From: Clostridia bacterium
GTDB lineage: Bacteria; UBA6262; WVXT01
Assembly: GCA_009619095.1 (NCBI GenBank)
Contig: WJOT01000104.1
Coordinates: 1 to 45,372 of the forward strand
Reading direction: 5' to 3'
Length of the DNA: 45,372 nt
This document shows, piece by piece, positions 1-45,372 of this stretch (positions within the stretch are counted from its first letter, which is position 1; each line of letters starts with the position of its first letter). Below the pieces are notes generated by a model. That model was not told where the DNA came from and made no database searches. It saw only the letters and a list, made by a program, of their open reading frames with translations. The position numbers and the translations under genes were made by a program.

Positions 1-12
1 CGTAAGATACCT

Positions 13-432
13 GTGAATATTGAAAGGGCGAAACAGCATATTGATAAAGCACATAGTAATTTACGTGCCATGAAAATAATGTTTGATAATAATTTGTTTG
101 ATTGGGCAATTAATTGCGGATACTACGCTATGTATCATGCAGTATTAGCATCGTTATTTAGAATAGGCATCCGCGCCACAGCCCATTATTGCGCTATAGC
201 AGCCTTTAAAAAATTCTATGTTGAGCGCGGCAAAGTGAAACCAGAATATGTCGACTATATAAAAAAGGCAAAACAGCTCGAGCAAAAGTATGCAAAAACT
301 TTAGAGAAAGCACAAGAAAACAGAGTTATTGAACAATATGGTATTGAAATTCTTAGTAATGACGATGCTGAATGGATTATAGAAGACGCAAAGGATTTTG
401 TTCTTAAAATAGAAGAAGTCTTAGCCGAATAA
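13..432 (+). CDS. HEPN-domain protein (UPF0332-like)
   Basis: This 139-residue, mostly helical protein has the layout of the HEPN/UPF0332 family: an N-terminal helix pair with a YYAMYHAV segment (residues 38-45), then AHYC followed by an AAF-KKF segment (about 57-68), where family members usually carry an SH-x-G motif, and ENRVIEQYG (102-110), where they carry an aRekaDYg-like motif. HEPN proteins are often RNases or partners of minimal nucleotidyltransferases in toxin-antitoxin pairs. The GTG at 13 is the first start visible, but the frame is open to the left edge, so the true start and any nucleotidyltransferase partner may lie outside the window. It is the only convincing plus-strand gene. 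The canonical R-x4-6-H catalytic motif is not clean here, so nuclease activity is uncertain. Confidence 0.72.
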   Translation: MNIERAKQHIDKAHSNLRAMKIMFDNNLFDWAINCGYYAMYHAVLASLFRIGIRATAHYCAIAAFKKFYVERGKVKPEYVDYIKKAKQLEQKYAKTLEKAQENRVIEQYGIEILSNDDAEWIIEDAKDFVLKIEEVLAE

Positions 433-716
433 ATAAGGTAATGAAGAAAAAAAGTATTTGTTATCTGACCGCGCCACTTGTCCCGAGCGAAGTCGAGGGA
501 TAAAAAATTAGCCTAAAAATGAGCAGCCAAGAGAGAAGTTATTAAAGTTTGGTGAACACACTGAATTTAAAAAGGGGTATGAAGAATCGCCGCGCCTATC
601 CCGCCAACGGCGGGGAAAAGTCTATATCAAGACTCATTATCAAATATTACCAAGTTCTCGACGGAAATTGCCGTTTTAGGGTTACGACACAGCCTCGAAA
701 GGGAGGGTTTCTAAAC
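433..716. other. Intergenic region, no gene seen
   Basis: These 284 bases separate the plus-strand HEPN gene from the converging O-antigen ligase gene. They contain small palindromes (around 480-500, and a cgcc-aacg-gcgg stem near 599-615) but no convincing coding frame, RNA gene or U-tract terminator. A plus-strand open frame from 549 runs antisense into the ligase 3' end and has no protein-like composition. Confidence 0.5.
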
Positions 717-1922
717 TCATTTCACTTTTACTATCCTGGGAATAACCATTACCATAGCAAGGAGAAAATAGAAAAGCATAACCACTTCCGAATCCCCGAA
801 ATTATACTGGCCCAATCCGGCAATTAGAAAAGCCGTAAACGACCCCAGAAATCCCCAGGCAATCCCTTTAAAATATCCCTGCTCCAATTCCTTAAAAATG
901 TGAAAACCAACCTTATAAATAGTTACTAAAAGCCAGAGAAATATACCCAATCCCAAAAGTCCACTGTCAACGGCCATATCTATGAAATTGTTGTGAGCAT
1001 GGCAGACCAACTGGCGACCCTTGGCTGGCTTGTACTTTGGATAGACTATTCTAAAACCTTCCCAGCCCAAACCTGTAATCGGATAATCTCTTATTATTCT
1101 CAGACTCCCTTGCCAAAAATAGATTCTATCCCCAACTGGACGCTCAGACTTAAAAGTTCCCACTACCCTTTGAGTAACCCTGGAGGGAGGGAGAAAAACA
1201 AGGAACATAGAACCAACTATAATTCCAGTTACAACCAAGAGGAGCAATTTTTTACTCCTCAAAATAGCCATAAAAATCAATCCCCCAATTAGACCAAGCC
1301 AGACACCCCGAGTATATGAGAAAATTATGGCAGTCAAGATAATCAAACCTGACAATTGTAACCAACGCTTTTCCCTTCTGGTATTACTATAAAAAGAGAG
1401 GCCAAATACCACTGGCAAGACCAACAATATATAGTTTCCGAAAGTCTGCGGAGAATTAAAGAAACCGGTACTTCTGGCAAAAGATCTTTGAACATACTTA
1501 ACATTACCAAAAAAATCGATTCTGGTAAAATGCTGAAAAATTGCATAGGCTCCTGCAATCGTAGTAATTATAATCAATATTCGGATTAATCTCTTAAACT
1601 GAGTTACATCCTTAACATTATTCACAAATAAAAAGAAAATAGATATCCAACCTAAGGTCATATAGCCTTTTAGGCTATGTTTTAAATCTACCGCCATAAT
1701 TACTCCAATGGCTGCAGCAACTAGAAAGGCAGCAATGGGTATATTCAACGGAGTTCTCATTAACTGAAATCTCCTCATCACCAACATCCCAATCACCCAG
1801 AACAGAAGAGCAAAAGATACAGCAGTCTGGGTTCCGGTAATGGAAATCGGTGACCAGAAGACAAACAAAATAAGAAACGCCCCAACCAACCAATCACAAT
1901 ATTTCACTATTCTCTCTATCAT
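717..1922 (-). CDS. O-antigen ligase / polymerase family membrane protein (Wzy_C)
   Basis: A polytopic inner-membrane protein of about 401 residues with many hydrophobic segments and, near residue 308 of this start, the CHAHNN-FIDMAVDSG motif in a large periplasmic loop. The Wzy_C/WaaL family uses such a loop to join or polymerise undecaprenyl-linked glycans. The upstream stretch VGDRIYFWQGSLRII with GLGWEGF matches the usual loop entry. A TTG at 1937 could start it, but the ATG at 1922 is preceded by a GGAAAAG sequence and reads directly into the first hydrophobic helix, so I prefer it. A second member lies at 9088-10365, so one is probably the polymerase and the other a ligase; sequence alone does not say which. 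The upstream sequence overlaps the 9-bp minisatellite. Confidence 0.85.
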   Translation of the reverse strand: MIERIVKYCDWLVGAFLILFVFWSPISITGTQTAVSFALLFWVIGMLVMRRFQLMRTPLNIPIAAFLVAAAIGVIMAVDLKHSLKGYMTLGWISIFFLFVNNVKDVTQFKRLIRILIIITTIAGAYAIFQHFTRIDFFGNVKYVQRSFARSTGFFNSPQTFGNYILLVLPVVFGLSFYSNTRREKRWLQLSGLIILTAIIFSYTRGVWLGLIGGLIFMAILRSKKLLLLVVTGIIVGSMFLVFLPPSRVTQRVVGTFKSERPVGDRIYFWQGSLRIIRDYPITGLGWEGFRIVYPKYKPAKGRQLVCHAHNNFIDMAVDSGLLGLGIFLWLLVTIYKVGFHIFKELEQGYFKGIAWGFLGSFTAFLIAGLGQYNFGDSEVVMLFYFLLAMVMVIPRIVKVK

Positions 1923-1931
1923 TTCTTTTCC

Positions 1932-1968
1932 AACCAATAAAACTAATTAAACTAATCTAAACTAATTA
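1932..1968. repeat. 9-bp minisatellite tract 1 (AACYAATNN units)
   Basis: About four degenerate copies of a 9-base unit, AAC(T/C)AATNN on the plus strand. It abuts the start region of the O-antigen ligase and the stop codon of the four-helix-bundle pseudogene. The same unit recurs at 2345-2436 and 3771-3847. Confidence 0.75.
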
Positions 1969-2333
1969 AATTTTACTCCTCAAATACGAAATAAAGTTAT
2001 TTATCCTTTTCCACAATATGTCTACTTGGTGATTTATTTGTTTCATCTCTTTTTCATTTATATAATCTCGATCCAAAGCCACATACAAATGGCTTATAGT
2101 CTCTGCCAGAGAACCCCCTGAATATCCCAAAAACTTCACAAATTCTCTATTTGAACCCTATGAAAACCCTCTGCAATATTAGCCATCACGGAAATCACTG
2201 ACCTTCTTATTTGATCCATTAAAGAAAAGTCTCTATTAAATCCTTCATTAAAAGTCAACTGATAAACTCCACTTGCAATCTTCCTTGCTTCCTGCCAAAC
2301 CTCTAACTCCTCAAATCTATTAACCTTTCCCAT
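1966..2333 (-). pseudogene. Four-helix-bundle (S23/IVS-type) protein, single-base frameshift
   Basis: The first frame reads a typical S23/four-helix-bundle start, with RFEELEVWQEARKIA and DQIRRSVISVMANIAEGFHR, then ends prematurely at 2136. Shifting frame by one base at about 2157-2160 restores the expected continuation GSNREFVKFLGYS, then SLAETISHLYVALDRDYI, ending SYLRSKI at a TAA at 1966-1968. The intact protein would be about 122 residues, the family's normal length. The defect is the loss of one G in a short G run. The family was first noticed in intervening sequences of 23S rRNA genes and its role is unclear. It may be a true pseudogene or an assembly indel. The 9-bp minisatellite borders it on both sides. 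Confidence 0.85.
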
Positions 2334-2344
2334 CTCTCTTCCTT

Positions 2345-2436
2345 AACCAATAAAACTAATGTAACTAATGAAACTAATGTAACCAATCCAACCAATAAAA
2401 CTAATGTAACTAATCTAAACTAATCTAAACTAATCT
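2345..2436. repeat. 9-bp minisatellite tract 2 (8-10 units)
   Basis: Eight clean 9-base units of the form AAC(T/C)AATNN from 2345 to 2416, followed by two 10-base variants to 2436. The stop codon of the AAA ATPase gene (2435-2437) touches the last unit. It separates the four-helix-bundle pseudogene from the ATPase gene. Confidence 0.85.
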
Positions 2437-3709
2437 ACTCTAACAGCCATTTCCAGACTGGCTTTATTTCTATTTTAATCCCCTCCCTATTTAATTGCTC
2501 CTCGTGGTCAAAAGTCAAAACAAAACCTTTTCTCAACCCTAACCATTTACAACATAGTATCAAACCGTCCAATTCTCTTCCTCTATTTTCTTCATTGCAC
2601 TCATAACATACCTGATACGCTGAAAGCCTACCATTTTCATTCATAACAAAATCGCATTCTTTTCCTTCTTCAAAATAGAAAATTTTATCCGTTTTTCTTC
2701 TCAATCTTGTAAAGACAATGTTTTCCAACAACCTTCCTAAATCTTCCGAAGAAACTCTTCTTGCAAGACCTACATCAACAAGATAAATCTTAGCTGGGTT
2801 TCTCATCCTTTTATATATAGATTCGGCAAACTTTCTTACTTCAAAAACAAGCATACTTTGAAGAAAGTATTTATAATAGCTAAATAAAGTATCTTTGGAG
2901 AAGGGTATTTTATCCTTGTATTGCTTATAAAAAGAATTAAGAGAAAGTTTTTGTGAAAAAAGAGAAAATATACCATCTAACATAATGTCTAATAGAGGTA
3001 TGTTATTCATTCTAAACCTTTCCACCAAATCTTTGAAGAACATTGAACCAAGATATTCCTTTAATATCTTGTTTTTCTCAAATTCATTTTTAGCAAAAAT
3101 AATTTCCGGAAACCCACCCCATTTTAGATAATCCCTAAAGTGCTTTTTAATATTAACCCTTTTAGAACCGTAAATAGAATTTTTATCTACAACTACATTC
3201 TTTGCTTTCAAATATTCCCTGAAAGAAAATGGAGCTATTTCCATGCTCCATGCTCTGCCCCTTAAAGAGGTATGAATTTCTTGTGGCATAATTTTGGAGG
3301 AGGAGCCAGCAACAACTATCTTTGTGTTTTCTCTTTCGCTAACTCTACGACAAAATTTTTCCCAGTCCCTAACATTTTGTATTTCATCAAGGAGAAACGT
3401 TTTTCTTCTGTCAACAAGCGGAGGGTTGAGCTCTAAAAAGGCCTCTTTCAAAACTTCAAAATCACTAATCACAAAATTTGTTAATCTCTCATCTTCAAAA
3501 TCAATATATAACGATTCATCACTGAACTTCTTAAATAAATCATAAAGCACAAATGTTTTACCACTTCTTCTTACCCCATATAATATTCCAACTTTACTCG
3601 GCTTACTCGGAAAATACACGCCTTCTCTTTTAATGATATTTTCTACCTGATTTAAGATAAATTCCCGATTGGCCACTATTATTTCTTTTAGCCGTTCTTT
3701 AGAAATCAT
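2435..3709 (-). CDS. AAA ATPase with DUF4143 C-terminal domain
   Basis: A 424-residue ATPase of the AAA_14/DUF4143 type. Walker A is GVRRSGKT (45-52), Walker B FLLDEI (about 105-110), and a sensor-1-like VVAGSSSKI lies near 132-140. The C-terminal half contains DVGLARRV, GRLLENIVFTRLRR and EGKECDFVM, the usual DUF4143 pattern, whose E-x-DF strand resembles a degenerate PD-(D/E)xK fold. The family is common and very mobile, but its cellular role is not settled. A strong sigma70-like promoter lies just upstream and the gene is bracketed by 9-bp minisatellite tracts, so it looks like an independent cassette and not part of the polysaccharide operon. Length is normal for the family. Confidence 0.9.
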   Translation of the reverse strand: MISKERLKEIIVANREFILNQVENIIKREGVYFPSKPSKVGILYGVRRSGKTFVLYDLFKKFSDESLYIDFEDERLTNFVISDFEVLKEAFLELNPPLVDRRKTFLLDEIQNVRDWEKFCRRVSERENTKIVVAGSSSKIMPQEIHTSLRGRAWSMEIAPFSFREYLKAKNVVVDKNSIYGSKRVNIKKHFRDYLKWGGFPEIIFAKNEFEKNKILKEYLGSMFFKDLVERFRMNNIPLLDIMLDGIFSLFSQKLSLNSFYKQYKDKIPFSKDTLFSYYKYFLQSMLVFEVRKFAESIYKRMRNPAKIYLVDVGLARRVSSEDLGRLLENIVFTRLRRKTDKIFYFEEGKECDFVMNENGRLSAYQVCYECNEENRGRELDGLILCCKWLGLRKGFVLTFDHEEQLNREGIKIEIKPVWKWLLE

Positions 3710-3732
3710 AACTTCATCCTTCCTGAAGGGAT

Positions 3733-3761
3733 ATAATAGGACATTTTTATCCTTCTGTCAA
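3733..3761 (-). promoter_or_regulatory. Sigma70-like promoter of the AAA ATPase gene
   Basis: Reading the minus strand, TTGACA (3756-3761) is followed after exactly 17 bases by TATTAT (3733-3738). The predicted start of transcription is about 17 bases upstream of the ATG at 3709, with a purine-rich GGAAGGA between. The match is near consensus. Confidence 0.8.
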
Positions 3762-3770
3762 GGATAATTT

Positions 3771-3847
3771 AACCAACCCAACCAATAAAACTAATCCAAC
3801 CAATGTAACTAATGAAACTAATAAAACTAATTTAACTAATAAAACTG
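3771..3847. repeat. 9-bp minisatellite tract 3 (8 units plus partial)
   Basis: Eight consecutive 9-base units of AAC(T/C)AANNN followed by a broken unit. It lies between the ATPase promoter and the 3' end of the initiating transferase gene, and is the third tract of the series at 1932 and 2345. Confidence 0.85.
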
Positions 3848-3859
3848 GTTGTTGTTTTT

Positions 3860-5221
3860 TTACCTCGCCCCTCTTCTCCGAAGAATTACCCCAATCGTTC
3901 TTAGAATAATTTCCATGTCCAGAAATAGAGAATGATTTCTAACATAGAGCAAATCGTATCTCAATTTACTTCTGGCAGAAATATCATATCTCGAATGAAC
4001 CTGCGCCAATCCTGTTATCCCGGGTCTGACCTGTAACCTCTGCACATAACCGGGAATTTCTTTTTTAAATCGCTCAACAAAGAAAGGTCTCTCCGGACGA
4101 GGACCCACAAGGCTCATATCTCCTTTAAGCACCTTTACTAACTGCGGAATTTCATCAAGGCGGGTCTTCCTCAGTATCCTTCCCAGCTTAGTAATTCGTT
4201 TATCATCACTTTTAGCAAGCACAGGACCCGTATCTTTCTCAGCATCTTTTGCCATAGACCGGAACTTATATAAAGAAAATATTCTCCCATCCTTGCCCAC
4301 CCTCTCTTGTTTAAACAGTACACGACCCTTCGACTCCATCTTTACCAAAACCATTATCAGTAGAACCAAAGGCAAGAACAGTAGTAGGGCTACCGAAGAG
4401 ACTAAAATATCGATAAGCCTTTTGATTACCTCATTAGCTCCATAAATAGGAGGAGCCATCACTTCAACCAAAGGAAGCCCATTGACATCCTCTCCATCTG
4501 TTTCACTCAAAAACATCTCATAAAGCTCGGGAACAATCTTGAATCTAACCCCCATTCCTTGACATTGAGAAATAGCATCAATCATTTCCTTTCGCGATTC
4601 GGGGGGAAGTGATATAATAACCTCATCTATCTTGTTTGCTGTTACAATTCGTCTAATATTTCTTACAGACTTAAAATGTTTAACCTCTGGCTCTGGATTT
4701 TTCTCCCCTTCCTCGGAAATAACACCGACGAGTTTATACCCCAGTTCCGGCCGCTTCTTTATATCCTCCAAAATAGACTCAGCCCCTTCCCCCCTTCCCA
4801 CAACCAAGACTCTTCTCGGCGCAACCTTTCTAAATTGAACAAGGATTATTCTCCAGCCACTAATTAGTATAAGGTTAACTAACCAGGAAATCATAAGAAC
4901 TGAGGTGGGAAACCTGCCCACTTCTCTCCTTGCTGCATAGACAGCAACAAAAGTTAACAAAGTACCCAGAGTTACTCCATTAATTGTATTATCCAGAATA
5001 TTGACCATTGTATAACTTCTTCGCCGGTCATAAAGCCCGGAAATATAAAAAGCTCCAATCATAATAATAGTAATAAAAACCCATAAATTCTGATAAGCAG
5101 CAAAATTCCTTGCCGGAATCCTTCCACCAAATCTAATCAAAAAAGCCAGAACTATCCCCGCATTAACCAGCGTACCATCAATCAAAACCGCTAATGGTAT
5201 CCCCCACTTTTTCCAAATCAT
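3860..5221 (-). CDS. Undecaprenyl-phosphate sugar phosphotransferase (polyprenyl glycosylphosphotransferase)
   Basis: This 453-residue enzyme of the WbaP/WcaJ type transfers a hexose-1-phosphate from a nucleotide sugar to undecaprenyl phosphate, the committed first step of repeat-unit assembly. The N-terminal half has about four hydrophobic helices and a nucleotide-binding-like module with VLVVGRGEGAESIL. The catalytic bacterial sugar transferase domain starts near residue 267 (KRLIDILVSS) and carries LYKFRSM, TRLDEIPQL (about 353-361, with the DE pair), SLVGPRPE and RPGITGLAQV. Length is typical. The ATG at 5221 follows GAGGG at good spacing. It heads the dense glycosyltransferase block. The transferred sugar cannot be read from the sequence. 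Confidence 0.93.
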   Translation of the reverse strand: MIWKKWGIPLAVLIDGTLVNAGIVLAFLIRFGGRIPARNFAAYQNLWVFITIIMIGAFYISGLYDRRRSYTMVNILDNTINGVTLGTLLTFVAVYAARREVGRFPTSVLMISWLVNLILISGWRIILVQFRKVAPRRVLVVGRGEGAESILEDIKKRPELGYKLVGVISEEGEKNPEPEVKHFKSVRNIRRIVTANKIDEVIISLPPESRKEMIDAISQCQGMGVRFKIVPELYEMFLSETDGEDVNGLPLVEVMAPPIYGANEVIKRLIDILVSSVALLLFLPLVLLIMVLVKMESKGRVLFKQERVGKDGRIFSLYKFRSMAKDAEKDTGPVLAKSDDKRITKLGRILRKTRLDEIPQLVKVLKGDMSLVGPRPERPFFVERFKKEIPGYVQRLQVRPGITGLAQVHSRYDISARSKLRYDLLYVRNHSLFLDMEIILRTIGVILRRRGAR

Positions 5222-5295
5222 TCTAAACCCTCAAAATTCATTTTATTTATTACGCCTTTATCACAATGGGAAATTACCTACCAAGCTCTAGGCAT

Positions 5296-6429
5296 TTATT
5301 TCCTCGTAGTCTCCCATATGACTTCCTTTTGGCCCGTAAGATATTTAAACCAGCCTATCAAAGCAGCCGAATTAACCATACAAAAGTAATATGGAATATA
5401 GAACAATTTAATCTGCGAACCAATTAACTCAAAGAACCATCCAACCAGTGCACTTAAATAAAATACGATTTGAAAAACCAGTAAGCCTCTATATATGTTA
5501 CCGTTATACCAAAGGAAGAAATTCGAAACAAATAAACCAATTAAGAATAATGGTACTGTCCACCGCAATAATTTATGGGAAATTAACTGTATAGAAAATA
5601 TTCCATACTTAAAAGGATTCAATAATTCCCTTTCATTAAATAGTCCTCTAATGCTCCTGGTAACTATCCGCGTCTTTCTTTCGAACTCTGTCTTCATATC
5701 TGCAGAGGCTTTCTCGAAGGAAATCGCTTCTGACTCATAGACGACTTTATGTCTATTTCTTACAATTTCCAAAGGCTCAACAAAATCACTGATTATATCT
5801 TGCTTCAAAGGAACATACAAAGCACGGCGGACTGCATAGATAGAACCGGTAACTCCCAATAGCGAACTAATCTGACTCTCTTTCCTTTTCAGAAATTTTT
5901 CATATTTCCAGTACAGACTCTCGCTTTTCCCAGCAACACTCTCCGATGAATTAGTATATTTAAGTTCTCCGCACACGCAGCCTACTCTCTTATCATCGAA
6001 ATTTCTAACCAATTTCTTGATAGCATCTTTCGCATACATTGCATTGGCGTCAGAAAACACTATTACTTCCCCGCTTGACTTCAACACAGCATCATTTTGA
6101 GCAACAGTCTTCCCTTTTCTTTCAATTGAGTGGCTTAATCTTACTCCTTTATCAGCATATTCCGCAACAATAACATTAGTTTTATCTGTTGACCCATCAG
6201 ATGCTACGATTATCTCCAATTTATCGTGAAGGTAGTCCAACACAAGACTATTCTCAATCTTTTGCCTGATAACTTTTTCCTCATTATAGGCAACAACAAC
6301 TAAAGAGACACTTGGAGTAAACCGTTTCCCTCGAGCAATTTTCTCACCTTTAAATATTGAGAGTAAAATAAGGAGGCAAGGATAACCAAGATAGACATAA
6401 ACAATTGCAAAAATGAAAATCCAGAACAA
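5296..6429 (-). CDS. Family 2 glycosyltransferase with membrane helices
   Basis: A 377-residue processive-type GT2: an N-terminal membrane helix, then the GT-A core with SVSLVVVAYNEEKVI (about 42-56), VASDGSTD, and FSDANAMY as the metal-binding acidic motif, followed by a cluster of C-terminal hydrophobic helices that probably anchor it in the inner membrane. It resembles membrane GT2 enzymes that extend lipid-linked glycans at the cytoplasmic face. The open frame begins with TTG at 6429; a GGGAGGG lies rather far upstream, so the exact start is uncertain. It follows the decayed zone and precedes the initiating transferase with 74 bases between. Confidence 0.85.
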   Translation of the reverse strand: MFWIFIFAIVYVYLGYPCLLILLSIFKGEKIARGKRFTPSVSLVVVAYNEEKVIRQKIENSLVLDYLHDKLEIIVASDGSTDKTNVIVAEYADKGVRLSHSIERKGKTVAQNDAVLKSSGEVIVFSDANAMYAKDAIKKLVRNFDDKRVGCVCGELKYTNSSESVAGKSESLYWKYEKFLKRKESQISSLLGVTGSIYAVRRALYVPLKQDIISDFVEPLEIVRNRHKVVYESEAISFEKASADMKTEFERKTRIVTRSIRGLFNERELLNPFKYGIFSIQLISHKLLRWTVPLFLIGLFVSNFFLWYNGNIYRGLLVFQIVFYLSALVGWFFELIGSQIKLFYIPYYFCMVNSAALIGWFKYLTGQKEVIWETTRK

Positions 6430-6512
6430 TCTTTGGATTATGTTAAATCCCTCCCTCGATAGATATAACCTAAATTGTCTTTTTATGTGCCATCATAAAA
6501 TCTTGTTTTAGC

Positions 6513-6845
6513 TTACTTTTTGGGACAAAACATCTCTATACAATCTATGAACGTCTTTCCATCAATTTCCCAGTTATATTTATGTAAAAATGCTTTTTTA
6601 CCATTCTTTCCGAGTTCCCTGCATAACTTGTAATTATTATACAAACCTAAAATAACATTTGCAAATTCCTCTGGGGTATTCTCTTTTAAAACTATTCCAC
6701 AATTCTCCTTTATTAATATTCTTTCGATCGGTTTTAATCTCGAACTTACAATGGGCTTACCGCAAGCCATATAATCGAAAAGCTTATTGGGTAGAGTTGT
6801 ATTAGTGTGCTCACTTATTAAGTATGGTATTAGACAGACTTTCAT
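6513..6845 (-). pseudogene. C-terminal remnant of a GT4 glycosyltransferase
   Basis: The 110-residue frame reads VCLIPYLISEHTNTTLPNKL followed by FDYMACGKPIVSS, the C-terminal Rossmann half of a family 4 glycosyltransferase (GT-B fold), including the ES/NKLFEYMA-type nucleotide-sugar site. Family members are about 350-400 residues, so the acceptor-binding N-terminal two-thirds are missing. Directly upstream lies the end of an ISL3-type element, and an in-frame TAA (6867-6869) separates the two in the same frame, which suggests truncation by the insertion and later deletion. It could be translated from the ATG at 6845 but is unlikely to be active. Confidence 0.82.
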
Positions 6846-6846
6846 G

Positions 6847-6998
6847 TCTTCTCCAAAAGTTGTGGGTTAGTATGTACAAGCATGTGAACACCTCTGTAAA
6901 ATCTTAAGTTTGAAATATTCAGTATCTCTGAAGCCATATGACCTGCGAGAGATTACCCTGATTTTGTTATTAAGTCCTTCTAGGAAACCAAGAGGAAT
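6847..6998 (-). mobile_element. ISL3-type insertion sequence remnant (transposase C-terminus and probable end)
   Basis: Codons from about 6998 down to 6867 encode PLGFLEGLNNKIRVISRRSY followed by GFRDTEYFKLKIL, the C-terminal signature of ISL3-family (DDE) transposases, which usually reads EG-NNKI-VI-RRAYG-R--EYF-LKIL. After the TAA, the sequence at 6847-6868 (gtcttctccaaaagttgtgg on the plus strand) looks like an IS terminal repeat. The rest of the element, including its other end, is gone. Confidence 0.75.
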
Positions 6999-7076
6999 CT
7001 TCTCTTCATTCCGGCAAGGGATGATGATGGAAACCAATGGTGAATTTGACATAAAGACTGAATTTATCCCTTTCAT
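6867..7076 (-). pseudogene. Chimeric ORF: GT2 N-terminus fused to transposase C-terminus
   Basis: A 69-residue frame begins with the N-terminus of a family 2 glycosyltransferase (NSPLVSIIIPCRNEEK, roughly residues 10-25) and continues, in frame and without a break, into the ISL3-type transposase tail. The junction is near 6996-7001. It marks a deletion that removed most of the glycosyltransferase and most of the IS element. The likely original start is the ATG giving MSNSPLV. No function is expected for the fusion. Confidence 0.82.
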
Positions 7077-7080
7077 AAAT

Positions 7081-7830
7081 TCACTTGTGTTTTAAGCACA
7101 TAAGCAAAACTTTATTATTAATTTTTTGACCAACTTCAAAATAATCATATAGCGGAAACAATGCTGCCAATTTGGTTATAGTTCTTGCATAGTACCCAAA
7201 AAACCTAGTTTTAATACCACCATCTCGGATAATTTGAAAAGCTTCGGTTTGCTCAAAAGTTTGTGGTAGTGTTGTCATATTTTGCCGAGATACTAACGAT
7301 TTTGGTAATTCCCATAAGTATTTCCTAATGATTCTATGCCAGGTGGTTCCCCTTACTTCATAAAAGTTAATAACTCTTAGTCCGACCCTATCTATTAGCA
7401 TTAAAAGGTCTGCTTTGCTATTAAACCAGGTAATACCGTGATGCTTTTCTTCTGATTCATTAGGAAATGTAACTACAGCAACTCCATCAAAAAATAAATG
7501 CCTCACGATAAAATTGAAAAAAACTTTTGGTTGCTTCACGTGCTCCAAAGTATCTGTGGAATAAATAACATTAAATCTCTTGCCCAACGAGACGTCGCTA
7601 CATACATCCAAGCAATACATGTTGACACACACATTATTAACATAAAATGAGTTTAATACTTCAATAATCTCTTTACTTATATCTACACCGCAGAACTCTT
7701 TAACTCTGGCAACAATTAGCTCAGCCGTACTCCCAGTTCCAACACCGATTTCCAACACAGATGTTTCTTTGCCAATAGGGATATTATCTAAAATCAAATA
7801 GTCTCTGGTGAAAAAACCATGATATCTCAT
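7081..7830 (-). CDS. Class I SAM-dependent methyltransferase
   Basis: A 249-residue Rossmann methyltransferase. Motif I is VLEIGVGTGS (about 25-34), the acidic residue ending strand 2 is in CGVDISKEI, and DTLEHVKQP (around 93-101) is the typical motif of methyltransferase 11/23 families in polysaccharide clusters. It probably methylates a sugar of the repeat unit or the glycan end. It is unusual in being sandwiched between two truncated GT2 genes (6867-7076 and 7842-8006), starting 12 bases after the stop of one and ending 5 bases before the start of the other. The gene itself looks intact. The acceptor is unknown. Confidence 0.85.
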   Translation of the reverse strand: MRYHGFFTRDYLILDNIPIGKETSVLEIGVGTGSTAELIVARVKEFCGVDISKEIIEVLNSFYVNNVCVNMYCLDVCSDVSLGKRFNVIYSTDTLEHVKQPKVFFNFIVRHLFFDGVAVVTFPNESEEKHHGITWFNSKADLLMLIDRVGLRVINFYEVRGTTWHRIIRKYLWELPKSLVSRQNMTTLPQTFEQTEAFQIIRDGGIKTRFFGYYARTITKLAALFPLYDYFEVGQKINNKVLLMCLKHK

Positions 7831-7841
7831 AATTCGTTTCG

Positions 7842-8006
7842 TCAGCCCTTTTTGATTCTCTCAGCTCCACTCATCCCATCAACAACTAAAACTTCTAATT
7901 TATCCTTTGGATGATCCTGTGTAATGATAGAAGTAAGGCATTTGCCAATAAAATTTTCTTCATTTCGACAGGGAATGATGATAGAAACAAAAGGCAATTT
8001 ATCCAT
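7842..8006 (-). pseudogene. N-terminal remnant of a GT2 glycosyltransferase
   Basis: A 54-codon frame from an ATG at 8006 reads PFVSIIIPCRNEENFIGKCL, then DHPKDKLEVLVVDGMS, the first beta-alpha-beta unit of a family 2 glycosyltransferase of the ExoA/succinoglycan type. Where the family continues with a D-GT-- loop, this one diverges and stops at a TGA (7842-7844). The usual enzyme is 300 residues or more. The start lies 2 bases from the stop of the GT4 gene upstream, as in an operon, so this is a truncated operon member. Its similarity to the other remnant at 7076 suggests the two once shared sequence. Confidence 0.85.
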
Positions 8007-8008
8007 AT

Positions 8009-9091
8009 TTAAGACCATTCTTTTATAATCTTTTCATACAGTTCTTCCATCCTTGATGCATTTTCATTCCACTCATAATTCTGTAGCACAAAGTTTCGAC
8101 CGGCTCTGCCCATTTCATCTCTTAATTTTGGACTTTCAATAAGTTTCATTATTCCTTCTGCGGTTCTCTGCGGATTTCTTCTTGGCACAATAAAACCCGT
8201 TTCTCCGTGCTTTACTACTTCTGGCAACCCTCCTGCGTCGGAAGCTATCACAGGAATACCGCATGCAGATGCCTCAATAACAGCCACTCCAAAGCTTTCA
8301 CTATCGGAGATAGAGACAGAAATAGAGAATCTATTTAAAATCCTCGATACATCGGAATGCGGCACATACCCTAAAAAATCAGTTTCGTTCTCTACTTCTA
8401 ATTCTTTCGCTAAACTTTTTAGTTGATTTTTAAGCGCTCCTTCTCCGACGATTAACAATCGGAGTCGCTTACTGCCGATATAATTCTTCCTCACCATTGC
8501 AAACGCCTCTATCAGATACTTAACTCCATACTTCTCTTCAAGAGTTTTCACTGTACCCACAACAAATTCATCGTCATTTCTTATTCCTTCTAACGGTTTA
8601 AACTTTTGGCAGTCAACTCCAAAAGGTACTACGGATATAGGATATTTTAGATTAACAAATTTCTTTGTTTGAATTTTCATTATATGGCTGGTACATGTAA
8701 TATAATCAGGAGCAACAAGATTTTTGCGCAATATCTTCTCTTTCCACTTCGCTTGATATGGAAAATCAAAAACATCACTACCCCATACTGAAAGTAATGT
8801 GGGATGAAAACCTGATAATCTTGAGAGTGTTCCATAACCACTTGCGTAATGCGTATGCAGTAAACTAGGACTAATCCGGCTTAGTAATTTTTTCAGATGC
8901 CATTTATTTAGAAAATAACCAGCAGGTGGAGAAAATGGGAGTATGTAGATACTGACATTATTATCAATCGGATTCTCAGTACGAGGAGGATGCATAGTAA
9001 TCAAATGAACCTCATAACCACGCTTTGTCATCTCATTAACCCATCGGACTGTATGAATAGAAAATGCTAATGCAAGATATGCAATTTTCAT
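8009..9091 (-). CDS. Family 4 glycosyltransferase (GT-B)
   Basis: A complete 360-residue GT4 enzyme. The N-terminal half shows ALAFSIHTVRWVNEMTKRGY and LLHTHYASGYG; the C-terminal half has FVVGTVKTLEEKYGVKYLIE and the E-x7-E motif in SDSESFGVAVIEASACG (about 272-288), which contacts the donor sugar nucleotide, followed by GIPVIASDAGGLPEVV. It transfers a sugar, usually with retention, onto the lipid-linked intermediate at the cytoplasmic face. Its start overlaps the stop of the next upstream gene by 4 bases (9088-9091), which indicates translational coupling. Donor and acceptor cannot be read from the sequence. Confidence 0.92.
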   Translation of the reverse strand: MKIAYLALAFSIHTVRWVNEMTKRGYEVHLITMHPPRTENPIDNNVSIYILPFSPPAGYFLNKWHLKKLLSRISPSLLHTHYASGYGTLSRLSGFHPTLLSVWGSDVFDFPYQAKWKEKILRKNLVAPDYITCTSHIMKIQTKKFVNLKYPISVVPFGVDCQKFKPLEGIRNDDEFVVGTVKTLEEKYGVKYLIEAFAMVRKNYIGSKRLRLLIVGEGALKNQLKSLAKELEVENETDFLGYVPHSDVSRILNRFSISVSISDSESFGVAVIEASACGIPVIASDAGGLPEVVKHGETGFIVPRRNPQRTAEGIMKLIESPKLRDEMGRAGRNFVLQNYEWNENASRMEELYEKIIKEWS

Positions 9092-10365
9092 TTCATTAAC
9101 TCGCTTGTCCTGCTTATTTTATTTTTCTCACGAAGGTATCCAAGCGAAAACCCAATAAAAGTGCTTGATATAGGTGTAAAACTGCATTGCGTTATCGTGT
9201 CAAAAATGATAAAGGAAATTATAATTAAAGATGCTGCAATAACATACCTATCATGACTTAAATAAACATTTGACAATCGGAATATCTTCCTAGAAATACC
9301 TATTATAGCAACTATCCATAAGAGATAAGCGGCTAAACCGACAATTCCCGTTTCGGATAAAACCCCAAGAAAAGCACTATGCGGCCTTAATTGAAGATTA
9401 AGGTTTCTGTAATATTCTGGTAATTCCACATTAAATACCCGAGGTAGGTGTTCCTGTTGCCTTGTAAAACTACCACTTCCTATCCCAAAAATCGGGTGTT
9501 GTAAGAAGGAGGCAATACTCATATCCCAAAGATAAAATCTATATAAAACGGTTCCACTCCCACTAAAGGCTGATTTAGTCCTTGAAACAAAAATCTCAGT
9601 TGAAACTGGTAACCTTTTTCCAATTAACAAAACAACTATTCCTGTCGACACAATAAAAAGTAAAATATTTTTTAATATTCGTTTTTTTGAATAAACCAGC
9701 GCAAGTATCAATACACTTGTTATTAGAAAAATCCAGGCAGTTCGTGTCAAGGTAGCAAAAATAGCCAGAACCATCGCCAGAATGAACACAGTCATTCGAA
9801 ATTTACCTTTTCTATTTATAAAAGCCAAAATGCACGCAATGATTAAAAATGTTTGTAAGATAAAGGAAGAATTACTAACAAAGATCCCTCTATACTGGGT
9901 CTTTAAATGGACAAAAATACCTCCAACAGTTTCAATAGCCACACCAATAATAATTCCCATAATAAAAAAATGGCGGTTTTTCTGGTTAGAAAACAAATTA
10001 GCACAAATATAAATTAAAACTAATGTCTCTATATAACGGAATATACTAATATATTGAACTATCTGCACATTTTCTGCTGCAAGTGTAGAAACTATCCTGG
10101 AAAAAATAACAAGTATTATGGATAGGAATAGAAACTGTTCAGATTTTCTTATTTTAGGACCATAATATATAAGACCACCATAGATAATTGGAATAGCAAA
10201 TGCTTCAAATAAATTGATACGGTAAGAGCTCGTAAGAGGAATTAGCCAATCCTTAAAATAACCGTGGCCATAAGGTCCAACAAAAATTAACAGAAAACCA
10301 AAACATGCGGAGATTATATGACCTATTCTTAATCTTAATCTGTAATGACTTTTATTTGTTTGCAT
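9088..10365 (-). CDS. O-antigen ligase / polymerase family membrane protein (second copy)
   Basis: A 425-residue polytopic protein with about 10-12 hydrophobic helices. The large loop contains GSGTVLYRFYLWDMSIASF, HPIFGIGSGSF and LRPHSAFLGVLSETGIVGL, the Wzy_C pattern with the conserved H followed by a helix beginning ETGIVGL. Lying within the flippase/glycosyltransferase block, it is the better candidate for the Wzy polymerase, while the 717-1922 protein may be a ligase; this assignment is inference. It starts 1 base after the stop of the upstream methyltransferase and overlaps the downstream GT4 by 4 bases. Confidence 0.87.
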   Translation of the reverse strand: MQTNKSHYRLRLRIGHIISACFGFLLIFVGPYGHGYFKDWLIPLTSSYRINLFEAFAIPIIYGGLIYYGPKIRKSEQFLFLSIILVIFSRIVSTLAAENVQIVQYISIFRYIETLVLIYICANLFSNQKNRHFFIMGIIIGVAIETVGGIFVHLKTQYRGIFVSNSSFILQTFLIIACILAFINRKGKFRMTVFILAMVLAIFATLTRTAWIFLITSVLILALVYSKKRILKNILLFIVSTGIVVLLIGKRLPVSTEIFVSRTKSAFSGSGTVLYRFYLWDMSIASFLQHPIFGIGSGSFTRQQEHLPRVFNVELPEYYRNLNLQLRPHSAFLGVLSETGIVGLAAYLLWIVAIIGISRKIFRLSNVYLSHDRYVIAASLIIISFIIFDTITQCSFTPISSTFIGFSLGYLREKNKISRTSELMK

Positions 10366-10366
10366 T

Positions 10367-11188
10367 CTATATAAGTTGTCTCATTTTCTGGCATATCATC
10401 ATTTCTGTAGATGGACTTTCTTTTGACACCCTTATAAGCAATATTTCAAGTGGAAATAAAATGACTCCATAAAGAAATCCAAGCACGTTAAATATACGTA
10501 CTGGGGACATTAGCAATCGCCATAAAAGAGATGGCCAGTTGCTTCTCGTATCTACTGGTATATTCATCAAAACAAACATTGGTACTCTTTTAACAATACG
10601 AAATCCTGCATCTTCTAAGATATTGCTTATTTCCTCAATTGACCTGCTTACTTGGTGTGTATTTTTAATAGTTTTACTATGCAAAAAGTTATCAGAAAAT
10701 ATGAAGTAACCACCTGAAGTAGTTAATCGGGATATGTTAAAAACTGCCTTACGAAATTTTTCATCATCTACAATATGAAAAAGCACATCAAATGCTGTAA
10801 TAACATCAAACTTGTCTTCAAAAAAATCTTCTCCCACCAGCGAACTACCAATATCGAGTCGTACGATTGAAAACTCTGGATATAATTTCTTGAGTCGTTT
10901 AACAGAAACTTTAGTAATATCTGACCCAGTGACTGATTTTACTCTAAGTGATTTCCAGATATCTAAATAGAAACCTGTCCCAGAACCAATGTCCAAAACT
11001 TTTGACTGTTCAAAATTCAAGCTTAAACTTCTTATGTGTTGATTAAAGACCTTTTTCCGCACTTTATACAACCAACGATTATAATAAACACCATAACCAG
11101 TGTGTCCAACCCCGCCAAGACCCCAATTATTTTGAAGGCGTTTCTCCCAGTAACTTTTTGCGTCAAATTCTACTATTTGCACTTTCAC
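10367..11188 (-). CDS. Class I SAM-dependent methyltransferase
   Basis: A 273-residue methyltransferase with motif I VLDIGSGTGFYLDIW (about 64-78), GSDITKVSVKRL for the ribose-binding acidic loop, and FDVITAFDVLFHIVDD for motif II. The N-terminal stretch FDAKSYWEKRLQ is common in polysaccharide-cluster methyltransferases. The C-terminal 40 residues are hydrophobic and may touch the membrane. It overlaps the upstream GT2 gene by 4 bases (ATGA type) and abuts the polymerase. It probably modifies the repeat unit or caps the chain. The acceptor is unknown. Confidence 0.87.
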   Translation of the reverse strand: MKVQIVEFDAKSYWEKRLQNNWGLGGVGHTGYGVYYNRWLYKVRKKVFNQHIRSLSLNFEQSKVLDIGSGTGFYLDIWKSLRVKSVTGSDITKVSVKRLKKLYPEFSIVRLDIGSSLVGEDFFEDKFDVITAFDVLFHIVDDEKFRKAVFNISRLTTSGGYFIFSDNFLHSKTIKNTHQVSRSIEEISNILEDAGFRIVKRVPMFVLMNIPVDTRSNWPSLLWRLLMSPVRIFNVLGFLYGVILFPLEILLIRVSKESPSTEMMICQKMRQLI

Positions 11189-12111
11189 ATTGAACCTTTT
11201 CGCTTACCGAAGTTCATTTGTATTCGTCTTTTAAGGCCCTTAAAGATATAATCCCAGTCTGCTTGTAGAAAATAAAAGAGGATTCTGCGCAAGAAAGAAT
11301 ATATTTTAAGAGGACAGTTTAAATAGGTTTTCCGACCGTAAAGTTTATCTATAATGTTACATTCTTTCTCATATCCTTTCTTCATGGCAACAGATGCTTG
11401 ATTACCTGTTTTAGCATCTTCATGTCTCCGTATTGCACCCCAAAAGTAAGGTACACGTTTAAATTCTGCCCCCCTAAGCCCGGCACGCAGAAAAAACTCA
11501 TAATCCATTGCAAGGTGGAATTGAGGATCTATCATTCCTACTTTTAGAAACAAAGTCTTTCTCCAAAAAGTAGATTGATTGCTGAGCGCCATTCCTTCAT
11601 ACCAATGCCCTACTACTGTAAAAGGTGTAAATCTGGATTCACCAATAATGTTATCTTGCTCGTCTACATCTAGCCTATTCCCGAATATGATATCCACATT
11701 GGGGTTTTCCTTAAATATCTCCGCTACCTTATGAAAACTACCAGGCAAATATATATCATCTGAATTTTGCCATCCTATAAAATGGCCGGTGGTCCTAGCA
11801 AATCCCTTATTGAGTGCCTCACTCTGTCCTGTATCTTTCTCGCTGACCCAATAAGTCAGGTACTTTTCGTACTTTTTTATTATTTCCACGCTCCCATCGG
11901 TTGAACCACCATCTACGATTATGTATTCAAGGTTAGGATAGCTCTGATTCAAGACGCTTATAATGGTCCGCTCCAAGAATTGGCCTTGATTAAAAGAGGG
12001 TGTCACTATAGAGATTTTAGGATAGAATGGGTTTTTCCCAAGTATTATTTTCTCATCAAATAATGGTTTTGGAACAAATTCTTTAATTTCATCAGATGTA
12101 TATCTTTTCAT
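11185..12111 (-). CDS. Family 2 glycosyltransferase
   Basis: A 308-residue inverting GT-A enzyme. KISIVTPSFNQGQFLERTI (about 32-50), EYIIVDGGSTDGSVEII, SEKDTGQSEALNKG and the GWQNSDDIYLPGSF motif with the DD metal-binding pair (about 113-126) match the WcaA/SpsA-like GT2 group. RRHEDAKT-GNQ near residue 228 is also typical. It has no membrane helix apart from a hydrophobic C-terminal patch and probably acts at the membrane surface. It lies 7 bases downstream of the flippase and overlaps the next methyltransferase. Donor unknown. Confidence 0.92.
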   Translation of the reverse strand: MKRYTSDEIKEFVPKPLFDEKIILGKNPFYPKISIVTPSFNQGQFLERTIISVLNQSYPNLEYIIVDGGSTDGSVEIIKKYEKYLTYWVSEKDTGQSEALNKGFARTTGHFIGWQNSDDIYLPGSFHKVAEIFKENPNVDIIFGNRLDVDEQDNIIGESRFTPFTVVGHWYEGMALSNQSTFWRKTLFLKVGMIDPQFHLAMDYEFFLRAGLRGAEFKRVPYFWGAIRRHEDAKTGNQASVAMKKGYEKECNIIDKLYGRKTYLNCPLKIYSFLRRILFYFLQADWDYIFKGLKRRIQMNFGKRKGSM

Positions 12112-12118
12112 TTGTTTA

Positions 12119-13639
12119 TTATAATCTTGACTTCATATTTAATAATTCATTAGTAACCCATCCCATCAGGCGCTTTCGCATCGGGTGAAGCCAAAAAGGG
12201 ATAAAAACAATTATTGAAAATGAGAGGATAATTATACTGTTTAATGCAATAGTATCAAATCTATCATTAAGTTTATGATGAATTAGCAGAGCTGATAAAA
12301 TACCAATCAAGCAGGCTATAATACTAGTTCTACTTGCCTTTGGTAATAATTCAATTATGGGAATCTTATGACTATAATGATACGAAATAGCAATCATCAG
12401 ACTCCCTGTAATTGAAGAAAATATCCAAGCGGTCACCACTCCTATGCCGCCAAAAATGTAGCCGACGGTCAAGCCTAAAATAGCGTTCATTAAAGCGGTG
12501 GTAATATGACTCAAAGTATTCCACTTAAGTTTGCCAATGCCCAAATAGGAAAAATAAGCCGGAACACTTAATGTGTTTATACACAAACTTACAGCAAGTA
12601 AAACAGAAAAGATGACAAAGATAGCTTCATAATGTCCAATCCATATCTCGGAAATCGATGGTGTCAATGCAATAATTATGGAATAAAATGGCAATGCAAT
12701 GTATACCATTAAACGATAATTATCTTCATAGATATTCTGAATGAGATTGGGATTCCTTTCCTGTAAGCCAGCGATTACAGGAACAAGCACCCGGTTAGCC
12801 TCAACAAGCAATGCCCGCAACTGCAGAATCATCCGACTTGCCATCTCGTAAAAACCTGTCATAGAAAGACCACCAAATTTAGTTAGCAGTACCTTTGTAA
12901 CAGGGTCACAAAGCATCCGGCTGATAGAAATTACCTGAAAATTAAGTCCGTAACCAACCATTTCCCTAAACAATTTACGATTCCACTGATAAGGAATGAT
13001 TGGTAGCGACGGAAGACGCCGTTTGAGTATTAACCAACTTCCGATTAGTATCAGACCGGCCTGAGTAACCTGAGAGTACGCCAAACCCATTAGCCCATGG
13101 GTTGGAACCAGCACAAAGCACAGGACCAGGTGAATTAGTACCCCGGCCATCAGGAGTACACTGCGAAGGTCAATACGCTGATACCCATCAATCGCTGCCT
13201 GAAATACGCTGGCAATCACCATAATCCATAAAGATAACAAGGCATAAGGGAGAATAGAGAGGGCTCCCTTGATATTAGCTACTGGCATAACGAGACTGAG
13301 TAACCAGCTAGCAAAAGGATAGGCAATCAATAAGACCAAACCAATAAATACGGTAACAGAAACAGCTGATGTCTGTATCACGCCAGCAACCGTCTCCTCT
13401 TCATTTCGGGCCACATATTTTGCCACGAACTTTACAACACTGCCAGAAAGACCCAAGTTAGCGAGCGAGGCGACTGAAGTGGTCGCCAGCACAACAGACC
13501 AGACTCCTAACTGTTCAACGCCTATGGTGTTAAGTAAAAAACGATAGAGTATAAAGAGGACTCCGCCAGTTACTATGACCTGCACTACGGACATAGTTGC
13601 GTTTCGAAATACTTGGCGTTTCTGAACACCTGTTTTCAT
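12119..13639 (-). CDS. Polysaccharide flippase (Wzx-like, MOP superfamily)
   Basis: A 506-residue protein with 12-14 hydrophobic helices and the MOP/Wzx organisation: an N-terminal helix after a short basic leader (MKTGVQKRQVFRNATMSVVQ), NTIGVEQLGVWSVVLATTSV, and a central amphipathic region around FREMVGYGLNFQVISISRML. Wzx proteins translocate undecaprenyl-diphosphate-linked repeat units to the periplasmic face, where Wzy acts. Length is at the upper end for Wzx but normal for the oligosaccharide flippase family. It lies in the operon-like block between a putative transferase and a GT2 with only 2-7 base gaps. Confidence 0.9.
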   Translation of the reverse strand: MKTGVQKRQVFRNATMSVVQVIVTGGVLFILYRFLLNTIGVEQLGVWSVVLATTSVASLANLGLSGSVVKFVAKYVARNEEETVAGVIQTSAVSVTVFIGLVLLIAYPFASWLLSLVMPVANIKGALSILPYALLSLWIMVIASVFQAAIDGYQRIDLRSVLLMAGVLIHLVLCFVLVPTHGLMGLAYSQVTQAGLILIGSWLILKRRLPSLPIIPYQWNRKLFREMVGYGLNFQVISISRMLCDPVTKVLLTKFGGLSMTGFYEMASRMILQLRALLVEANRVLVPVIAGLQERNPNLIQNIYEDNYRLMVYIALPFYSIIIALTPSISEIWIGHYEAIFVIFSVLLAVSLCINTLSVPAYFSYLGIGKLKWNTLSHITTALMNAILGLTVGYIFGGIGVVTAWIFSSITGSLMIAISYHYSHKIPIIELLPKASRTSIIACLIGILSALLIHHKLNDRFDTIALNSIIILSFSIIVFIPFWLHPMRKRLMGWVTNELLNMKSRL

Positions 13640-13641
13640 TT

Positions 13642-14397
13642 TTATTTTCTATTTAAATAATTTTTTAAACGGTGTGCTATTTTACCGGCTAGCCAACGAA
13701 TTTTAGATACTCTGATAGGGGTATCAGATGTACCTGAATACCCAACAACAATTGGCTTGGATGGAAGTGGCAACCATTTATGTCCATCACTTATAGCGCG
13801 TAATACAGCTCGGACTACTGCATGTTCTAAATAAAATCCGTTAGAATCATTCACCAGACCCTGAAATTTGGATAAGTAATCGAAAAAGAATGAAGGTTTA
13901 AAAGCAAATACGCGACAATCAGCCCACGTCAAATTTCTCCTCAAGTCTGCCATAATATAAATATCCTTGTTGTATGATAAACCCCTTGCAATTTTCCCGA
14001 TGTTTTTAATGAAATAACGTCCACTTATCTTGATTATATAATCAGAGTCTTTAATAAGATTTGAATGTTGAAGTGCGTATTTAATTATGAGTAGTTCTCC
14101 ATACCCCTTCCCAAATTCTGCTGGAAAATTTTGACCATTAAACTGAAGAATTTCAATTTCCCTTAATTTATACATCTCTGCAATTCTTATGATTTGGTCA
14201 ATGTTGTAGCCAGAATTTTCACAAAAAACTATTGAATACGAGGTCTTTTCTATCCATTTTTTCAGAGAGTCTATATAGTCATTTTCTCTGATTATAGGAT
14301 CATTTCTCTTTACAAAAATAACATTCTTTGGATTAATAGTTGCTGTTAAAAGAATACAAATTTTTTGTGGATGTAAATTAAATCCAGATTTAACCAT
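13642..14397 (-). CDS. Putative glycosyltransferase-like protein of a polysaccharide-cluster family
   Basis: The 251-residue protein begins its fold with ICILLTATINPKNVIFVKRN and continues with IVFCENSGYNIDQI, EILQFNGQNFPAEFGKGYGE and DYIIKISGRYFIKNI. I recognise this pattern from unnamed proteins of LPS/capsule clusters that are treated as glycosyltransferase-like, but no catalytic residues can be assigned with confidence. It may be a GT-A enzyme, with the D/N-rich segment IMADLRRNLTW as the acidic centre. It overlaps the methyltransferase upstream by 8 bases and precedes the flippase, so a role in repeat-unit assembly is likely. Confidence 0.7.
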   Translation of the reverse strand: MVKSGFNLHPQKICILLTATINPKNVIFVKRNDPIIRENDYIDSLKKWIEKTSYSIVFCENSGYNIDQIIRIAEMYKLREIEILQFNGQNFPAEFGKGYGELLIIKYALQHSNLIKDSDYIIKISGRYFIKNIGKIARGLSYNKDIYIMADLRRNLTWADCRVFAFKPSFFFDYLSKFQGLVNDSNGFYLEHAVVRAVLRAISDGHKWLPLPSKPIVVGYSGTSDTPIRVSKIRWLAGKIAHRLKNYLNRK

Positions 14398-15376
14398 TTC
14401 TATCCTTTATAAGCTTTAAGGCAAACTTTAGATGACAAGAAGAATGAAAAGTCTGAAATCCATTTTTGAAATAAACTATTTGGAACCGGAATGGGGCTAT
14501 ATCTAACAAACGCATTTGCAAATGGTTAACATCATAATGCCTTCCAAATCTAAACCCACACATTGGTTTATACACTTTAATTGCTTCAGTGTCTGTTTCA
14601 ACATCTTTCTCAAATGGATCAATTATATTTTCAAAACGTGTGGCCATATGTAATGGAATGATAAGCAGCATTCCCCCTGGTTTTAACAGTCTCCATGCTT
14701 CTCTTATAAACTCACTGTCTGCATCTCCCTCAAAATTATCAATGGCACAGTGAGCAACAATTTTAGTAAAACTGGCATCGGGCATAGGAATGGCTCGAAC
14801 ATCGCTTCCAATTTTCTTGCCGTGAACACCATTCTCAAATATCAAATCTTGTGAAAAAGCATTACATCCTATTCTCTCCGCAATAACTGCGAAAGGCGAC
14901 CCCCATGCCCCAACGTCTAACACTATATCTCCATTACATACTTCCAGCAATTCTAAGCTTAGATAATGTTCTAATGCCTTCTCAGGGAAATATCCATTTT
15001 CAACGAATAAATCGAAATAACCCATGTTCATATAGAGGTTACGATTACGTTGGAGATACTCCTGGAAACCAAATAAATAATCTGATGCAACAAGTTCAGT
15101 TACTGGTAACTCATTGACCTTAAGCGCTGCAAAAACTAATTCTGGTTCAGGATGGTCATAATACGAATACCTGTCTATCTTTGGATGTAAAAAATACCAC
15201 CATATTATGCTTGGATGTATAATATACCGATAAATTGTTCTAAGTCTACTTGGCATTAACTGTTTGATAAATAGAAGTAGTTGCCAATTTATAAAGAAAT
15301 TAATTTTAGCGCGATTTTTCGATTTACCACTTTTAATCAAATTCTTCCAAAATCTTACATTAGTTTCTTTTGACAT
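14390..15376 (-). CDS. SAM-dependent methyltransferase-like protein
   Basis: A 328-residue protein with a 120-residue N-terminal extension that includes a basic and aromatic stretch (residues 1-60), followed by a methyltransferase-11 core: IVLDVGAWGSPFAVIAE (about 131-147), ASFTKIVAHCAIDNFEGD, and WRLLKPGGMLLIIPL (about 207-221). The motif I glycines read DVGAWGS, slightly off the usual G-G-G spacing, so SAM binding is likely but not certain. It begins the tight block that runs without gaps to 3860. It may act on a sugar or on the lipid-linked intermediate. Confidence 0.72.
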   Translation of the reverse strand: MSKETNVRFWKNLIKSGKSKNRAKINFFINWQLLLFIKQLMPSRLRTIYRYIIHPSIIWWYFLHPKIDRYSYYDHPEPELVFAALKVNELPVTELVASDYLFGFQEYLQRNRNLYMNMGYFDLFVENGYFPEKALEHYLSLELLEVCNGDIVLDVGAWGSPFAVIAERIGCNAFSQDLIFENGVHGKKIGSDVRAIPMPDASFTKIVAHCAIDNFEGDADSEFIREAWRLLKPGGMLLIIPLHMATRFENIIDPFEKDVETDTEAIKVYKPMCGFRFGRHYDVNHLQMRLLDIAPFRFQIVYFKNGFQTFHSSCHLKFALKLIKDRNG

Positions 15377-15385
15377 AGTGACTAC

Positions 15386-15640
15386 CTAATTTTTGAAATT
15401 GACGAGGAATTTATGAATGATTTTTGGCATATATACATAGCGTCTTAAATGATAGCCCATAGATGCTGAAGAATCGAATTGGGCTTTCGCCACAGATCGA
15501 ATCGCTCGGTCACAGCCTGGATAAAGCCTTGTAAGTAGTGACAGCGACCATTTTCCTTTCAATCCAAAACCTTTTCAAGCTACCCGCGCATTTTTTTGTG
15601 CAATATACAACGCCCTATCTACATCTTTCCTTTTATTCAT
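15386..15640 (-). pseudogene. Small frame interrupted by an in-frame TGA
   Basis: From an ATG at 15640 the frame reads 21 residues (MNKRKDVDRALYIAQKNARV...), meets TGA at 15575-15577, then stays open for 62 codons with a protein-like composition (KGFGLKGKWSLSLLTRLYPG, then ASMGYHLRRYVYMPKII) to a TAG at 15386-15388. I do not recognise the family. The start lies 2 bases from the stop of fcl, as an operon member would. TGA serves as an ordinary stop elsewhere in the window, so this is best read as a decayed gene or fragment and not as recoding. Confidence 0.5.
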
Positions 15641-15641
15641 T

Positions 15642-17638
<1,997 letters not shown>

Positions 17639-17662
17639 CTTTTTCTCCTTGCTCGAAGACTA

Positions 17663-17684
17663 AAAGGGGGACGGGTACTTTTTC
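17663..17684. repeat. Diverged copy of the repeat that flanks the AbiE module
   Basis: The plus strand reads aaaagggggacgggtacttt, related to the 23-bp inverted repeats at 21682 and 23235 (aaaaaggggacaggctactt...). It lies just upstream of gmd. With the hairpin at 17825 it fills most of the 230-base gap between the regulator and gmd. Confidence 0.6.
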
Positions 17685-17824
17685 TTGTTCCCTCCTTTAG
17701 AGATATTTTAAAATATTCCTCCACTGCCCGCGGTTACTATTTCCGCCAATATTTAAATTGAACCATGACAAACAATGTAGCGGACTCAATGAATTGAACC
17801 TTTGCAATTTTTAGAGATTGAGAT

Positions 17825-17847
17825 GCACAGATTGAATCTGTGCCTAC
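17825..17847 (-). repeat. GTAG-headed hairpin
   Basis: On the minus strand GTAG is followed by an 8-base perfect stem (GCACAGAT / ATCTGTGC) around a TCA loop. It lies 22 bases downstream of the MarR-like gene. Confidence 0.8.
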
Positions 17848-17868
17848 AAATTGATTTTAGTTTTGGTG

Positions 17869-18408
17869 TCAGACACCGATTTTTCCGGAAATGGCTTCTA
17901 AAATATTAAGGTAACGATTATTTCTCTTCTGGATATTTCTGTCAGCTAAAAGGATAATTGAACCTTTACTGTTAATTTCTTCTGGAGTTCTTGCTCTGGA
18001 ATATTGTAGGTCCTTTTTTTCCATATCCCGTAAGGATATTTCCACTATATCAGCAAGTTCCCCTTTACCAAGAATGGTAAAGTTTCTCTCCCCTTTCTCG
18101 TAGTATTCTAAAACAGTATCTTGAATTTTCTCTTTTACTTTTTTCAAAGTGTCTATACTTCTCAATAAGTAACGGTGGGTCTTTTTTACTTTCTCTGCAA
18201 ACCCCCGGGGTGTGAGAATATACTGGACTCTTCTTCGATCTAATCCTTTTACCTTCACATAACCTTTTGCAATAAGCCTTTTCATAATCAAGTTTGTCAT
18301 TCCCAGAGATAGTCCAATTTGGTGGGAGATTCTTCTCTGAGTGGTATTCAGGTCTTTGCCAATTTCATCTATAATTTTGAATTCGTAATCTTCTGTTCTC
18401 TCGGGCAT
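17869..18408 (-). CDS. MarR-like winged-helix regulator, EPS-associated type
   Basis: The N-terminal 75 residues form a winged helix-turn-helix: NTTQRRISHQIGLSLGMTNL (recognition helix in LGMTNLIMKRLI), KGYVKVKGLDRRRVQYILTP as the wing, then RGFAEKVKKT. This is the pattern of MarR-family regulators that sit in exopolysaccharide clusters. The C-terminal 80 residues (YYEKGERNFTILGKGELADI...) look like a small sensory or nucleotide-binding-like domain that I cannot name. The ATG at 18408 has GGAGG five bases upstream, so I prefer it to the GTG at 18420. It probably regulates the polysaccharide genes downstream. The 25-base gap to the small gene at 18433 suggests possible co-transcription with the toxin-antitoxin genes. 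Confidence 0.8.
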   Translation of the reverse strand: MPERTEDYEFKIIDEIGKDLNTTQRRISHQIGLSLGMTNLIMKRLIAKGYVKVKGLDRRRVQYILTPRGFAEKVKKTHRYLLRSIDTLKKVKEKIQDTVLEYYEKGERNFTILGKGELADIVEISLRDMEKKDLQYSRARTPEEINSKGSIILLADRNIQKRNNRYLNILEAISGKIGV

Positions 18409-18432
18409 CGGATCCTCCACCTATACTTTTCC

Positions 18433-18639
18433 CTATATCTCGCCTCGCCGGAATTGCTGCCAGATTCTGCGAGTCTTAGAGGTTAATGCTTTGCGGGTAA
18501 ATCGATTGGCTTCTTCTAACCATTTTAGTTTCATTGCTGCTGGCAAGGACATATATTTCCGTATAGTCTCCTCACTTAGGCAATAATAAAATCCTGTCTT
18601 GTTTTTCTTATCTACTTTTCTTCCGTAATCTCTTTTCAT
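18433..18639 (-). CDS. Small basic protein next to nucleotidyltransferase remnant
   Basis: The 68-residue protein reads FYYCLSEETIRKYMSLPA, MKLKWLEEANRFTRKAL and ends IWQQFRRGEI. I recall this as a small conserved type found beside nucleotidyltransferase genes in many uncultivated bacteria, but I cannot name a family or function. The ATG at 18639 overlaps the stop of the preceding 47-residue remnant, which continues the chain of overlapping genes from mntA. It may be an orphan partner of the lost nucleotidyltransferase. Confidence 0.6.
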   Translation of the reverse strand: MKRDYGRKVDKKNKTGFYYCLSEETIRKYMSLPAAMKLKWLEEANRFTRKALTSKTRRIWQQFRRGEI

Positions 18640-18779
18640 TTGCTTTTCTTTATTATCTTCTTTAATATCTTTAGAGCTTCGACATCAGCCAGATCCTGTT
18701 TCCTTTTAGATTTCCTTTTTAGCTGGATAAGATGGTCGATGGAAATAAGTGGAATCTTAAAATTTCTTTTACATCTCAT
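18636..18779 (-). pseudogene. C-terminal remnant of a nucleotidyltransferase
   Basis: The 47-codon frame reads FKIPLISIDHLIQLKRKSKR, then KQDLADVEALKILKK, the usual C-terminal end of larger nucleotidyltransferases (final phrase of the type I-ID-LI--K---GR-QD--DI--L). The N-terminal catalytic region is absent. Its ATG overlaps the hepT stop (ATGA) and its TGA overlaps the next ATG. The hepT gene thus occupies exactly the place where the rest of this gene should be, as if the MntA-HepT module had replaced it. Confidence 0.7.
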
Positions 18780-19198
18780 TTATTTGCTAAATATTTTTGA
18801 ATATGGTCAACAAATTTATGAAAATCATCAAGCCTTTGCAGCCACTGATAAATTTCACCCCAGTCAATTTCTAAATATCCATGGACAAGAATATTGCGAA
18901 GACCAGCGACTGAGGCAAAACTCTTGGCAAAGTCGAGTGGAATAATATTTGACTCTCCGAGTTTAATAATGGCACTATAATAGTCAGTCGGTTTCTCAAT
19001 ATCTTCAACAGAAATAATCCTGTTAGCAATATCTATGCAACATTGACAAGCAAGCTCTAAATTTCGCTCTACAATCGCCCGTAGATTAGAATCCTCAACA
19101 AGTTCTTTTTGTGTCTTTTCTTTAAGAGCTTCTAAGTCGCTTAAGCAACTTCTCAGTTTTTCTAAGCGCCTCTCTACTCCGCTGAACTCTGGTGGCAT
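18776..19198 (-). CDS. hepT: HepT-like HEPN ribonuclease toxin (DUF86)
   Basis: A 140-residue all-helical HEPN protein with the catalytic R-x4-H-x-Y motif in RNILVHGYLEID (about 106-117). In the MntA-HepT system HepT is an RNase, and the antitoxin MntA inactivates it by adding AMP to the tyrosine of this motif. The ATG at 19198 has AAGGAGGG five bases upstream. It overlaps the antitoxin gene by 77 bases, a longer overlap than usual but common in these pairs. All motif residues are present, so the toxin is probably functional. Confidence 0.88.
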   Translation of the reverse strand: MPPEFSGVERRLEKLRSCLSDLEALKEKTQKELVEDSNLRAIVERNLELACQCCIDIANRIISVEDIEKPTDYYSAIIKLGESNIIPLDFAKSFASVAGLRNILVHGYLEIDWGEIYQWLQRLDDFHKFVDHIQKYLANK

Positions 19199-19589
19199 AA
19201 TTCCCTCCTTTTATTATGTCTTCGCGTTGTTTTCTTAAAATCGGAAGATAATCGAAATATCGGCTTAAAGTATCGGCTTCAAATTCAACTTTTGTGTATT
19301 TGTCTTTGGCAAAAATTATCTTTCCTGAGCTAATAACATTGTATTGGAGCTCTACTGGTGCCTTATTTAAGATGACCAGATCAACTTGCGAAGTATTTAA
19401 TAACTCGCATATTTGGTGGGTCAGCTGATATTTGTATGCCAGAGGGGATTTTTGTGGAAGTAAAACGGCTATATCGTAATCGCTAATCGGTCCGGTGCGA
19501 CTACTGACCTGAGAGCCAAATAGATAGGCTAATAGTACCTTCTGTTTATTGAAAAACATTTCCAGTGCTTTTAATTTATCCTGTTCCAT
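19122..19589 (-). CDS. mntA: MntA-like minimal nucleotidyltransferase antitoxin
   Basis: A 155-residue protein with the minimal nucleotidyltransferase signature GS-x10-D-x-D in FGSQVSSRTGPISDYDIAVL (about 25-44), which coordinates the metals for AMP transfer to HepT. The C-terminal helices (YATRVQRSREALRKTEKLL) overlap the hepT start. It is first in the pair, and a near-consensus promoter with an overlapping palindrome lies upstream, consistent with autoregulation. There is no good Shine-Dalgarno at the ATG at 19589. Confidence 0.88.
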   Translation of the reverse strand: MEQDKLKALEMFFNKQKVLLAYLFGSQVSSRTGPISDYDIAVLLPQKSPLAYKYQLTHQICELLNTSQVDLVILNKAPVELQYNVISSGKIIFAKDKYTKVEFEADTLSRYFDYLPILRKQREDIIKGGNYATRVQRSREALRKTEKLLKRLRSS

Positions 19590-19606
19590 TTAATTGTGTG
19601 GCAATC

Positions 19607-19651
19607 GTTCATTTTTTGAACATTATACAGAATTGCTGGTATTTTTGTCAA
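19607..19651 (-). promoter_or_regulatory. Promoter and palindromic operator of mntA-hepT
   Basis: On the minus strand TTGACA (19646-19651) and TATAAT (19622-19627) are separated by 18 bases. A perfect inverted repeat GTTCA-N5-TGAAC (19607-19621) begins immediately after the -10 box and covers the expected transcription start, a good position for a repressor such as the antitoxin complex. Confidence 0.8.
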
Positions 19652-19684
19652 GTAAATTTTAGAGGTCGGTTTTATCCAACCCGA

Positions 19685-19708
19685 GGGCTCAATGAATTGA
19701 GCCCCTAC
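19685..19708 (-). repeat. GTAG-headed hairpin
   Basis: On the minus strand GTAG is followed by a 9-base perfect stem (GGGCTCAAT / ATTGAGCCC) around TC. It lies between the mannosyltransferase stop and the mntA promoter. Confidence 0.8.
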
Positions 19709-19716
19709 AGAAATAG

Positions 19717-20421
19717 TCAGTTGATTAAACTTAGGCGAAGTTTCCAGACTAAAAAGAAGGCTTGAAAAATGATTCTTTTTGAAATTTTAGATGTGCCGTG
19801 GGTGCGGTCAATAAAAGTGACAGGAACTTCTTTGAGGGAAAATCCCTTTTTCCACAATCTGTACTTCATTTCTATTTGAAATGCGTATCCATCAGAAATA
19901 ATTTTATCCAGGTCTATCTTTTCCAGAACTTTCCTCCGATAACAGTTAAATCCGCCTGTGGAATCGAAAATCGGAAGCCCAGTTACCATCCTTACATAAA
20001 TATTGGCTCCTTGACTGAGGATGAGCCTATGGAGAGGCCAATTTTGAATTCCACCATCCTTGATATATCGAGAGCCAATTACCAGACCATATTCTTTTGC
20101 TTCTTCCAGAAGGTCGATTAGATATTTCGGCTGATGGGAAAAGTCAGCATCCATCGTAAATACGAGGTCATAATTATTCTCCAGAGCGTACTTGAATCCG
20201 GTAATGTAAGCTGTTCCCAGACCAAGTTTGCCTGGGCGATGGATTACAGATACTTCTGGATACTTCTTTGCTAACCCATCAGCTATTCTACCTGTGTTAT
20301 CGGGGGAATTATCATCAATGATTAAGACATGGAAGTCCTTGTTTAATTTCCGTATTTCTTCTATTAGTCTTTCAATATTTTCCTTCTCGTTGTATGTGGG
20401 GATTATGATTATTGATTTCAT
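19717..20421 (-). CDS. Polyprenol-phosphate mannosyltransferase-like GT2
   Basis: A 234-residue soluble GT2 of the DPM1 type that transfers a hexose, usually mannose, from its nucleotide donor to polyprenyl phosphate. Motifs are SIIIIPTYNEKENIERLIEE (3-22), LIIDDNSPDNTG, the DAD metal-binding site in FTMDADFSHQPKYL (about 88-101), and GSRYIKDGGIQNWPLHR. KISKRIIFQAF near the end is typical. It lacks the C-terminal membrane domain of longer DPM/GtrB enzymes. A GTAG hairpin lies 8 bases upstream of the start and no Shine-Dalgarno is evident. It may supply lipid-linked sugars for periplasmic glycosylation. Confidence 0.9.
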   Translation of the reverse strand: MKSIIIIPTYNEKENIERLIEEIRKLNKDFHVLIIDDNSPDNTGRIADGLAKKYPEVSVIHRPGKLGLGTAYITGFKYALENNYDLVFTMDADFSHQPKYLIDLLEEAKEYGLVIGSRYIKDGGIQNWPLHRLILSQGANIYVRMVTGLPIFDSTGGFNCYRRKVLEKIDLDKIISDGYAFQIEMKYRLWKKGFSLKEVPVTFIDRTHGTSKISKRIIFQAFFLVWKLRLSLIN

Positions 20422-20428
20422 TTATAAC

Positions 20429-20602
20429 GCAGAGCTTCGCTCTGCAGCTACATTCTGCACAATTTGAAATTGTGCCTACAAAACCATTTCTGCACGGTTG
20501 AAACCGTGCCTACAAATACATTGTGCATCCCGATTTTCAATCGGGAAATTTGTGCCTACAAATCCTACATTTAATTACGGGTTCGATGAATCGAACCCCT
20601 AC
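20429..20602 (-). repeat. Cluster of five GTAG-headed hairpins
   Basis: Five elements at 20429-20451, 20457-20479, 20492-20513, 20523-20559 and 20578-20602, all with GTAG 5' of the stem on the minus strand. Stems differ (GCAGAGC, GCACAATTT, GCACGGTTT, a nested CCCGATT stem, GGGTTCGAT) but are internally complementary. The GTAG of the last element supplies the TAG stop of the decarboxylase gene (20599-20601). Nothing else is seen in the gap. Confidence 0.85.
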
Positions 20603-21528
20603 AGAGTTTTTTTGAAATATTCTATTGTTTTCTGGAGGCCTTCTTCCAGGGGAACTCTGGGAGACCAATTCAACAGTTTTTTTGCTTTGGTTATATCTGG
20701 TCGCCTAATTTTGGGGTCGTCTACAGGAAGGGGTTTATGAACTATTTTGCTTTTACTCTTTGTTAACTTTAGGATGAATTCTGCAAAATCATTAACGGTC
20801 ATTTCTTGAGGATTCCCTAAGTTAATGGGCTCATTGATATTGGAAAGGAGAAACTTATAGATGCCTTGAACCATATCTGAAACGTAACAGAAACTCCTGG
20901 TCTGTGCGCCATCACCGAATACGGTAAGAGGTTTCCCTTCTAAAGCCTGGTTAATAAACGTGGGAACGACACGACCGTCTTTTTTCCTCATTCTGGGACC
21001 ATAAGTGTTAAAGATTCTGGCAATCTTTGTGTCAATTTTGTGATAATAGTGGTAAGCCATAACCATCGCTTCAGCAAAACGTTTAGACTCATCGTACACG
21101 CCTCGAGGACCAACGGAATTAACATTGCCCCAGTAATCTTCCTTCTGGGGGCTAACCAGAGGGTCTCCATAGACTTCCGATGAAGAGGCTAACAAAAATT
21201 TTGCTTTCTTCTCCTTTGCCAGTCCAAGCGCTTTGTGTGTCCCTAAGGAACCTACCTTCAAGGTCTGGATGGGTAGTTCTTGATAGTCTATCGGGCTGGC
21301 AGGAGAGGCGAAATGTAGTATTGCATCAAGTTTGCCTTCAATGAAGATATACTCTGTCACATCATGGTGGATAAACTTAAACTTCTCATTTCCCATGAGA
21401 TGGGTGATGTTGTCAGTATTTCCGGTTATTAAGTTATCTATGCAAATTACGCTATGTCCTTCATTTATCAAGAAATCGCATAAGTGCGAGCCTAAAAATC
21501 CAGCGCCGCCTGTTACTACTATTCTCAT
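20599..21528 (-). CDS. uxs: UDP-glucuronate decarboxylase (UDP-xylose synthase)
   Basis: A 309-residue NAD-dependent extended [23 protein letters not shown] is the dinucleotide site, [20 protein letters not shown] and [18 protein letters not shown] are diagnostic for UXS-type enzymes, the active site is YDESKRFAE, and [20 protein letters not shown] closes the lobe. It decarboxylates UDP-glucuronate to UDP-xylose, using the product of the nearby ugd gene. I choose the ATG at 21528, which follows GGAGGGAAA and begins exactly at the Rossmann strand; the frame extends 10 residues further without support. The stop comes from a GTAG hairpin. Confidence 0.93.
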
Positions 21529-21571
21529 TTTCCCTCCTAACCACAGAATTGAAACCAAGCAAAGATGCTCT

Positions 21572-21606
21572 GCATCCCGATTTTCAATCGGGAAAATTGT
21601 GCCTAC
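21572..21606 (-). repeat. GTAG-headed hairpin, long nested type
   Basis: On the minus strand GTAGGCACAAT leads into a CCCGATT-GAAA-ATCGGG stem. It is nearly the same as the elements at 20523 and 23345, so this subtype is copied with sequence conservation. Confidence 0.8.
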
Positions 21607-21679
21607 AAAGAATTCCCTCTGCTATATTGCAGGAATATTTCTTGATGACCTTCTGTTTGGCATTAGCTGACTCCCCTCA

Positions 21680-22336
21680 TCAAAAAGTAGCCTGTCCCCT
21701 TTTTTGCAAAATTGTATCTAACCTTTTCTGAACACAAGAACTAATCTTAGAATTGGGTATTTTTCTTACCCATTCTTTTGCTTTCTTGAAACTAAACGAT
21801 TTAGGAAAATACAACTCAGGAAAGTAACTAAATTGTTTTTTCTTACGTGCGGAAAGGTATAAACTATCAACTAATGCTTTCTCTGGCTTCGCTATCAGGA
21901 AACTCCCCGTTTCCTTATACCAAATAAATCCATCAAAAAATGAGGGTGCTATACGGTGAACAGAAAAGGTTCCTATTTTCGTTTGAATTATCTTTGTATG
22001 AGCAGTTGAGGCAAGAGTAATTACCTGAGGAATCTGCTCAACTATGCCATACAAATGCAATGCACTTATAAAAGAAACATACGCTCGATGTCCGGGAAGT
22101 AGAAAAGGAATCACGCTATAAGCACTTAAGCGTTCTTTACTGACTTCAGCCCAAATGCCACGGTATACTTTAAAGACCACTCCTTCCCTTTGGAGAAAAT
22201 TGAGTGCCTGGGTTGTGGTGGATAAAGATTTCCCTGAGAGAGAAGACAATGCGCTTGTTGTAAACACAGGTTGATGCAATTGCTTAATAAATCGCAAAAT
22301 GGATAGTCTAGACATATGTTTTTCGGATTTCCTCAA
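21680..22336 (-). CDS. abiEi: AbiEi-like antitoxin (type IV toxin-antitoxin)
   Basis: A 218-residue protein with an N-terminal winged helix (FTTSALSSLSGKSLSTTTQAL, then LQREGVVFKVYRGIWA) and the AbiEi core: GHRAYVSFISALHLYGIVEQ, TIGTFSVHRI-like and AKPEKALVDSLYLSA. In AbiE systems this protein represses its operon and counteracts AbiEii. The gene order is reversed from the usual abiEi-abiEii order; here the toxin comes first and the genes overlap by 29 bases. The last six residues (RGQATF) and the stop are encoded by a 23-bp repeat, so the natural C-terminus may have been replaced. Confidence 0.85.
   Translation of the reverse strand: MRKSEKHMSRLSILRFIKQLHQPVFTTSALSSLSGKSLSTTTQALNFLQREGVVFKVYRGIWAEVSKERLSAYSVIPFLLPGHRAYVSFISALHLYGIVEQIPQVITLASTAHTKIIQTKIGTFSVHRIAPSFFDGFIWYKETGSFLIAKPEKALVDSLYLSARKKKQFSYFPELYFPKSFSFKKAKEWVRKIPNSKISSCVQKRLDTILQKRGQATF
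21682..21704. repeat. Left 23-bp inverted repeat of the AbiE module
   Basis: Reads aaaaagtagcctgtccccttt..., the exact reverse complement of 23235-23257 over 23 bases. It overlaps the 3' end of abiEi. Confidence 0.9.
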
Positions 22337-23084
22337 TAAAATTAGCTACTTTTAGTTTGACTTCATCCCATAAAGAGGATGAATTATACATAGCTTGATC
22401 TTCGGATGACAAATAAGAAATCACTGTATCCCGAAATTGCTCAAAACTCATCTCAAACACATTTTCATACGCTTTTGTCAATTTAGCACTATTTATTTTA
22501 ATTTCTTTTGTCTTGCGAGGAACATATTGAGAACTCAAAGTATACAAATCAAAAATGTCTCTTGCTTGGATTACAACTCTTGTAGAAAGAGCTTCTATCT
22601 TCTGAACTATTGTAGATAGAATATCATAATGGGAAACTATCAGAGGAGACAATTTGTATGAACGTAAAATGGAAACTGATACAGGCTCGGCAACACTATT
22701 TCCTTTGAATCCTCTGCGCGAAAATTCAACCTTAGTAAAAAGGTCTTCATTTGCAGAGGTAATTAAATGAATTTTAAATCTTTGTGTTGTCTGGGTTTGT
22801 TTTGCCTTCTTAATGTCAGGGGAAATAACTCTTTCAATTCCAAATGATTTAAGGCTATCTTGAAAAGATACAGATTGTAGTGTCTTCATAACCACATCGC
22901 GTAACTCCTCTACTTTTATGGTATGAATATCTAAATCCATATCTTCTGAGTAACGAAAATTATTAAAGAAAAAACGTAAATTTACCCCTCCTTTAAGGGC
23001 GTAATAATTTGTTCTAACCCTCTTGCCAAACCATCTTAAAAATTCCAGATGAAAGACTTCTCTTAATTGTAAAGAAGTATACAT
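22308..23084 (-). CDS. abiEii: AbiEii-like nucleotidyltransferase toxin
   Basis: A 258-residue DNA polymerase beta-like nucleotidyltransferase. Motif I and II are YALKGGVNLRFFF (about 28-40) and RYSEDMDLDIH (44-54, with the D-x-D pair), then VKFS/VEFSRRGF-type and ILRSYKLSPLIVSHYDILST, and ARDIFDLYTL (about 174-183). AbiEii toxins of this family modify RNA, including tRNA, and cause growth arrest or phage abortive infection. Motifs appear intact. It is the first gene after a strong promoter with a palindromic spacer. There is only a weak GAGA before the ATG and the 5' leader is very short. Confidence 0.88.
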   Translation of the reverse strand: MYTSLQLREVFHLEFLRWFGKRVRTNYYALKGGVNLRFFFNNFRYSEDMDLDIHTIKVEELRDVVMKTLQSVSFQDSLKSFGIERVISPDIKKAKQTQTTQRFKIHLITSANEDLFTKVEFSRRGFKGNSVAEPVSVSILRSYKLSPLIVSHYDILSTIVQKIEALSTRVVIQARDIFDLYTLSSQYVPRKTKEIKINSAKLTKAYENVFEMSFEQFRDTVISYLSSEDQAMYNSSSLWDEVKLKVANFIEEIRKTYV

Positions 23085-23103
23085 TTTTTTCTCAGTATTA
23101 TGT

Positions 23104-23132
23104 ATTATACTTTAGTTATAACTAAATTGCAA
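23104..23132 (-). promoter_or_regulatory. Promoter with palindromic spacer for the AbiE operon
   Basis: On the minus strand TTGCAA (23127-23132) and TATAAT (23104-23109) are 17 bases apart. The spacer contains a perfect 16-base palindrome, TTTAGTTA/TAACTAAA (23111-23126). A repressor bound there would block the promoter directly, which fits AbiEi-type autoregulation. The leader is about 12 bases. Confidence 0.82.
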
Positions 23133-23234
23133 TACATTATTTATACGACATGACCTATTTTAACACTATATTTATTAAACCTTTTTTAATAAAAATAGCA
23201 TTGTTTGTGAGATTTGCCAGCCTTTTTTCCTGAG

Positions 23235-23257
23235 AAAAAGGGGACAGGCTACTTTTT
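23235..23257. repeat. Right 23-bp inverted repeat of the AbiE module
   Basis: Exact reverse complement of 21682-21704. It lies about 100 bases upstream of the AbiE promoter, so the two arms enclose the whole operon including its promoter. The 100 bases between are AT-rich with no other feature seen. Confidence 0.9.
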
Positions 23258-23270
23258 CGGACAATGGAGC

Positions 23271-23379
23271 GGGTTCAATGAATTGAACCCCTACAATTTT
23301 TAGATTAGATGCACAGATTGAATTTGTGCCTACAAATACATTTTGCATCCCGATTTTCAATCGGGAAATTTGTGCCTAC
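23271..23379 (-). repeat. Three GTAG-headed hairpins
   Basis: Elements at 23271-23294 (stem GGGTTCAAT), 23311-23333 (GCACA-AT, with one mismatch) and 23345-23379 (nested CCCGATT stem). The triplet matches part of the cluster at 20457-20602 in order and type, so the block may have been copied as a unit. Confidence 0.82.
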
Positions 23380-23401
23380 AAATATATTCTGCGTGTCACC
23401 T

Positions 23402-24745
23402 TTACGTGGAACGGCCGATGCTTTTATAGATAAAGCCCAGGCGTTTCATCTTTTCAGGCTCGAAGATGTTCCTTCCATCAACTATAATGGGAGCTTTCAT
23501 CAATCTCTTAATCTTCTTAAGGTCGAGTCTTTTAAACTCTTCCCATTCGGTGAGAATTACCAGGGCATCACATCCATTTGCAGTGTCGTATGAATCTTTA
23601 CAATAGGTAACTTCTTTCAGGATTCCCCTGGCAACTGGAATTGCTACTGGATCGTAAGCTTTAATTTTTGCCTCTTCTTTCTGGAGCATTTGAATTATCT
23701 CAATTGAAGGAGCATTTCTCATATCATCGGTATTGGGCTTGAAAGCAAGTCCTAATATCCCGATTGTCTTATCTTTTATATTCCATACTACATCTCTAAC
23801 TTTACTTACCAGAAGCTCTCTCTGCTGGCGGTTTATCTTTTCCACAACCTTGAGGAGCTCGAAGTCATAACCTAACCTCTGTGTAATTCCTACAAATGCC
23901 TGCAAATCTTTAGGTAAACAGGCTCCACCAAAACCGACCCCGGCATTGAGAAAATCCCGTCCAATCCTTTTGTCGCAGGGTATCCCCTCAGCAACTTTCT
24001 TTATATCGGCACCTGCCTTTTCGCAAATATTGGCAATAGAGTTTATGTAGGAAATCTTCATTGCTAAGAATGAATTGGAGGCATGTTTGATTATCTCTGC
24101 ACTCTCAATATCTGTAACGATGATTGGAGCATCGAGAGGCTGGTATAGTTCTCTCATAATCCTTTCTGCTTTCTTAGATCCTACTCCCAAGACGATACGG
24201 TCGGGATGCATAGTATCATACACTGCCGAGCCTTCACGTAGAAATTCGGGATTGGAAACAATGTCAAAATTGATACTTTTCTTATTATTCAATTTTACTG
24301 TGCGGGAAATCCACTTCCCTGTCTCTACTGGCACTGTGCTTTTCTCCACTATTATCTTGTAACCCTTCATTGTTTGAGCTACTTCCCGGGAGACAGCTTC
24401 AATAAAACAGAGGTCTGCTTCTCCATCCGGTTTGGGAGGGGTGTTAACAGCAATAAAGATAATTTCTGAATTGTTAACTCCTTCCTTGATATTCGTAGTA
24501 AAAGAAAGCCTGCCAGCACGGATATTTCTCTTTACAAGTTCTTCCAAGCCAGGCTCGTATATGGGTATCTCTCCCCTGTTCAAGCTGGCTATTTTCTCTT
24601 CATTGTTGTCCACGCAAATCACTCTATTTCCCAATTCTGCCAGGCAAGCTCCGGTAACCAGTCCCACATGGCCGGTTCCGATTATGCTCACCTTTTTGCC
24701 TTTTCTCTTCTTCTTAATTTTTTTCTTTTTGGACAATTTAACCAT
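23402..24745 (-). CDS. ugd: UDP-glucose 6-dehydrogenase
   Basis: A 447-residue NAD-dependent enzyme that oxidises UDP-glucose to UDP-glucuronate. VSIIGTGHVGLVTGACLAEL is the NAD site, VNTPPKPDGEADL and EKSTVPVETG are typical, ASNSFLAMKISYIN carries the catalytic lysine region, and GVGFGGACLPKD holds the catalytic cysteine. The C-terminal lobe has GLAFKPNTDDMRNAPSIEI. I choose the ATG at 24745 with AGGAG upstream. A lysine-rich leader (KLSKKKKIKKKRKGKK) precedes the Rossmann strand and is unusual. UDP-glucuronate also feeds UDP-xylose synthesis by the gene at 20599. A GDP-mannose dehydrogenase is less likely given the uxs partner. Confidence 0.92.
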   Translation of the reverse strand: MVKLSKKKKIKKKRKGKKVSIIGTGHVGLVTGACLAELGNRVICVDNNEEKIASLNRGEIPIYEPGLEELVKRNIRAGRLSFTTNIKEGVNNSEIIFIAVNTPPKPDGEADLCFIEAVSREVAQTMKGYKIIVEKSTVPVETGKWISRTVKLNNKKSINFDIVSNPEFLREGSAVYDTMHPDRIVLGVGSKKAERIMRELYQPLDAPIIVTDIESAEIIKHASNSFLAMKISYINSIANICEKAGADIKKVAEGIPCDKRIGRDFLNAGVGFGGACLPKDLQAFVGITQRLGYDFELLKVVEKINRQQRELLVSKVRDVVWNIKDKTIGILGLAFKPNTDDMRNAPSIEIIQMLQKEEAKIKAYDPVAIPVARGILKEVTYCKDSYDTANGCDALVILTEWEEFKRLDLKKIKRLMKAPIIVDGRNIFEPEKMKRLGFIYKSIGRST

Positions 24746-24822
24746 CCTATTTTTCTCCTGTCTTAAGAATATGATAGACGTATAGAGAGGCTTGGGCCCG
24801 TCCCTCCATGGTTTTGAGAATC

Positions 24823-24955
24823 GGGCGACCACAAGGGTCGCCCCTACGCGATTCGCAAGGACTCCAGAATCTTTTGGAGTAGCGAAACTTGTTTCGCGTT
24901 AATAACGCAGAGCAAGTTCTGCTACTCCTAAGACGCTCCGATGAATCGGAGCTAC
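24823..24955. repeat. Cluster of four GTAG-headed hairpins, both orientations
   Basis: Elements at 24823-24847 (minus, stem GGGCGACC), 24879-24897 (plus, GCGAAAC/GTTTCGC), 24906-24925 (minus, imperfect GCAGA stem) and 24935-24955 (minus, GCTCCGAT). They fill the 220-base gap between rfbD and ugd. Confidence 0.82.
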
Positions 24956-24967
24956 TCCTTATAATCG

Positions 24968-25867
24968 CTACCCAATTTCTTTTAGATAATCTTTTAAAGC
25001 TTCCTTCCAGTGCCTTAGCGACTTCCAGCCCTGGAGTTTCCATACACCGTTCTCCAGAACGGAAAACTTAGGACGTCTTGCCGGTCTATTTAGCTCCTCA
25101 GAAGTAATAGGTTTCACACGGACATTCGAGTCCTGGAGAATCTCTGTTGCAAATTCATACCAGGAACATTGTCCACTATTTGTAATATGCCAAATTCCAT
25201 ATAGACTTGCCCTGGTGCTGGAATCTTTGCCCTCTGTTCCTATAAGCTGGGCAATGGCTCGGGCGAGGTCTTTTGTATAAGTCGGTGAACTTATCTGGTC
25301 ATTTACAACTTCTATCTCTTTTTTCTGTTTTGCCAGTTTTAAGATTGTATCTACAAAATTTTTCCCGTTTTTTCCAAAAAGCCAGGAACTGCGAACTATA
25401 TAAAATCTATTCAAAAGAGAGTTAACATACAACTCTCCCCAGTATTTTGATTTAGCATAGACGCTTTGAGGGTCTGGTTTATCAAACTCTAAATATGGCT
25501 CGCCTTTCTCTCCATTAAACACAAAATCTGTGCTGATGTAGAGTAGCTCGATATCGAATCTCTGGCAGGCAAGAGCAATATTGCGTGTCCCTAAAGCATT
25601 GATTCTAAATGCTAAATCCCTATTCGTTTCGCACCCATCTACATCAGTATAAGCAGCAGCATGGATAACTATATCCGGGTTTATCCTGGTGACTTCTCTA
25701 TAAGTTTTCGCGTTGTCAGTGATGTCAAGGGTAAGAGTGGAAAACCGGGAACTCAGGGATGGTGGAAATGTCTCCTTATCTAAAAGATATAATTCCTGAC
25801 CCTCAGAAAGAACCTCCACTAAATCTCTTCCCAGCATTCCACAAGCACCGGTAATAAGAATGCGCAT
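24968..25867 (-). CDS. rfbD: dTDP-4-dehydrorhamnose reductase
   Basis: The last enzyme of dTDP-L-rhamnose synthesis, reducing dTDP-4-dehydrorhamnose. The 299-residue SDR has RILITGACGMLGRDLVEVLS at the N-terminus, DIVIHAAAYTDVDGCE, the catalytic YxxxK in SVYAKSKYWGE, and FYIVRSSWLFGKNGKNFVDT with DQISSPTYTKDLA, all diagnostic for RmlD. Length is normal. It lies 35 bases downstream of rfbB across a 7-base tandem repeat that leaves no good ribosome site. Confidence 0.95.
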   Translation of the reverse strand: MRILITGACGMLGRDLVEVLSEGQELYLLDKETFPPSLSSRFSTLTLDITDNAKTYREVTRINPDIVIHAAAYTDVDGCETNRDLAFRINALGTRNIALACQRFDIELLYISTDFVFNGEKGEPYLEFDKPDPQSVYAKSKYWGELYVNSLLNRFYIVRSSWLFGKNGKNFVDTILKLAKQKKEIEVVNDQISSPTYTKDLARAIAQLIGTEGKDSSTRASLYGIWHITNSGQCSWYEFATEILQDSNVRVKPITSEELNRPARRPKFSVLENGVWKLQGWKSLRHWKEALKDYLKEIG

Positions 25868-25880
25868 ACTAACTCTCGCT

Positions 25881-25922
25881 TTTAGCTTTTAGCTTTTAGC
25901 TTTTAGCTTTTAGCTTTTAGCT
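25881..25922. repeat. Heptanucleotide tandem repeat (6 x TTTAGCT)
   Basis: Six perfect tandem copies of TTTAGCT. On the minus strand it encodes the final residues of RfbB (KLKAKS) and the stop codon (25903-25905), then continues into the gap before rfbD. A change in copy number would alter the C-terminus of RfbB. Confidence 0.92.
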
Positions 25923-26868
25923 TCTTCCACCACCACTGGTTATCCACGTACCATTTTACTGTCTCTTGCAAAGCCTTCTCAAAATCAAAGCCAGGAGTCC
26001 AACCCAGTTCCCTTTCGATTTTTGAACAATCGAGAGAATATCTTCTGTCATGACCCGGTCTATCTTTTACTGGCTGAATAAGGCTTTCCGGTTTTCCCAG
26101 TACCTTTAACACCATTCTGGTCAGGTCAATATTTCTTAACTCCTTACCGCCGCCGATATTGTAGATTTCTCCTTCTTTACCTTTATGTAGAATCAAATCG
26201 ATTGCCTCACAGTTGTCTATAACATAAAGCCAATCTCTTACATTCATTCCATCGCCATAAAGGGGAAGTGGTTTATCTTCCAGGGCATTTGTTATAAATA
26301 AGGGGATTATCTTTTCGGGATACTGGTAGGGGCCAAAGTTGTTGGAACTACGAGCCACAATGGTTGGTAAATTGAAGGTAATTCGATATGAATGAACGGC
26401 CATATCGGCTGCAGCTTTAGAAGCAGCGTATGGACTGCTTGGTCTCAAAGAATTCGTCTCTTTAAATGAGCCCTTCTCAATTGAACCGTAGCATTCATCA
26501 GTACTTATCTGCACAAACCGGGAAATATTATATCTTTTAGCTGCTTCCAGCAGGTTATATGTTCCGTCTATGTTCGTCTTAATAAAGCCTGAAGCATTAA
26601 TTATCGACCTGTCTACATGTGATTGAGCTGCAAAGTTTACTATTGCTTCAACATCTTTTGATAGCTCATCGACAATTTTTCTATCACAAATATCTCCTTT
26701 AACAAAGGTATAATTGGAATTATTTTCTATATCTTTCAGATTGTCTAAATTGCCTGCATAGGTAAGTTTATCTAAATTGATAACTTTATATTGGGGATAT
26801 TTTTTTATAATGTATCTAATAAAGTTAGACCCAATAAAACCTGCTCCTCCGGTCACCAGTAAACGCAT
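25903..26868 (-). CDS. rfbB: dTDP-glucose 4,6-dehydratase
   Basis: This SDR dehydrates dTDP-glucose to dTDP-4-keto-6-deoxyglucose. MRLLVTGGAGFIGSNFIRYI begins the NAD fold, DKLTYAGNLDNL and NFAAQSHVDRSI are diagnostic, catalysis uses STDECYG and PYAASKAAADM, and RSSNNFGPYQYPEKIIPLFI matches the substrate lobe. I choose the ATG at 26868, 6 bases after the rfbC stop, because the conserved strand begins there; an earlier ATG at 26898 would overlap rfbC. The C-terminal KLKAKS comes from a heptamer repeat. It forms an operon with rfbC and rfbD. Confidence 0.96.
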   Translation of the reverse strand: MRLLVTGGAGFIGSNFIRYIIKKYPQYKVINLDKLTYAGNLDNLKDIENNSNYTFVKGDICDRKIVDELSKDVEAIVNFAAQSHVDRSIINASGFIKTNIDGTYNLLEAAKRYNISRFVQISTDECYGSIEKGSFKETNSLRPSSPYAASKAAADMAVHSYRITFNLPTIVARSSNNFGPYQYPEKIIPLFITNALEDKPLPLYGDGMNVRDWLYVIDNCEAIDLILHKGKEGEIYNIGGGKELRNIDLTRMVLKVLGKPESLIQPVKDRPGHDRRYSLDCSKIERELGWTPGFDFEKALQETVKWYVDNQWWWKKLKAKS

Positions 26869-26873
26869 GTTTT

Positions 26874-27335
26874 TTACCAACCTTTTCTGGTTTTCCACCG
26901 TTCATAAGGGATGGAAGGGTCGTTTAAAGGAATTCTATATTCATCCGGGTTCTCTCGATTATATACCTGGTCGGGAACATTCAGAAGCCAGCAATCTTCT
27001 TCACCAAGGCACTCAAATCCATGAACTACAAAGGGAGGAATTTTCAGAACCATCAAATTATTTCCTCCCACCTCGTATTCTCCAATTTCTCCAAATGTTT
27101 TCGAGTCGTGCCGATTATCGAAAAGGACGATTCGCGCCCTACCCTTAATCACACAAAAATGGTCCCATTGTTTCTTATGGTAGTGCCATCCTTTGACCCA
27201 ACCAGGTTTACCTTTGCTTATGTAGACCTGTCCAAACTTCATAAACATTGGTTCATCCGACCGGAGAATCTCAAAGAGAGACCCTCTCTCGTCTTCGTGA
27301 ACATCCAATTTCTTTATTTCCAATCCTTCAATCAC
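26874..27335 (-). CDS. rfbC: dTDP-4-dehydrorhamnose 3,5-epimerase family protein
   Basis: A cupin of about 153 residues. DERGSLFEILR, GWHYHKKQWDHFCVIKGRAR (catalytic His region), the IPPFVVHGFECL strand and DQVYNRENPDEYRIPLNDPS are RmlC-like, although GWHYH replaces the classical GLHYQ, so it belongs to a divergent branch. The place between rfbB and rfbA supports the epimerase role in dTDP-rhamnose synthesis; a related sugar isomerase cannot be excluded. I prefer the GTG at 27335, which follows GAGGAGGAG, to the earlier ATG at 27374, whose extra codons read through ribosome-site-like sequence. Confidence 0.85.
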   Translation of the reverse strand: MIEGLEIKKLDVHEDERGSLFEILRSDEPMFMKFGQVYISKGKPGWVKGWHYHKKQWDHFCVIKGRARIVLFDNRHDSKTFGEIGEYEVGGNNLMVLKIPPFVVHGFECLGEEDCWLLNVPDQVYNRENPDEYRIPLNDPSIPYERWKTRKGW

Positions 27336-27383
27336 AACTCCTCCTCTATGACCTCCCTTTCGGGAGGATTCCAAATAATTGGA

Positions 27384-27427
27384 GTAGCACCGCTTGCGGT
27401 GCGTTAACGCGAAACAAGTTTCTCTAC
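27384..27427. repeat. Pair of GTAG-headed hairpins in opposite orientation
   Basis: 27384-27402 is a plus-oriented element (GTAG, GCACCGC/GCGGTGC) and 27409-27427 a minus-oriented one (GCGAAAC-like stem with one mismatch). Convergent pairs like this resemble bacterial interspersed mosaic arrangements of REP elements. The rest of the gap to rfbA holds short cccga/tcggg palindromes. Confidence 0.78.
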
Positions 27428-27505
27428 TCCAAAAACTCTGGAGTCCCCCGATGAAATCGGGGGTCTTCCCCTCCCTTTCGGGAGGACTCCAAAAAAACCT
27501 AGTCC

Positions 27506-28567
27506 CTATGTGACTTCCACGCGGCTGGAGTCGCCTACCATAATCCTATAAGCAGATGGTTTTGCTTTCGACTTCAATATTTCAACATTTTGCCCTACTA
27601 AGCTGTCCTCAATTCTTCTAATATCGCTGATTTTACTATTCTCAAGAATAATGCTGTGTTCGATTTCGCTATTTTCAATAGTTACCTTAAAGTATACTGA
27701 GGTGAAAGGTCCAATGTAGGAGTTAACTATTCTGCTATTCTCTCCAATAATTACCGGTCCTCTGATAACGCTTTTTCTAATCTCGGCTCCCTTATCAATC
27801 CTTACTTTTCCGAATAATTCCGATTCCTTATCTACTTTGCCTTTCACATGGGTCTTTAAATCGTCCAGAAGAATCCTGTTAGCCTCCAGTATATCTTCTA
27901 ACTTTCCTGTATCTTTCCACCAACCAGTGATGATATGTGGACGGACAGTAAAATTGTGGGCAATAAGATACTGGATGGCATCTGTAATCTCTAATTCGTT
28001 GCGCCAGGAAGGTTTAATATTATTCACAGCTTTAAAGATATTCTTATCAAACATATAAACACCGACCAGAGCCAGATCACTCTTTGGTCTCTTTGGCTTC
28101 TCTACCAGCCGTAGAACTTTTTTACCTTTCAATTCAACCACGCCGAACTGTTCAGGATGGGGAACACGAGCCAGTAGAATCTGGGCATTGGGTTTCGTTT
28201 TCTCAAACTCTTTTACTAAGGAGGTAATGCCATCCTTGATTAGATTATCTCCCAGATACATAACAAAGTTGTCATCTCTTATAAAATCCTGAGAAATCTT
28301 TACTGCATGTGCCAATCCCAGGGGCTTTTCTTGCTCAATATAGGTGATATTAATTCCCCATTTCTTTCCTGTGCCAACAGCTTTTTTTATCTCGGGCTTC
28401 GTTTCGCCAACAACAATGCCAACTTCTTTGATTCCTGCTTCTTTTACCGCTTCAATTCCATAGAAAAGGATGGGTTTGTTGGCTACTGGCAGGAGCTGTT
28501 TAGCACTGGTATGGGTAATAGGACGAAGGCGGGTACCTCTTCCACCGCTCAAAATAAGAGCTTTCAT
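27506..28567 (-). CDS. rfbA: Glucose-1-phosphate thymidylyltransferase (long form)
   Basis: A 353-residue nucleotidyltransferase that makes dTDP-glucose. The signature KALILSGGRGTRLRPITHTS (2-21), KQLLPVANKPILFYGIE, MYLGDNLI with the catalytic Asp, VEKPKRPKSDLALVGVYMF and ITGWWKDTGKLEDILEAN are all present. Beyond residue about 245 a left-handed beta-helix with imperfect hexad repeats (IDKGAEIRKSVI, IGENSRIVNSYI) follows, as in long RmlA homologues found in archaea and many uncultured bacteria. The ATG at 28567 follows AAGGAAAT. It is the first gene of the rhamnose set. Confidence 0.94.
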   Translation of the reverse strand: MKALILSGGRGTRLRPITHTSAKQLLPVANKPILFYGIEAVKEAGIKEVGIVVGETKPEIKKAVGTGKKWGINITYIEQEKPLGLAHAVKISQDFIRDDNFVMYLGDNLIKDGITSLVKEFEKTKPNAQILLARVPHPEQFGVVELKGKKVLRLVEKPKRPKSDLALVGVYMFDKNIFKAVNNIKPSWRNELEITDAIQYLIAHNFTVRPHIITGWWKDTGKLEDILEANRILLDDLKTHVKGKVDKESELFGKVRIDKGAEIRKSVIRGPVIIGENSRIVNSYIGPFTSVYFKVTIENSEIEHSIILENSKISDIRRIEDSLVGQNVEILKSKAKPSAYRIMVGDSSRVEVT

Positions 28568-28589
28568 TTGATTTCCTTAGTAAAGATGA

Positions 28590-28712
28590 ATAACCCCCTC
28601 ACCCTAACTCTCTCTCCGTAGGAGTGTCCCGACTTGTCGGGACAAGGGTAAAGCTCTCGCTTTACACTCCATTATATACCCTTCACACTAACCCTTAGAG
28701 GAGAGGGAAGTC
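28590..28712 (+). repeat. Long interspersed repeat, copy A
   Basis: A 62-base core (28620-28681) contains two hairpins, GTCCCGACTTGTCGGGAC and GTAAAGCTCTCGCTTTAC. It is 59/62 identical to the reverse complement of 31295-31356. Flanking arms (ccccctcaccctaac at the left, gaggagagggaag at the right) are also shared. The strand shown is arbitrary; copy B lies inverted. Confidence 0.88.
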
Positions 28713-28720
28713 GATAATAA

Positions 28721-29533
28721 TTAAGAAATTGTCGGGGATTTCTCAAAATATTCAACTATAGCTGCACAGACAAATCCAATAAACAGGCTCAAAATTCCAG
28801 CAATCAGGATATTCTGCTTCTTTTTAGGTCCGATTGGCTTTTCAGGAGTTCTAGGAGGAATTACCAACTCTGTGCTAACGGTCCCATAGGACTCCTCCAT
28901 CTTTTTCTCTCTGAGTTCTACCTGAACTTGTTCATACCTGACACGGCTTTTCTCCAAGGCATCCATATATCCTCGAGCGAGCATGGCTTTTGCATCCGAA
29001 TCGGTAGCTCCAAGTTGGTCTATTTTCCTCTGGAACATTTCAATTTCTTTCTCCATCTCCACCAGACGCTCTTTACCGGAAGCGAGATATTCCTCCAGAA
29101 TCATTTTTGCCCGTTCAAAAATCTGCTCGTGCCTATTCAGAAGAACTGTAATCACTCCATTCGCCAATTTCAGAGCTTCCTCTGGAGTTTCTCCCTTTAC
29201 TTTTATCTCCAAAAGCTCAGCCTTTTCCTTTATCTTTATCTTTGAAGCCAGTTCCTGCAATTTCTCTTGTATAGGAGGAATATTAAGTTCTTCTGCTACT
29301 TTTTCCAACATCGGTCTTGTGTTAAAAATCTCTATAACTGTGGAAGGTTCTTCCAACAGTTTGTTTCTCATTCTCCCAATTCTGATTAATGCTGAAACTT
29401 CATAAGTCTTGGGCAAAAGGAAGCTCACCACTCCGCTGGTTATTGTAGAAACTAAGAAAATAATTAAAATAATTTTCCACCTTTTCTTTGCCATATTGAT
29501 GTAATCCCTCAAATCCACTTCTTTCTCTTCCAT
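28721..29533 (-). CDS. wzz: Wzz-type polysaccharide chain-length determinant
   Basis: A 270-residue polysaccharide co-polymerase. A first membrane helix (IILIIFLVSTITSGVVSFLL, about 19-38) is followed by a periplasmic domain starting TYEVSALIRIG and rich in coiled-coil heptads (EEYLASGKERLVEMEKEIEM), then the proline-rich PPRTPEKPIGPKKK and a second helix (LIAGILSLFIGFVCAAIVEY). There is no C-terminal tyrosine-kinase domain. It controls the length of chains made by a Wzy polymerase. I choose the ATG at 29533, preceded by AAGGAGGAG; the frame upstream has no support. Confidence 0.9.
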   Translation of the reverse strand: MEEKEVDLRDYINMAKKRWKIILIIFLVSTITSGVVSFLLPKTYEVSALIRIGRMRNKLLEEPSTVIEIFNTRPMLEKVAEELNIPPIQEKLQELASKIKIKEKAELLEIKVKGETPEEALKLANGVITVLLNRHEQIFERAKMILEEYLASGKERLVEMEKEIEMFQRKIDQLGATDSDAKAMLARGYMDALEKSRVRYEQVQVELREKKMEESYGTVSTELVIPPRTPEKPIGPKKKQNILIAGILSLFIGFVCAAIVEYFEKSPTIS

Positions 29534-29634
29534 TCTGTTTCTCCTCCTTAAATAGGGACAGCGACCCTTCAAATCCCTTGCCTGTGAAACAATATATTAT
29601 GGAGTAAGGTCTTGAATCGTGAAGGCCTATTACC

Positions 29635-29739
29635 TTAAATTATTCTCGCTTTAAAACCAAATTCCTTAAGTGTACGCGTTGTATCAAGACATCTTCTTAG
29701 TTGAGCATCGGATTTTGAAATATCCAGACAAATTTCCTT
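29635..29739 (-). pseudogene. C-terminal remnant of an fcl-like epimerase
   Basis: A frame of about 34 codons reads KEICLDISKSDAQLRRCLDT, then LKEFGFKARII and a TAA at 29635-29637. It aligns with the Fcl segment [20 protein letters not shown] and [10 protein letters not shown] from the intact gene at 15642. The remnant begins directly at the stop codon of the neighbouring HEPN gene (29740), so a second epimerase gene was cut exactly where the toxin-antitoxin pair now ends. Confidence 0.78.
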
Positions 29740-30153
29740 TCATTTTAAAAACTTTAATGCCTCTTTCTTGAATTTTTCAAAATCATCCAATCTTTTTTTA
29801 ATTGCCTCAAACACCAATCCGTCATCAATCGCAGCATATTCATGAATGAGTATATTTCTGAAACCTCTCATCTCTTTCAATATAGAAACCATCTCTTTAG
29901 TTAAAATACCTTTCTTTAGCATTTTATTGAACAAATCATTTTCTTCGGAAGGTAAACCCAATCTTAAACCAGAAACAAATAGTTTACAAATATCAATAAT
30001 ACATTCAATCCCGAGTTGAAGAAGTCGTTCGCAACTCCGTTTAATTTTGATATCCTGATATTCATTAAAATCTCTCGGAGATATTTGCCTAATCTCTCCC
30101 ACGTAAGAATCAAGTTCATCTATTTTACTTAAAATTCTTTCCTTATCCAGCAT
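29740..30153 (-). CDS. HepT-like HEPN toxin (second module)
   Basis: A 137-residue helical HEPN protein with R-x4-H-x-Y in FRNILIHEYAAID (about 97-109), the HepT catalytic and AMPylation motif. ERLLQLGIECIIDICKLF is the second conserved helix of the DUF86 family. It starts with ATG at 30153 after AGGAGGT and overlaps the nucleotidyltransferase by 11 bases. It is clearly different in sequence from the hepT at 18776, so the two modules are not recent duplicates. Confidence 0.86.
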   Translation of the reverse strand: MLDKERILSKIDELDSYVGEIRQISPRDFNEYQDIKIKRSCERLLQLGIECIIDICKLFVSGLRLGLPSEENDLFNKMLKKGILTKEMVSILKEMRGFRNILIHEYAAIDDGLVFEAIKKRLDDFEKFKKEALKFLK

Positions 30154-30523
30154 GAGCTACCTCCTTCAAATAATCGCGGTAAATATGTTCAAAATCTGTA
30201 AATTCCTCCATCGTTTTGAAAGCAATTTTATACATCTCATCTTCATCTTTACAAAATAAAATTTTGCCTTCTTTCATAACCCTCTTTTTTATATAAATAG
30301 GCAATTGTTGAAAAATCTGTATGTCTAGATTAAATTCTTTAAGATATTTTAGTTTTTTATAAGAAAGATGTTTAGCCGAATACTCTCGGGATTTTAAAAT
30401 TATGCAAATATCAACATCTGAATCATTAAGATTTTCCTGACGAGTAATACTACCAAACAAAATAAGAGCGAGAATTTCTTTGTCTAATTTTGCAATTTTT
30501 ACAAGTTCATTGATTATATTCAT
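30143..30523 (-). CDS. MntA-like minimal nucleotidyltransferase (second module)
   Basis: A 126-residue minimal nucleotidyltransferase. GS-x10-D-x-D is seen in FGSITRQENLNDSDVDICII (about 23-42), followed by LDIQIFQQLPIYIKKRVMKE. It would AMPylate its HEPN partner. A GAGG lies before the ATG at 30523. tRNA-Asp ends 28 bases upstream and I see no near-consensus promoter between, so it may be transcribed by read-through from the tRNA cluster. Confidence 0.86.
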   Translation of the reverse strand: MNIINELVKIAKLDKEILALILFGSITRQENLNDSDVDICIILKSREYSAKHLSYKKLKYLKEFNLDIQIFQQLPIYIKKRVMKEGKILFCKDEDEMYKIAFKTMEEFTDFEHIYRDYLKEVAHAG

Positions 30524-30550
30524 TAATGACCTCAGTTTCTAAATCAAAAG

Positions 30551-30626
30551 CGGGGACGACGGGATTTGAACCCGCGATCTCCGGCTTGACAGGCCGGCAT
30601 TCTAAACCAGTCTGAACTACGTCCCC
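30551..30626 (-). tRNA. tRNA-Asp (anticodon GUC)
   Basis: Cloverleaf on the minus strand: acceptor GGGGACG/CGTCCCC, T8-A9, anticodon stem CCGGC/GCCGG with loop CTGTCAA, T-loop TTCAAAT, discriminator G. The CCA is not encoded. First of three closely spaced tRNA genes. Confidence 0.96.
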
Positions 30627-30670
30627 GTATCAAATTTTCCTTAGGCCCCGAACAGGAATTCTTTATTTGG

Positions 30671-30742
30671 TGGGCGGTGCAGGATTTGAACCTGCGACCC
30701 CCTCCTTGTAAGGGAGATGCTCTCCCGCTGAGCTAACCGCCC
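30671..30742 (-). tRNA. tRNA-Val (anticodon UAC)
   Basis: Acceptor GGGCGGT/ACCGCCC, anticodon loop CTTACAA, T-loop TTCAAAT, discriminator A; the CCA end is encoded. Confidence 0.96.
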
Positions 30743-30752
30743 TTATTTCTGG

Positions 30753-30824
30753 CGTCCCCGAGGGGATTCGAACCCCTGCTGCCACCTTGAAAGAGTGGTG
30801 ACCTAACCACTAGTCGACGGGGAC
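30753..30824 (-). tRNA. tRNA-Glu (anticodon UUC)
   Basis: Acceptor GTCCCCG/CGGGGAC, anticodon stem CCACT/GGTGG with loop CTTTCAA, T-loop TTCGAAT, discriminator G; the CCA end is encoded. Confidence 0.96.
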
Positions 30825-30834
30825 GAACTACTAA

Positions 30835-30859
30835 CGCTCCGATTCATCGGAGCGACTAC
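30835..30859 (-). repeat. GTAG-headed hairpin
   Basis: On the minus strand GTAGT then a 9-base perfect stem CGCTCCGAT/ATCGGAGCG around GA. Its GTAG supplies the TAG stop (30856-30858) of the prenyltransferase remnant. It lies 10 bases upstream of tRNA-Glu. Confidence 0.8.
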
Positions 30860-31059
30860 CGAATTTTGAAAAAAATTATTGCACCACAAAAAACCGCCCA
30901 GATTATAACAGTAAATAATAATGGAATATCTGTAAGGAAATTTTCTGTGGGACTACTGCTTTCTTTTTTGTGATAAATAAGATATTGATACCTAAAAATA
31001 CCGTATAAAACTATTGGCAATGAGAGAAATAACTTATTTTCAAATTTAGCAGTTTTTGT
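30856..31059 (-). pseudogene. C-terminal remnant of a decaprenyl-phosphate phosphoribosyltransferase-like UbiA protein
   Basis: The frame reads KTAKFENKLFLSLPIVLYGI, then FRYQYLIYHKKESSSPTENF and LTDIPLLFTVIIWAVF, matching the C-terminal membrane segments of the UbiA-family enzyme that makes decaprenylphosphoryl ribose phosphate (family pattern: PFVLYGIFRYLYLVH, then SPE---L-D-PLL). A TAA at 31060-31062 blocks the frame upstream, so about three quarters of the gene is missing. It lies between tRNA-Glu and tRNA-Lys, a site that appears to gather foreign DNA. Confidence 0.75.
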
Positions 31060-31071
31060 TTATCTTTTTTA

Positions 31072-31145
31072 TGAGCCGAGCGCGAATCGAACGCGCGACC
31101 AACGGCTTAAAAGGCCGCTGCTCTACCTAGCTGAGCTACCGGCTC
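31072..31145 (-). tRNA. tRNA-Lys (anticodon UUU)
   Basis: Acceptor GAGCCGG/TCGGCTC with a G-U at the base, T8-A9, anticodon loop CTTTTAA, T-loop TTCGATT, discriminator A. The CCA is not encoded. It is separated from the other three tRNAs by the prenyltransferase remnant. Confidence 0.94.
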
Positions 31146-31230
31146 ATCGGCTTCCACTCCGTGAAATCCTCTCAAGTGGCCCCCTCTCCTTAGAGGTTCT
31201 CCCTTAACCCTCCCTTATTTATTTATCAAT
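31146..31230 (-). repeat. Single copy of the tRNA-adjacent repeat
   Basis: It begins exactly at the 5' end of tRNA-Lys. The segment cctctcaagtggccccctct, then ccttagaggttctccctta and a tatttatttat tail, matches the units of the array at 40597-41077, which also begins at a tRNA 5' end. A CAATC-ATCG-GATTG hairpin follows at 31230. Confidence 0.75.
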
Positions 31231-31259
31231 CATCGGATTGATAACCAACAAGCCCCTCA

Positions 31260-31391
31260 CCTTTTCTTCCTCTCCCCAAAGGAGAGAGAGTAAGGGGTAT
31301 ATAATGGAGTGTAAAGCGAGAGCTTTACTCTTGTCCCGACTTGTCGGGACACTCCTATGGCGGAAAGGGTTAGAGTAAGGGGGTTGTCTCT
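31260..31391 (-). repeat. Long interspersed repeat, copy B (inverted)
   Basis: Core 31295-31356 is 59/62 identical to the reverse complement of 28620-28681. The outer arms also match copy A in degenerate form. The pair encloses wzz, the second MntA-HepT-like module and four tRNA genes. Confidence 0.88.
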
Positions 31392-31394
31392 GGG

Positions 31395-32975
31395 TTAGAG
31401 GTTTACCATTTTTACTTCGACAATTTCGGATATCCCTTCTATCTCTTTTAAAACCTCTTTTGAAATATCACAGTCTACATTAATGATAGTTAGTGCTTTC
31501 CCGCCAACTGTTTTTCTTCCTACCTGCATCCCGGCTATATTAATCTTTCTATTTCCCAAAATCGTTCCTATTTTACCAATTACTCCCGGCTTGTCCAAAT
31601 TTGAACAGAGTAGCATATACCCTTCAGGAATAACGTCCAAATCGAATTCGCCAATTCTTACCAGACGGGGTTCCTTCTTCCCTAAAAGAGTCCCGGCAAC
31701 TATATTCTCCCCTTTTTCTGTCACTGCCTGGACTACTATTAAGTTGGCAAAATCTTCCACTTTGCTCACTTTAGACTCGGTAACTTTAATCCCTCTCTCC
31801 TCAGCAATTAAAGGAGCGTTGATAAAATTGACTTCCCTTTCCAAAACTGGCTCCAGAAGCCCCTTAAGCAGGGCAATGGTTAAAGGCTCAATCTCGTGAC
31901 GGAGAATCTCTCCTGAGTATTGGACTCCAATCTGAGTAAACCCTCCCTCACTTATCTGTGCCTGTAACCTTCCTAATTTCTCGCAAAGATTAATATAGGG
32001 ACCCAAAGTTTTCATTTTCTCAGGGTCTAATTCTGGCATATTGACTGCATTGCGAACAATGCCTTTCTTAAGGAAATCTAAAACTTGTACAGCAATATCT
32101 CTTGCCACATTAATCTGCGCCTCTTCGGTTGAAGCTCCTAAATGTGGTGTAACAATTATATTCTCCAAACCCAGAACGGGACTGTCAAAAGGTGGTTCCT
32201 TCTCAAAAACATCGAGAGCTGCCCCACCAACCTTACCTGACTTCACTGCTTCTGCTAAGGCTGCTTCATCTATGATTCCCCCACGAGCACAATTTATAAT
32301 CCTCACCCCTTCCTTCATCTGATTGATAGTTTCTTTATTAATTATGTGTTTAGTTTCAGGAGTTGACGGAATATGAATTGTTATGTAGTCTGCCTGTTTA
32401 ATAAGTTCCGGAAAACTAACCAATTTAACGCTAATCTCTCGCGCATGGGCCTTAGAAATATAAGGGTCGTAAGCTATTATCTCCATCCCGAAAGACTGTG
32501 CTCTTTTTGCAACTTCACCTCCGATTCTACCCAGGCCGACTATACCCAGGGTCTTTTTGAAAATTTCGGTTCCCAAGAATTTTTTCTTTTCCCACTGCTT
32601 ACTCTTCAGGGATATGTTAGCCTGGGGAATACAGCGGGATAATGCTAAGAGCATGCTCATTGTATGTTCTGCTGCAGAAATCGTATTTCCACCGGGCGTA
32701 TTCATTACCAGGATGCCCCTTTTACTTGCCGCTTCAACATCGATATTGTCCACTCCCACTCCTGCTCTTCCAATGACTTTTAAATTCTTTGCTGCGTCAA
32801 TTACCTCTTTTGTCACCTTAGTTGCACTGCGCACAAGAAGAGCATCGTACTCGCCAATGTGCTTTAGCAACTCCTGCAATTCCAGTTTGAGTTTCACATC
32901 AACTGTTATATCGGGGCTTTCCCTCAATAACTCTATACCTTCTTCCGCCAATTTGTCGCTAACCAATACCTTCAC
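31395..32975 (-). CDS. serA: D-3-phosphoglycerate dehydrogenase
   Basis: A 526-residue long-form SerA catalysing the first step of serine synthesis. The NAD site is GIVGLGRIGGEVAKR (about 144-158); catalytic residues are Arg231 (NCARGG), Glu260 (FEKEPP) and His278 (VTPHLGAST). The intervening domain (residues about 320-440) and a C-terminal ACT domain (MLLCSNLDKPGVIGKIGTIL, about 453-472) give the layout of the M. tuberculosis/B. subtilis type, where ACT binds serine for feedback inhibition. The start is GTG at 32975 with AAGGAGGT five bases upstream. It lies downstream of a class V aminotransferase. Confidence 0.96.
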   Translation of the reverse strand: MKVLVSDKLAEEGIELLRESPDITVDVKLKLELQELLKHIGEYDALLVRSATKVTKEVIDAAKNLKVIGRAGVGVDNIDVEAASKRGILVMNTPGGNTISAAEHTMSMLLALSRCIPQANISLKSKQWEKKKFLGTEIFKKTLGIVGLGRIGGEVAKRAQSFGMEIIAYDPYISKAHAREISVKLVSFPELIKQADYITIHIPSTPETKHIINKETINQMKEGVRIINCARGGIIDEAALAEAVKSGKVGGAALDVFEKEPPFDSPVLGLENIIVTPHLGASTEEAQINVARDIAVQVLDFLKKGIVRNAVNMPELDPEKMKTLGPYINLCEKLGRLQAQISEGGFTQIGVQYSGEILRHEIEPLTIALLKGLLEPVLEREVNFINAPLIAEERGIKVTESKVSKVEDFANLIVVQAVTEKGENIVAGTLLGKKEPRLVRIGEFDLDVIPEGYMLLCSNLDKPGVIGKIGTILGNRKINIAGMQVGRKTVGGKALTIINVDCDISKEVLKEIEGISEIVEVKMVNL

Positions 32976-33010
32976 GGAAACCTCCTTATGTGAATCAATT
33001 CATTTATAAA

Positions 33011-33082
33011 GCAGAGCTTCGTCCCGATTCATCGAGACAGACAGCTACATCCAATCACGGATTCGATAAATCGAACCCCTAC
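33011..33082 (-). repeat. Two GTAG-headed hairpins
   Basis: 33011-33048 is a compound element (GTAGCTGTCTGTCTCGATGA..., outer GCAGAGC-like arm plus an inner GTCTCGAT/ATCGGGAC arm); 33058-33082 has a GGGTTCGAT stem with one mismatch. They separate serA from the aminotransferase. Confidence 0.75.
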
Positions 33083-33088
33083 AGATCC

Positions 33089-34228
33089 TTAACTACATTT
33101 CAGGAATTCTTTCTCTGCTGCAGCTATGCCTTTTCCTACTTCGATTTTACATCCTAATTTACTTAATGCTATTTCCAGAGCCGAAAGCCCGATGATTACA
33201 TCAAATCTATCCATGTAGCCCAGATGGGCGATGCGGAAAATTTTGCCTTTATATTCTCTTTGACCACCAGCAATTCCCACTCCATACTCGTCACGCATCA
33301 TTTTAACCAGCCGCACCCCATCAACTCCTTCCGGAACTTTGACTGCTGTAACCACGTTACAGGGAGCTTCTGCGAAGAGCTCCAGACCCAATGCCTCCAC
33401 TCCTTTTCTTGTAGCAGAAGCCAGGATTGCATGGCGTTGTAAGATTTGCTCCAGCCCTTCTTCTTTTATCATTCTCAAAGCTTCCTGCAATCCCAACAAC
33501 AAGCTTACTGCCGAAGTATAGGGTGTCTGTTTTTTCTCCTCGAGAAACTTCTTATATGCCTTAAAGTCCCAGTAAAACTTCGGCAATTTAGAATTTTCTA
33601 CAAGTTTCCAGGCCTTCTGGCTGATACTGACAAAAGCCAATCCTGGAGGGAGCATCAGCCCTTTCTGAGAGCCACCAGCTACCACATCCACATTCCACTC
33701 ATCAGTCTTCAACTCCTGCCCTCCTAGCCCACTCACCGCATCGACCACCAGGACAGCCTCAGTTTTTGCCACTATCTTACCAATTGTCTGGATATCGTTA
33801 ACCACACCGGTTGAGGTCTCTGTGCTTTGTGTAAATACAGCTTTAATTCCCGGTATTTCCTTTAGTTTCTTCTCTACATCCTTAGGGTTAGCTATTCTAC
33901 CCCAGGGATATTCAATAACTTCTGGTTCAATTCCAAATAACTTAGTAATATTTACCCATCTTCTACCAAATGCACCAGTGTTAACAATTAGAACTTTGTC
34001 TTGCGGAGAAAGGAGGTTAACCACGCAGGCCTCCATCGCCCCGGTTCCCGAAGCGGCAAAAATGAAAAGGTCATTTTTTGTTTGAAATACGTATTTCAAT
34101 CCTTCTATATCTTCAGAAAGAACCTGACCGCATTCCGGAGTGCGGTGATGAATAATTGGCTGAGCTGAGGCTAAAAGTACTCTTTCCGGAACAGGAGTAG
34201 GACCTGGCGTTAAAAGATACTTTTTCAT
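33089..34228 (-). CDS. Class V aminotransferase (alanine-glyoxylate / serine-pyruvate type)
   Basis: A 379-residue PLP enzyme. LLTPGPTPVPERVL opens the protein; FAASGTGAMEACVVNLL binds phosphate; VVDAVSGLGGQELKTDEW contains the PLP-pyridine Asp; GGSQKGLMLPPGLAFVS carries the Schiff-base Lys189. This is the AGXT/serine-pyruvate/'soluble hydrogenase 42 kDa' group. Directly upstream of serA, it could use serine or could serve as the transaminase of the serine pathway; no serC is present here, so that role is inference. The ATG at 34228 follows AAGGAG. Confidence 0.9.
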   Translation of the reverse strand: MKKYLLTPGPTPVPERVLLASAQPIIHHRTPECGQVLSEDIEGLKYVFQTKNDLFIFAASGTGAMEACVVNLLSPQDKVLIVNTGAFGRRWVNITKLFGIEPEVIEYPWGRIANPKDVEKKLKEIPGIKAVFTQSTETSTGVVNDIQTIGKIVAKTEAVLVVDAVSGLGGQELKTDEWNVDVVAGGSQKGLMLPPGLAFVSISQKAWKLVENSKLPKFYWDFKAYKKFLEEKKQTPYTSAVSLLLGLQEALRMIKEEGLEQILQRHAILASATRKGVEALGLELFAEAPCNVVTAVKVPEGVDGVRLVKMMRDEYGVGIAGGQREYKGKIFRIAHLGYMDRFDVIIGLSALEIALSKLGCKIEVGKGIAAAEKEFLKCS

Positions 34229-34269
34229 TTTTCTGCTCCTTAGATAAAAATTAAGAACTAAGAACTTAA

Positions 34270-34362
34270 ACTAAGATTACCCAAAAGTAAATAGTTTTTA
34301 CTTTACCCCGTTAGAAATATCTCCCGGAGTAGAACAAAATTTCTAAAAAGGTAAATCTTAGT
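34270..34362. repeat. Distant inverted repeat between aminotransferase and lon
   Basis: actaagatt (34270-34278) and its complement aatcttagt (34354-34362) are separated by 75 bases, with looser pairing beyond. The gap also holds degenerate agaactaag words. No promoter is clear, so this could be a weak structure between lon and the aminotransferase transcript. Confidence 0.4.
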
Positions 34363-34371
34363 TCTCGATTC

Positions 34372-36831
34372 CTAGTTCTCTCTTTTGTTTTCCCATTCTG
34401 TTTTTTCTTTTGCTTGTAGTCTTGGTAACCTTTGGGCTAATGGTAAACGACCCAACTTTTTTCGTCTGGTTATCTTTGCTTTTCTCTTTCCCTTGGCAAC
34501 TAAAGCTATTCTCAATACTTCATCTATGTTCTTAACCGGTATGAACTTCAATTTATTCTTGATTTCTTTGGGAATCTCTTTCAGGTTTCTCTCATTTTCC
34601 CGGGGAAAGATAACTGTCTTTATTCCCGACCTATGAGCTGCCAGCATCTTCTCTTTAAATCCACCTACGGATAAAATCCGCCCTCTTAGAGTTATCTCTC
34701 CAGTCATAGCCACGTCTTTCTTAACTGGCCTATTGCTTAATGCTGAAGTTAAAGCAATTGCCATAGTAATCCCTGCTGATGGACCGTCTTTAGGAATCGC
34801 ACCCTCGGGGATGTGAATGTGAATTTCTTTATCCTTATAAAAATCCGGGGGTAAACCTAACTTACCAGCATTAGACCTAACATAAGAAAGTGCTGCCTGT
34901 GCAGATTCCCTCATTACTTCTCCCAGTTTCCCGGTAAGGGTGAGACTGCCTTTACCTTTCATAATTGAAACTTCAATAGAAAGAATATCTCCCCCCACTT
35001 CTGTCCAGGCAAGTCCCGTGGCTACGCCCACTTCATTCTGTCCCGGTTTCTCCCTGTGGTACCTGGGAATGCCCAAATAACGGTGAAGGTTTTTTGCAGT
35101 AATTTTTACAGCTTTTCCGCCCTTTTCTGAGGCCAACTCTTTGGCTACCTTGCGACAGACATTTGCTATCTCTCTTTCCAGGTTTCTTACTCCTGCTTCC
35201 AGGGTGTAATCGCGGATTATCAAATTTAAGGCTCGTTCCGATATAACTAATTTGTCCGAACTTAACCCATTTTCCTTGACCTGTTTTGGCACGAGAAATT
35301 TTTGGGCAATCTTAATCTTCTCTTCTTTCGTATACCCGGGGAACTTAATAACCTCCATTCGATCAGCTAAAGAAGGCGGAACTGTGTACAGAGTATTAGC
35401 AGTGGTAATAAACATTACATCGGATAAATCAAATTCCACCTCTAAATAGTGATCGGAAAAAGTGTTGTTCTGTTCGGGATCGAGAACTTCTAAAAGAGCC
35501 GCTGCCGGATCGCCTCTAAAATCCTGACCCATCTTATCTACTTCATCGAGTAGAAACACAGGGTTTCTCGATTTTATTTTACTTAGTGACTGAATTATCC
35601 TCCCGGGCAGAGCACCAATATATGTCCTGCGGTGACCACGAATCTCAGCCTCATCGCGTATCCCTCCCAATGACATACGAATGAACTTGCGACCCAAAGC
35701 ACGGGCAATCGAACGGCCTAGAGAAGTCTTGCCCGTACCCGGCGGACCGACAAAACAGATAATTGGTCCCTTCATCTTTTTTGTTAACTTACAAACAGCC
35801 AAATATTCCACTATCCTTTGCTTGGCTTTATCCAAACCATAATGGTCTTCGTCCAAAATCTTCTCAGCTCTTTTAAGATCCAGCTGGTCTTTGGTACTGA
35901 TAGCCCAGGGCACTCTGATTATCCAGTCCAGATATGTCCTAATTACTGTCGCCTCTGGAGAGAAAGGCATCATTTTCTCCAGACGAGAAATCTCTTTTTC
36001 TGCCTGTTTTGCTACCTCTGGAGGTGCCTTAGATTTTCTGACTTTCTCTCTCAGCGCATTTACTTCTTTTTGGTAGTCATCTGTTTCTTTCAGTTCTTTT
36101 TTAATTGCCTTGATCTGCTCATGCAGATAGTATTCCTTCTGTGTCTTTTCAATCTGGTCACGCACCCGCACCTGAATCTTCTTCTCGATAGAGAGAATAT
36201 CATTCTCAGCGGTCAAAATTTTGGCTAACTCTGTAAGCCTCTTTTTAGGGTCCCATGTTTCCAGAATAAGCTGCTCCTGAAGTATTTTAATCGAGATATG
36301 AGATGCAATAATATCGGCTAAACGGCTGGGATCGTCGATGTTTGAAACTGACATTATAGTCTCTATGGGAATACGGCGATTCAATTTCACATATTTCTCA
36401 AATAAGGTTATCACATTACGCATCAAAGCCTCGAGCTCCTGGTTGGGAGCATATGTTTCTAAATGCCTCTTAATCCTCACCTGAATAAATCCCTGTTGAG
36501 GAATAAAGTCTGTAATCTTTGCTCTCTCTACTCCCTCGACGAGGATCTTAATCGTACCATCAGGCATCTTTAAAAGCTGGAGAATCTCTGCCACTACCCC
36601 TATTGAGTAGAGATCTTCCTTTCCCGGATTTTCGGTTTGAATCTTTCTCTGAGTCACAAGGAAAATTAAGCGGTCTCGGGCCATCGCTTCTTCTAAAGCC
36701 TTAATCGATTTAGACCGTCCTACTGCTAACGGAAGAACCATATAAGGAAATATTACCACATCTCTTACTGGCAGAAGGGGTAAGACATCAGGTATGACAA
36801 TCGATTTCTTAGGCTTTTCTGGTGTAATCAA
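34372..36831 (-). CDS. lon: ATP-dependent protease Lon
   Basis: An 819-residue LonA-type protease in the cytoplasm that degrades misfolded and regulatory proteins. The N-terminal LON domain starts [20 protein letters not shown]; the AAA module has Walker [13 protein letters not shown] (about 354-365) and Walker [12 protein letters not shown]; the protease domain carries the Ser685-Lys726 dyad in [12 protein letters not shown] and [17 protein letters not shown] basic tail of about 35 residues ([18 protein letters not shown]...) is longer than in E. coli Lon. The start is a TTG at 36831 overlapping the clpX stop (TTGA), with GGGAGG inside the end of clpX, so translation is coupled. Confidence 0.97.
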
Positions 36832-38108
36832 TTCAGCCTCCCTTTTTGTATTATTTTCTTTTGTACTAACACTGGCTCCTTCTCTTTATTTATAACTTCA
36901 GCATTAATTATACATTCTTCTACGTCGGTTGTGTTAGGCAAATCGTACATTATATCTAACATAACATCTTCCATAATAGTGCGTAACCCCCGAGCTCCGC
37001 TCGACCTGTTAATTGCTTTTCTGGCAATCTCCTCTAAGGCATCACCGGTCACCGTCAGTTTTACATTCTGGAGAGAGAATATTTTCTTAAATTGCCTAAT
37101 TAGAGCATTTTTCGGCTCAATCAGAATCCTGACCAGAGCAACCTTATCTAACTCCTCCATCGTGGCAATCACCGGAAGTCTACCAATGAATTCAGGAATT
37201 AATCCATACTTAAGAAGGTCCTCTGGTTCTATGTATGAGAGAATCTCGTTAAGATTTTTTTCTTTTTTCCTTTTTATTGGTGCACCAAACCCCAAAGTTT
37301 TCTCCCCAATTCTACTTTCAATTATCTTTTCCAAACCATTAAACGTCCCACCGCAGATAAATAGAACATTAGTCGTATCCACAGGGATAAAATCCTGCTG
37401 GGGATGTTTCCTTCCCCCCATAGGAGGGACATTAGCTATTGTCCCCTCCAATATCTTCAGAAGTGCCTGCTGGACACCTTCCCCAGAAACATCACGGGTT
37501 ACCGAAAAGGTATCTCCTTTGCGCGCAATCTTATCTATCTCATCTATATATACAATGCCTCTTTCAGCTCGATGGCGATTGAAATTTGCGCTTTGCAGAA
37601 GCCTGAGAACAACATTCTCAACATCCTCGCCAACATAACCAGCTTCCGTCAATGCAGTGGCATCAGCAATAGCGAAAGGAACGTCTAACAAGCGAGCCAA
37701 AGTCTGGGCCAAAAGTGTCTTTCCCGTCCCTGTGGGACCAATCAATAGAATATTAGACTTCTGCAATTCCACTTCATCAGCAACTCTTTGTCGAGAAGTC
37801 GGTAAAAGAGAATCCAGGCCCACCCTTTGATAATGATTATATACGGCAACCGCCAGTAACTTCTTAGCCCTCTCCTGCCCGATAACATATTCATCCAGTA
37901 TAGCCTTAATTTCATATGGCTTGGGTAGAACTTTCCTGGTTTTCTTTTCTTCCTCTATAGCAATTTTGTTCAATAAATTGTAAGAGAGCCGAATACATTC
38001 ATCACAAATATAGACTCCATGACCGCCAATGAGTTTTTTCACTTCATTTTTATTTTTGCCACAGAAAACGCAGCTTAAAGATTCTTTTCTATCAATAAGT
38101 TCAACCAT
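36828..38108 (-). CDS. clpX: ATP-dependent Clp protease ATP-binding subunit ClpX
   Basis: A 426-residue AAA+ unfoldase for ClpP. The N-terminal zinc-binding domain has C13-x2-C16 and C35-x2-C38; Walker A is GPTGTGKT (124-131); Walker [14 protein letters not shown]; and [11 protein letters not shown]-type sensor residues follow ([20 protein letters not shown]). IGF loop counterpart for docking ClpP is LGFGAPIKR. It lies in the conserved order tig, clpP, clpX, lon, with hairpin repeats filling the gap to clpP. Length is normal. Confidence 0.97.
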
Positions 38109-38123
38109 AATTAAACCCTTTTC

Positions 38124-38275
38124 GGGCGACCATCCCGATACATCGGGATCGCCCCTACACTACCAAAACCATTATGGGTAGTGTAGCCCTTTATGGGTGC
38201 CCCGATTTATCGGGGCGGGGACAAGCCTTTGGGCGACCATCCCGATGTATCGGGATAAATTGCGGTCGCCCCTAC
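38124..38275. repeat. GTAG-headed hairpins between clpP and clpX
   Basis: Elements at 38124-38158 (minus, GGGCGAtCCCGAT...), 38183-38217 (plus, GTAG with a GCCCCGAT/ATCGGGGC stem) and 38231-38275 (minus). Two carry a second CCCGAT-GTAT-ATCGGG hairpin nested in a GGGCGACC stem. An ACTACC/GGTAGT motif borders the block and recurs at 44038-44099. These and short palindromes fill the 235-base gap. Confidence 0.8.
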
Positions 38276-38343
38276 GCGACCAAGCAATGAACAAACTATC
38301 TTTTAAATTTATAATATTCAAAACCAAATTCCGAGCATCTCTT

Positions 38344-38946
38344 TTATTTTCTCTGCTCAATTACTTCATCAACCAGGCTATAGGCTTTTGCCTCTTCGGC
38401 TGTCATAAAGAAATCGCGGTCTGTGTCTTTCTCTATTTTCGCCAGAGGTTGACCCGTATGTTTTGCCATAAGCTCATTCATCTTGGCTTTCATACGCATA
38501 ATTTCCTTAGCTTGAATGCCGATATCAGTTGCTTGACCCTGCACTCCTCCCAGAGGTTGATGTATCATTATGCGGGAATTGGGCAGGGCAAATCGCTTCT
38601 TCTTTGCCCCGGCTGCGAGAAGAAGTGCTCCCATACTGGCTGCCTGACCCATACATATCGAAGAGATACTTGGTTTAACATATTGCATCGTATCATAAAC
38701 CGCAAGACCGGCAGTTACTATTCCTCCTGGACAGTTAATGTATAAGGAAATGTCTTTATCAGGATCTTCTGCCTCCAAAAACAGCAATTCAGCGATAATC
38801 ACATTAGCGACTTCATCTGTTAAAGGTGTACCCAAAAATACAATCCTATCCCTCAAAAGACGGGAATAAATATCAAAGGCTCTCTCTCCTCTCGGTGACT
38901 GCTCAACCACCATGGGAATCAACTGCCCAAAAGTTTTTAACTTCAT
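38344..38946 (-). CDS. clpP: ATP-dependent Clp protease proteolytic subunit ClpP
   Basis: A 200-residue serine peptidase that forms the 14-mer chamber. The catalytic triad is Ser104 in MGQAASMGA, His129 in MIHQPLGG and Asp178 in [28 protein letters not shown] is the classical N-terminus near the processing site. All active-site residues and the length are typical. The ATG at 38946 follows GAGGGGG. It precedes clpX in the operon with a repeat-filled gap. Confidence 0.98.
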
Positions 38947-39002
38947 ACATTACCCCCTCATCTTAACCCTCTCCCCCAAGGGGAGAGGAAACTTTTTTGT
39001 AT

Positions 39003-40304
39003 CTATTTCCTCTTCTCTTTTATAATTTTAGCATTTTCTATTAAAAAGTCAAATACTTTATTCTCTCTCATTTTGCTTGTGATTTGGTCTATGTTTTCAT
39101 AAAAGTATCTTTTTATTTCTTCTTCTTTTTCTTTAGTTGATTTTATTGTCTCCTCTATTTCTTTCTCTATTTCCTTAGAATCAACCTGGATATTCTCTTT
39201 CTCAGCTATCCTGGCAAAAATTAAAGTGCTGCGGACTTGTTTTTCTGCAAGGTTACGATATTTCTTCCGCAGGACTTCCTCATCCGCCCCGATATCTTTC
39301 GAAGCAAGCCCGCGACTCTGAAGGTAAGTCTTCATCTTTAAGATTAGATAATCGAGCTGTTTTTCGATTAGAGAATTAGGAACCACCACAGGGTTATTCT
39401 CAATTAGCCTGTCAATAATCTGTTCTCTCATTGCCTCTGTTGTTTTATGCTCCTCCAGCTTAATCAAATTTTCCCTCAATTTCTCTTTCAATTCTCTCAA
39501 AGATTTAGCTCCTAATCCCTGAGCAAAAGCATCGTCAATTTCTGGTAATTGCATTTTTTTAATCTCTTTAACCTTTACTTTAAAGAGAACTTTATGCCCC
39601 GCCAACTTCTTATTAAAATAATTATCCGGAAAATTCACCTCAACATTTTTCTCTCCGCCTCTTTCCATGCCAATCAATCCTTCAGAAAACTCCCGGAGAA
39701 AAATAGGGCTTTCAATGCTTATCAACTGATTTTCTCCTCGAAGCCCATTCAAGGGTTTACCGTTACCGAATCCTTGATAATCGATTACTACATAACTTTT
39801 TCTATCTACCACGTTATCCCCGGAGACCACAAGCTGGGCATTCCTTTTCTGCAGTTCTTTCAGACTTTCCCCTATTTCATAATCACCCGTGACTTTTATC
39901 TCTTTTTTTATCTTAAGTTTCTTATAATTCCGTGGCTCAAAACGAGGTATCACTTCAACCGTTGCCTGAAAAGATATTGGTTCTCGCTTAGCAAAATCGA
40001 ATTTAAGGTCAGAAATCTCTGCCGGAGCAATAGGGTCAATTCCTTTCTCTTTTACCACCTGAGATAATGCGTCTGGGACGAGCGATTCTAAAACAGTTTC
40101 CTGACAACGAGACTTAAATTTCTCCCTCAAAAAAGCAGGCGGCGCCTTTCCTCTACGGAAACCGGGTATAACAGCTTCCTTTTGAATCTCGTTGTATGTC
40201 AATTCTATTTCCTTTTCTATTTCTACTTGAGGAATCTCGATTTTGAAAACAAGCTCACATTCGCTTTTCTTGGATATTTCTACCTTTAAATTTTCTATAG
40301 CCAT
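39003..40304 (-). CDS. tig: Trigger factor (ribosome-associated chaperone)
   Basis: A 433-residue trigger factor. The ribosome-binding signature is in PGFRRGKAP (about 49-57); the FKBP-like PPIase region follows DRKSYVVIDYQGFGNGKPL; and a long helical C-terminal chaperone domain ends FDFLIENAKII. It binds nascent chains at the ribosome exit tunnel. It begins 10-13 bases after the encoded CCA of tRNA-Leu, so it is probably co-transcribed with three tRNAs. AGGAAAGAG precedes the ATG at 40304. It is the first protein gene of the quality-control cluster. Confidence 0.95.
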   Translation of the reverse strand: MAIENLKVEISKKSECELVFKIEIPQVEIEKEIELTYNEIQKEAVIPGFRRGKAPPAFLREKFKSRCQETVLESLVPDALSQVVKEKGIDPIAPAEISDLKFDFAKREPISFQATVEVIPRFEPRNYKKLKIKKEIKVTGDYEIGESLKELQKRNAQLVVSGDNVVDRKSYVVIDYQGFGNGKPLNGLRGENQLISIESPIFLREFSEGLIGMERGGEKNVEVNFPDNYFNKKLAGHKVLFKVKVKEIKKMQLPEIDDAFAQGLGAKSLRELKEKLRENLIKLEEHKTTEAMREQIIDRLIENNPVVVPNSLIEKQLDYLILKMKTYLQSRGLASKDIGADEEVLRKKYRNLAEKQVRSTLIFARIAEKENIQVDSKEIEKEIEETIKSTKEKEEEIKRYFYENIDQITSKMRENKVFDFLIENAKIIKEKRK

Positions 40305-40320
40305 TTTAACTCTTTCCTGG

Positions 40321-40408
40321 TGCCGCGGGAGAGATTCGAACTCTCAACTCCATATAATTGGAGACTAGGTCCTAAGCCTAGCGTGTTTGCCAATTTCACC
40401 ACCGCGGC
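40321..40408 (-). tRNA. tRNA-Leu (anticodon UAG)
   Basis: Class II tRNA of 88 bases with a long variable arm (TCTCCAATTATATGGAG region). Acceptor GCCGCGG/CCGCGGC, anticodon loop CTTAGGA, T-loop TTCGAAT, discriminator A; the CCA is encoded (40318-40320). It lies directly before tig. Confidence 0.96.
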
Positions 40409-40411
40409 AAG

Positions 40412-40484
40412 TGGGCCATGGAGGAATCGAACCTCCAACCTCCTGCTTAAGAGGCAGTTGCTCTACCTGTTGAGCTAATGGCCC
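40412..40484 (-). tRNA. tRNA-Lys (anticodon CUU)
   Basis: Acceptor GGGCCAT/ATGGCCC, T8-A9, anticodon loop CTCTTAA, T-loop TTCGATT, discriminator A. The CCA is not encoded. The base pair 27-43 is an A-G mismatch. It lies 3 bases from tRNA-Leu, so the precursor must be processed. Confidence 0.93.
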
Positions 40485-40522
40485 AAAAAAAGATATATTC
40501 AAAATTGCCTTGGCTTATCTGG

Positions 40523-40596
<74 letters not shown>

Positions 40597-41077
40597 ATCG
40601 TCCCGATTTCCAATCGGGACTCTCAAGTGGGAGAACGTAGTTCTCCCCCCTTGCGTCCCCGATTAAAATCGGGTCCTGTTATCCCCCTCTCCCTAGAGGC
40701 TCTCCCTTTACCCTCCCCTAATTAATTTATCATGTATCGTCCTGGTTGGAAATCGGGACTGTCGACCCCCTCCTCTTGAGAGGTTTCTCCCTTAATCCAC
40801 CCTTAATTATTTATCAGCATCATCCCGATTGAGCTCGGGACTGTCGACCCCCTCATCTTGAGAGGTTTTTCCCTTAATCCACCCTTAATTATTTATGCCG
40901 CATCGTCCCGATTTCCAATCGGGCCTCTCAAGTGGCCCCGATGTTAATCGGGACCCCCTTGCGTCCCTCGACAAGCTCGGGACTGTTATCCCCCTCTCCT
41001 TAGAGGTTCTCCCATGAATCCACCCTTAATTATTTATGCCGCATCGTCCCGATTAACATCGGGGACTGTTATCTGTC
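40597..41077 (-). repeat. Tandem repeat array between promoter and tRNA-Arg
   Basis: About four and a half units, roughly 40597-40737 (long), 40738-40818 (short), 40819-40898 (short), 40899-41039 (long) and a partial copy to 41077. Each has a cgtcccgat-N-atcgggact hairpin, a ccccctct-cttgagagg segment and a ccacccttaattatttat tail; long units (about 141 bases) contain an additional hairpin. Unit length varies between about 81 and 141 bases and hairpin stems vary. No gene is seen in the 585 bases from 40597 to 41181 besides the promoter and terminator listed below. Confidence 0.85.
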
Positions 41078-41083
41078 GTCTTA

Positions 41084-41112
41084 TTTATATCACATTTAAA
41101 TTTCTTTGTCAA
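41084..41112 (-). promoter_or_regulatory. Sigma70-like promoter for tRNA-Arg-Lys-Leu-tig
   Basis: On the minus strand TTGACA (41107-41112) and TATAAA (41084-41089) are separated by 17 bases. It lies just after the terminator of the transporter operon. The first gene downstream is tRNA-Arg, some 480 bases away across the repeat array. Confidence 0.8.
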
Positions 41113-41118
41113 CCCAGA

Positions 41119-41151
41119 TAAAAAACCGCCACATTTATAAGATGGGCGGTT
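41119..41151 (-). terminator. Rho-independent terminator of the CDF-NSS operon
   Basis: On the minus strand the stem AACCGCC/GGCGGTT (7 base pairs, 14-base loop) is followed by TTTTTT. It comes 30 bases after the stop of the 31-residue transporter partner. Confidence 0.82.
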
Positions 41152-41181
41152 AATTACTTTTTTTGAATTATCTTTAAGAAC

Positions 41182-41277
41182 CTATTTCTTTCTTAAAATA
41201 CGATAGAAACAGAATATCAAAAGAAGAATTATGACTGACCAAGAAAAAATCAGAAAAAACCAACCCAAACCTGTCAT
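41182..41277 (-). CDS. 31-residue membrane peptide, likely NSS transporter small partner (MetS-like)
   Basis: A 31-residue frame reads TGLGWFFLIFSWSVIILLLI, then FCFYRILRKK and a TAG at 41182-41184: one membrane helix with a basic end. Its ATG overlaps the stop of the NSS transporter (ATGA), so it is translated with it. MetPS-type methionine/alanine transporters have such a small subunit, and similar single-helix peptides follow NSS genes in many bacteria. The terminator just downstream supports it as the last gene of the operon. Function is by analogy. Confidence 0.72.
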   Translation of the reverse strand: MTGLGWFFLIFSWSVIILLLIFCFYRILRKK

Positions 41278-42845
41278 TTTTCTTTCCTAATTAATATTTT
41301 TCTTTTCTTCCATGCATATGCTACAGACATTGCTAATACTATAAATATTATTAGCATCAAACCTCTTATGAACAAAACGTATGGATACTGCTCTGAAGTA
41401 ACATTCTTCATTGCTATCATGGGCAATCCTTCCTTAACTATCCAGAATCCGAGGATAAAAAGCAAAAATAGGGGAGTAATATACTTAATGATAAACTTAT
41501 AAAATTTGGGAATCACAATATCTGCTCCGTGATGAATCTCTTTCCAGGCGCGGTCGATACCAAAAATCCAGGCAAACACTATCGTCTCAACAGTAGCAAA
41601 TAGCACCAGGCAAAATGTCCCTCCCCAAAAATCGAGTTCGTTCAACACTCCTTTTCCCAGGAAAAAAATAGCTGGCTGGCAGAGAATAAATGTAACTACT
41701 CCAAATATAGTTGCTGATTTCTTCCTGGTTATATCGAACTCGTCTTCCAAAAAGCTTATCACCGGCTGGGCTAAAGAAACGCTGGAGGTGACACCGGCCA
41801 AAAAGAGAAGTGTAAACCACAGAAAAGCAAAGATTGCACCCAGGGGAATCCTCTGAAAAATCAGGGGCATAGTAACGAAGCCTAAATTGAAGGCTCCACT
41901 CTGAGCAATATTTACAATTTCCCGAGGACCAAAAAATACAAAGGCTGCCGGAATAACGATACTTGCGCCCAAAATGACTTCAGCAAATTCATTTGTTGCC
42001 GCTGCGGTTAATCCAGAAAGAGCAACATCATCCTTTTTAGTTAAATAACTCGCATAAGTAAGAATTACGCCGATTCCCACACTGAGAGTGAAAAATATCT
42101 GACCAGCAGCAGCAAGCCAGACCTTGGCGCTTTTTAAAGCGGCAAAATTTGGATTCCACAGAAATCCCAGTCCATTAACTAAGTTCCAATCAGGTCTTAA
42201 TAAATTAGGTATTCCTAAGCTTAATACACGAACAGCGAGGATAATTCCACAAATTAGGAGTATGGGCATTGCCCAGTTACATAATTTTTCTATCCCTCTA
42301 CGAATGCCATAGTAAATTACAAACACATTTAATGAAAATGTGATTATGAAAAATAGGTATGCCCAGCCAATACCATGGAAATACTCATTCGTCTGCAACC
42401 CCTGGTAACCTTGTAGAAACGATTGCATTGCTGGCTGTGTGGTTGCCTGCGCGTATCGCCCGGTGATAGAAAAAAACGCATAGCCCAATAACCACGACTC
42501 AACATAGGTATAATACATGAAAATGAGAACAGGACCAAAAATGCCAATTACACCAAAATATTTAATGAAACGGTTCTTCTGCCACATCGATTGGAAAATA
42601 CCCGGGGCTGTGCCATGGCCGAATCCTCCACCGAATCTGCCAGCAGTCCACTCTATCCACATTAAAGGAATCCCCAGGAGGAGAAAAGAGATAAAGTATG
42701 GTATCATAAATGCGCCACCGCCGTTCTGTGCTGCCTGGACGGGAAAACGTAAAAAATTTCCTAGCCCGACTGCTGACCCGGCAACTGCAAGAATAATCCC
42801 CGTTCTGGTTTTCCAGGTTTCGCGTAATTTATTAATCTTTGCCAT
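41274..42845 (-). CDS. Sodium-dependent NSS-family transporter
   Basis: A 523-residue inner-membrane symporter with about 12 helices in the LeuT fold. The first helix holds GIILAVAGSAVGLGNFLRFP followed by VQAAQNGGGAFMIPYF, with the unwound NSS signature (A-x-G-x-A-V-G-L-G-N) that binds substrate and Na+. The class usually imports amino acids, and tyrosine/tryptophan/methionine/alanine types exist; the substrate is not readable. The ATG at 42845 lies 12 bases downstream of the CDF stop with AAGGAAAAGG before it. It overlaps the MetS-like peptide. Confidence 0.93.
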   Translation of the reverse strand: MAKINKLRETWKTRTGIILAVAGSAVGLGNFLRFPVQAAQNGGGAFMIPYFISFLLLGIPLMWIEWTAGRFGGGFGHGTAPGIFQSMWQKNRFIKYFGVIGIFGPVLIFMYYTYVESWLLGYAFFSITGRYAQATTQPAMQSFLQGYQGLQTNEYFHGIGWAYLFFIITFSLNVFVIYYGIRRGIEKLCNWAMPILLICGIILAVRVLSLGIPNLLRPDWNLVNGLGFLWNPNFAALKSAKVWLAAAGQIFFTLSVGIGVILTYASYLTKKDDVALSGLTAAATNEFAEVILGASIVIPAAFVFFGPREIVNIAQSGAFNLGFVTMPLIFQRIPLGAIFAFLWFTLLFLAGVTSSVSLAQPVISFLEDEFDITRKKSATIFGVVTFILCQPAIFFLGKGVLNELDFWGGTFCLVLFATVETIVFAWIFGIDRAWKEIHHGADIVIPKFYKFIIKYITPLFLLFILGFWIVKEGLPMIAMKNVTSEQYPYVLFIRGLMLIIFIVLAMSVAYAWKKRKILIRKEK

Positions 42846-42857
42846 TTTACCTTTTCC

Positions 42858-43985
42858 TTATGCGGGCTCTACGTGAATCAGCACTTTAAAATTAGGGAGT
42901 TCTCTTTTTATATCTCTTTCCAGGTGGTCGCATACCCGATGAGCCTGCTCAACGCTAATTTTCCTCGCCAGGACAAGATGGAGATAAACCTGTTCTTCGC
43001 TTCCTTTTCTTACTATAAATAAATCATGAAAATTTACAAATTTCTGGTAATGCTCTTGTAAAATCCTGGTGATAATTTCTAACTTTCTATTCCTTTCTTC
43101 TCTATCTCCAGTTCCTGGATTTATATGAATCATTATGTTACCAATATTTTTCAACTTCTGAAGTAGCAGTTTCTCAATTTGATTGGAAATCCCATGTCCT
43201 TCTTCTATAGATAGGTCGGCGTCGATTTGAACACTCAGATCGATTGAATTTCTCCAACCCAGGCGACGTGTTTTGACATCATCAATTCTTTTTACTTCCC
43301 CTATACTCAGTGTGAGTTTTTTAATTTCATCAATAAAATCTTCGGGAAGGGAAGTGTCCATTAGTTCTCTCAAAGAGGGACGAAGAATGTCTATTCCTAT
43401 CTTAAAAATGAACAGGGCAACAACGAAGCCAGCCAGAGGATCGAGGAAAGTGTAACCAAGTCTGGCGCCTGCTATTCCTATTAGAGCTGCCACGGAAGTA
43501 AGCGCATCAGCACGGTGATCAGAGGCACTAGCCAAAATGGCTAAATTGTCGAATTTTTTGCCTATATAATAAGTATACCTGAATAATAATTCTTTGACCA
43601 GAATGGAAATTAAAGCAGCCCATAGAGGCAAAAGCCCCGGTACAATCCTAATCTTTAAAAAAATAGCATTTAGTGCACGATAAGAGAGCACTATGGACAT
43701 TCCCAACAATATAAAACTGATGCAAAGTGCTGCTATTGATTCGGCTTTCCCGTGTCCATAGGGGTGGTCTTGATCAACAGGCTTTTGAGAAATTTTTACA
43801 CTGGTTAAAGTTAATATGCCAGCAAAGATATCGGAAAGAGAATGGAAACCATCGGAAAGCATCGCCTGGCTTCTTCCCCAAATTCCGGCAAATATCTTAA
43901 ATATAGCTAAGAAGAAATTTATCCAAATTCCTGTCCAGCTTACTATTTTACTTTTTCTGAATCTTTCTTCTAATGAATACATCAT
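42858..43985 (-). CDS. Cation diffusion facilitator metal exporter
   Basis: A 375-residue CDF protein with six membrane helices and a cytoplasmic domain. The metal-binding motifs are in AMLSDGFHSLSDIFAGI (H-x3-D, about 41-57), DQDHPYGHGKAESIAAL (about 73-89) and DHRADALTS (about 156-164). The C-terminal domain (VKRIDDVKTRRLGWRNSIDL, then VQIDADLSIEEGH and VLIHVEP) is the ferredoxin-like dimer domain, here longer than in FieF with an added 80-residue repeat of the same type. It exports Zn, Fe, Mn or similar by proton exchange. First gene of the operon with the NSS transporter. Confidence 0.92.
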   Translation of the reverse strand: MMYSLEERFRKSKIVSWTGIWINFFLAIFKIFAGIWGRSQAMLSDGFHSLSDIFAGILTLTSVKISQKPVDQDHPYGHGKAESIAALCISFILLGMSIVLSYRALNAIFLKIRIVPGLLPLWAALISILVKELLFRYTYYIGKKFDNLAILASASDHRADALTSVAALIGIAGARLGYTFLDPLAGFVVALFIFKIGIDILRPSLRELMDTSLPEDFIDEIKKLTLSIGEVKRIDDVKTRRLGWRNSIDLSVQIDADLSIEEGHGISNQIEKLLLQKLKNIGNIMIHINPGTGDREERNRKLEIITRILQEHYQKFVNFHDLFIVRKGSEEQVYLHLVLARKISVEQAHRVCDHLERDIKRELPNFKVLIHVEPA

Positions 43986-44009
43986 TATGGCTCTTCTCTA
44001 AAAAGTTGT

Positions 44010-44099
44010 GAGTAGTGTAGCCCTTTATAGACGTAAGGTAGTGTAGCTCTTTATGGGCGCCCCGATTTATCGGGGCGGGGATAAACCCCTACACTACCA
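44010..44099. repeat. GTAG/GTAGTGTAG repeat between RND and CDF genes
   Basis: Two gtagtgtagc(c/t)cttta heads (44012 and 44037) lead into a GCCCCGATTTATCGGGGC stem and end in cctacactacc (44088-44098), giving inverted GTAGTGTAG/CTACACTAC ends. A close relative lies at 38153-38217. Nothing else is seen in the 124-base gap. Confidence 0.75.
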
Positions 44100-44109
44100 A
44101 TTTACTAAT

Positions 44110-45372
44110 TTATCGCTTTTCAAACAGACTATAAAGAGCAGGAACAACTATCAGCGTGAGAATAGAACCGACAAGCAGTCCACCCATTATAGACACAGCT
44201 ACCACCGAACGCACAGCTGAACCTTCGGCACGGCTAAGAGCCAGAGGAAGCATTGCCAGAATAGTAGTGGAAGCAGTCATTATAATTGGACGTAACCTGG
44301 TCGCTGCCCCTTCGATGATTGCCTCCATTTTCTCCATTCCCTTCCTGCGTAATTGATTAATGTAATCAATCATAACTATACCATTATTTACTATAATTCC
44401 AGCAAGGACAACCACTCCTATACCCGAAGGAAGGGAGAGAGTCTTTCCGCTAATCACAATACTCAGAATAACGCCGATTATAGCAAGGGGAACAGTAAAC
44501 ATAATAACCAATGGCTGGGTAAAAGACTCAAATTGTGCTGCTATAATCATAAAAACTAAAAGCACGGCTAAAATAAGTATCTGACCCAAACTGATAAATG
44601 TCTCCCGCATCTTCTCAGCCTGTCCTCCATAGTCTATAAAGTAGCCTTCGGGGAAAGCAATTCTACTTATTTTATTCTCTATATCCCTCATAACACTGGA
44701 CAAGGGTCGGCCACTGAAATTAGCAGTTAAAGAGACCACTCTTTTCTGGTTTTCTCGATTCAGCTTTATCGGTCCTTTAGCCTCCCGGATATCGGCAACA
44801 TCTTTCAAACGGACAAGTATTCCCAGAGGAGAAGGGAGAACTATATTCTCAATTTCTCTGAGACTCCCTCTGCTTCTCTGGTCAAGAGAGACACGTATAT
44901 TAACTTCTTCGCCTGCCTGGCGAAACAACGTAGCCACCTTTCCCTGAACCGCCATTTGCAATGTAGAGGCAATTTGGCTGACAGTCAATCCCAACCGGGA
45001 TGCACGGTGACGGTCAATTATAAGTTGTAGTTCTGGTCTTCCCTTCTCCAGGGAACTCCCCAAATCATAGACTCCCTTAATCTTACCCATCGCTGTCATA
45101 ACAGTTCCGGAAACATCCTCGAGAATCTCCATGTCTTTACCAAAGAGTTTAAGCTCAATAGAAGCCTCCCCAGCGCCCCCTCCTGTAAGTATCGCATGAG
45201 CCATATCCGTAAATTCGTATTTGGCTCCTTCTATCTGAGGAAGTTGAGCTCGAATGTCATCAATAATCTCTTTGGAAGTACGTTTTCTCTTTAGTTTATC
45301 TTCCAAACGAACGAAAATTTCTGCCTCGTTCACTCCCGCCGAGCCCATACCAAAAGCTGCATCCTGTTTTGT
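44110..45372 (-). CDS. RND efflux transporter, C-terminal part (window-truncated)
   Basis: The frame is open to the right edge, so the N-terminal part lies outside. The visible 420 residues cover the second half of an AcrB/HAE1-type pump: the porter subdomains (ELKLFGKDMEILEDVSGTVM, DRHRASRLGLTVSQIA), IVLPSPLGILVRLKDVADI, then the C-terminal helices with AVLLVFMIIAAQFESFTQPL, VLAGIIVNNGIVMIDYINQL, and RLRPIIMTASTTILAMLPLA. It exports hydrophobic compounds or lipids with an adaptor and outer-membrane factor not seen here. The GAATRLRPIIMT loop and the end at VPALYSLFEKR are normal. Confidence 0.94.
   Translation of the reverse strand, partial: TKQDAAFGMGSAGVNEAEIFVRLEDKLKRKRTSKEIIDDIRAQLPQIEGAKYEFTDMAHAILTGGGAGEASIELKLFGKDMEILEDVSGTVMTAMGKIKGVYDLGSSLEKGRPELQLIIDRHRASRLGLTVSQIASTLQMAVQGKVATLFRQAGEEVNIRVSLDQRSRGSLREIENIVLPSPLGILVRLKDVADIREAKGPIKLNRENQKRVVSLTANFSGRPLSSVMRDIENKISRIAFPEGYFIDYGGQAEKMRETFISLGQILILAVLLVFMIIAAQFESFTQPLVIMFTVPLAIIGVILSIVISGKTLSLPSGIGVVVLAGIIVNNGIVMIDYINQLRRKGMEKMEAIIEGAATRLRPIIMTASTTILAMLPLALSRAEGSAVRSVVAVSIMGGLLVGSILTLIVVPALYSLFEKR

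Follow-up and report, generated by a model that had tools for sequence, protein, structure and literature searches.

Introduction

Short tandemly repeated heptanucleotides (STRR) have been described in cyanobacteria, and REP elements associate the gene of a small protein, RAYT, with dispersed palindromic repeats. The four-helix-bundle (4HB) protein treated here is a relative of the Avd/S23 four-helix-bundle fold, and we know of no established role for 4HB/S23 genes.

According to part of one study (PMC4990558), the rRNA intervening sequence (IVS) of C. burnetii is 428 nt long and closed by a 28-bp terminal stem, whose loop carries the S23p open reading frame (ORF), with two to three tandem heptamers (GACAGAT) before the S23p start; for its authors it is unclear what rRNA intervening sequences do and how they arose. 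The name 4HB is taken from a passage of PMC5524665. Heptamer arrays are described in sections of PMC4679880 as dispersed repeats in Beggiatoaceae, Cyanobacteria and Bacteroidetes, with TAACTGA as the Beggiatoaceae unit, and these sections find no transfer mechanism evident. A portion of PMC2700814 reports GGGACCG arrays in Geobacter metallireducens, and according to PMC4476775 heptamers of the Nostoc tRNA-Leu intron are pairing motifs within its P6b stem. ‘23S rRNA IVP’ is also listed among new associations of CRISPR adaptation modules (PMC10910872, in the part consulted). Among the top-ranked matches in open PMC articles, titles and abstract openings showed no general link between 4HB genes and arrays and no description of the cassette.

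Here we analyse a locus in which a 4HB gene of the S23 family lies between short-period arrays. The window, that is, the whole stretch of DNA analysed, comprises 45,372 nt of a Clostridia bacterium (contig WJOT01000104.1).

Results

Three 9-bp arrays in a polysaccharide operon

The locus forms part of a polysaccharide operon whose minus-strand order is Bac_transf, T3, AAA_14-DUF4143, T2, 4HB, T1, Wzy_C. The outer genes, a bacterial sugar transferase with a CoA-binding-like domain (3860..5221, minus strand) and the O-antigen ligase-like Wzy_C gene (717..1922, minus strand), belong to the host operon; we chose 1922 as the start of Wzy_C, the listed ORF starting at 1937, within T1. Between them lie the AAA_14 and DUF4143 gene (2435..3709, minus strand) and a frameshifted 4HB gene (PF05635; 1966..2333, minus strand), the N-piece and C-piece of which are in different frames. 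Both pieces exceeded the curated Pfam cut-off for PF05635 (23S_rRNA_IVP), and the frameshift may be an assembly error.

The three AAC(T/C)AATNN tracts reported in the preliminary description are real, all on the plus strand with the unit AACYAATNN, and they do separate the 4HB gene, the AAA-DUF4143 gene and the polysaccharide genes from one another. T1 (1932..1970) separates the 4HB gene from Wzy_C and precedes the chosen start of Wzy_C by about 10 nt. T2 (2345..2443), whose final units are 10-nt variants, lies between the AAA-DUF4143 and 4HB genes, 11 nt upstream of the 4HB start codon, and T3 (3771..3846) lies between the sugar transferase and AAA-DUF4143 genes. Tandem Repeats Finder placed 9-bp arrays in the window at 1932-1970, 2354-2434 (2344-2434 when read as an 18-bp repeat) and 3771-3846; the unit is thus 9 nt and not the 7 nt of the heptanucleotide STRR. 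That a unit of 9 keeps the reading frame, as had been remarked, has no bearing here because the tracts are intergenic, the exceptions being the stop codons of the AAA gene, at the T2 edge, and of the 4HB gene, at the T1 edge.

The two-unit pattern AACYAATNNAACYAAT, with at most one mismatch, had 16 matches in the window, all on the plus strand and all inside T1, T2 or T3, whereas dinucleotide shuffles had 0.27 on average and never more than 2. The three-unit pattern had 12 matches in the source assembly (G000; 1.99 Mb, 132 contigs, 86% complete), every one within the same three tracts, and its backward-read control had none there. It was absent from 59 other genomes, including five that share the genus or order. 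A search of the source genome for further genes bracketed by the 9-mer, the check originally proposed, found none, and the assembly contains only one 4HB gene and only one DUF4143 gene, the AAA gene itself. The window has, in addition, a perfect heptamer array at 25878-25923 (GCTTTTA, 6.6 copies) at the 3' end of an ORF, the only 4HB gene of the assembly being elsewhere, and an 82-bp tandem repeat at 40658-40913 (about three copies, with CCCGATT..AATCGGG palindromes) near three tRNA genes.

The 4HB gene of the window had a tandem array of period 9 within 150 nt on each side. The upstream array scored 37 and the downstream one 12 (cut-off >11), the latter in a flank that starts 14 nt before the gene end. 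Both arrays have the same DNA orientation (direct layout). The first reading of the locus was that both genes are cassettes swapped by homologous recombination between tracts, and the repeat-gene-repeat-gene-repeat layout agrees with this, as does the direct similarity of the 4HB flanks (score 70). The 9-mer occurs at no second place in the assembly, which argues against such an exchange. We found no empty counterpart of the window insertion in the sister genomes G004 and G005, where the sugar transferase is about 60% identical and the neighbours differ, and no rRNA match at the gathering score in the window or in the 19 cassette loci searched.

Arrays flank 4HB genes in general

A profile search found 4HB (PF05635) matches in at least 49 of 145 sampled genomes, the window's own included. 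The first set examined was drawn from the best matches listed, roughly best first, and covered 29 genus codes; 84 HMM domain rows gave 70 genes after removal of secondary domains, short flanks and duplicates, and 69 after leaving out L295, which has a run of N in its flank. An array was defined as a 6-10-nt periodic tract within 150 nt of the gene. Flanks were called inverted when the match between the upstream flank and the reverse-complemented downstream flank scored at least 28 (about the 99% level of unpaired flanks).

Arrays were present upstream of 48/69 genes, downstream of 44/69, on both sides of 31/69 and on at least one side of 61/69. The flanks were inverted in 40 of the 69 genes and direct in 9. 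Any one of these signs was found for 66/69 genes, the three lacking an array, inverted or direct sign being L312, L318 and L321, and dinucleotide shuffles exceeded the array cut-off in 0.8% of cases upstream and 0.4% downstream. With the cut-offs fixed beforehand, a second set from further down the match list (56 genes used of 61 loci offered) gave a sign for 43/56. All 8 plasmid 4HB genes tested (7 distinct) had an array on at least one side. The ORFs neighbouring 4HB genes showed a sign in 7/44 cases, and HEPN genes, of similar size and searched in the same 145 genomes, in 0/28 (30 loci, two of them without a usable gene). In a 392-kb stretch of the small genome G064, 3 of 377 ORFs had arrays on both sides, and the sole convincing case was a 4HB gene; the stretch holds two further 4HB genes, neither of them bracketed on both sides. 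A looser script counted 41 arrays in it, the majority of which have no 4HB gene. Array bracketing is therefore general for 4HB genes, mostly as inverted pairs of degenerate 6-10-nt arrays.

DUF4143 genes behaved differently. None of 26 had an array on either side or inverted flanks, and the direct-similarity cut was passed by 2/26; among 53 control ORFs of the DUF4143 loci, these 26 included, 7 had an array on either side and none had inverted flanks. DUF4143 genes are thus generally without arrays, which speaks against exchange between tracts and against the earlier proposal that the AAA-DUF4143 gene is mobile.

The converse search, from the 9-mer to the gene, covered at least 118 stretches of other genomes with three 9-mer units, among the matches listed. 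With the full-length 4HB profile, 3 of the 118 stretches listed contained a 4HB gene, at 1.7 kb from the 9-mer in L070, 0.6 kb in L076 (the nearest) and 4 kb in L114; the weaker query with the window's 59-residue piece found one only in L070. No relative of the window AAA/DUF4143 protein was found among these 118 stretches, and homologue searches of the viral contigs that match the 9-mer pattern found no 4HB gene. The stretches were of two kinds: homogeneous copies, which often fall inside open frames, and degenerate copies between genes. An adjacent inverted pair was present in 12 of the 118 listed, and 8 of these 12 came from Desulfobacterales, Desulfobacteraceae or Desulfatibia. The 9-mer alone is no predictor of the gene, whereas the 4HB gene does predict arrays. 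The homogeneous copies, with their frequent location within open frames, are what would be expected if the tracts were ordinary slippage minisatellites lying near genes by chance; given the signs at 66/69 4HB genes versus 0/28 HEPN genes, and at 43/56 in the second set, we consider this explanation extremely improbable, and T3 is the tract for which it may still hold.

Some 4HB loci had arrangements of other kinds. Genome G013 contained 19 partial 4HB matches (L430-L432), several as close head-to-head pairs, and at L431 two 4HB-like frames face outward from a short hairpin with no array by eye. At L438 (G014 contig 64) the 4HB cassette, which has 7-mer arrays in inverted layout, has a tRNA gene on either side.

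Array period follows the 4HB protein

Where arrays were present on both sides, the two periods agreed in 28 of 31 4HB genes. The nearest 4HB protein neighbour at another locus shared the period in 47/61 cases, compared to a shuffled mean of 32.9 (P 0.0004), in a test that includes genes of one genome. The 4HB tree required 16 period changes; 1000 shuffles averaged 22.15 and never fell below 17. When each family was represented by a single gene, 6 changes were needed versus 8.4 when shuffled (P 0.01). This tree comprised 116 proteins of 126 genes plus the window piece, is short with many forks open, and lacks, among others, the 9-mer user L304, which the length filter left out. The period, which may be 7, 8 or 9, tracks this tree.

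The closest relative found for the window gene, L291, belongs to another phylum by the grouping of the search database and is 68% identical to the N-piece over 59 residues. Directly oriented ATTRGTTNN units, the same unit and layout as in the window, lie on either side of it, and among 126 flank sets it was the best match to the window array (49, compared to 33 for the next and a median of 18). The arrays of L291 are short, with scores of 7 and 10 that fall under the cut-off of >11, and its direct score was 37. Solved structures related to L291 are 2gsc and 2rld. A 59% identical relative, L443, the one locus from a single-protein query of IMG/VR, showed no array, inverted or direct sign.

The match between period and protein tree is also what one would expect if the arrays were selected binding sites through which the 4HB protein controls its own gene and those nearby, and were not the ends of an element. 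The arrays sit just before start codons, and heptamer arrays elsewhere have been proposed as regulatory (in parts of PMC4679880 and PMC2700814). The plasmid sites described below bear on this explanation.

Presence and absence of the unit on plasmids

Plasmid records with 4HB genes were mostly cyanobacterial (42 records with one query). One intergenic site of a conjugative plasmid, site A, was filled in three records, those of two identical Trichormus variabilis strains and of Scytonema, by a unit consisting of a CAGRANT array, a 4HB gene and an inverted array. Six plasmids were gapped at this site, and the three inspected (Aulosira laxa plasmid3, Nostoc carneum and Microchaete) were without the unit and about 97% identical around the site. 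In T. variabilis the unit measures 423 bp and lies between two copies of GTAAT (5-bp direct repeats). The net gain was 428 bp in T. variabilis and 414 bp in Scytonema, which has two heptamers fewer. The sole open frame of more than 51 codons in the unit is the 4HB gene, with no recognisable transposase, and as read from the empty plasmids there was no array at the site before insertion. A Nostoc record (C052) has a decayed copy at the same place.

On Aulosira laxa plasmid2 a related unit with like arrays lies between other genes; its DNA is 84% identical over the aligned pieces, and the similarity stops at the arrays, while plasmid3 of the same organism has the empty site A. Three other Nostocales plasmids (L501-L503) carry the arrays of site A around a short loop with no 4HB gene. 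Three states of site B were seen: empty, filled with a 4HB gene, and holding an array but no gene. The cas6-cas4 junction of one Pseudanabaena is occupied by a direct-array 4HB cassette; in a second Pseudanabaena it contains just a short array with a different unit. Sites B-D are replacements or diverged, and site E (Stanieria) resembles a deletion derivative, as are found at related elements (L385 and L500). Clean insertion was seen at site A only, and the 5-bp repeat there, at an AT-rich site, may be due to chance.

Gene and arrays are one unit, present or absent as a whole, in the plasmid element; for the window, the same would apply by extension. Of the preliminary claim that the genes move, the 4HB half is borne out to this extent, as array-4HB-array units are present in some and absent from other near-identical plasmids, and the AAA-DUF4143 half is not. 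Movement by recombination between tracts would be compatible with the deletion derivatives at L385 and L500. The cleanest site, however, is a whole-unit insertion between 5-bp direct repeats at a place free of arrays, and we regard exchange between tracts as very unlikely. The same records speak against arrays that are regulatory binding sites and not element ends: the arrays come and go with the gene at site A, the similarity stops at the arrays at the second site (Aulosira plasmid2), and gene-free copies with other loops exist. We believe that explanation to be rather unlikely.

Two further observations were made on these plasmids. In L502, L503 and L392 the place of the 4HB gene is taken by a shared insert of about 100 nt, which looks foldable; the arrays of L392 have a different unit despite the common insert. 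This non-coding insert occurs at 42 places in 32 plasmid records and had no Rfam match at E up to 1. The 4HB cassette of a Pseudanabaena galeata plasmid (L374) separates cas6 from cas4 in a type I-D CRISPR-Cas operon. Cassettes landing in cas operons might explain the reported CRISPR association of 23S rRNA IVP.

Folding and co-occurrence with reverse transcriptase

The whole stretch in the window folded better than 100 of 100 shuffles (z -3.62), and the array-array duplex of the window was equalled by 19/200 shuffles. The site A unit folded with z -2.31, and 1/100 shuffles was as good. The sense strand paired better in 53 of 67 strong cases, with nearly the same bias in shuffles; as a sign of pairing at the RNA level, this strand asymmetry yielded z-scores that did not differ once composition was taken into account (P 0.88).

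Spread via an RNA intermediate would call for a reverse transcriptase acting in trans, with the 4HB protein in an Avd-like role and array growth by template slippage. The kinship of the 4HB fold with Avd fits such a route, and so do two loci at which 4HB genes adjoin reverse transcriptase genes, L319 (G092 contig 17) and L494 (G036 contig 278); these two 4HB genes are perhaps retroelement accessory genes. Against it, reverse transcriptase (PF00078) had no match in the window assembly (86% complete), and among the matches listed it was present in 16/49 genomes with 4HB versus 25/96 without, so that 4HB genomes are not clearly enriched in reverse transcriptases. Four genomes rich in 4HB (G064, G066, G098 and G134, with 5 to 12 matches each) had no reverse transcriptase match. 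We judge spread by this route to be quite unlikely.

Discussion

The bracketing of 4HB genes by arrays is general, the period of the arrays tracks the 4HB tree, and filled and empty sites exist on plasmids; for these reasons we interpret the 4HB gene of the window and its tracts as, most likely, a mobile cassette with kinship to the rRNA intervening sequences. The segment T2-4HB-T1 is probably a decayed copy of an insertion cassette of about 0.4 kb with one 4HB gene and a short-period array at each end. Counting against this reading, the window arrays are direct, while 40/69 4HB genes have inverted flanks. T3 may be a gene-free array, the AAA gene lying between it and the cassette, and nothing shows that the AAA gene moves.

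We know of no element-encoded enzyme for the 4HB cassette. The route that we prefer, and consider most likely, combines recognition of a hairpin by the protein with insertion by host enzymes. The 4HB protein would recognise the paired arrays as a hairpin of RNA or single-stranded DNA, a putative binding activity, and host enzymes would integrate the cassette with a short target duplication. The arrays would later grow and shrink by slippage. The window cassette, of the 9-mer branch, would have inserted by such a route into the polysaccharide operon, after which its gene decayed. Once transcribed as part of the operon, the hairpin would be trimmed in the manner of an rRNA intervening sequence, and this trimming would make the insertion tolerable.

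A broader proposition, which we put forward tentatively and as somewhat doubtful, is that there is a widespread class of mobile elements lacking transposase, integrase and reverse transcriptase, with the 4HB S23/IVP genes as its protein-coding members. The ends of these elements would be interchangeable short-period arrays with a period set by the protein, STRR-type hairpins would be their gene-free copies, and the rRNA IVS would be a special case lodged in rRNA. As far as sequence comparison can indicate, our work links a common 4HB gene to a class of short-period repeats of unsettled origin. If 4HB genes and heptamer repeats form one element family, the role of the gene and the origin of the repeats could be tested together, and there would be a mobile element of about 0.4 kb without a recognisable recombinase. 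A 4HB gene annotated within an operon (cas, tra or polysaccharide) may then be a passenger.

Compared to known systems, the cassette shares a related four-helix-bundle fold with Avd of the diversity-generating retroelements, and differs in that the window assembly has no PF00078 reverse transcriptase. It resembles REP/RAYT in combining a small protein gene with dispersed repeats, but the one long ORF of the site A unit is the 4HB gene and not a transposase. With the STRR and other heptamer families of Nostocales and elsewhere it has in common short-period arrays, some of them hairpin-forming, dispersed between genes, and gene-free copies on Nostocales plasmids share the unit of a 4HB cassette; the window unit, in contrast, is 9 nt long, and the consulted portions of the STRR papers make no mention of a 4HB gene. 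The 23S rRNA IVS of Leptospira and Coxiella lies in an rRNA gene, whereas the window and the 19 cassette loci have no rRNA match, and it differs also from 4HB cassettes in that their array unit varies from gene to gene and is arranged directly in the window. The IVS and the cassettes are alike in the S23p/PF05635 family to which their protein belongs and, for the cassettes with inverted flanks, in the placement of its ORF between complementary ends.

What the first reader, a model, noticed from the sequence alone, without database searches (positions are those of the whole stretch)
17825..44099. REP-like hairpin family with an invariant GTAG head and freely varying stems
At least 20 short intergenic elements in 17.8-44.1 kb share only GTAG(G/C) at the 5' side of a perfect or near-perfect stem of 7-10 base pairs. 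The stems are unrelated in sequence between many copies (GCACAGAT, GGGTTCGAT, GGGCGACC, GCACCGC, GCGAAAC, CGCTCCGAT) yet complementary within each copy. REP elements mobilised by RAYT/TnpA-REP Y1 transposases are known for a 5' GTAG tetranucleotide before a hairpin. Here the stem diversity is much greater than in a normal REP family, which suggests either many RAYT lineages or a process that rewrites stems while keeping pairing. No RAYT gene is in the window.
Basis: partly seen in the sequence, partly recalled or inferred. Interest (0 to 1): 0.78.

Follow-up and report, generated by a model that had tools for sequence, protein, structure and literature searches.

The report
Tagged hairpins whose cores get overwritten
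The window carries many short DNA hairpins of a known mobile kind (REP elements, spread by several RAYT enzymes found elsewhere in the same genome); unexpectedly, in this lineage about a third of comparable hairpins have had their whole core swapped in place for one favoured sequence while the surrounding DNA stayed the same.

Summary
The hairpins are real. GTAG sits at the stem base in 30 of 308 hairpin sides; no other tetramer exceeds 8. They are REP elements. The window has no RAYT gene, but the genome has about seven, several flanked by hairpins of matching type. Stems do not vary freely. They form discrete families, each with its own tag, outer stem or loop and a few inner stems shared between species, for example 60 of 61 fully paired copies but only four inner stems in one family.

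The second option, stem rewriting, also has direct support. Of 28 tagged hairpins with alignable flanks in a sister species, 16 are identical, 3 carry one-sided point changes and 9 are replaced wholesale. All 9 replacements hold a CCGA(T/C):(A/G)TCGG core in this genome. A third species places the change in this lineage at all three sites that could be polarised. The incoming core can be flipped relative to the tag, which argues against simple strand-specific RAYT transposition. The mechanism is inferred, not shown; ectopic template switching at single-stranded hairpins is my favoured explanation.

The parts
17825..17847 (-). REP family F1: GTAG-GCACAGAT-tca-ATCTGTGC
19685..19708 (-). REP family F2: GTAG-GGGCTCAA-ttca-TTGAGCCC
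20429..20451 (-). GTAG-ct-GCAGAGC-gaa-GCTCTGC hairpin
20457..20479 (-). REP F1: GTAG-GCACAATT-tca-AATTGTGC
20492..20513 (-). REP F1: GTAG-GCACGGT-ttca-ACCGTGC
20526..20559 (-). compound element: GTAGGCACAAAT followed by TCCCGATT/AATCGGGA hairpin; three similar copies (also 21572-21606 and 23345-23379)
   Evidence: family D6
20579..20602 (-). REP F2: GTAG-GGGTTCGA-ttca-TCGAACCC
23271..23294 (-). REP F2: GTAG-GGGTTCAA-ttca-TTGAACCC
23311..23333 (-). REP F1 with one unpaired position (AAA/TCT), the only unpaired one of 61 F1 matches
24823..24847 (-). REP F4: GTAG-GGGCGACC-cttgt-GGTCGCCC
24879..24925 (.). F6 head-to-head dimer: GGAGTAGC-GAAAC (+) and GGAGTAGC-AGAAC/GCTCT (-)
24935..24958 (-). GGAGTAGC-TCCGAT-tc-ATCGGA-GC (F6 with CCGAT core)
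27384..27402 (+). F6 hairpin GTAGC-ACCGC-TT-GCGGT-GC; its head-to-head partner (GAAAC, tag mutated) follows; conserved in sister species
27445..27463 (+). GGAGT-CCCCCGAT-gaa-ATCGGGGG; sister species has a degenerate CCTTGC/GCAGG hairpin at this place
28588..28721 (.). insertion with GGAGTGTCCCGA and GTAAAGC hairpins; absent (empty site) in sister species G002; inverted 74-nt copy at 31287-31360
30835..30859 (-). REP F3 GTAGT-CGCTCCGA-tgaa-TCGGAGCG; orthologous site in G002 has GTAGT-CGCAGAC-ttca-GTCTGCG with near-identical flanks: in-place core replacement
33059..33082 (-). degenerate REP F2 copy (88% to 20565-20605)
   Evidence: D12
38124..38158 (-). REP F4 whose loop holds ATCCCGAT-ATCGGGAT; G002 has plain loop CACTGAGT
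38199..38216 (.). GCCCCGA-ttta-TCGGGGC hairpin; G002 has CGTAA-cct-TTACG at this place
38231..38275 (-). REP F4 with loop GCAATTTATCCCGATACATCGGGAT; G002 has loop TTTAT; the same change seen at two other orthologous sites
44058..44077 (.). CGCCCCGA-ttta-TCGGGGCG hairpin of the same non-GTAG class as 38199

Best explanation
The elements are REP-type miniature palindromes of several families that coexist in one small genome of an uncultured lineage. Each family is tied to one of several RAYT (Y1 HUH nuclease) lineages that recognise the 5' tag (GTAG, or GGAGT/GGAGTA in one group), the outer stem and the loop, while the inner stem need only pair. The anatomy and the flanking of RAYT genes are shown; the recognition itself is inferred from characterised RAYTs. 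On top of ordinary REP spread, stems change by wholesale in-place replacement: in the lineage of this genome a self-complementary core CCGA(T/C)..(A/G)TCGG has overwritten the inside of hairpins of different families while tag, outermost pairs and flanks stay. This replacement is shown by orthologous sites. How it happens is inferred: most likely the core is copied from other genomic copies by ectopic template switching or short-homology conversion when the hairpin is single-stranded at the replication fork. A fold-back second arm, or copying of the whole hairpin, would keep pairing and allow either orientation.
For: GTAG excess. Whole-genome counts of stem-free patterns against reversed controls: F1 38/14/9 in G000/G001/G002 against 0; F6 61/25/172 against 5-6. 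60 of 61 F1 copies fully paired. RAYTs identified (PDB 4er8 E 3.5e-15 for P0001). RAYT flanks: C107 with F1 on both sides; C42 with F6 on both sides; C112 with F4; C116 with F5; G002 C69, C35 and C43 with their own types (random both-side rate 0.5%). RAYT homologues in WOR-3 (69%) and Elusimicrobia (56%) MAGs are flanked by GTAGGCAC..GTGC hairpins with other inner stems. Replacement: 28 tagged sites gave 16 identical, 9 replaced, 3 one-sided point changes, 0 compensated point changes. Three polarised sites have G001=G002 and G000 derived, and 61 kb of G001-G002 alignment has no replacement. Core count CCCGATN2-5ATCGGG is 210 in G000 against 59-77 in congeners and 0 in two same-order genomes. 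Loop orientation: 43:9 for the CCGA core against 234:0 for other stems, Fisher 1.2e-7. Nearest possible templates in G002 mostly more than 1 kb away.
Against: No experiment; all genomes are metagenome bins and G000 is 86% complete. Only three replacements are polarised by a third species, and the tree is nearly a star (104/67/57 informative sites). Some incoming elements have exact same-family copies elsewhere in the sample (S5 2, S6 4, S7 3, S12 7 copies including the site itself), so RAYT-mediated REP-for-REP replacement within a family is not excluded. Microhomology at the junctions is only 0-3 paired bases plus the shared tag, short for conversion. One untagged site has the core in G002 and not in G000 (L144/L022), so the process is not strictly one-way.
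Confidence: 0.68

Rival explanations
1. RAYT-catalysed REP-for-REP exchange: a RAYT cleaves a resident hairpin at both sides on single-stranded DNA and joins a different hairpin of the same family between the same flanks.
For: TnpAREP cleaves and transfers strands between REP substrates in vitro (PMC8266576). Several replacements are within one tag family and exact copies of the incoming element exist. RAYTs are present in G000.
Against: Inverted REPs are not processed (PMC8266576), yet 9 of 52 tagged CCGA cores have a flipped loop against 0 of 234 others. The same core enters GTAG, GGAGT and untagged hairpins.
Confidence: 0.27
2. Independent loss of the old REP and insertion of a new one at the same place (ordinary turnover), with no replacement event.
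For: Several orthologous intergenic sites carry quite different element sets in G000 and G002; an empty site exists (window 28588-28721).
Against: At the strict sites flanks match up to the outer stem, which needs exact excision and exact re-insertion each time; no empty intermediate was seen at these sites.
Confidence: 0.2
3. Stepwise point mutation with compensatory change, or fold-back template switching that repairs one arm from the other, explains all stem diversity.
For: F1 inner stems AGA, AAA, AAT, GAT form a chain of single-pair steps and one intermediate exists. Template switching is known to create and maintain hairpins (PMC8794818).
Against: At tagged orthologous sites no compensated point change was found, against 9 whole-core replacements that all involve the same core. 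It cannot by itself supply the same new core at many sites.
Confidence: 0.12
4. Assembly artefact: repeated hairpins were mis-joined in the G000 bin.
For: Metagenome bin of 132 contigs with some duplicated contigs (C14/C49) and 3% contamination.
Against: Hairpins of 20-40 nt are normally spanned by single reads. A mis-join would mix flanks rather than change the core between matching flanks. The same change recurs at many sites and is nested inside F4 loops.
Confidence: 0.05

Closest known systems
GTAG-tagged REP families of Di Nocera et al. 2013 (PMC3733652)
   Same: Unpaired GTAG at one end, mostly 6-9 bp stems, short loops often TY or CMA, subfamilies with alternative complementary stem residues, head-to-head dimers, RAYT genes flanked by the repeats.
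   Different: Many families in one 2-Mb genome of an unnamed lineage; one group is tagged GGAGT/GGAGTA; stems are seen being replaced at orthologous sites.
Group 2/3 RAYT/TnpAREP REPtrons (E. coli, S. maltophilia, Marinomonas; PMC8266576)
   Same: RAYT family proteins; REPs with perfect stems; GTAG and loop bases matter while the stem sequence is partly tolerant.
   Different: No biochemistry here; about seven RAYTs with different cognate hairpins; conserved outer stem (GCAC/GTGC) in F1, whereas base-of-stem changes were tolerated in S. maltophilia.
REP 'orthoswitch' (Nunvar et al. 2013, PMC3686654)
   Same: REP sequence changes while the RAYT association stays; its mechanism was called open.
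   Different: In that model old copies stay in place and decay; here old copies are overwritten where they stand.
BIMEs of E. coli (Y/Z motifs, own knowledge) and REPINs (PMC3116915)
   Same: Inverted pairs of REPs spread as units.
   Different: All F6 head-to-head dimers listed pair a GAAAC/GAGAC-type hairpin with an AGAGC/ACCGC-type hairpin; none is homotypic.
Template-switch mutations that create hairpins (PMC8794818)
   Same: A single event can create or change both arms of a stem.
   Different: There the template is local; here the same core appears at many sites with the nearest template mostly more than 1 kb away.

Membership tests
GTAG REP elements | 5' GTAG (or close variant) at the base of a palindrome | tested here: met
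   30 of 308 hairpin sides, next tetramer 8; not met for the GGAGT-tagged and untagged hairpins
GTAG REP elements | Short palindrome repeated in high copy, mostly between genes | tested here: met
   F1 38 copies, F6 61 matches, CCCGAT core 210 in G000; window copies lie mostly between ORFs, with a few elsewhere inside RAYT genes
GTAG REP elements | Association with a RAYT gene flanked by cognate repeats | tested here: met
   C107/F1, C42/F6, C112/F4, C116/F5, G002 C69, C35 and C43; cross-phylum for F1
RAYT (REP-associated tyrosine transposase) | Y1 HUH domain and family profile score | tested here: met
   PF01797 over cut-off; NF047646 143.6 to 85 bits for six proteins, cut-off 80; 76.7 and 66.2 for two just below
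RAYT (REP-associated tyrosine transposase) | Cleaves cognate REP, strand-specifically | not testable with these tools
   needs purified protein
BIME/REPIN | Inverted REP pairs at defined spacing that spread as a unit | tested here: met
   63 head-to-head F6 dimers counted in three genomes (8, 3, 52), control 0
REP mobility | Empty sites in relatives | tested here: met
   window 28588-28721 absent in G002, although that unit is GGAGT-tagged; most other sites differ in content rather than being empty

The most novel reading that the evidence does not exclude
A 12-17-nt self-complementary core (CCCGAT..ATCGGG) behaves as a minimal selfish or favoured sequence that spreads by overwriting the interior of pre-existing, unrelated hairpins, in either orientation and independently of their tags. 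Hairpins in this lineage would then be modular: a base that belongs to one mobile family and a core that moves between families.
Probability: 0.33. Interest if true: 0.85.

Novelty: new variant of a known kind. Interest (0 to 1): 0.63.

Why it matters
How REP stems change sequence while staying perfectly paired and matched to a RAYT is an open question (the orthoswitch, PMC3686654). Here closely related genomes catch the change at defined orthologous sites, with direction, and show that it is a whole-core replacement rather than base-by-base compensation. That makes the mechanism directly testable and warns against reading paired changes in such hairpins as evidence for stepwise selection on structure.

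Tried and rejected
A covariance model was not built: with free stems it would hold mainly GTAG plus pairing, too little information for a 2-Mb genome, so degenerate patterns with reversed controls were used. 'Stems vary freely' was rejected. GTAG as the tag of every hairpin was rejected: GGAGT/GGAGTA and untagged classes exist. Local template switching as the whole answer was rejected because nearest templates are mostly more than 1 kb away. Automatic RAYT-flank counting missed hairpins with long loops, so some flanks rest on reading the sequence. Literature searches for in-place REP replacement found nothing direct in the open-access library.
Full report
1. What is there. The window is contig C45 of a 1.99-Mb, 86% complete genome bin (G000) that has three congeners (G001-G003) in the search set and otherwise only two genomes of the same order. 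Hairpins with GTAG at the stem base are far above chance. In the window GTAG gives 11 hits against a median of 2 over all 256 tetramers. In a 331-kb sample GTAG is immediately next to 30 of 308 hairpin sides and no other tetramer exceeds 8.

2. The stems are not free. Searching whole genomes with the stem left open (GTAGGCACNNNTTYAANNNGTGC) gives 38, 14 and 9 matches in G000, G001 and G002 and none with the reversed control. All but one of the 61 are fully paired, but only four inner stems occur (AGA, AAT, GAT, AAA), shared by the three species. The pattern GTAGCNNNNNTTNNNNNGC gives 61, 25 and 172 matches (control 5, 6 and 5), and the G000 and G001 lists together with the part of the G002 list that was printed show a handful of stems (GAAAC, GAGAC, AGAGC, ACCGC, AGACT, AGACC, AGGTT). 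Other families have their own outer stem and loop. All head-to-head dimers of the second family that were listed join one stem of a GAAAC/GAGAC group to one of an AGAGC/ACCGC-type group; none is homotypic (63 counted). Two identical hairpins facing each other would make a long perfect palindrome, which may explain this; that is inference.

3. RAYT genes. PF01797 finds about nine Y1 genes in G000, none on C45; two of them look like IS200-type TnpA. NCBIfam names those tested REP-associated tyrosine transposases or scores them just below the cut-off, and the C107 protein's best PDB match is TnpArep 4er8. C107 has six F1 hairpins of two inner stems around it; C42 has second-family hairpins on both sides; C112 and C116 have different RAYTs with different hairpin types between the same two genes (leuC and leuD by my reading of the sequence); G002 C69, C35 and C43 have their own types. 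Homologues of the C107 RAYT in a WOR-3 bin (69% identical) and an Elusimicrobia bin (56%) are also flanked by GTAGGCAC..GTGC hairpins with different inner stems and, in the second, another loop. Tag, outer stem and loop thus go with the RAYT lineage, while the inner stem varies inside each genome. This fits what is known for group 3 RAYTs, which need pairing and a loop base but tolerate stem changes.

4. In-place replacement. Aligning sampled stretches of G000 and G002 (about 300 kb of alignment, partly redundant, 85-98% identity) shows sites where the flanks match and only the hairpin core differs. Examples: GTAGTCGC[AGAC ttca GTCT]GCG against GTAGTCGC[TCCGA tgaa TCGGA]GCG at window 30835; GTAGC[AGACTtcAGTCT]GC against GTAGC[TCCGATttATCGGA]GC at L078:5551; GTAG[TCGGGCTCG tccc CGAGCCCGA]C against GTAG[TCCCGACtcGTCGGGA]C at L009:12278; GTAGC[AGGTTttAACCT]GC against GTAGC[CCCGATttATCGGG]GC at L009:5334. 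At three F4 sites the short loop is replaced by one and the same 25-nt loop that contains the same core. Among the 28 tagged G002 hairpins with alignable flanks, 16 are identical, 9 are replaced, 3 carry a one-sided point change and none a compensated point change. In all nine the G000 hairpin has a CCGA(T/C) core. One untagged site shows the reverse, with the core in G002.

5. Direction. G001 and G003 orthologues were found for four regions. At the three replacement sites where G001 is alignable, G001 equals G002 and G000 differs. G001-G002 alignments of 61 kb contain no replacement. Substitutions group G000 with G001 (104 sites against 67 and 57), so the change is most simply placed on the G000 branch. 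The CCCGATN2-5ATCGGG core is about three times more frequent in G000 (210) than in its congeners (59-77) and absent from the two same-order genomes.

6. Mechanism. Shown: whole-core change with flanks kept; the same core at many sites; several tags and outer stems involved; the core sometimes flipped relative to the tag (2-nt loops 43 pyrimidine: 9 purine for CCGA cores, 234:0 for other tagged stems, Fisher 1.2e-7). Inferred: copying from other genomic copies during replication of single-stranded hairpins. Local template switching is known to make and repair hairpins, but the nearest template here is mostly more than 1 kb away, so the copying would have to be ectopic. A RAYT-driven exchange is the main rival; its known strand specificity fits the flipped cores poorly. 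Exact excision followed by re-insertion is the third. A second route to new stems is visible in one place: G002:C51:6296 (GTAGCACCGCTTGCTCTGC) is what a deletion between the two GCTTGC repeats of the compound ACCGC-AGAGC element would give.

7. Comparison and verdict. These are REP/BIME elements with RAYTs, a known kind, in an unnamed lineage. What is new is the evidence that stems are replaced where they stand, by one dominant core and across families, which differs from the published model in which old copies decay in place after an orthoswitch. The organism's name is not known, all genomes are bins, and the mechanism is not proved.

Noticed in passing
L015:8516-9450 (G000:C116), L016:1-700 (G000:C112), L066:2613-3293 (G002:C14): The same intergenic place (leuC-leuD by my reading) carries one RAYT in C116 and G002 and a quite different RAYT in C112. 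Each RAYT gene contains a hairpin of its own flanking type inside its reading frame (in C116 it encodes VGTDRRVCP, conserved in G002).
   Followed up: partly
G002:C51:6296-6342; G002:C35:14012-14075 and 14688-14751; G001:C106:63-126: Compound ACCGC-AGAGC elements and a chimeric hairpin (5' arm ACCGC, 3' arm AGAGC) that a deletion between GCTTGC repeats would produce.
   Followed up: partly
L013:11754-14687 (G000:C46): A RAYT flanked by GTACTCGGGGTC-agagac-GACCCCGAG hairpins without GTAG; five copies of such a unit at 92-nt spacing at L013:11754-12145.
   Followed up: no
L068 (G002:C43) and many G000/G002 sites: A RAYT surrounded by GGAGTCCTCCCGAAAGGGAGG hairpins: a GGAGT tag instead of GTAG.
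   Followed up: partly
L014:9562-10230 (G000:C18) and L067 (G002:C10): Longer RAYT-like Y1 gene (222 aa frame) flanked by inverted GGGGACACAATACTTA rather than by REP hairpins.
   Followed up: no
window 1929-1966, 2327-2438, 3735-3864: Clustered 9-nt tandem repeats (AACTAATnn / AACCAATnn) at three places.
   Followed up: no
window 15981-16009: Isolated long hairpin AGGGACAGTCCCC-tgc-GGGGACAGTCCCT without tag.
   Followed up: no
L014:15978-15996 against L138:14451: A TCCCGATTTTCAATCGGGA hairpin sits in G000 where G002 has only CAATG, inside a GATTGCTTCACTTCGTTCGCAATGAC-type repeat.
   Followed up: partly
G000:C14:55000-72051 and G000:C49 (L010, L011): Two contigs share identical stretches including a frameshifted IS200-type TnpA; likely a duplicated or strain-variant assembly.
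   Followed up: no
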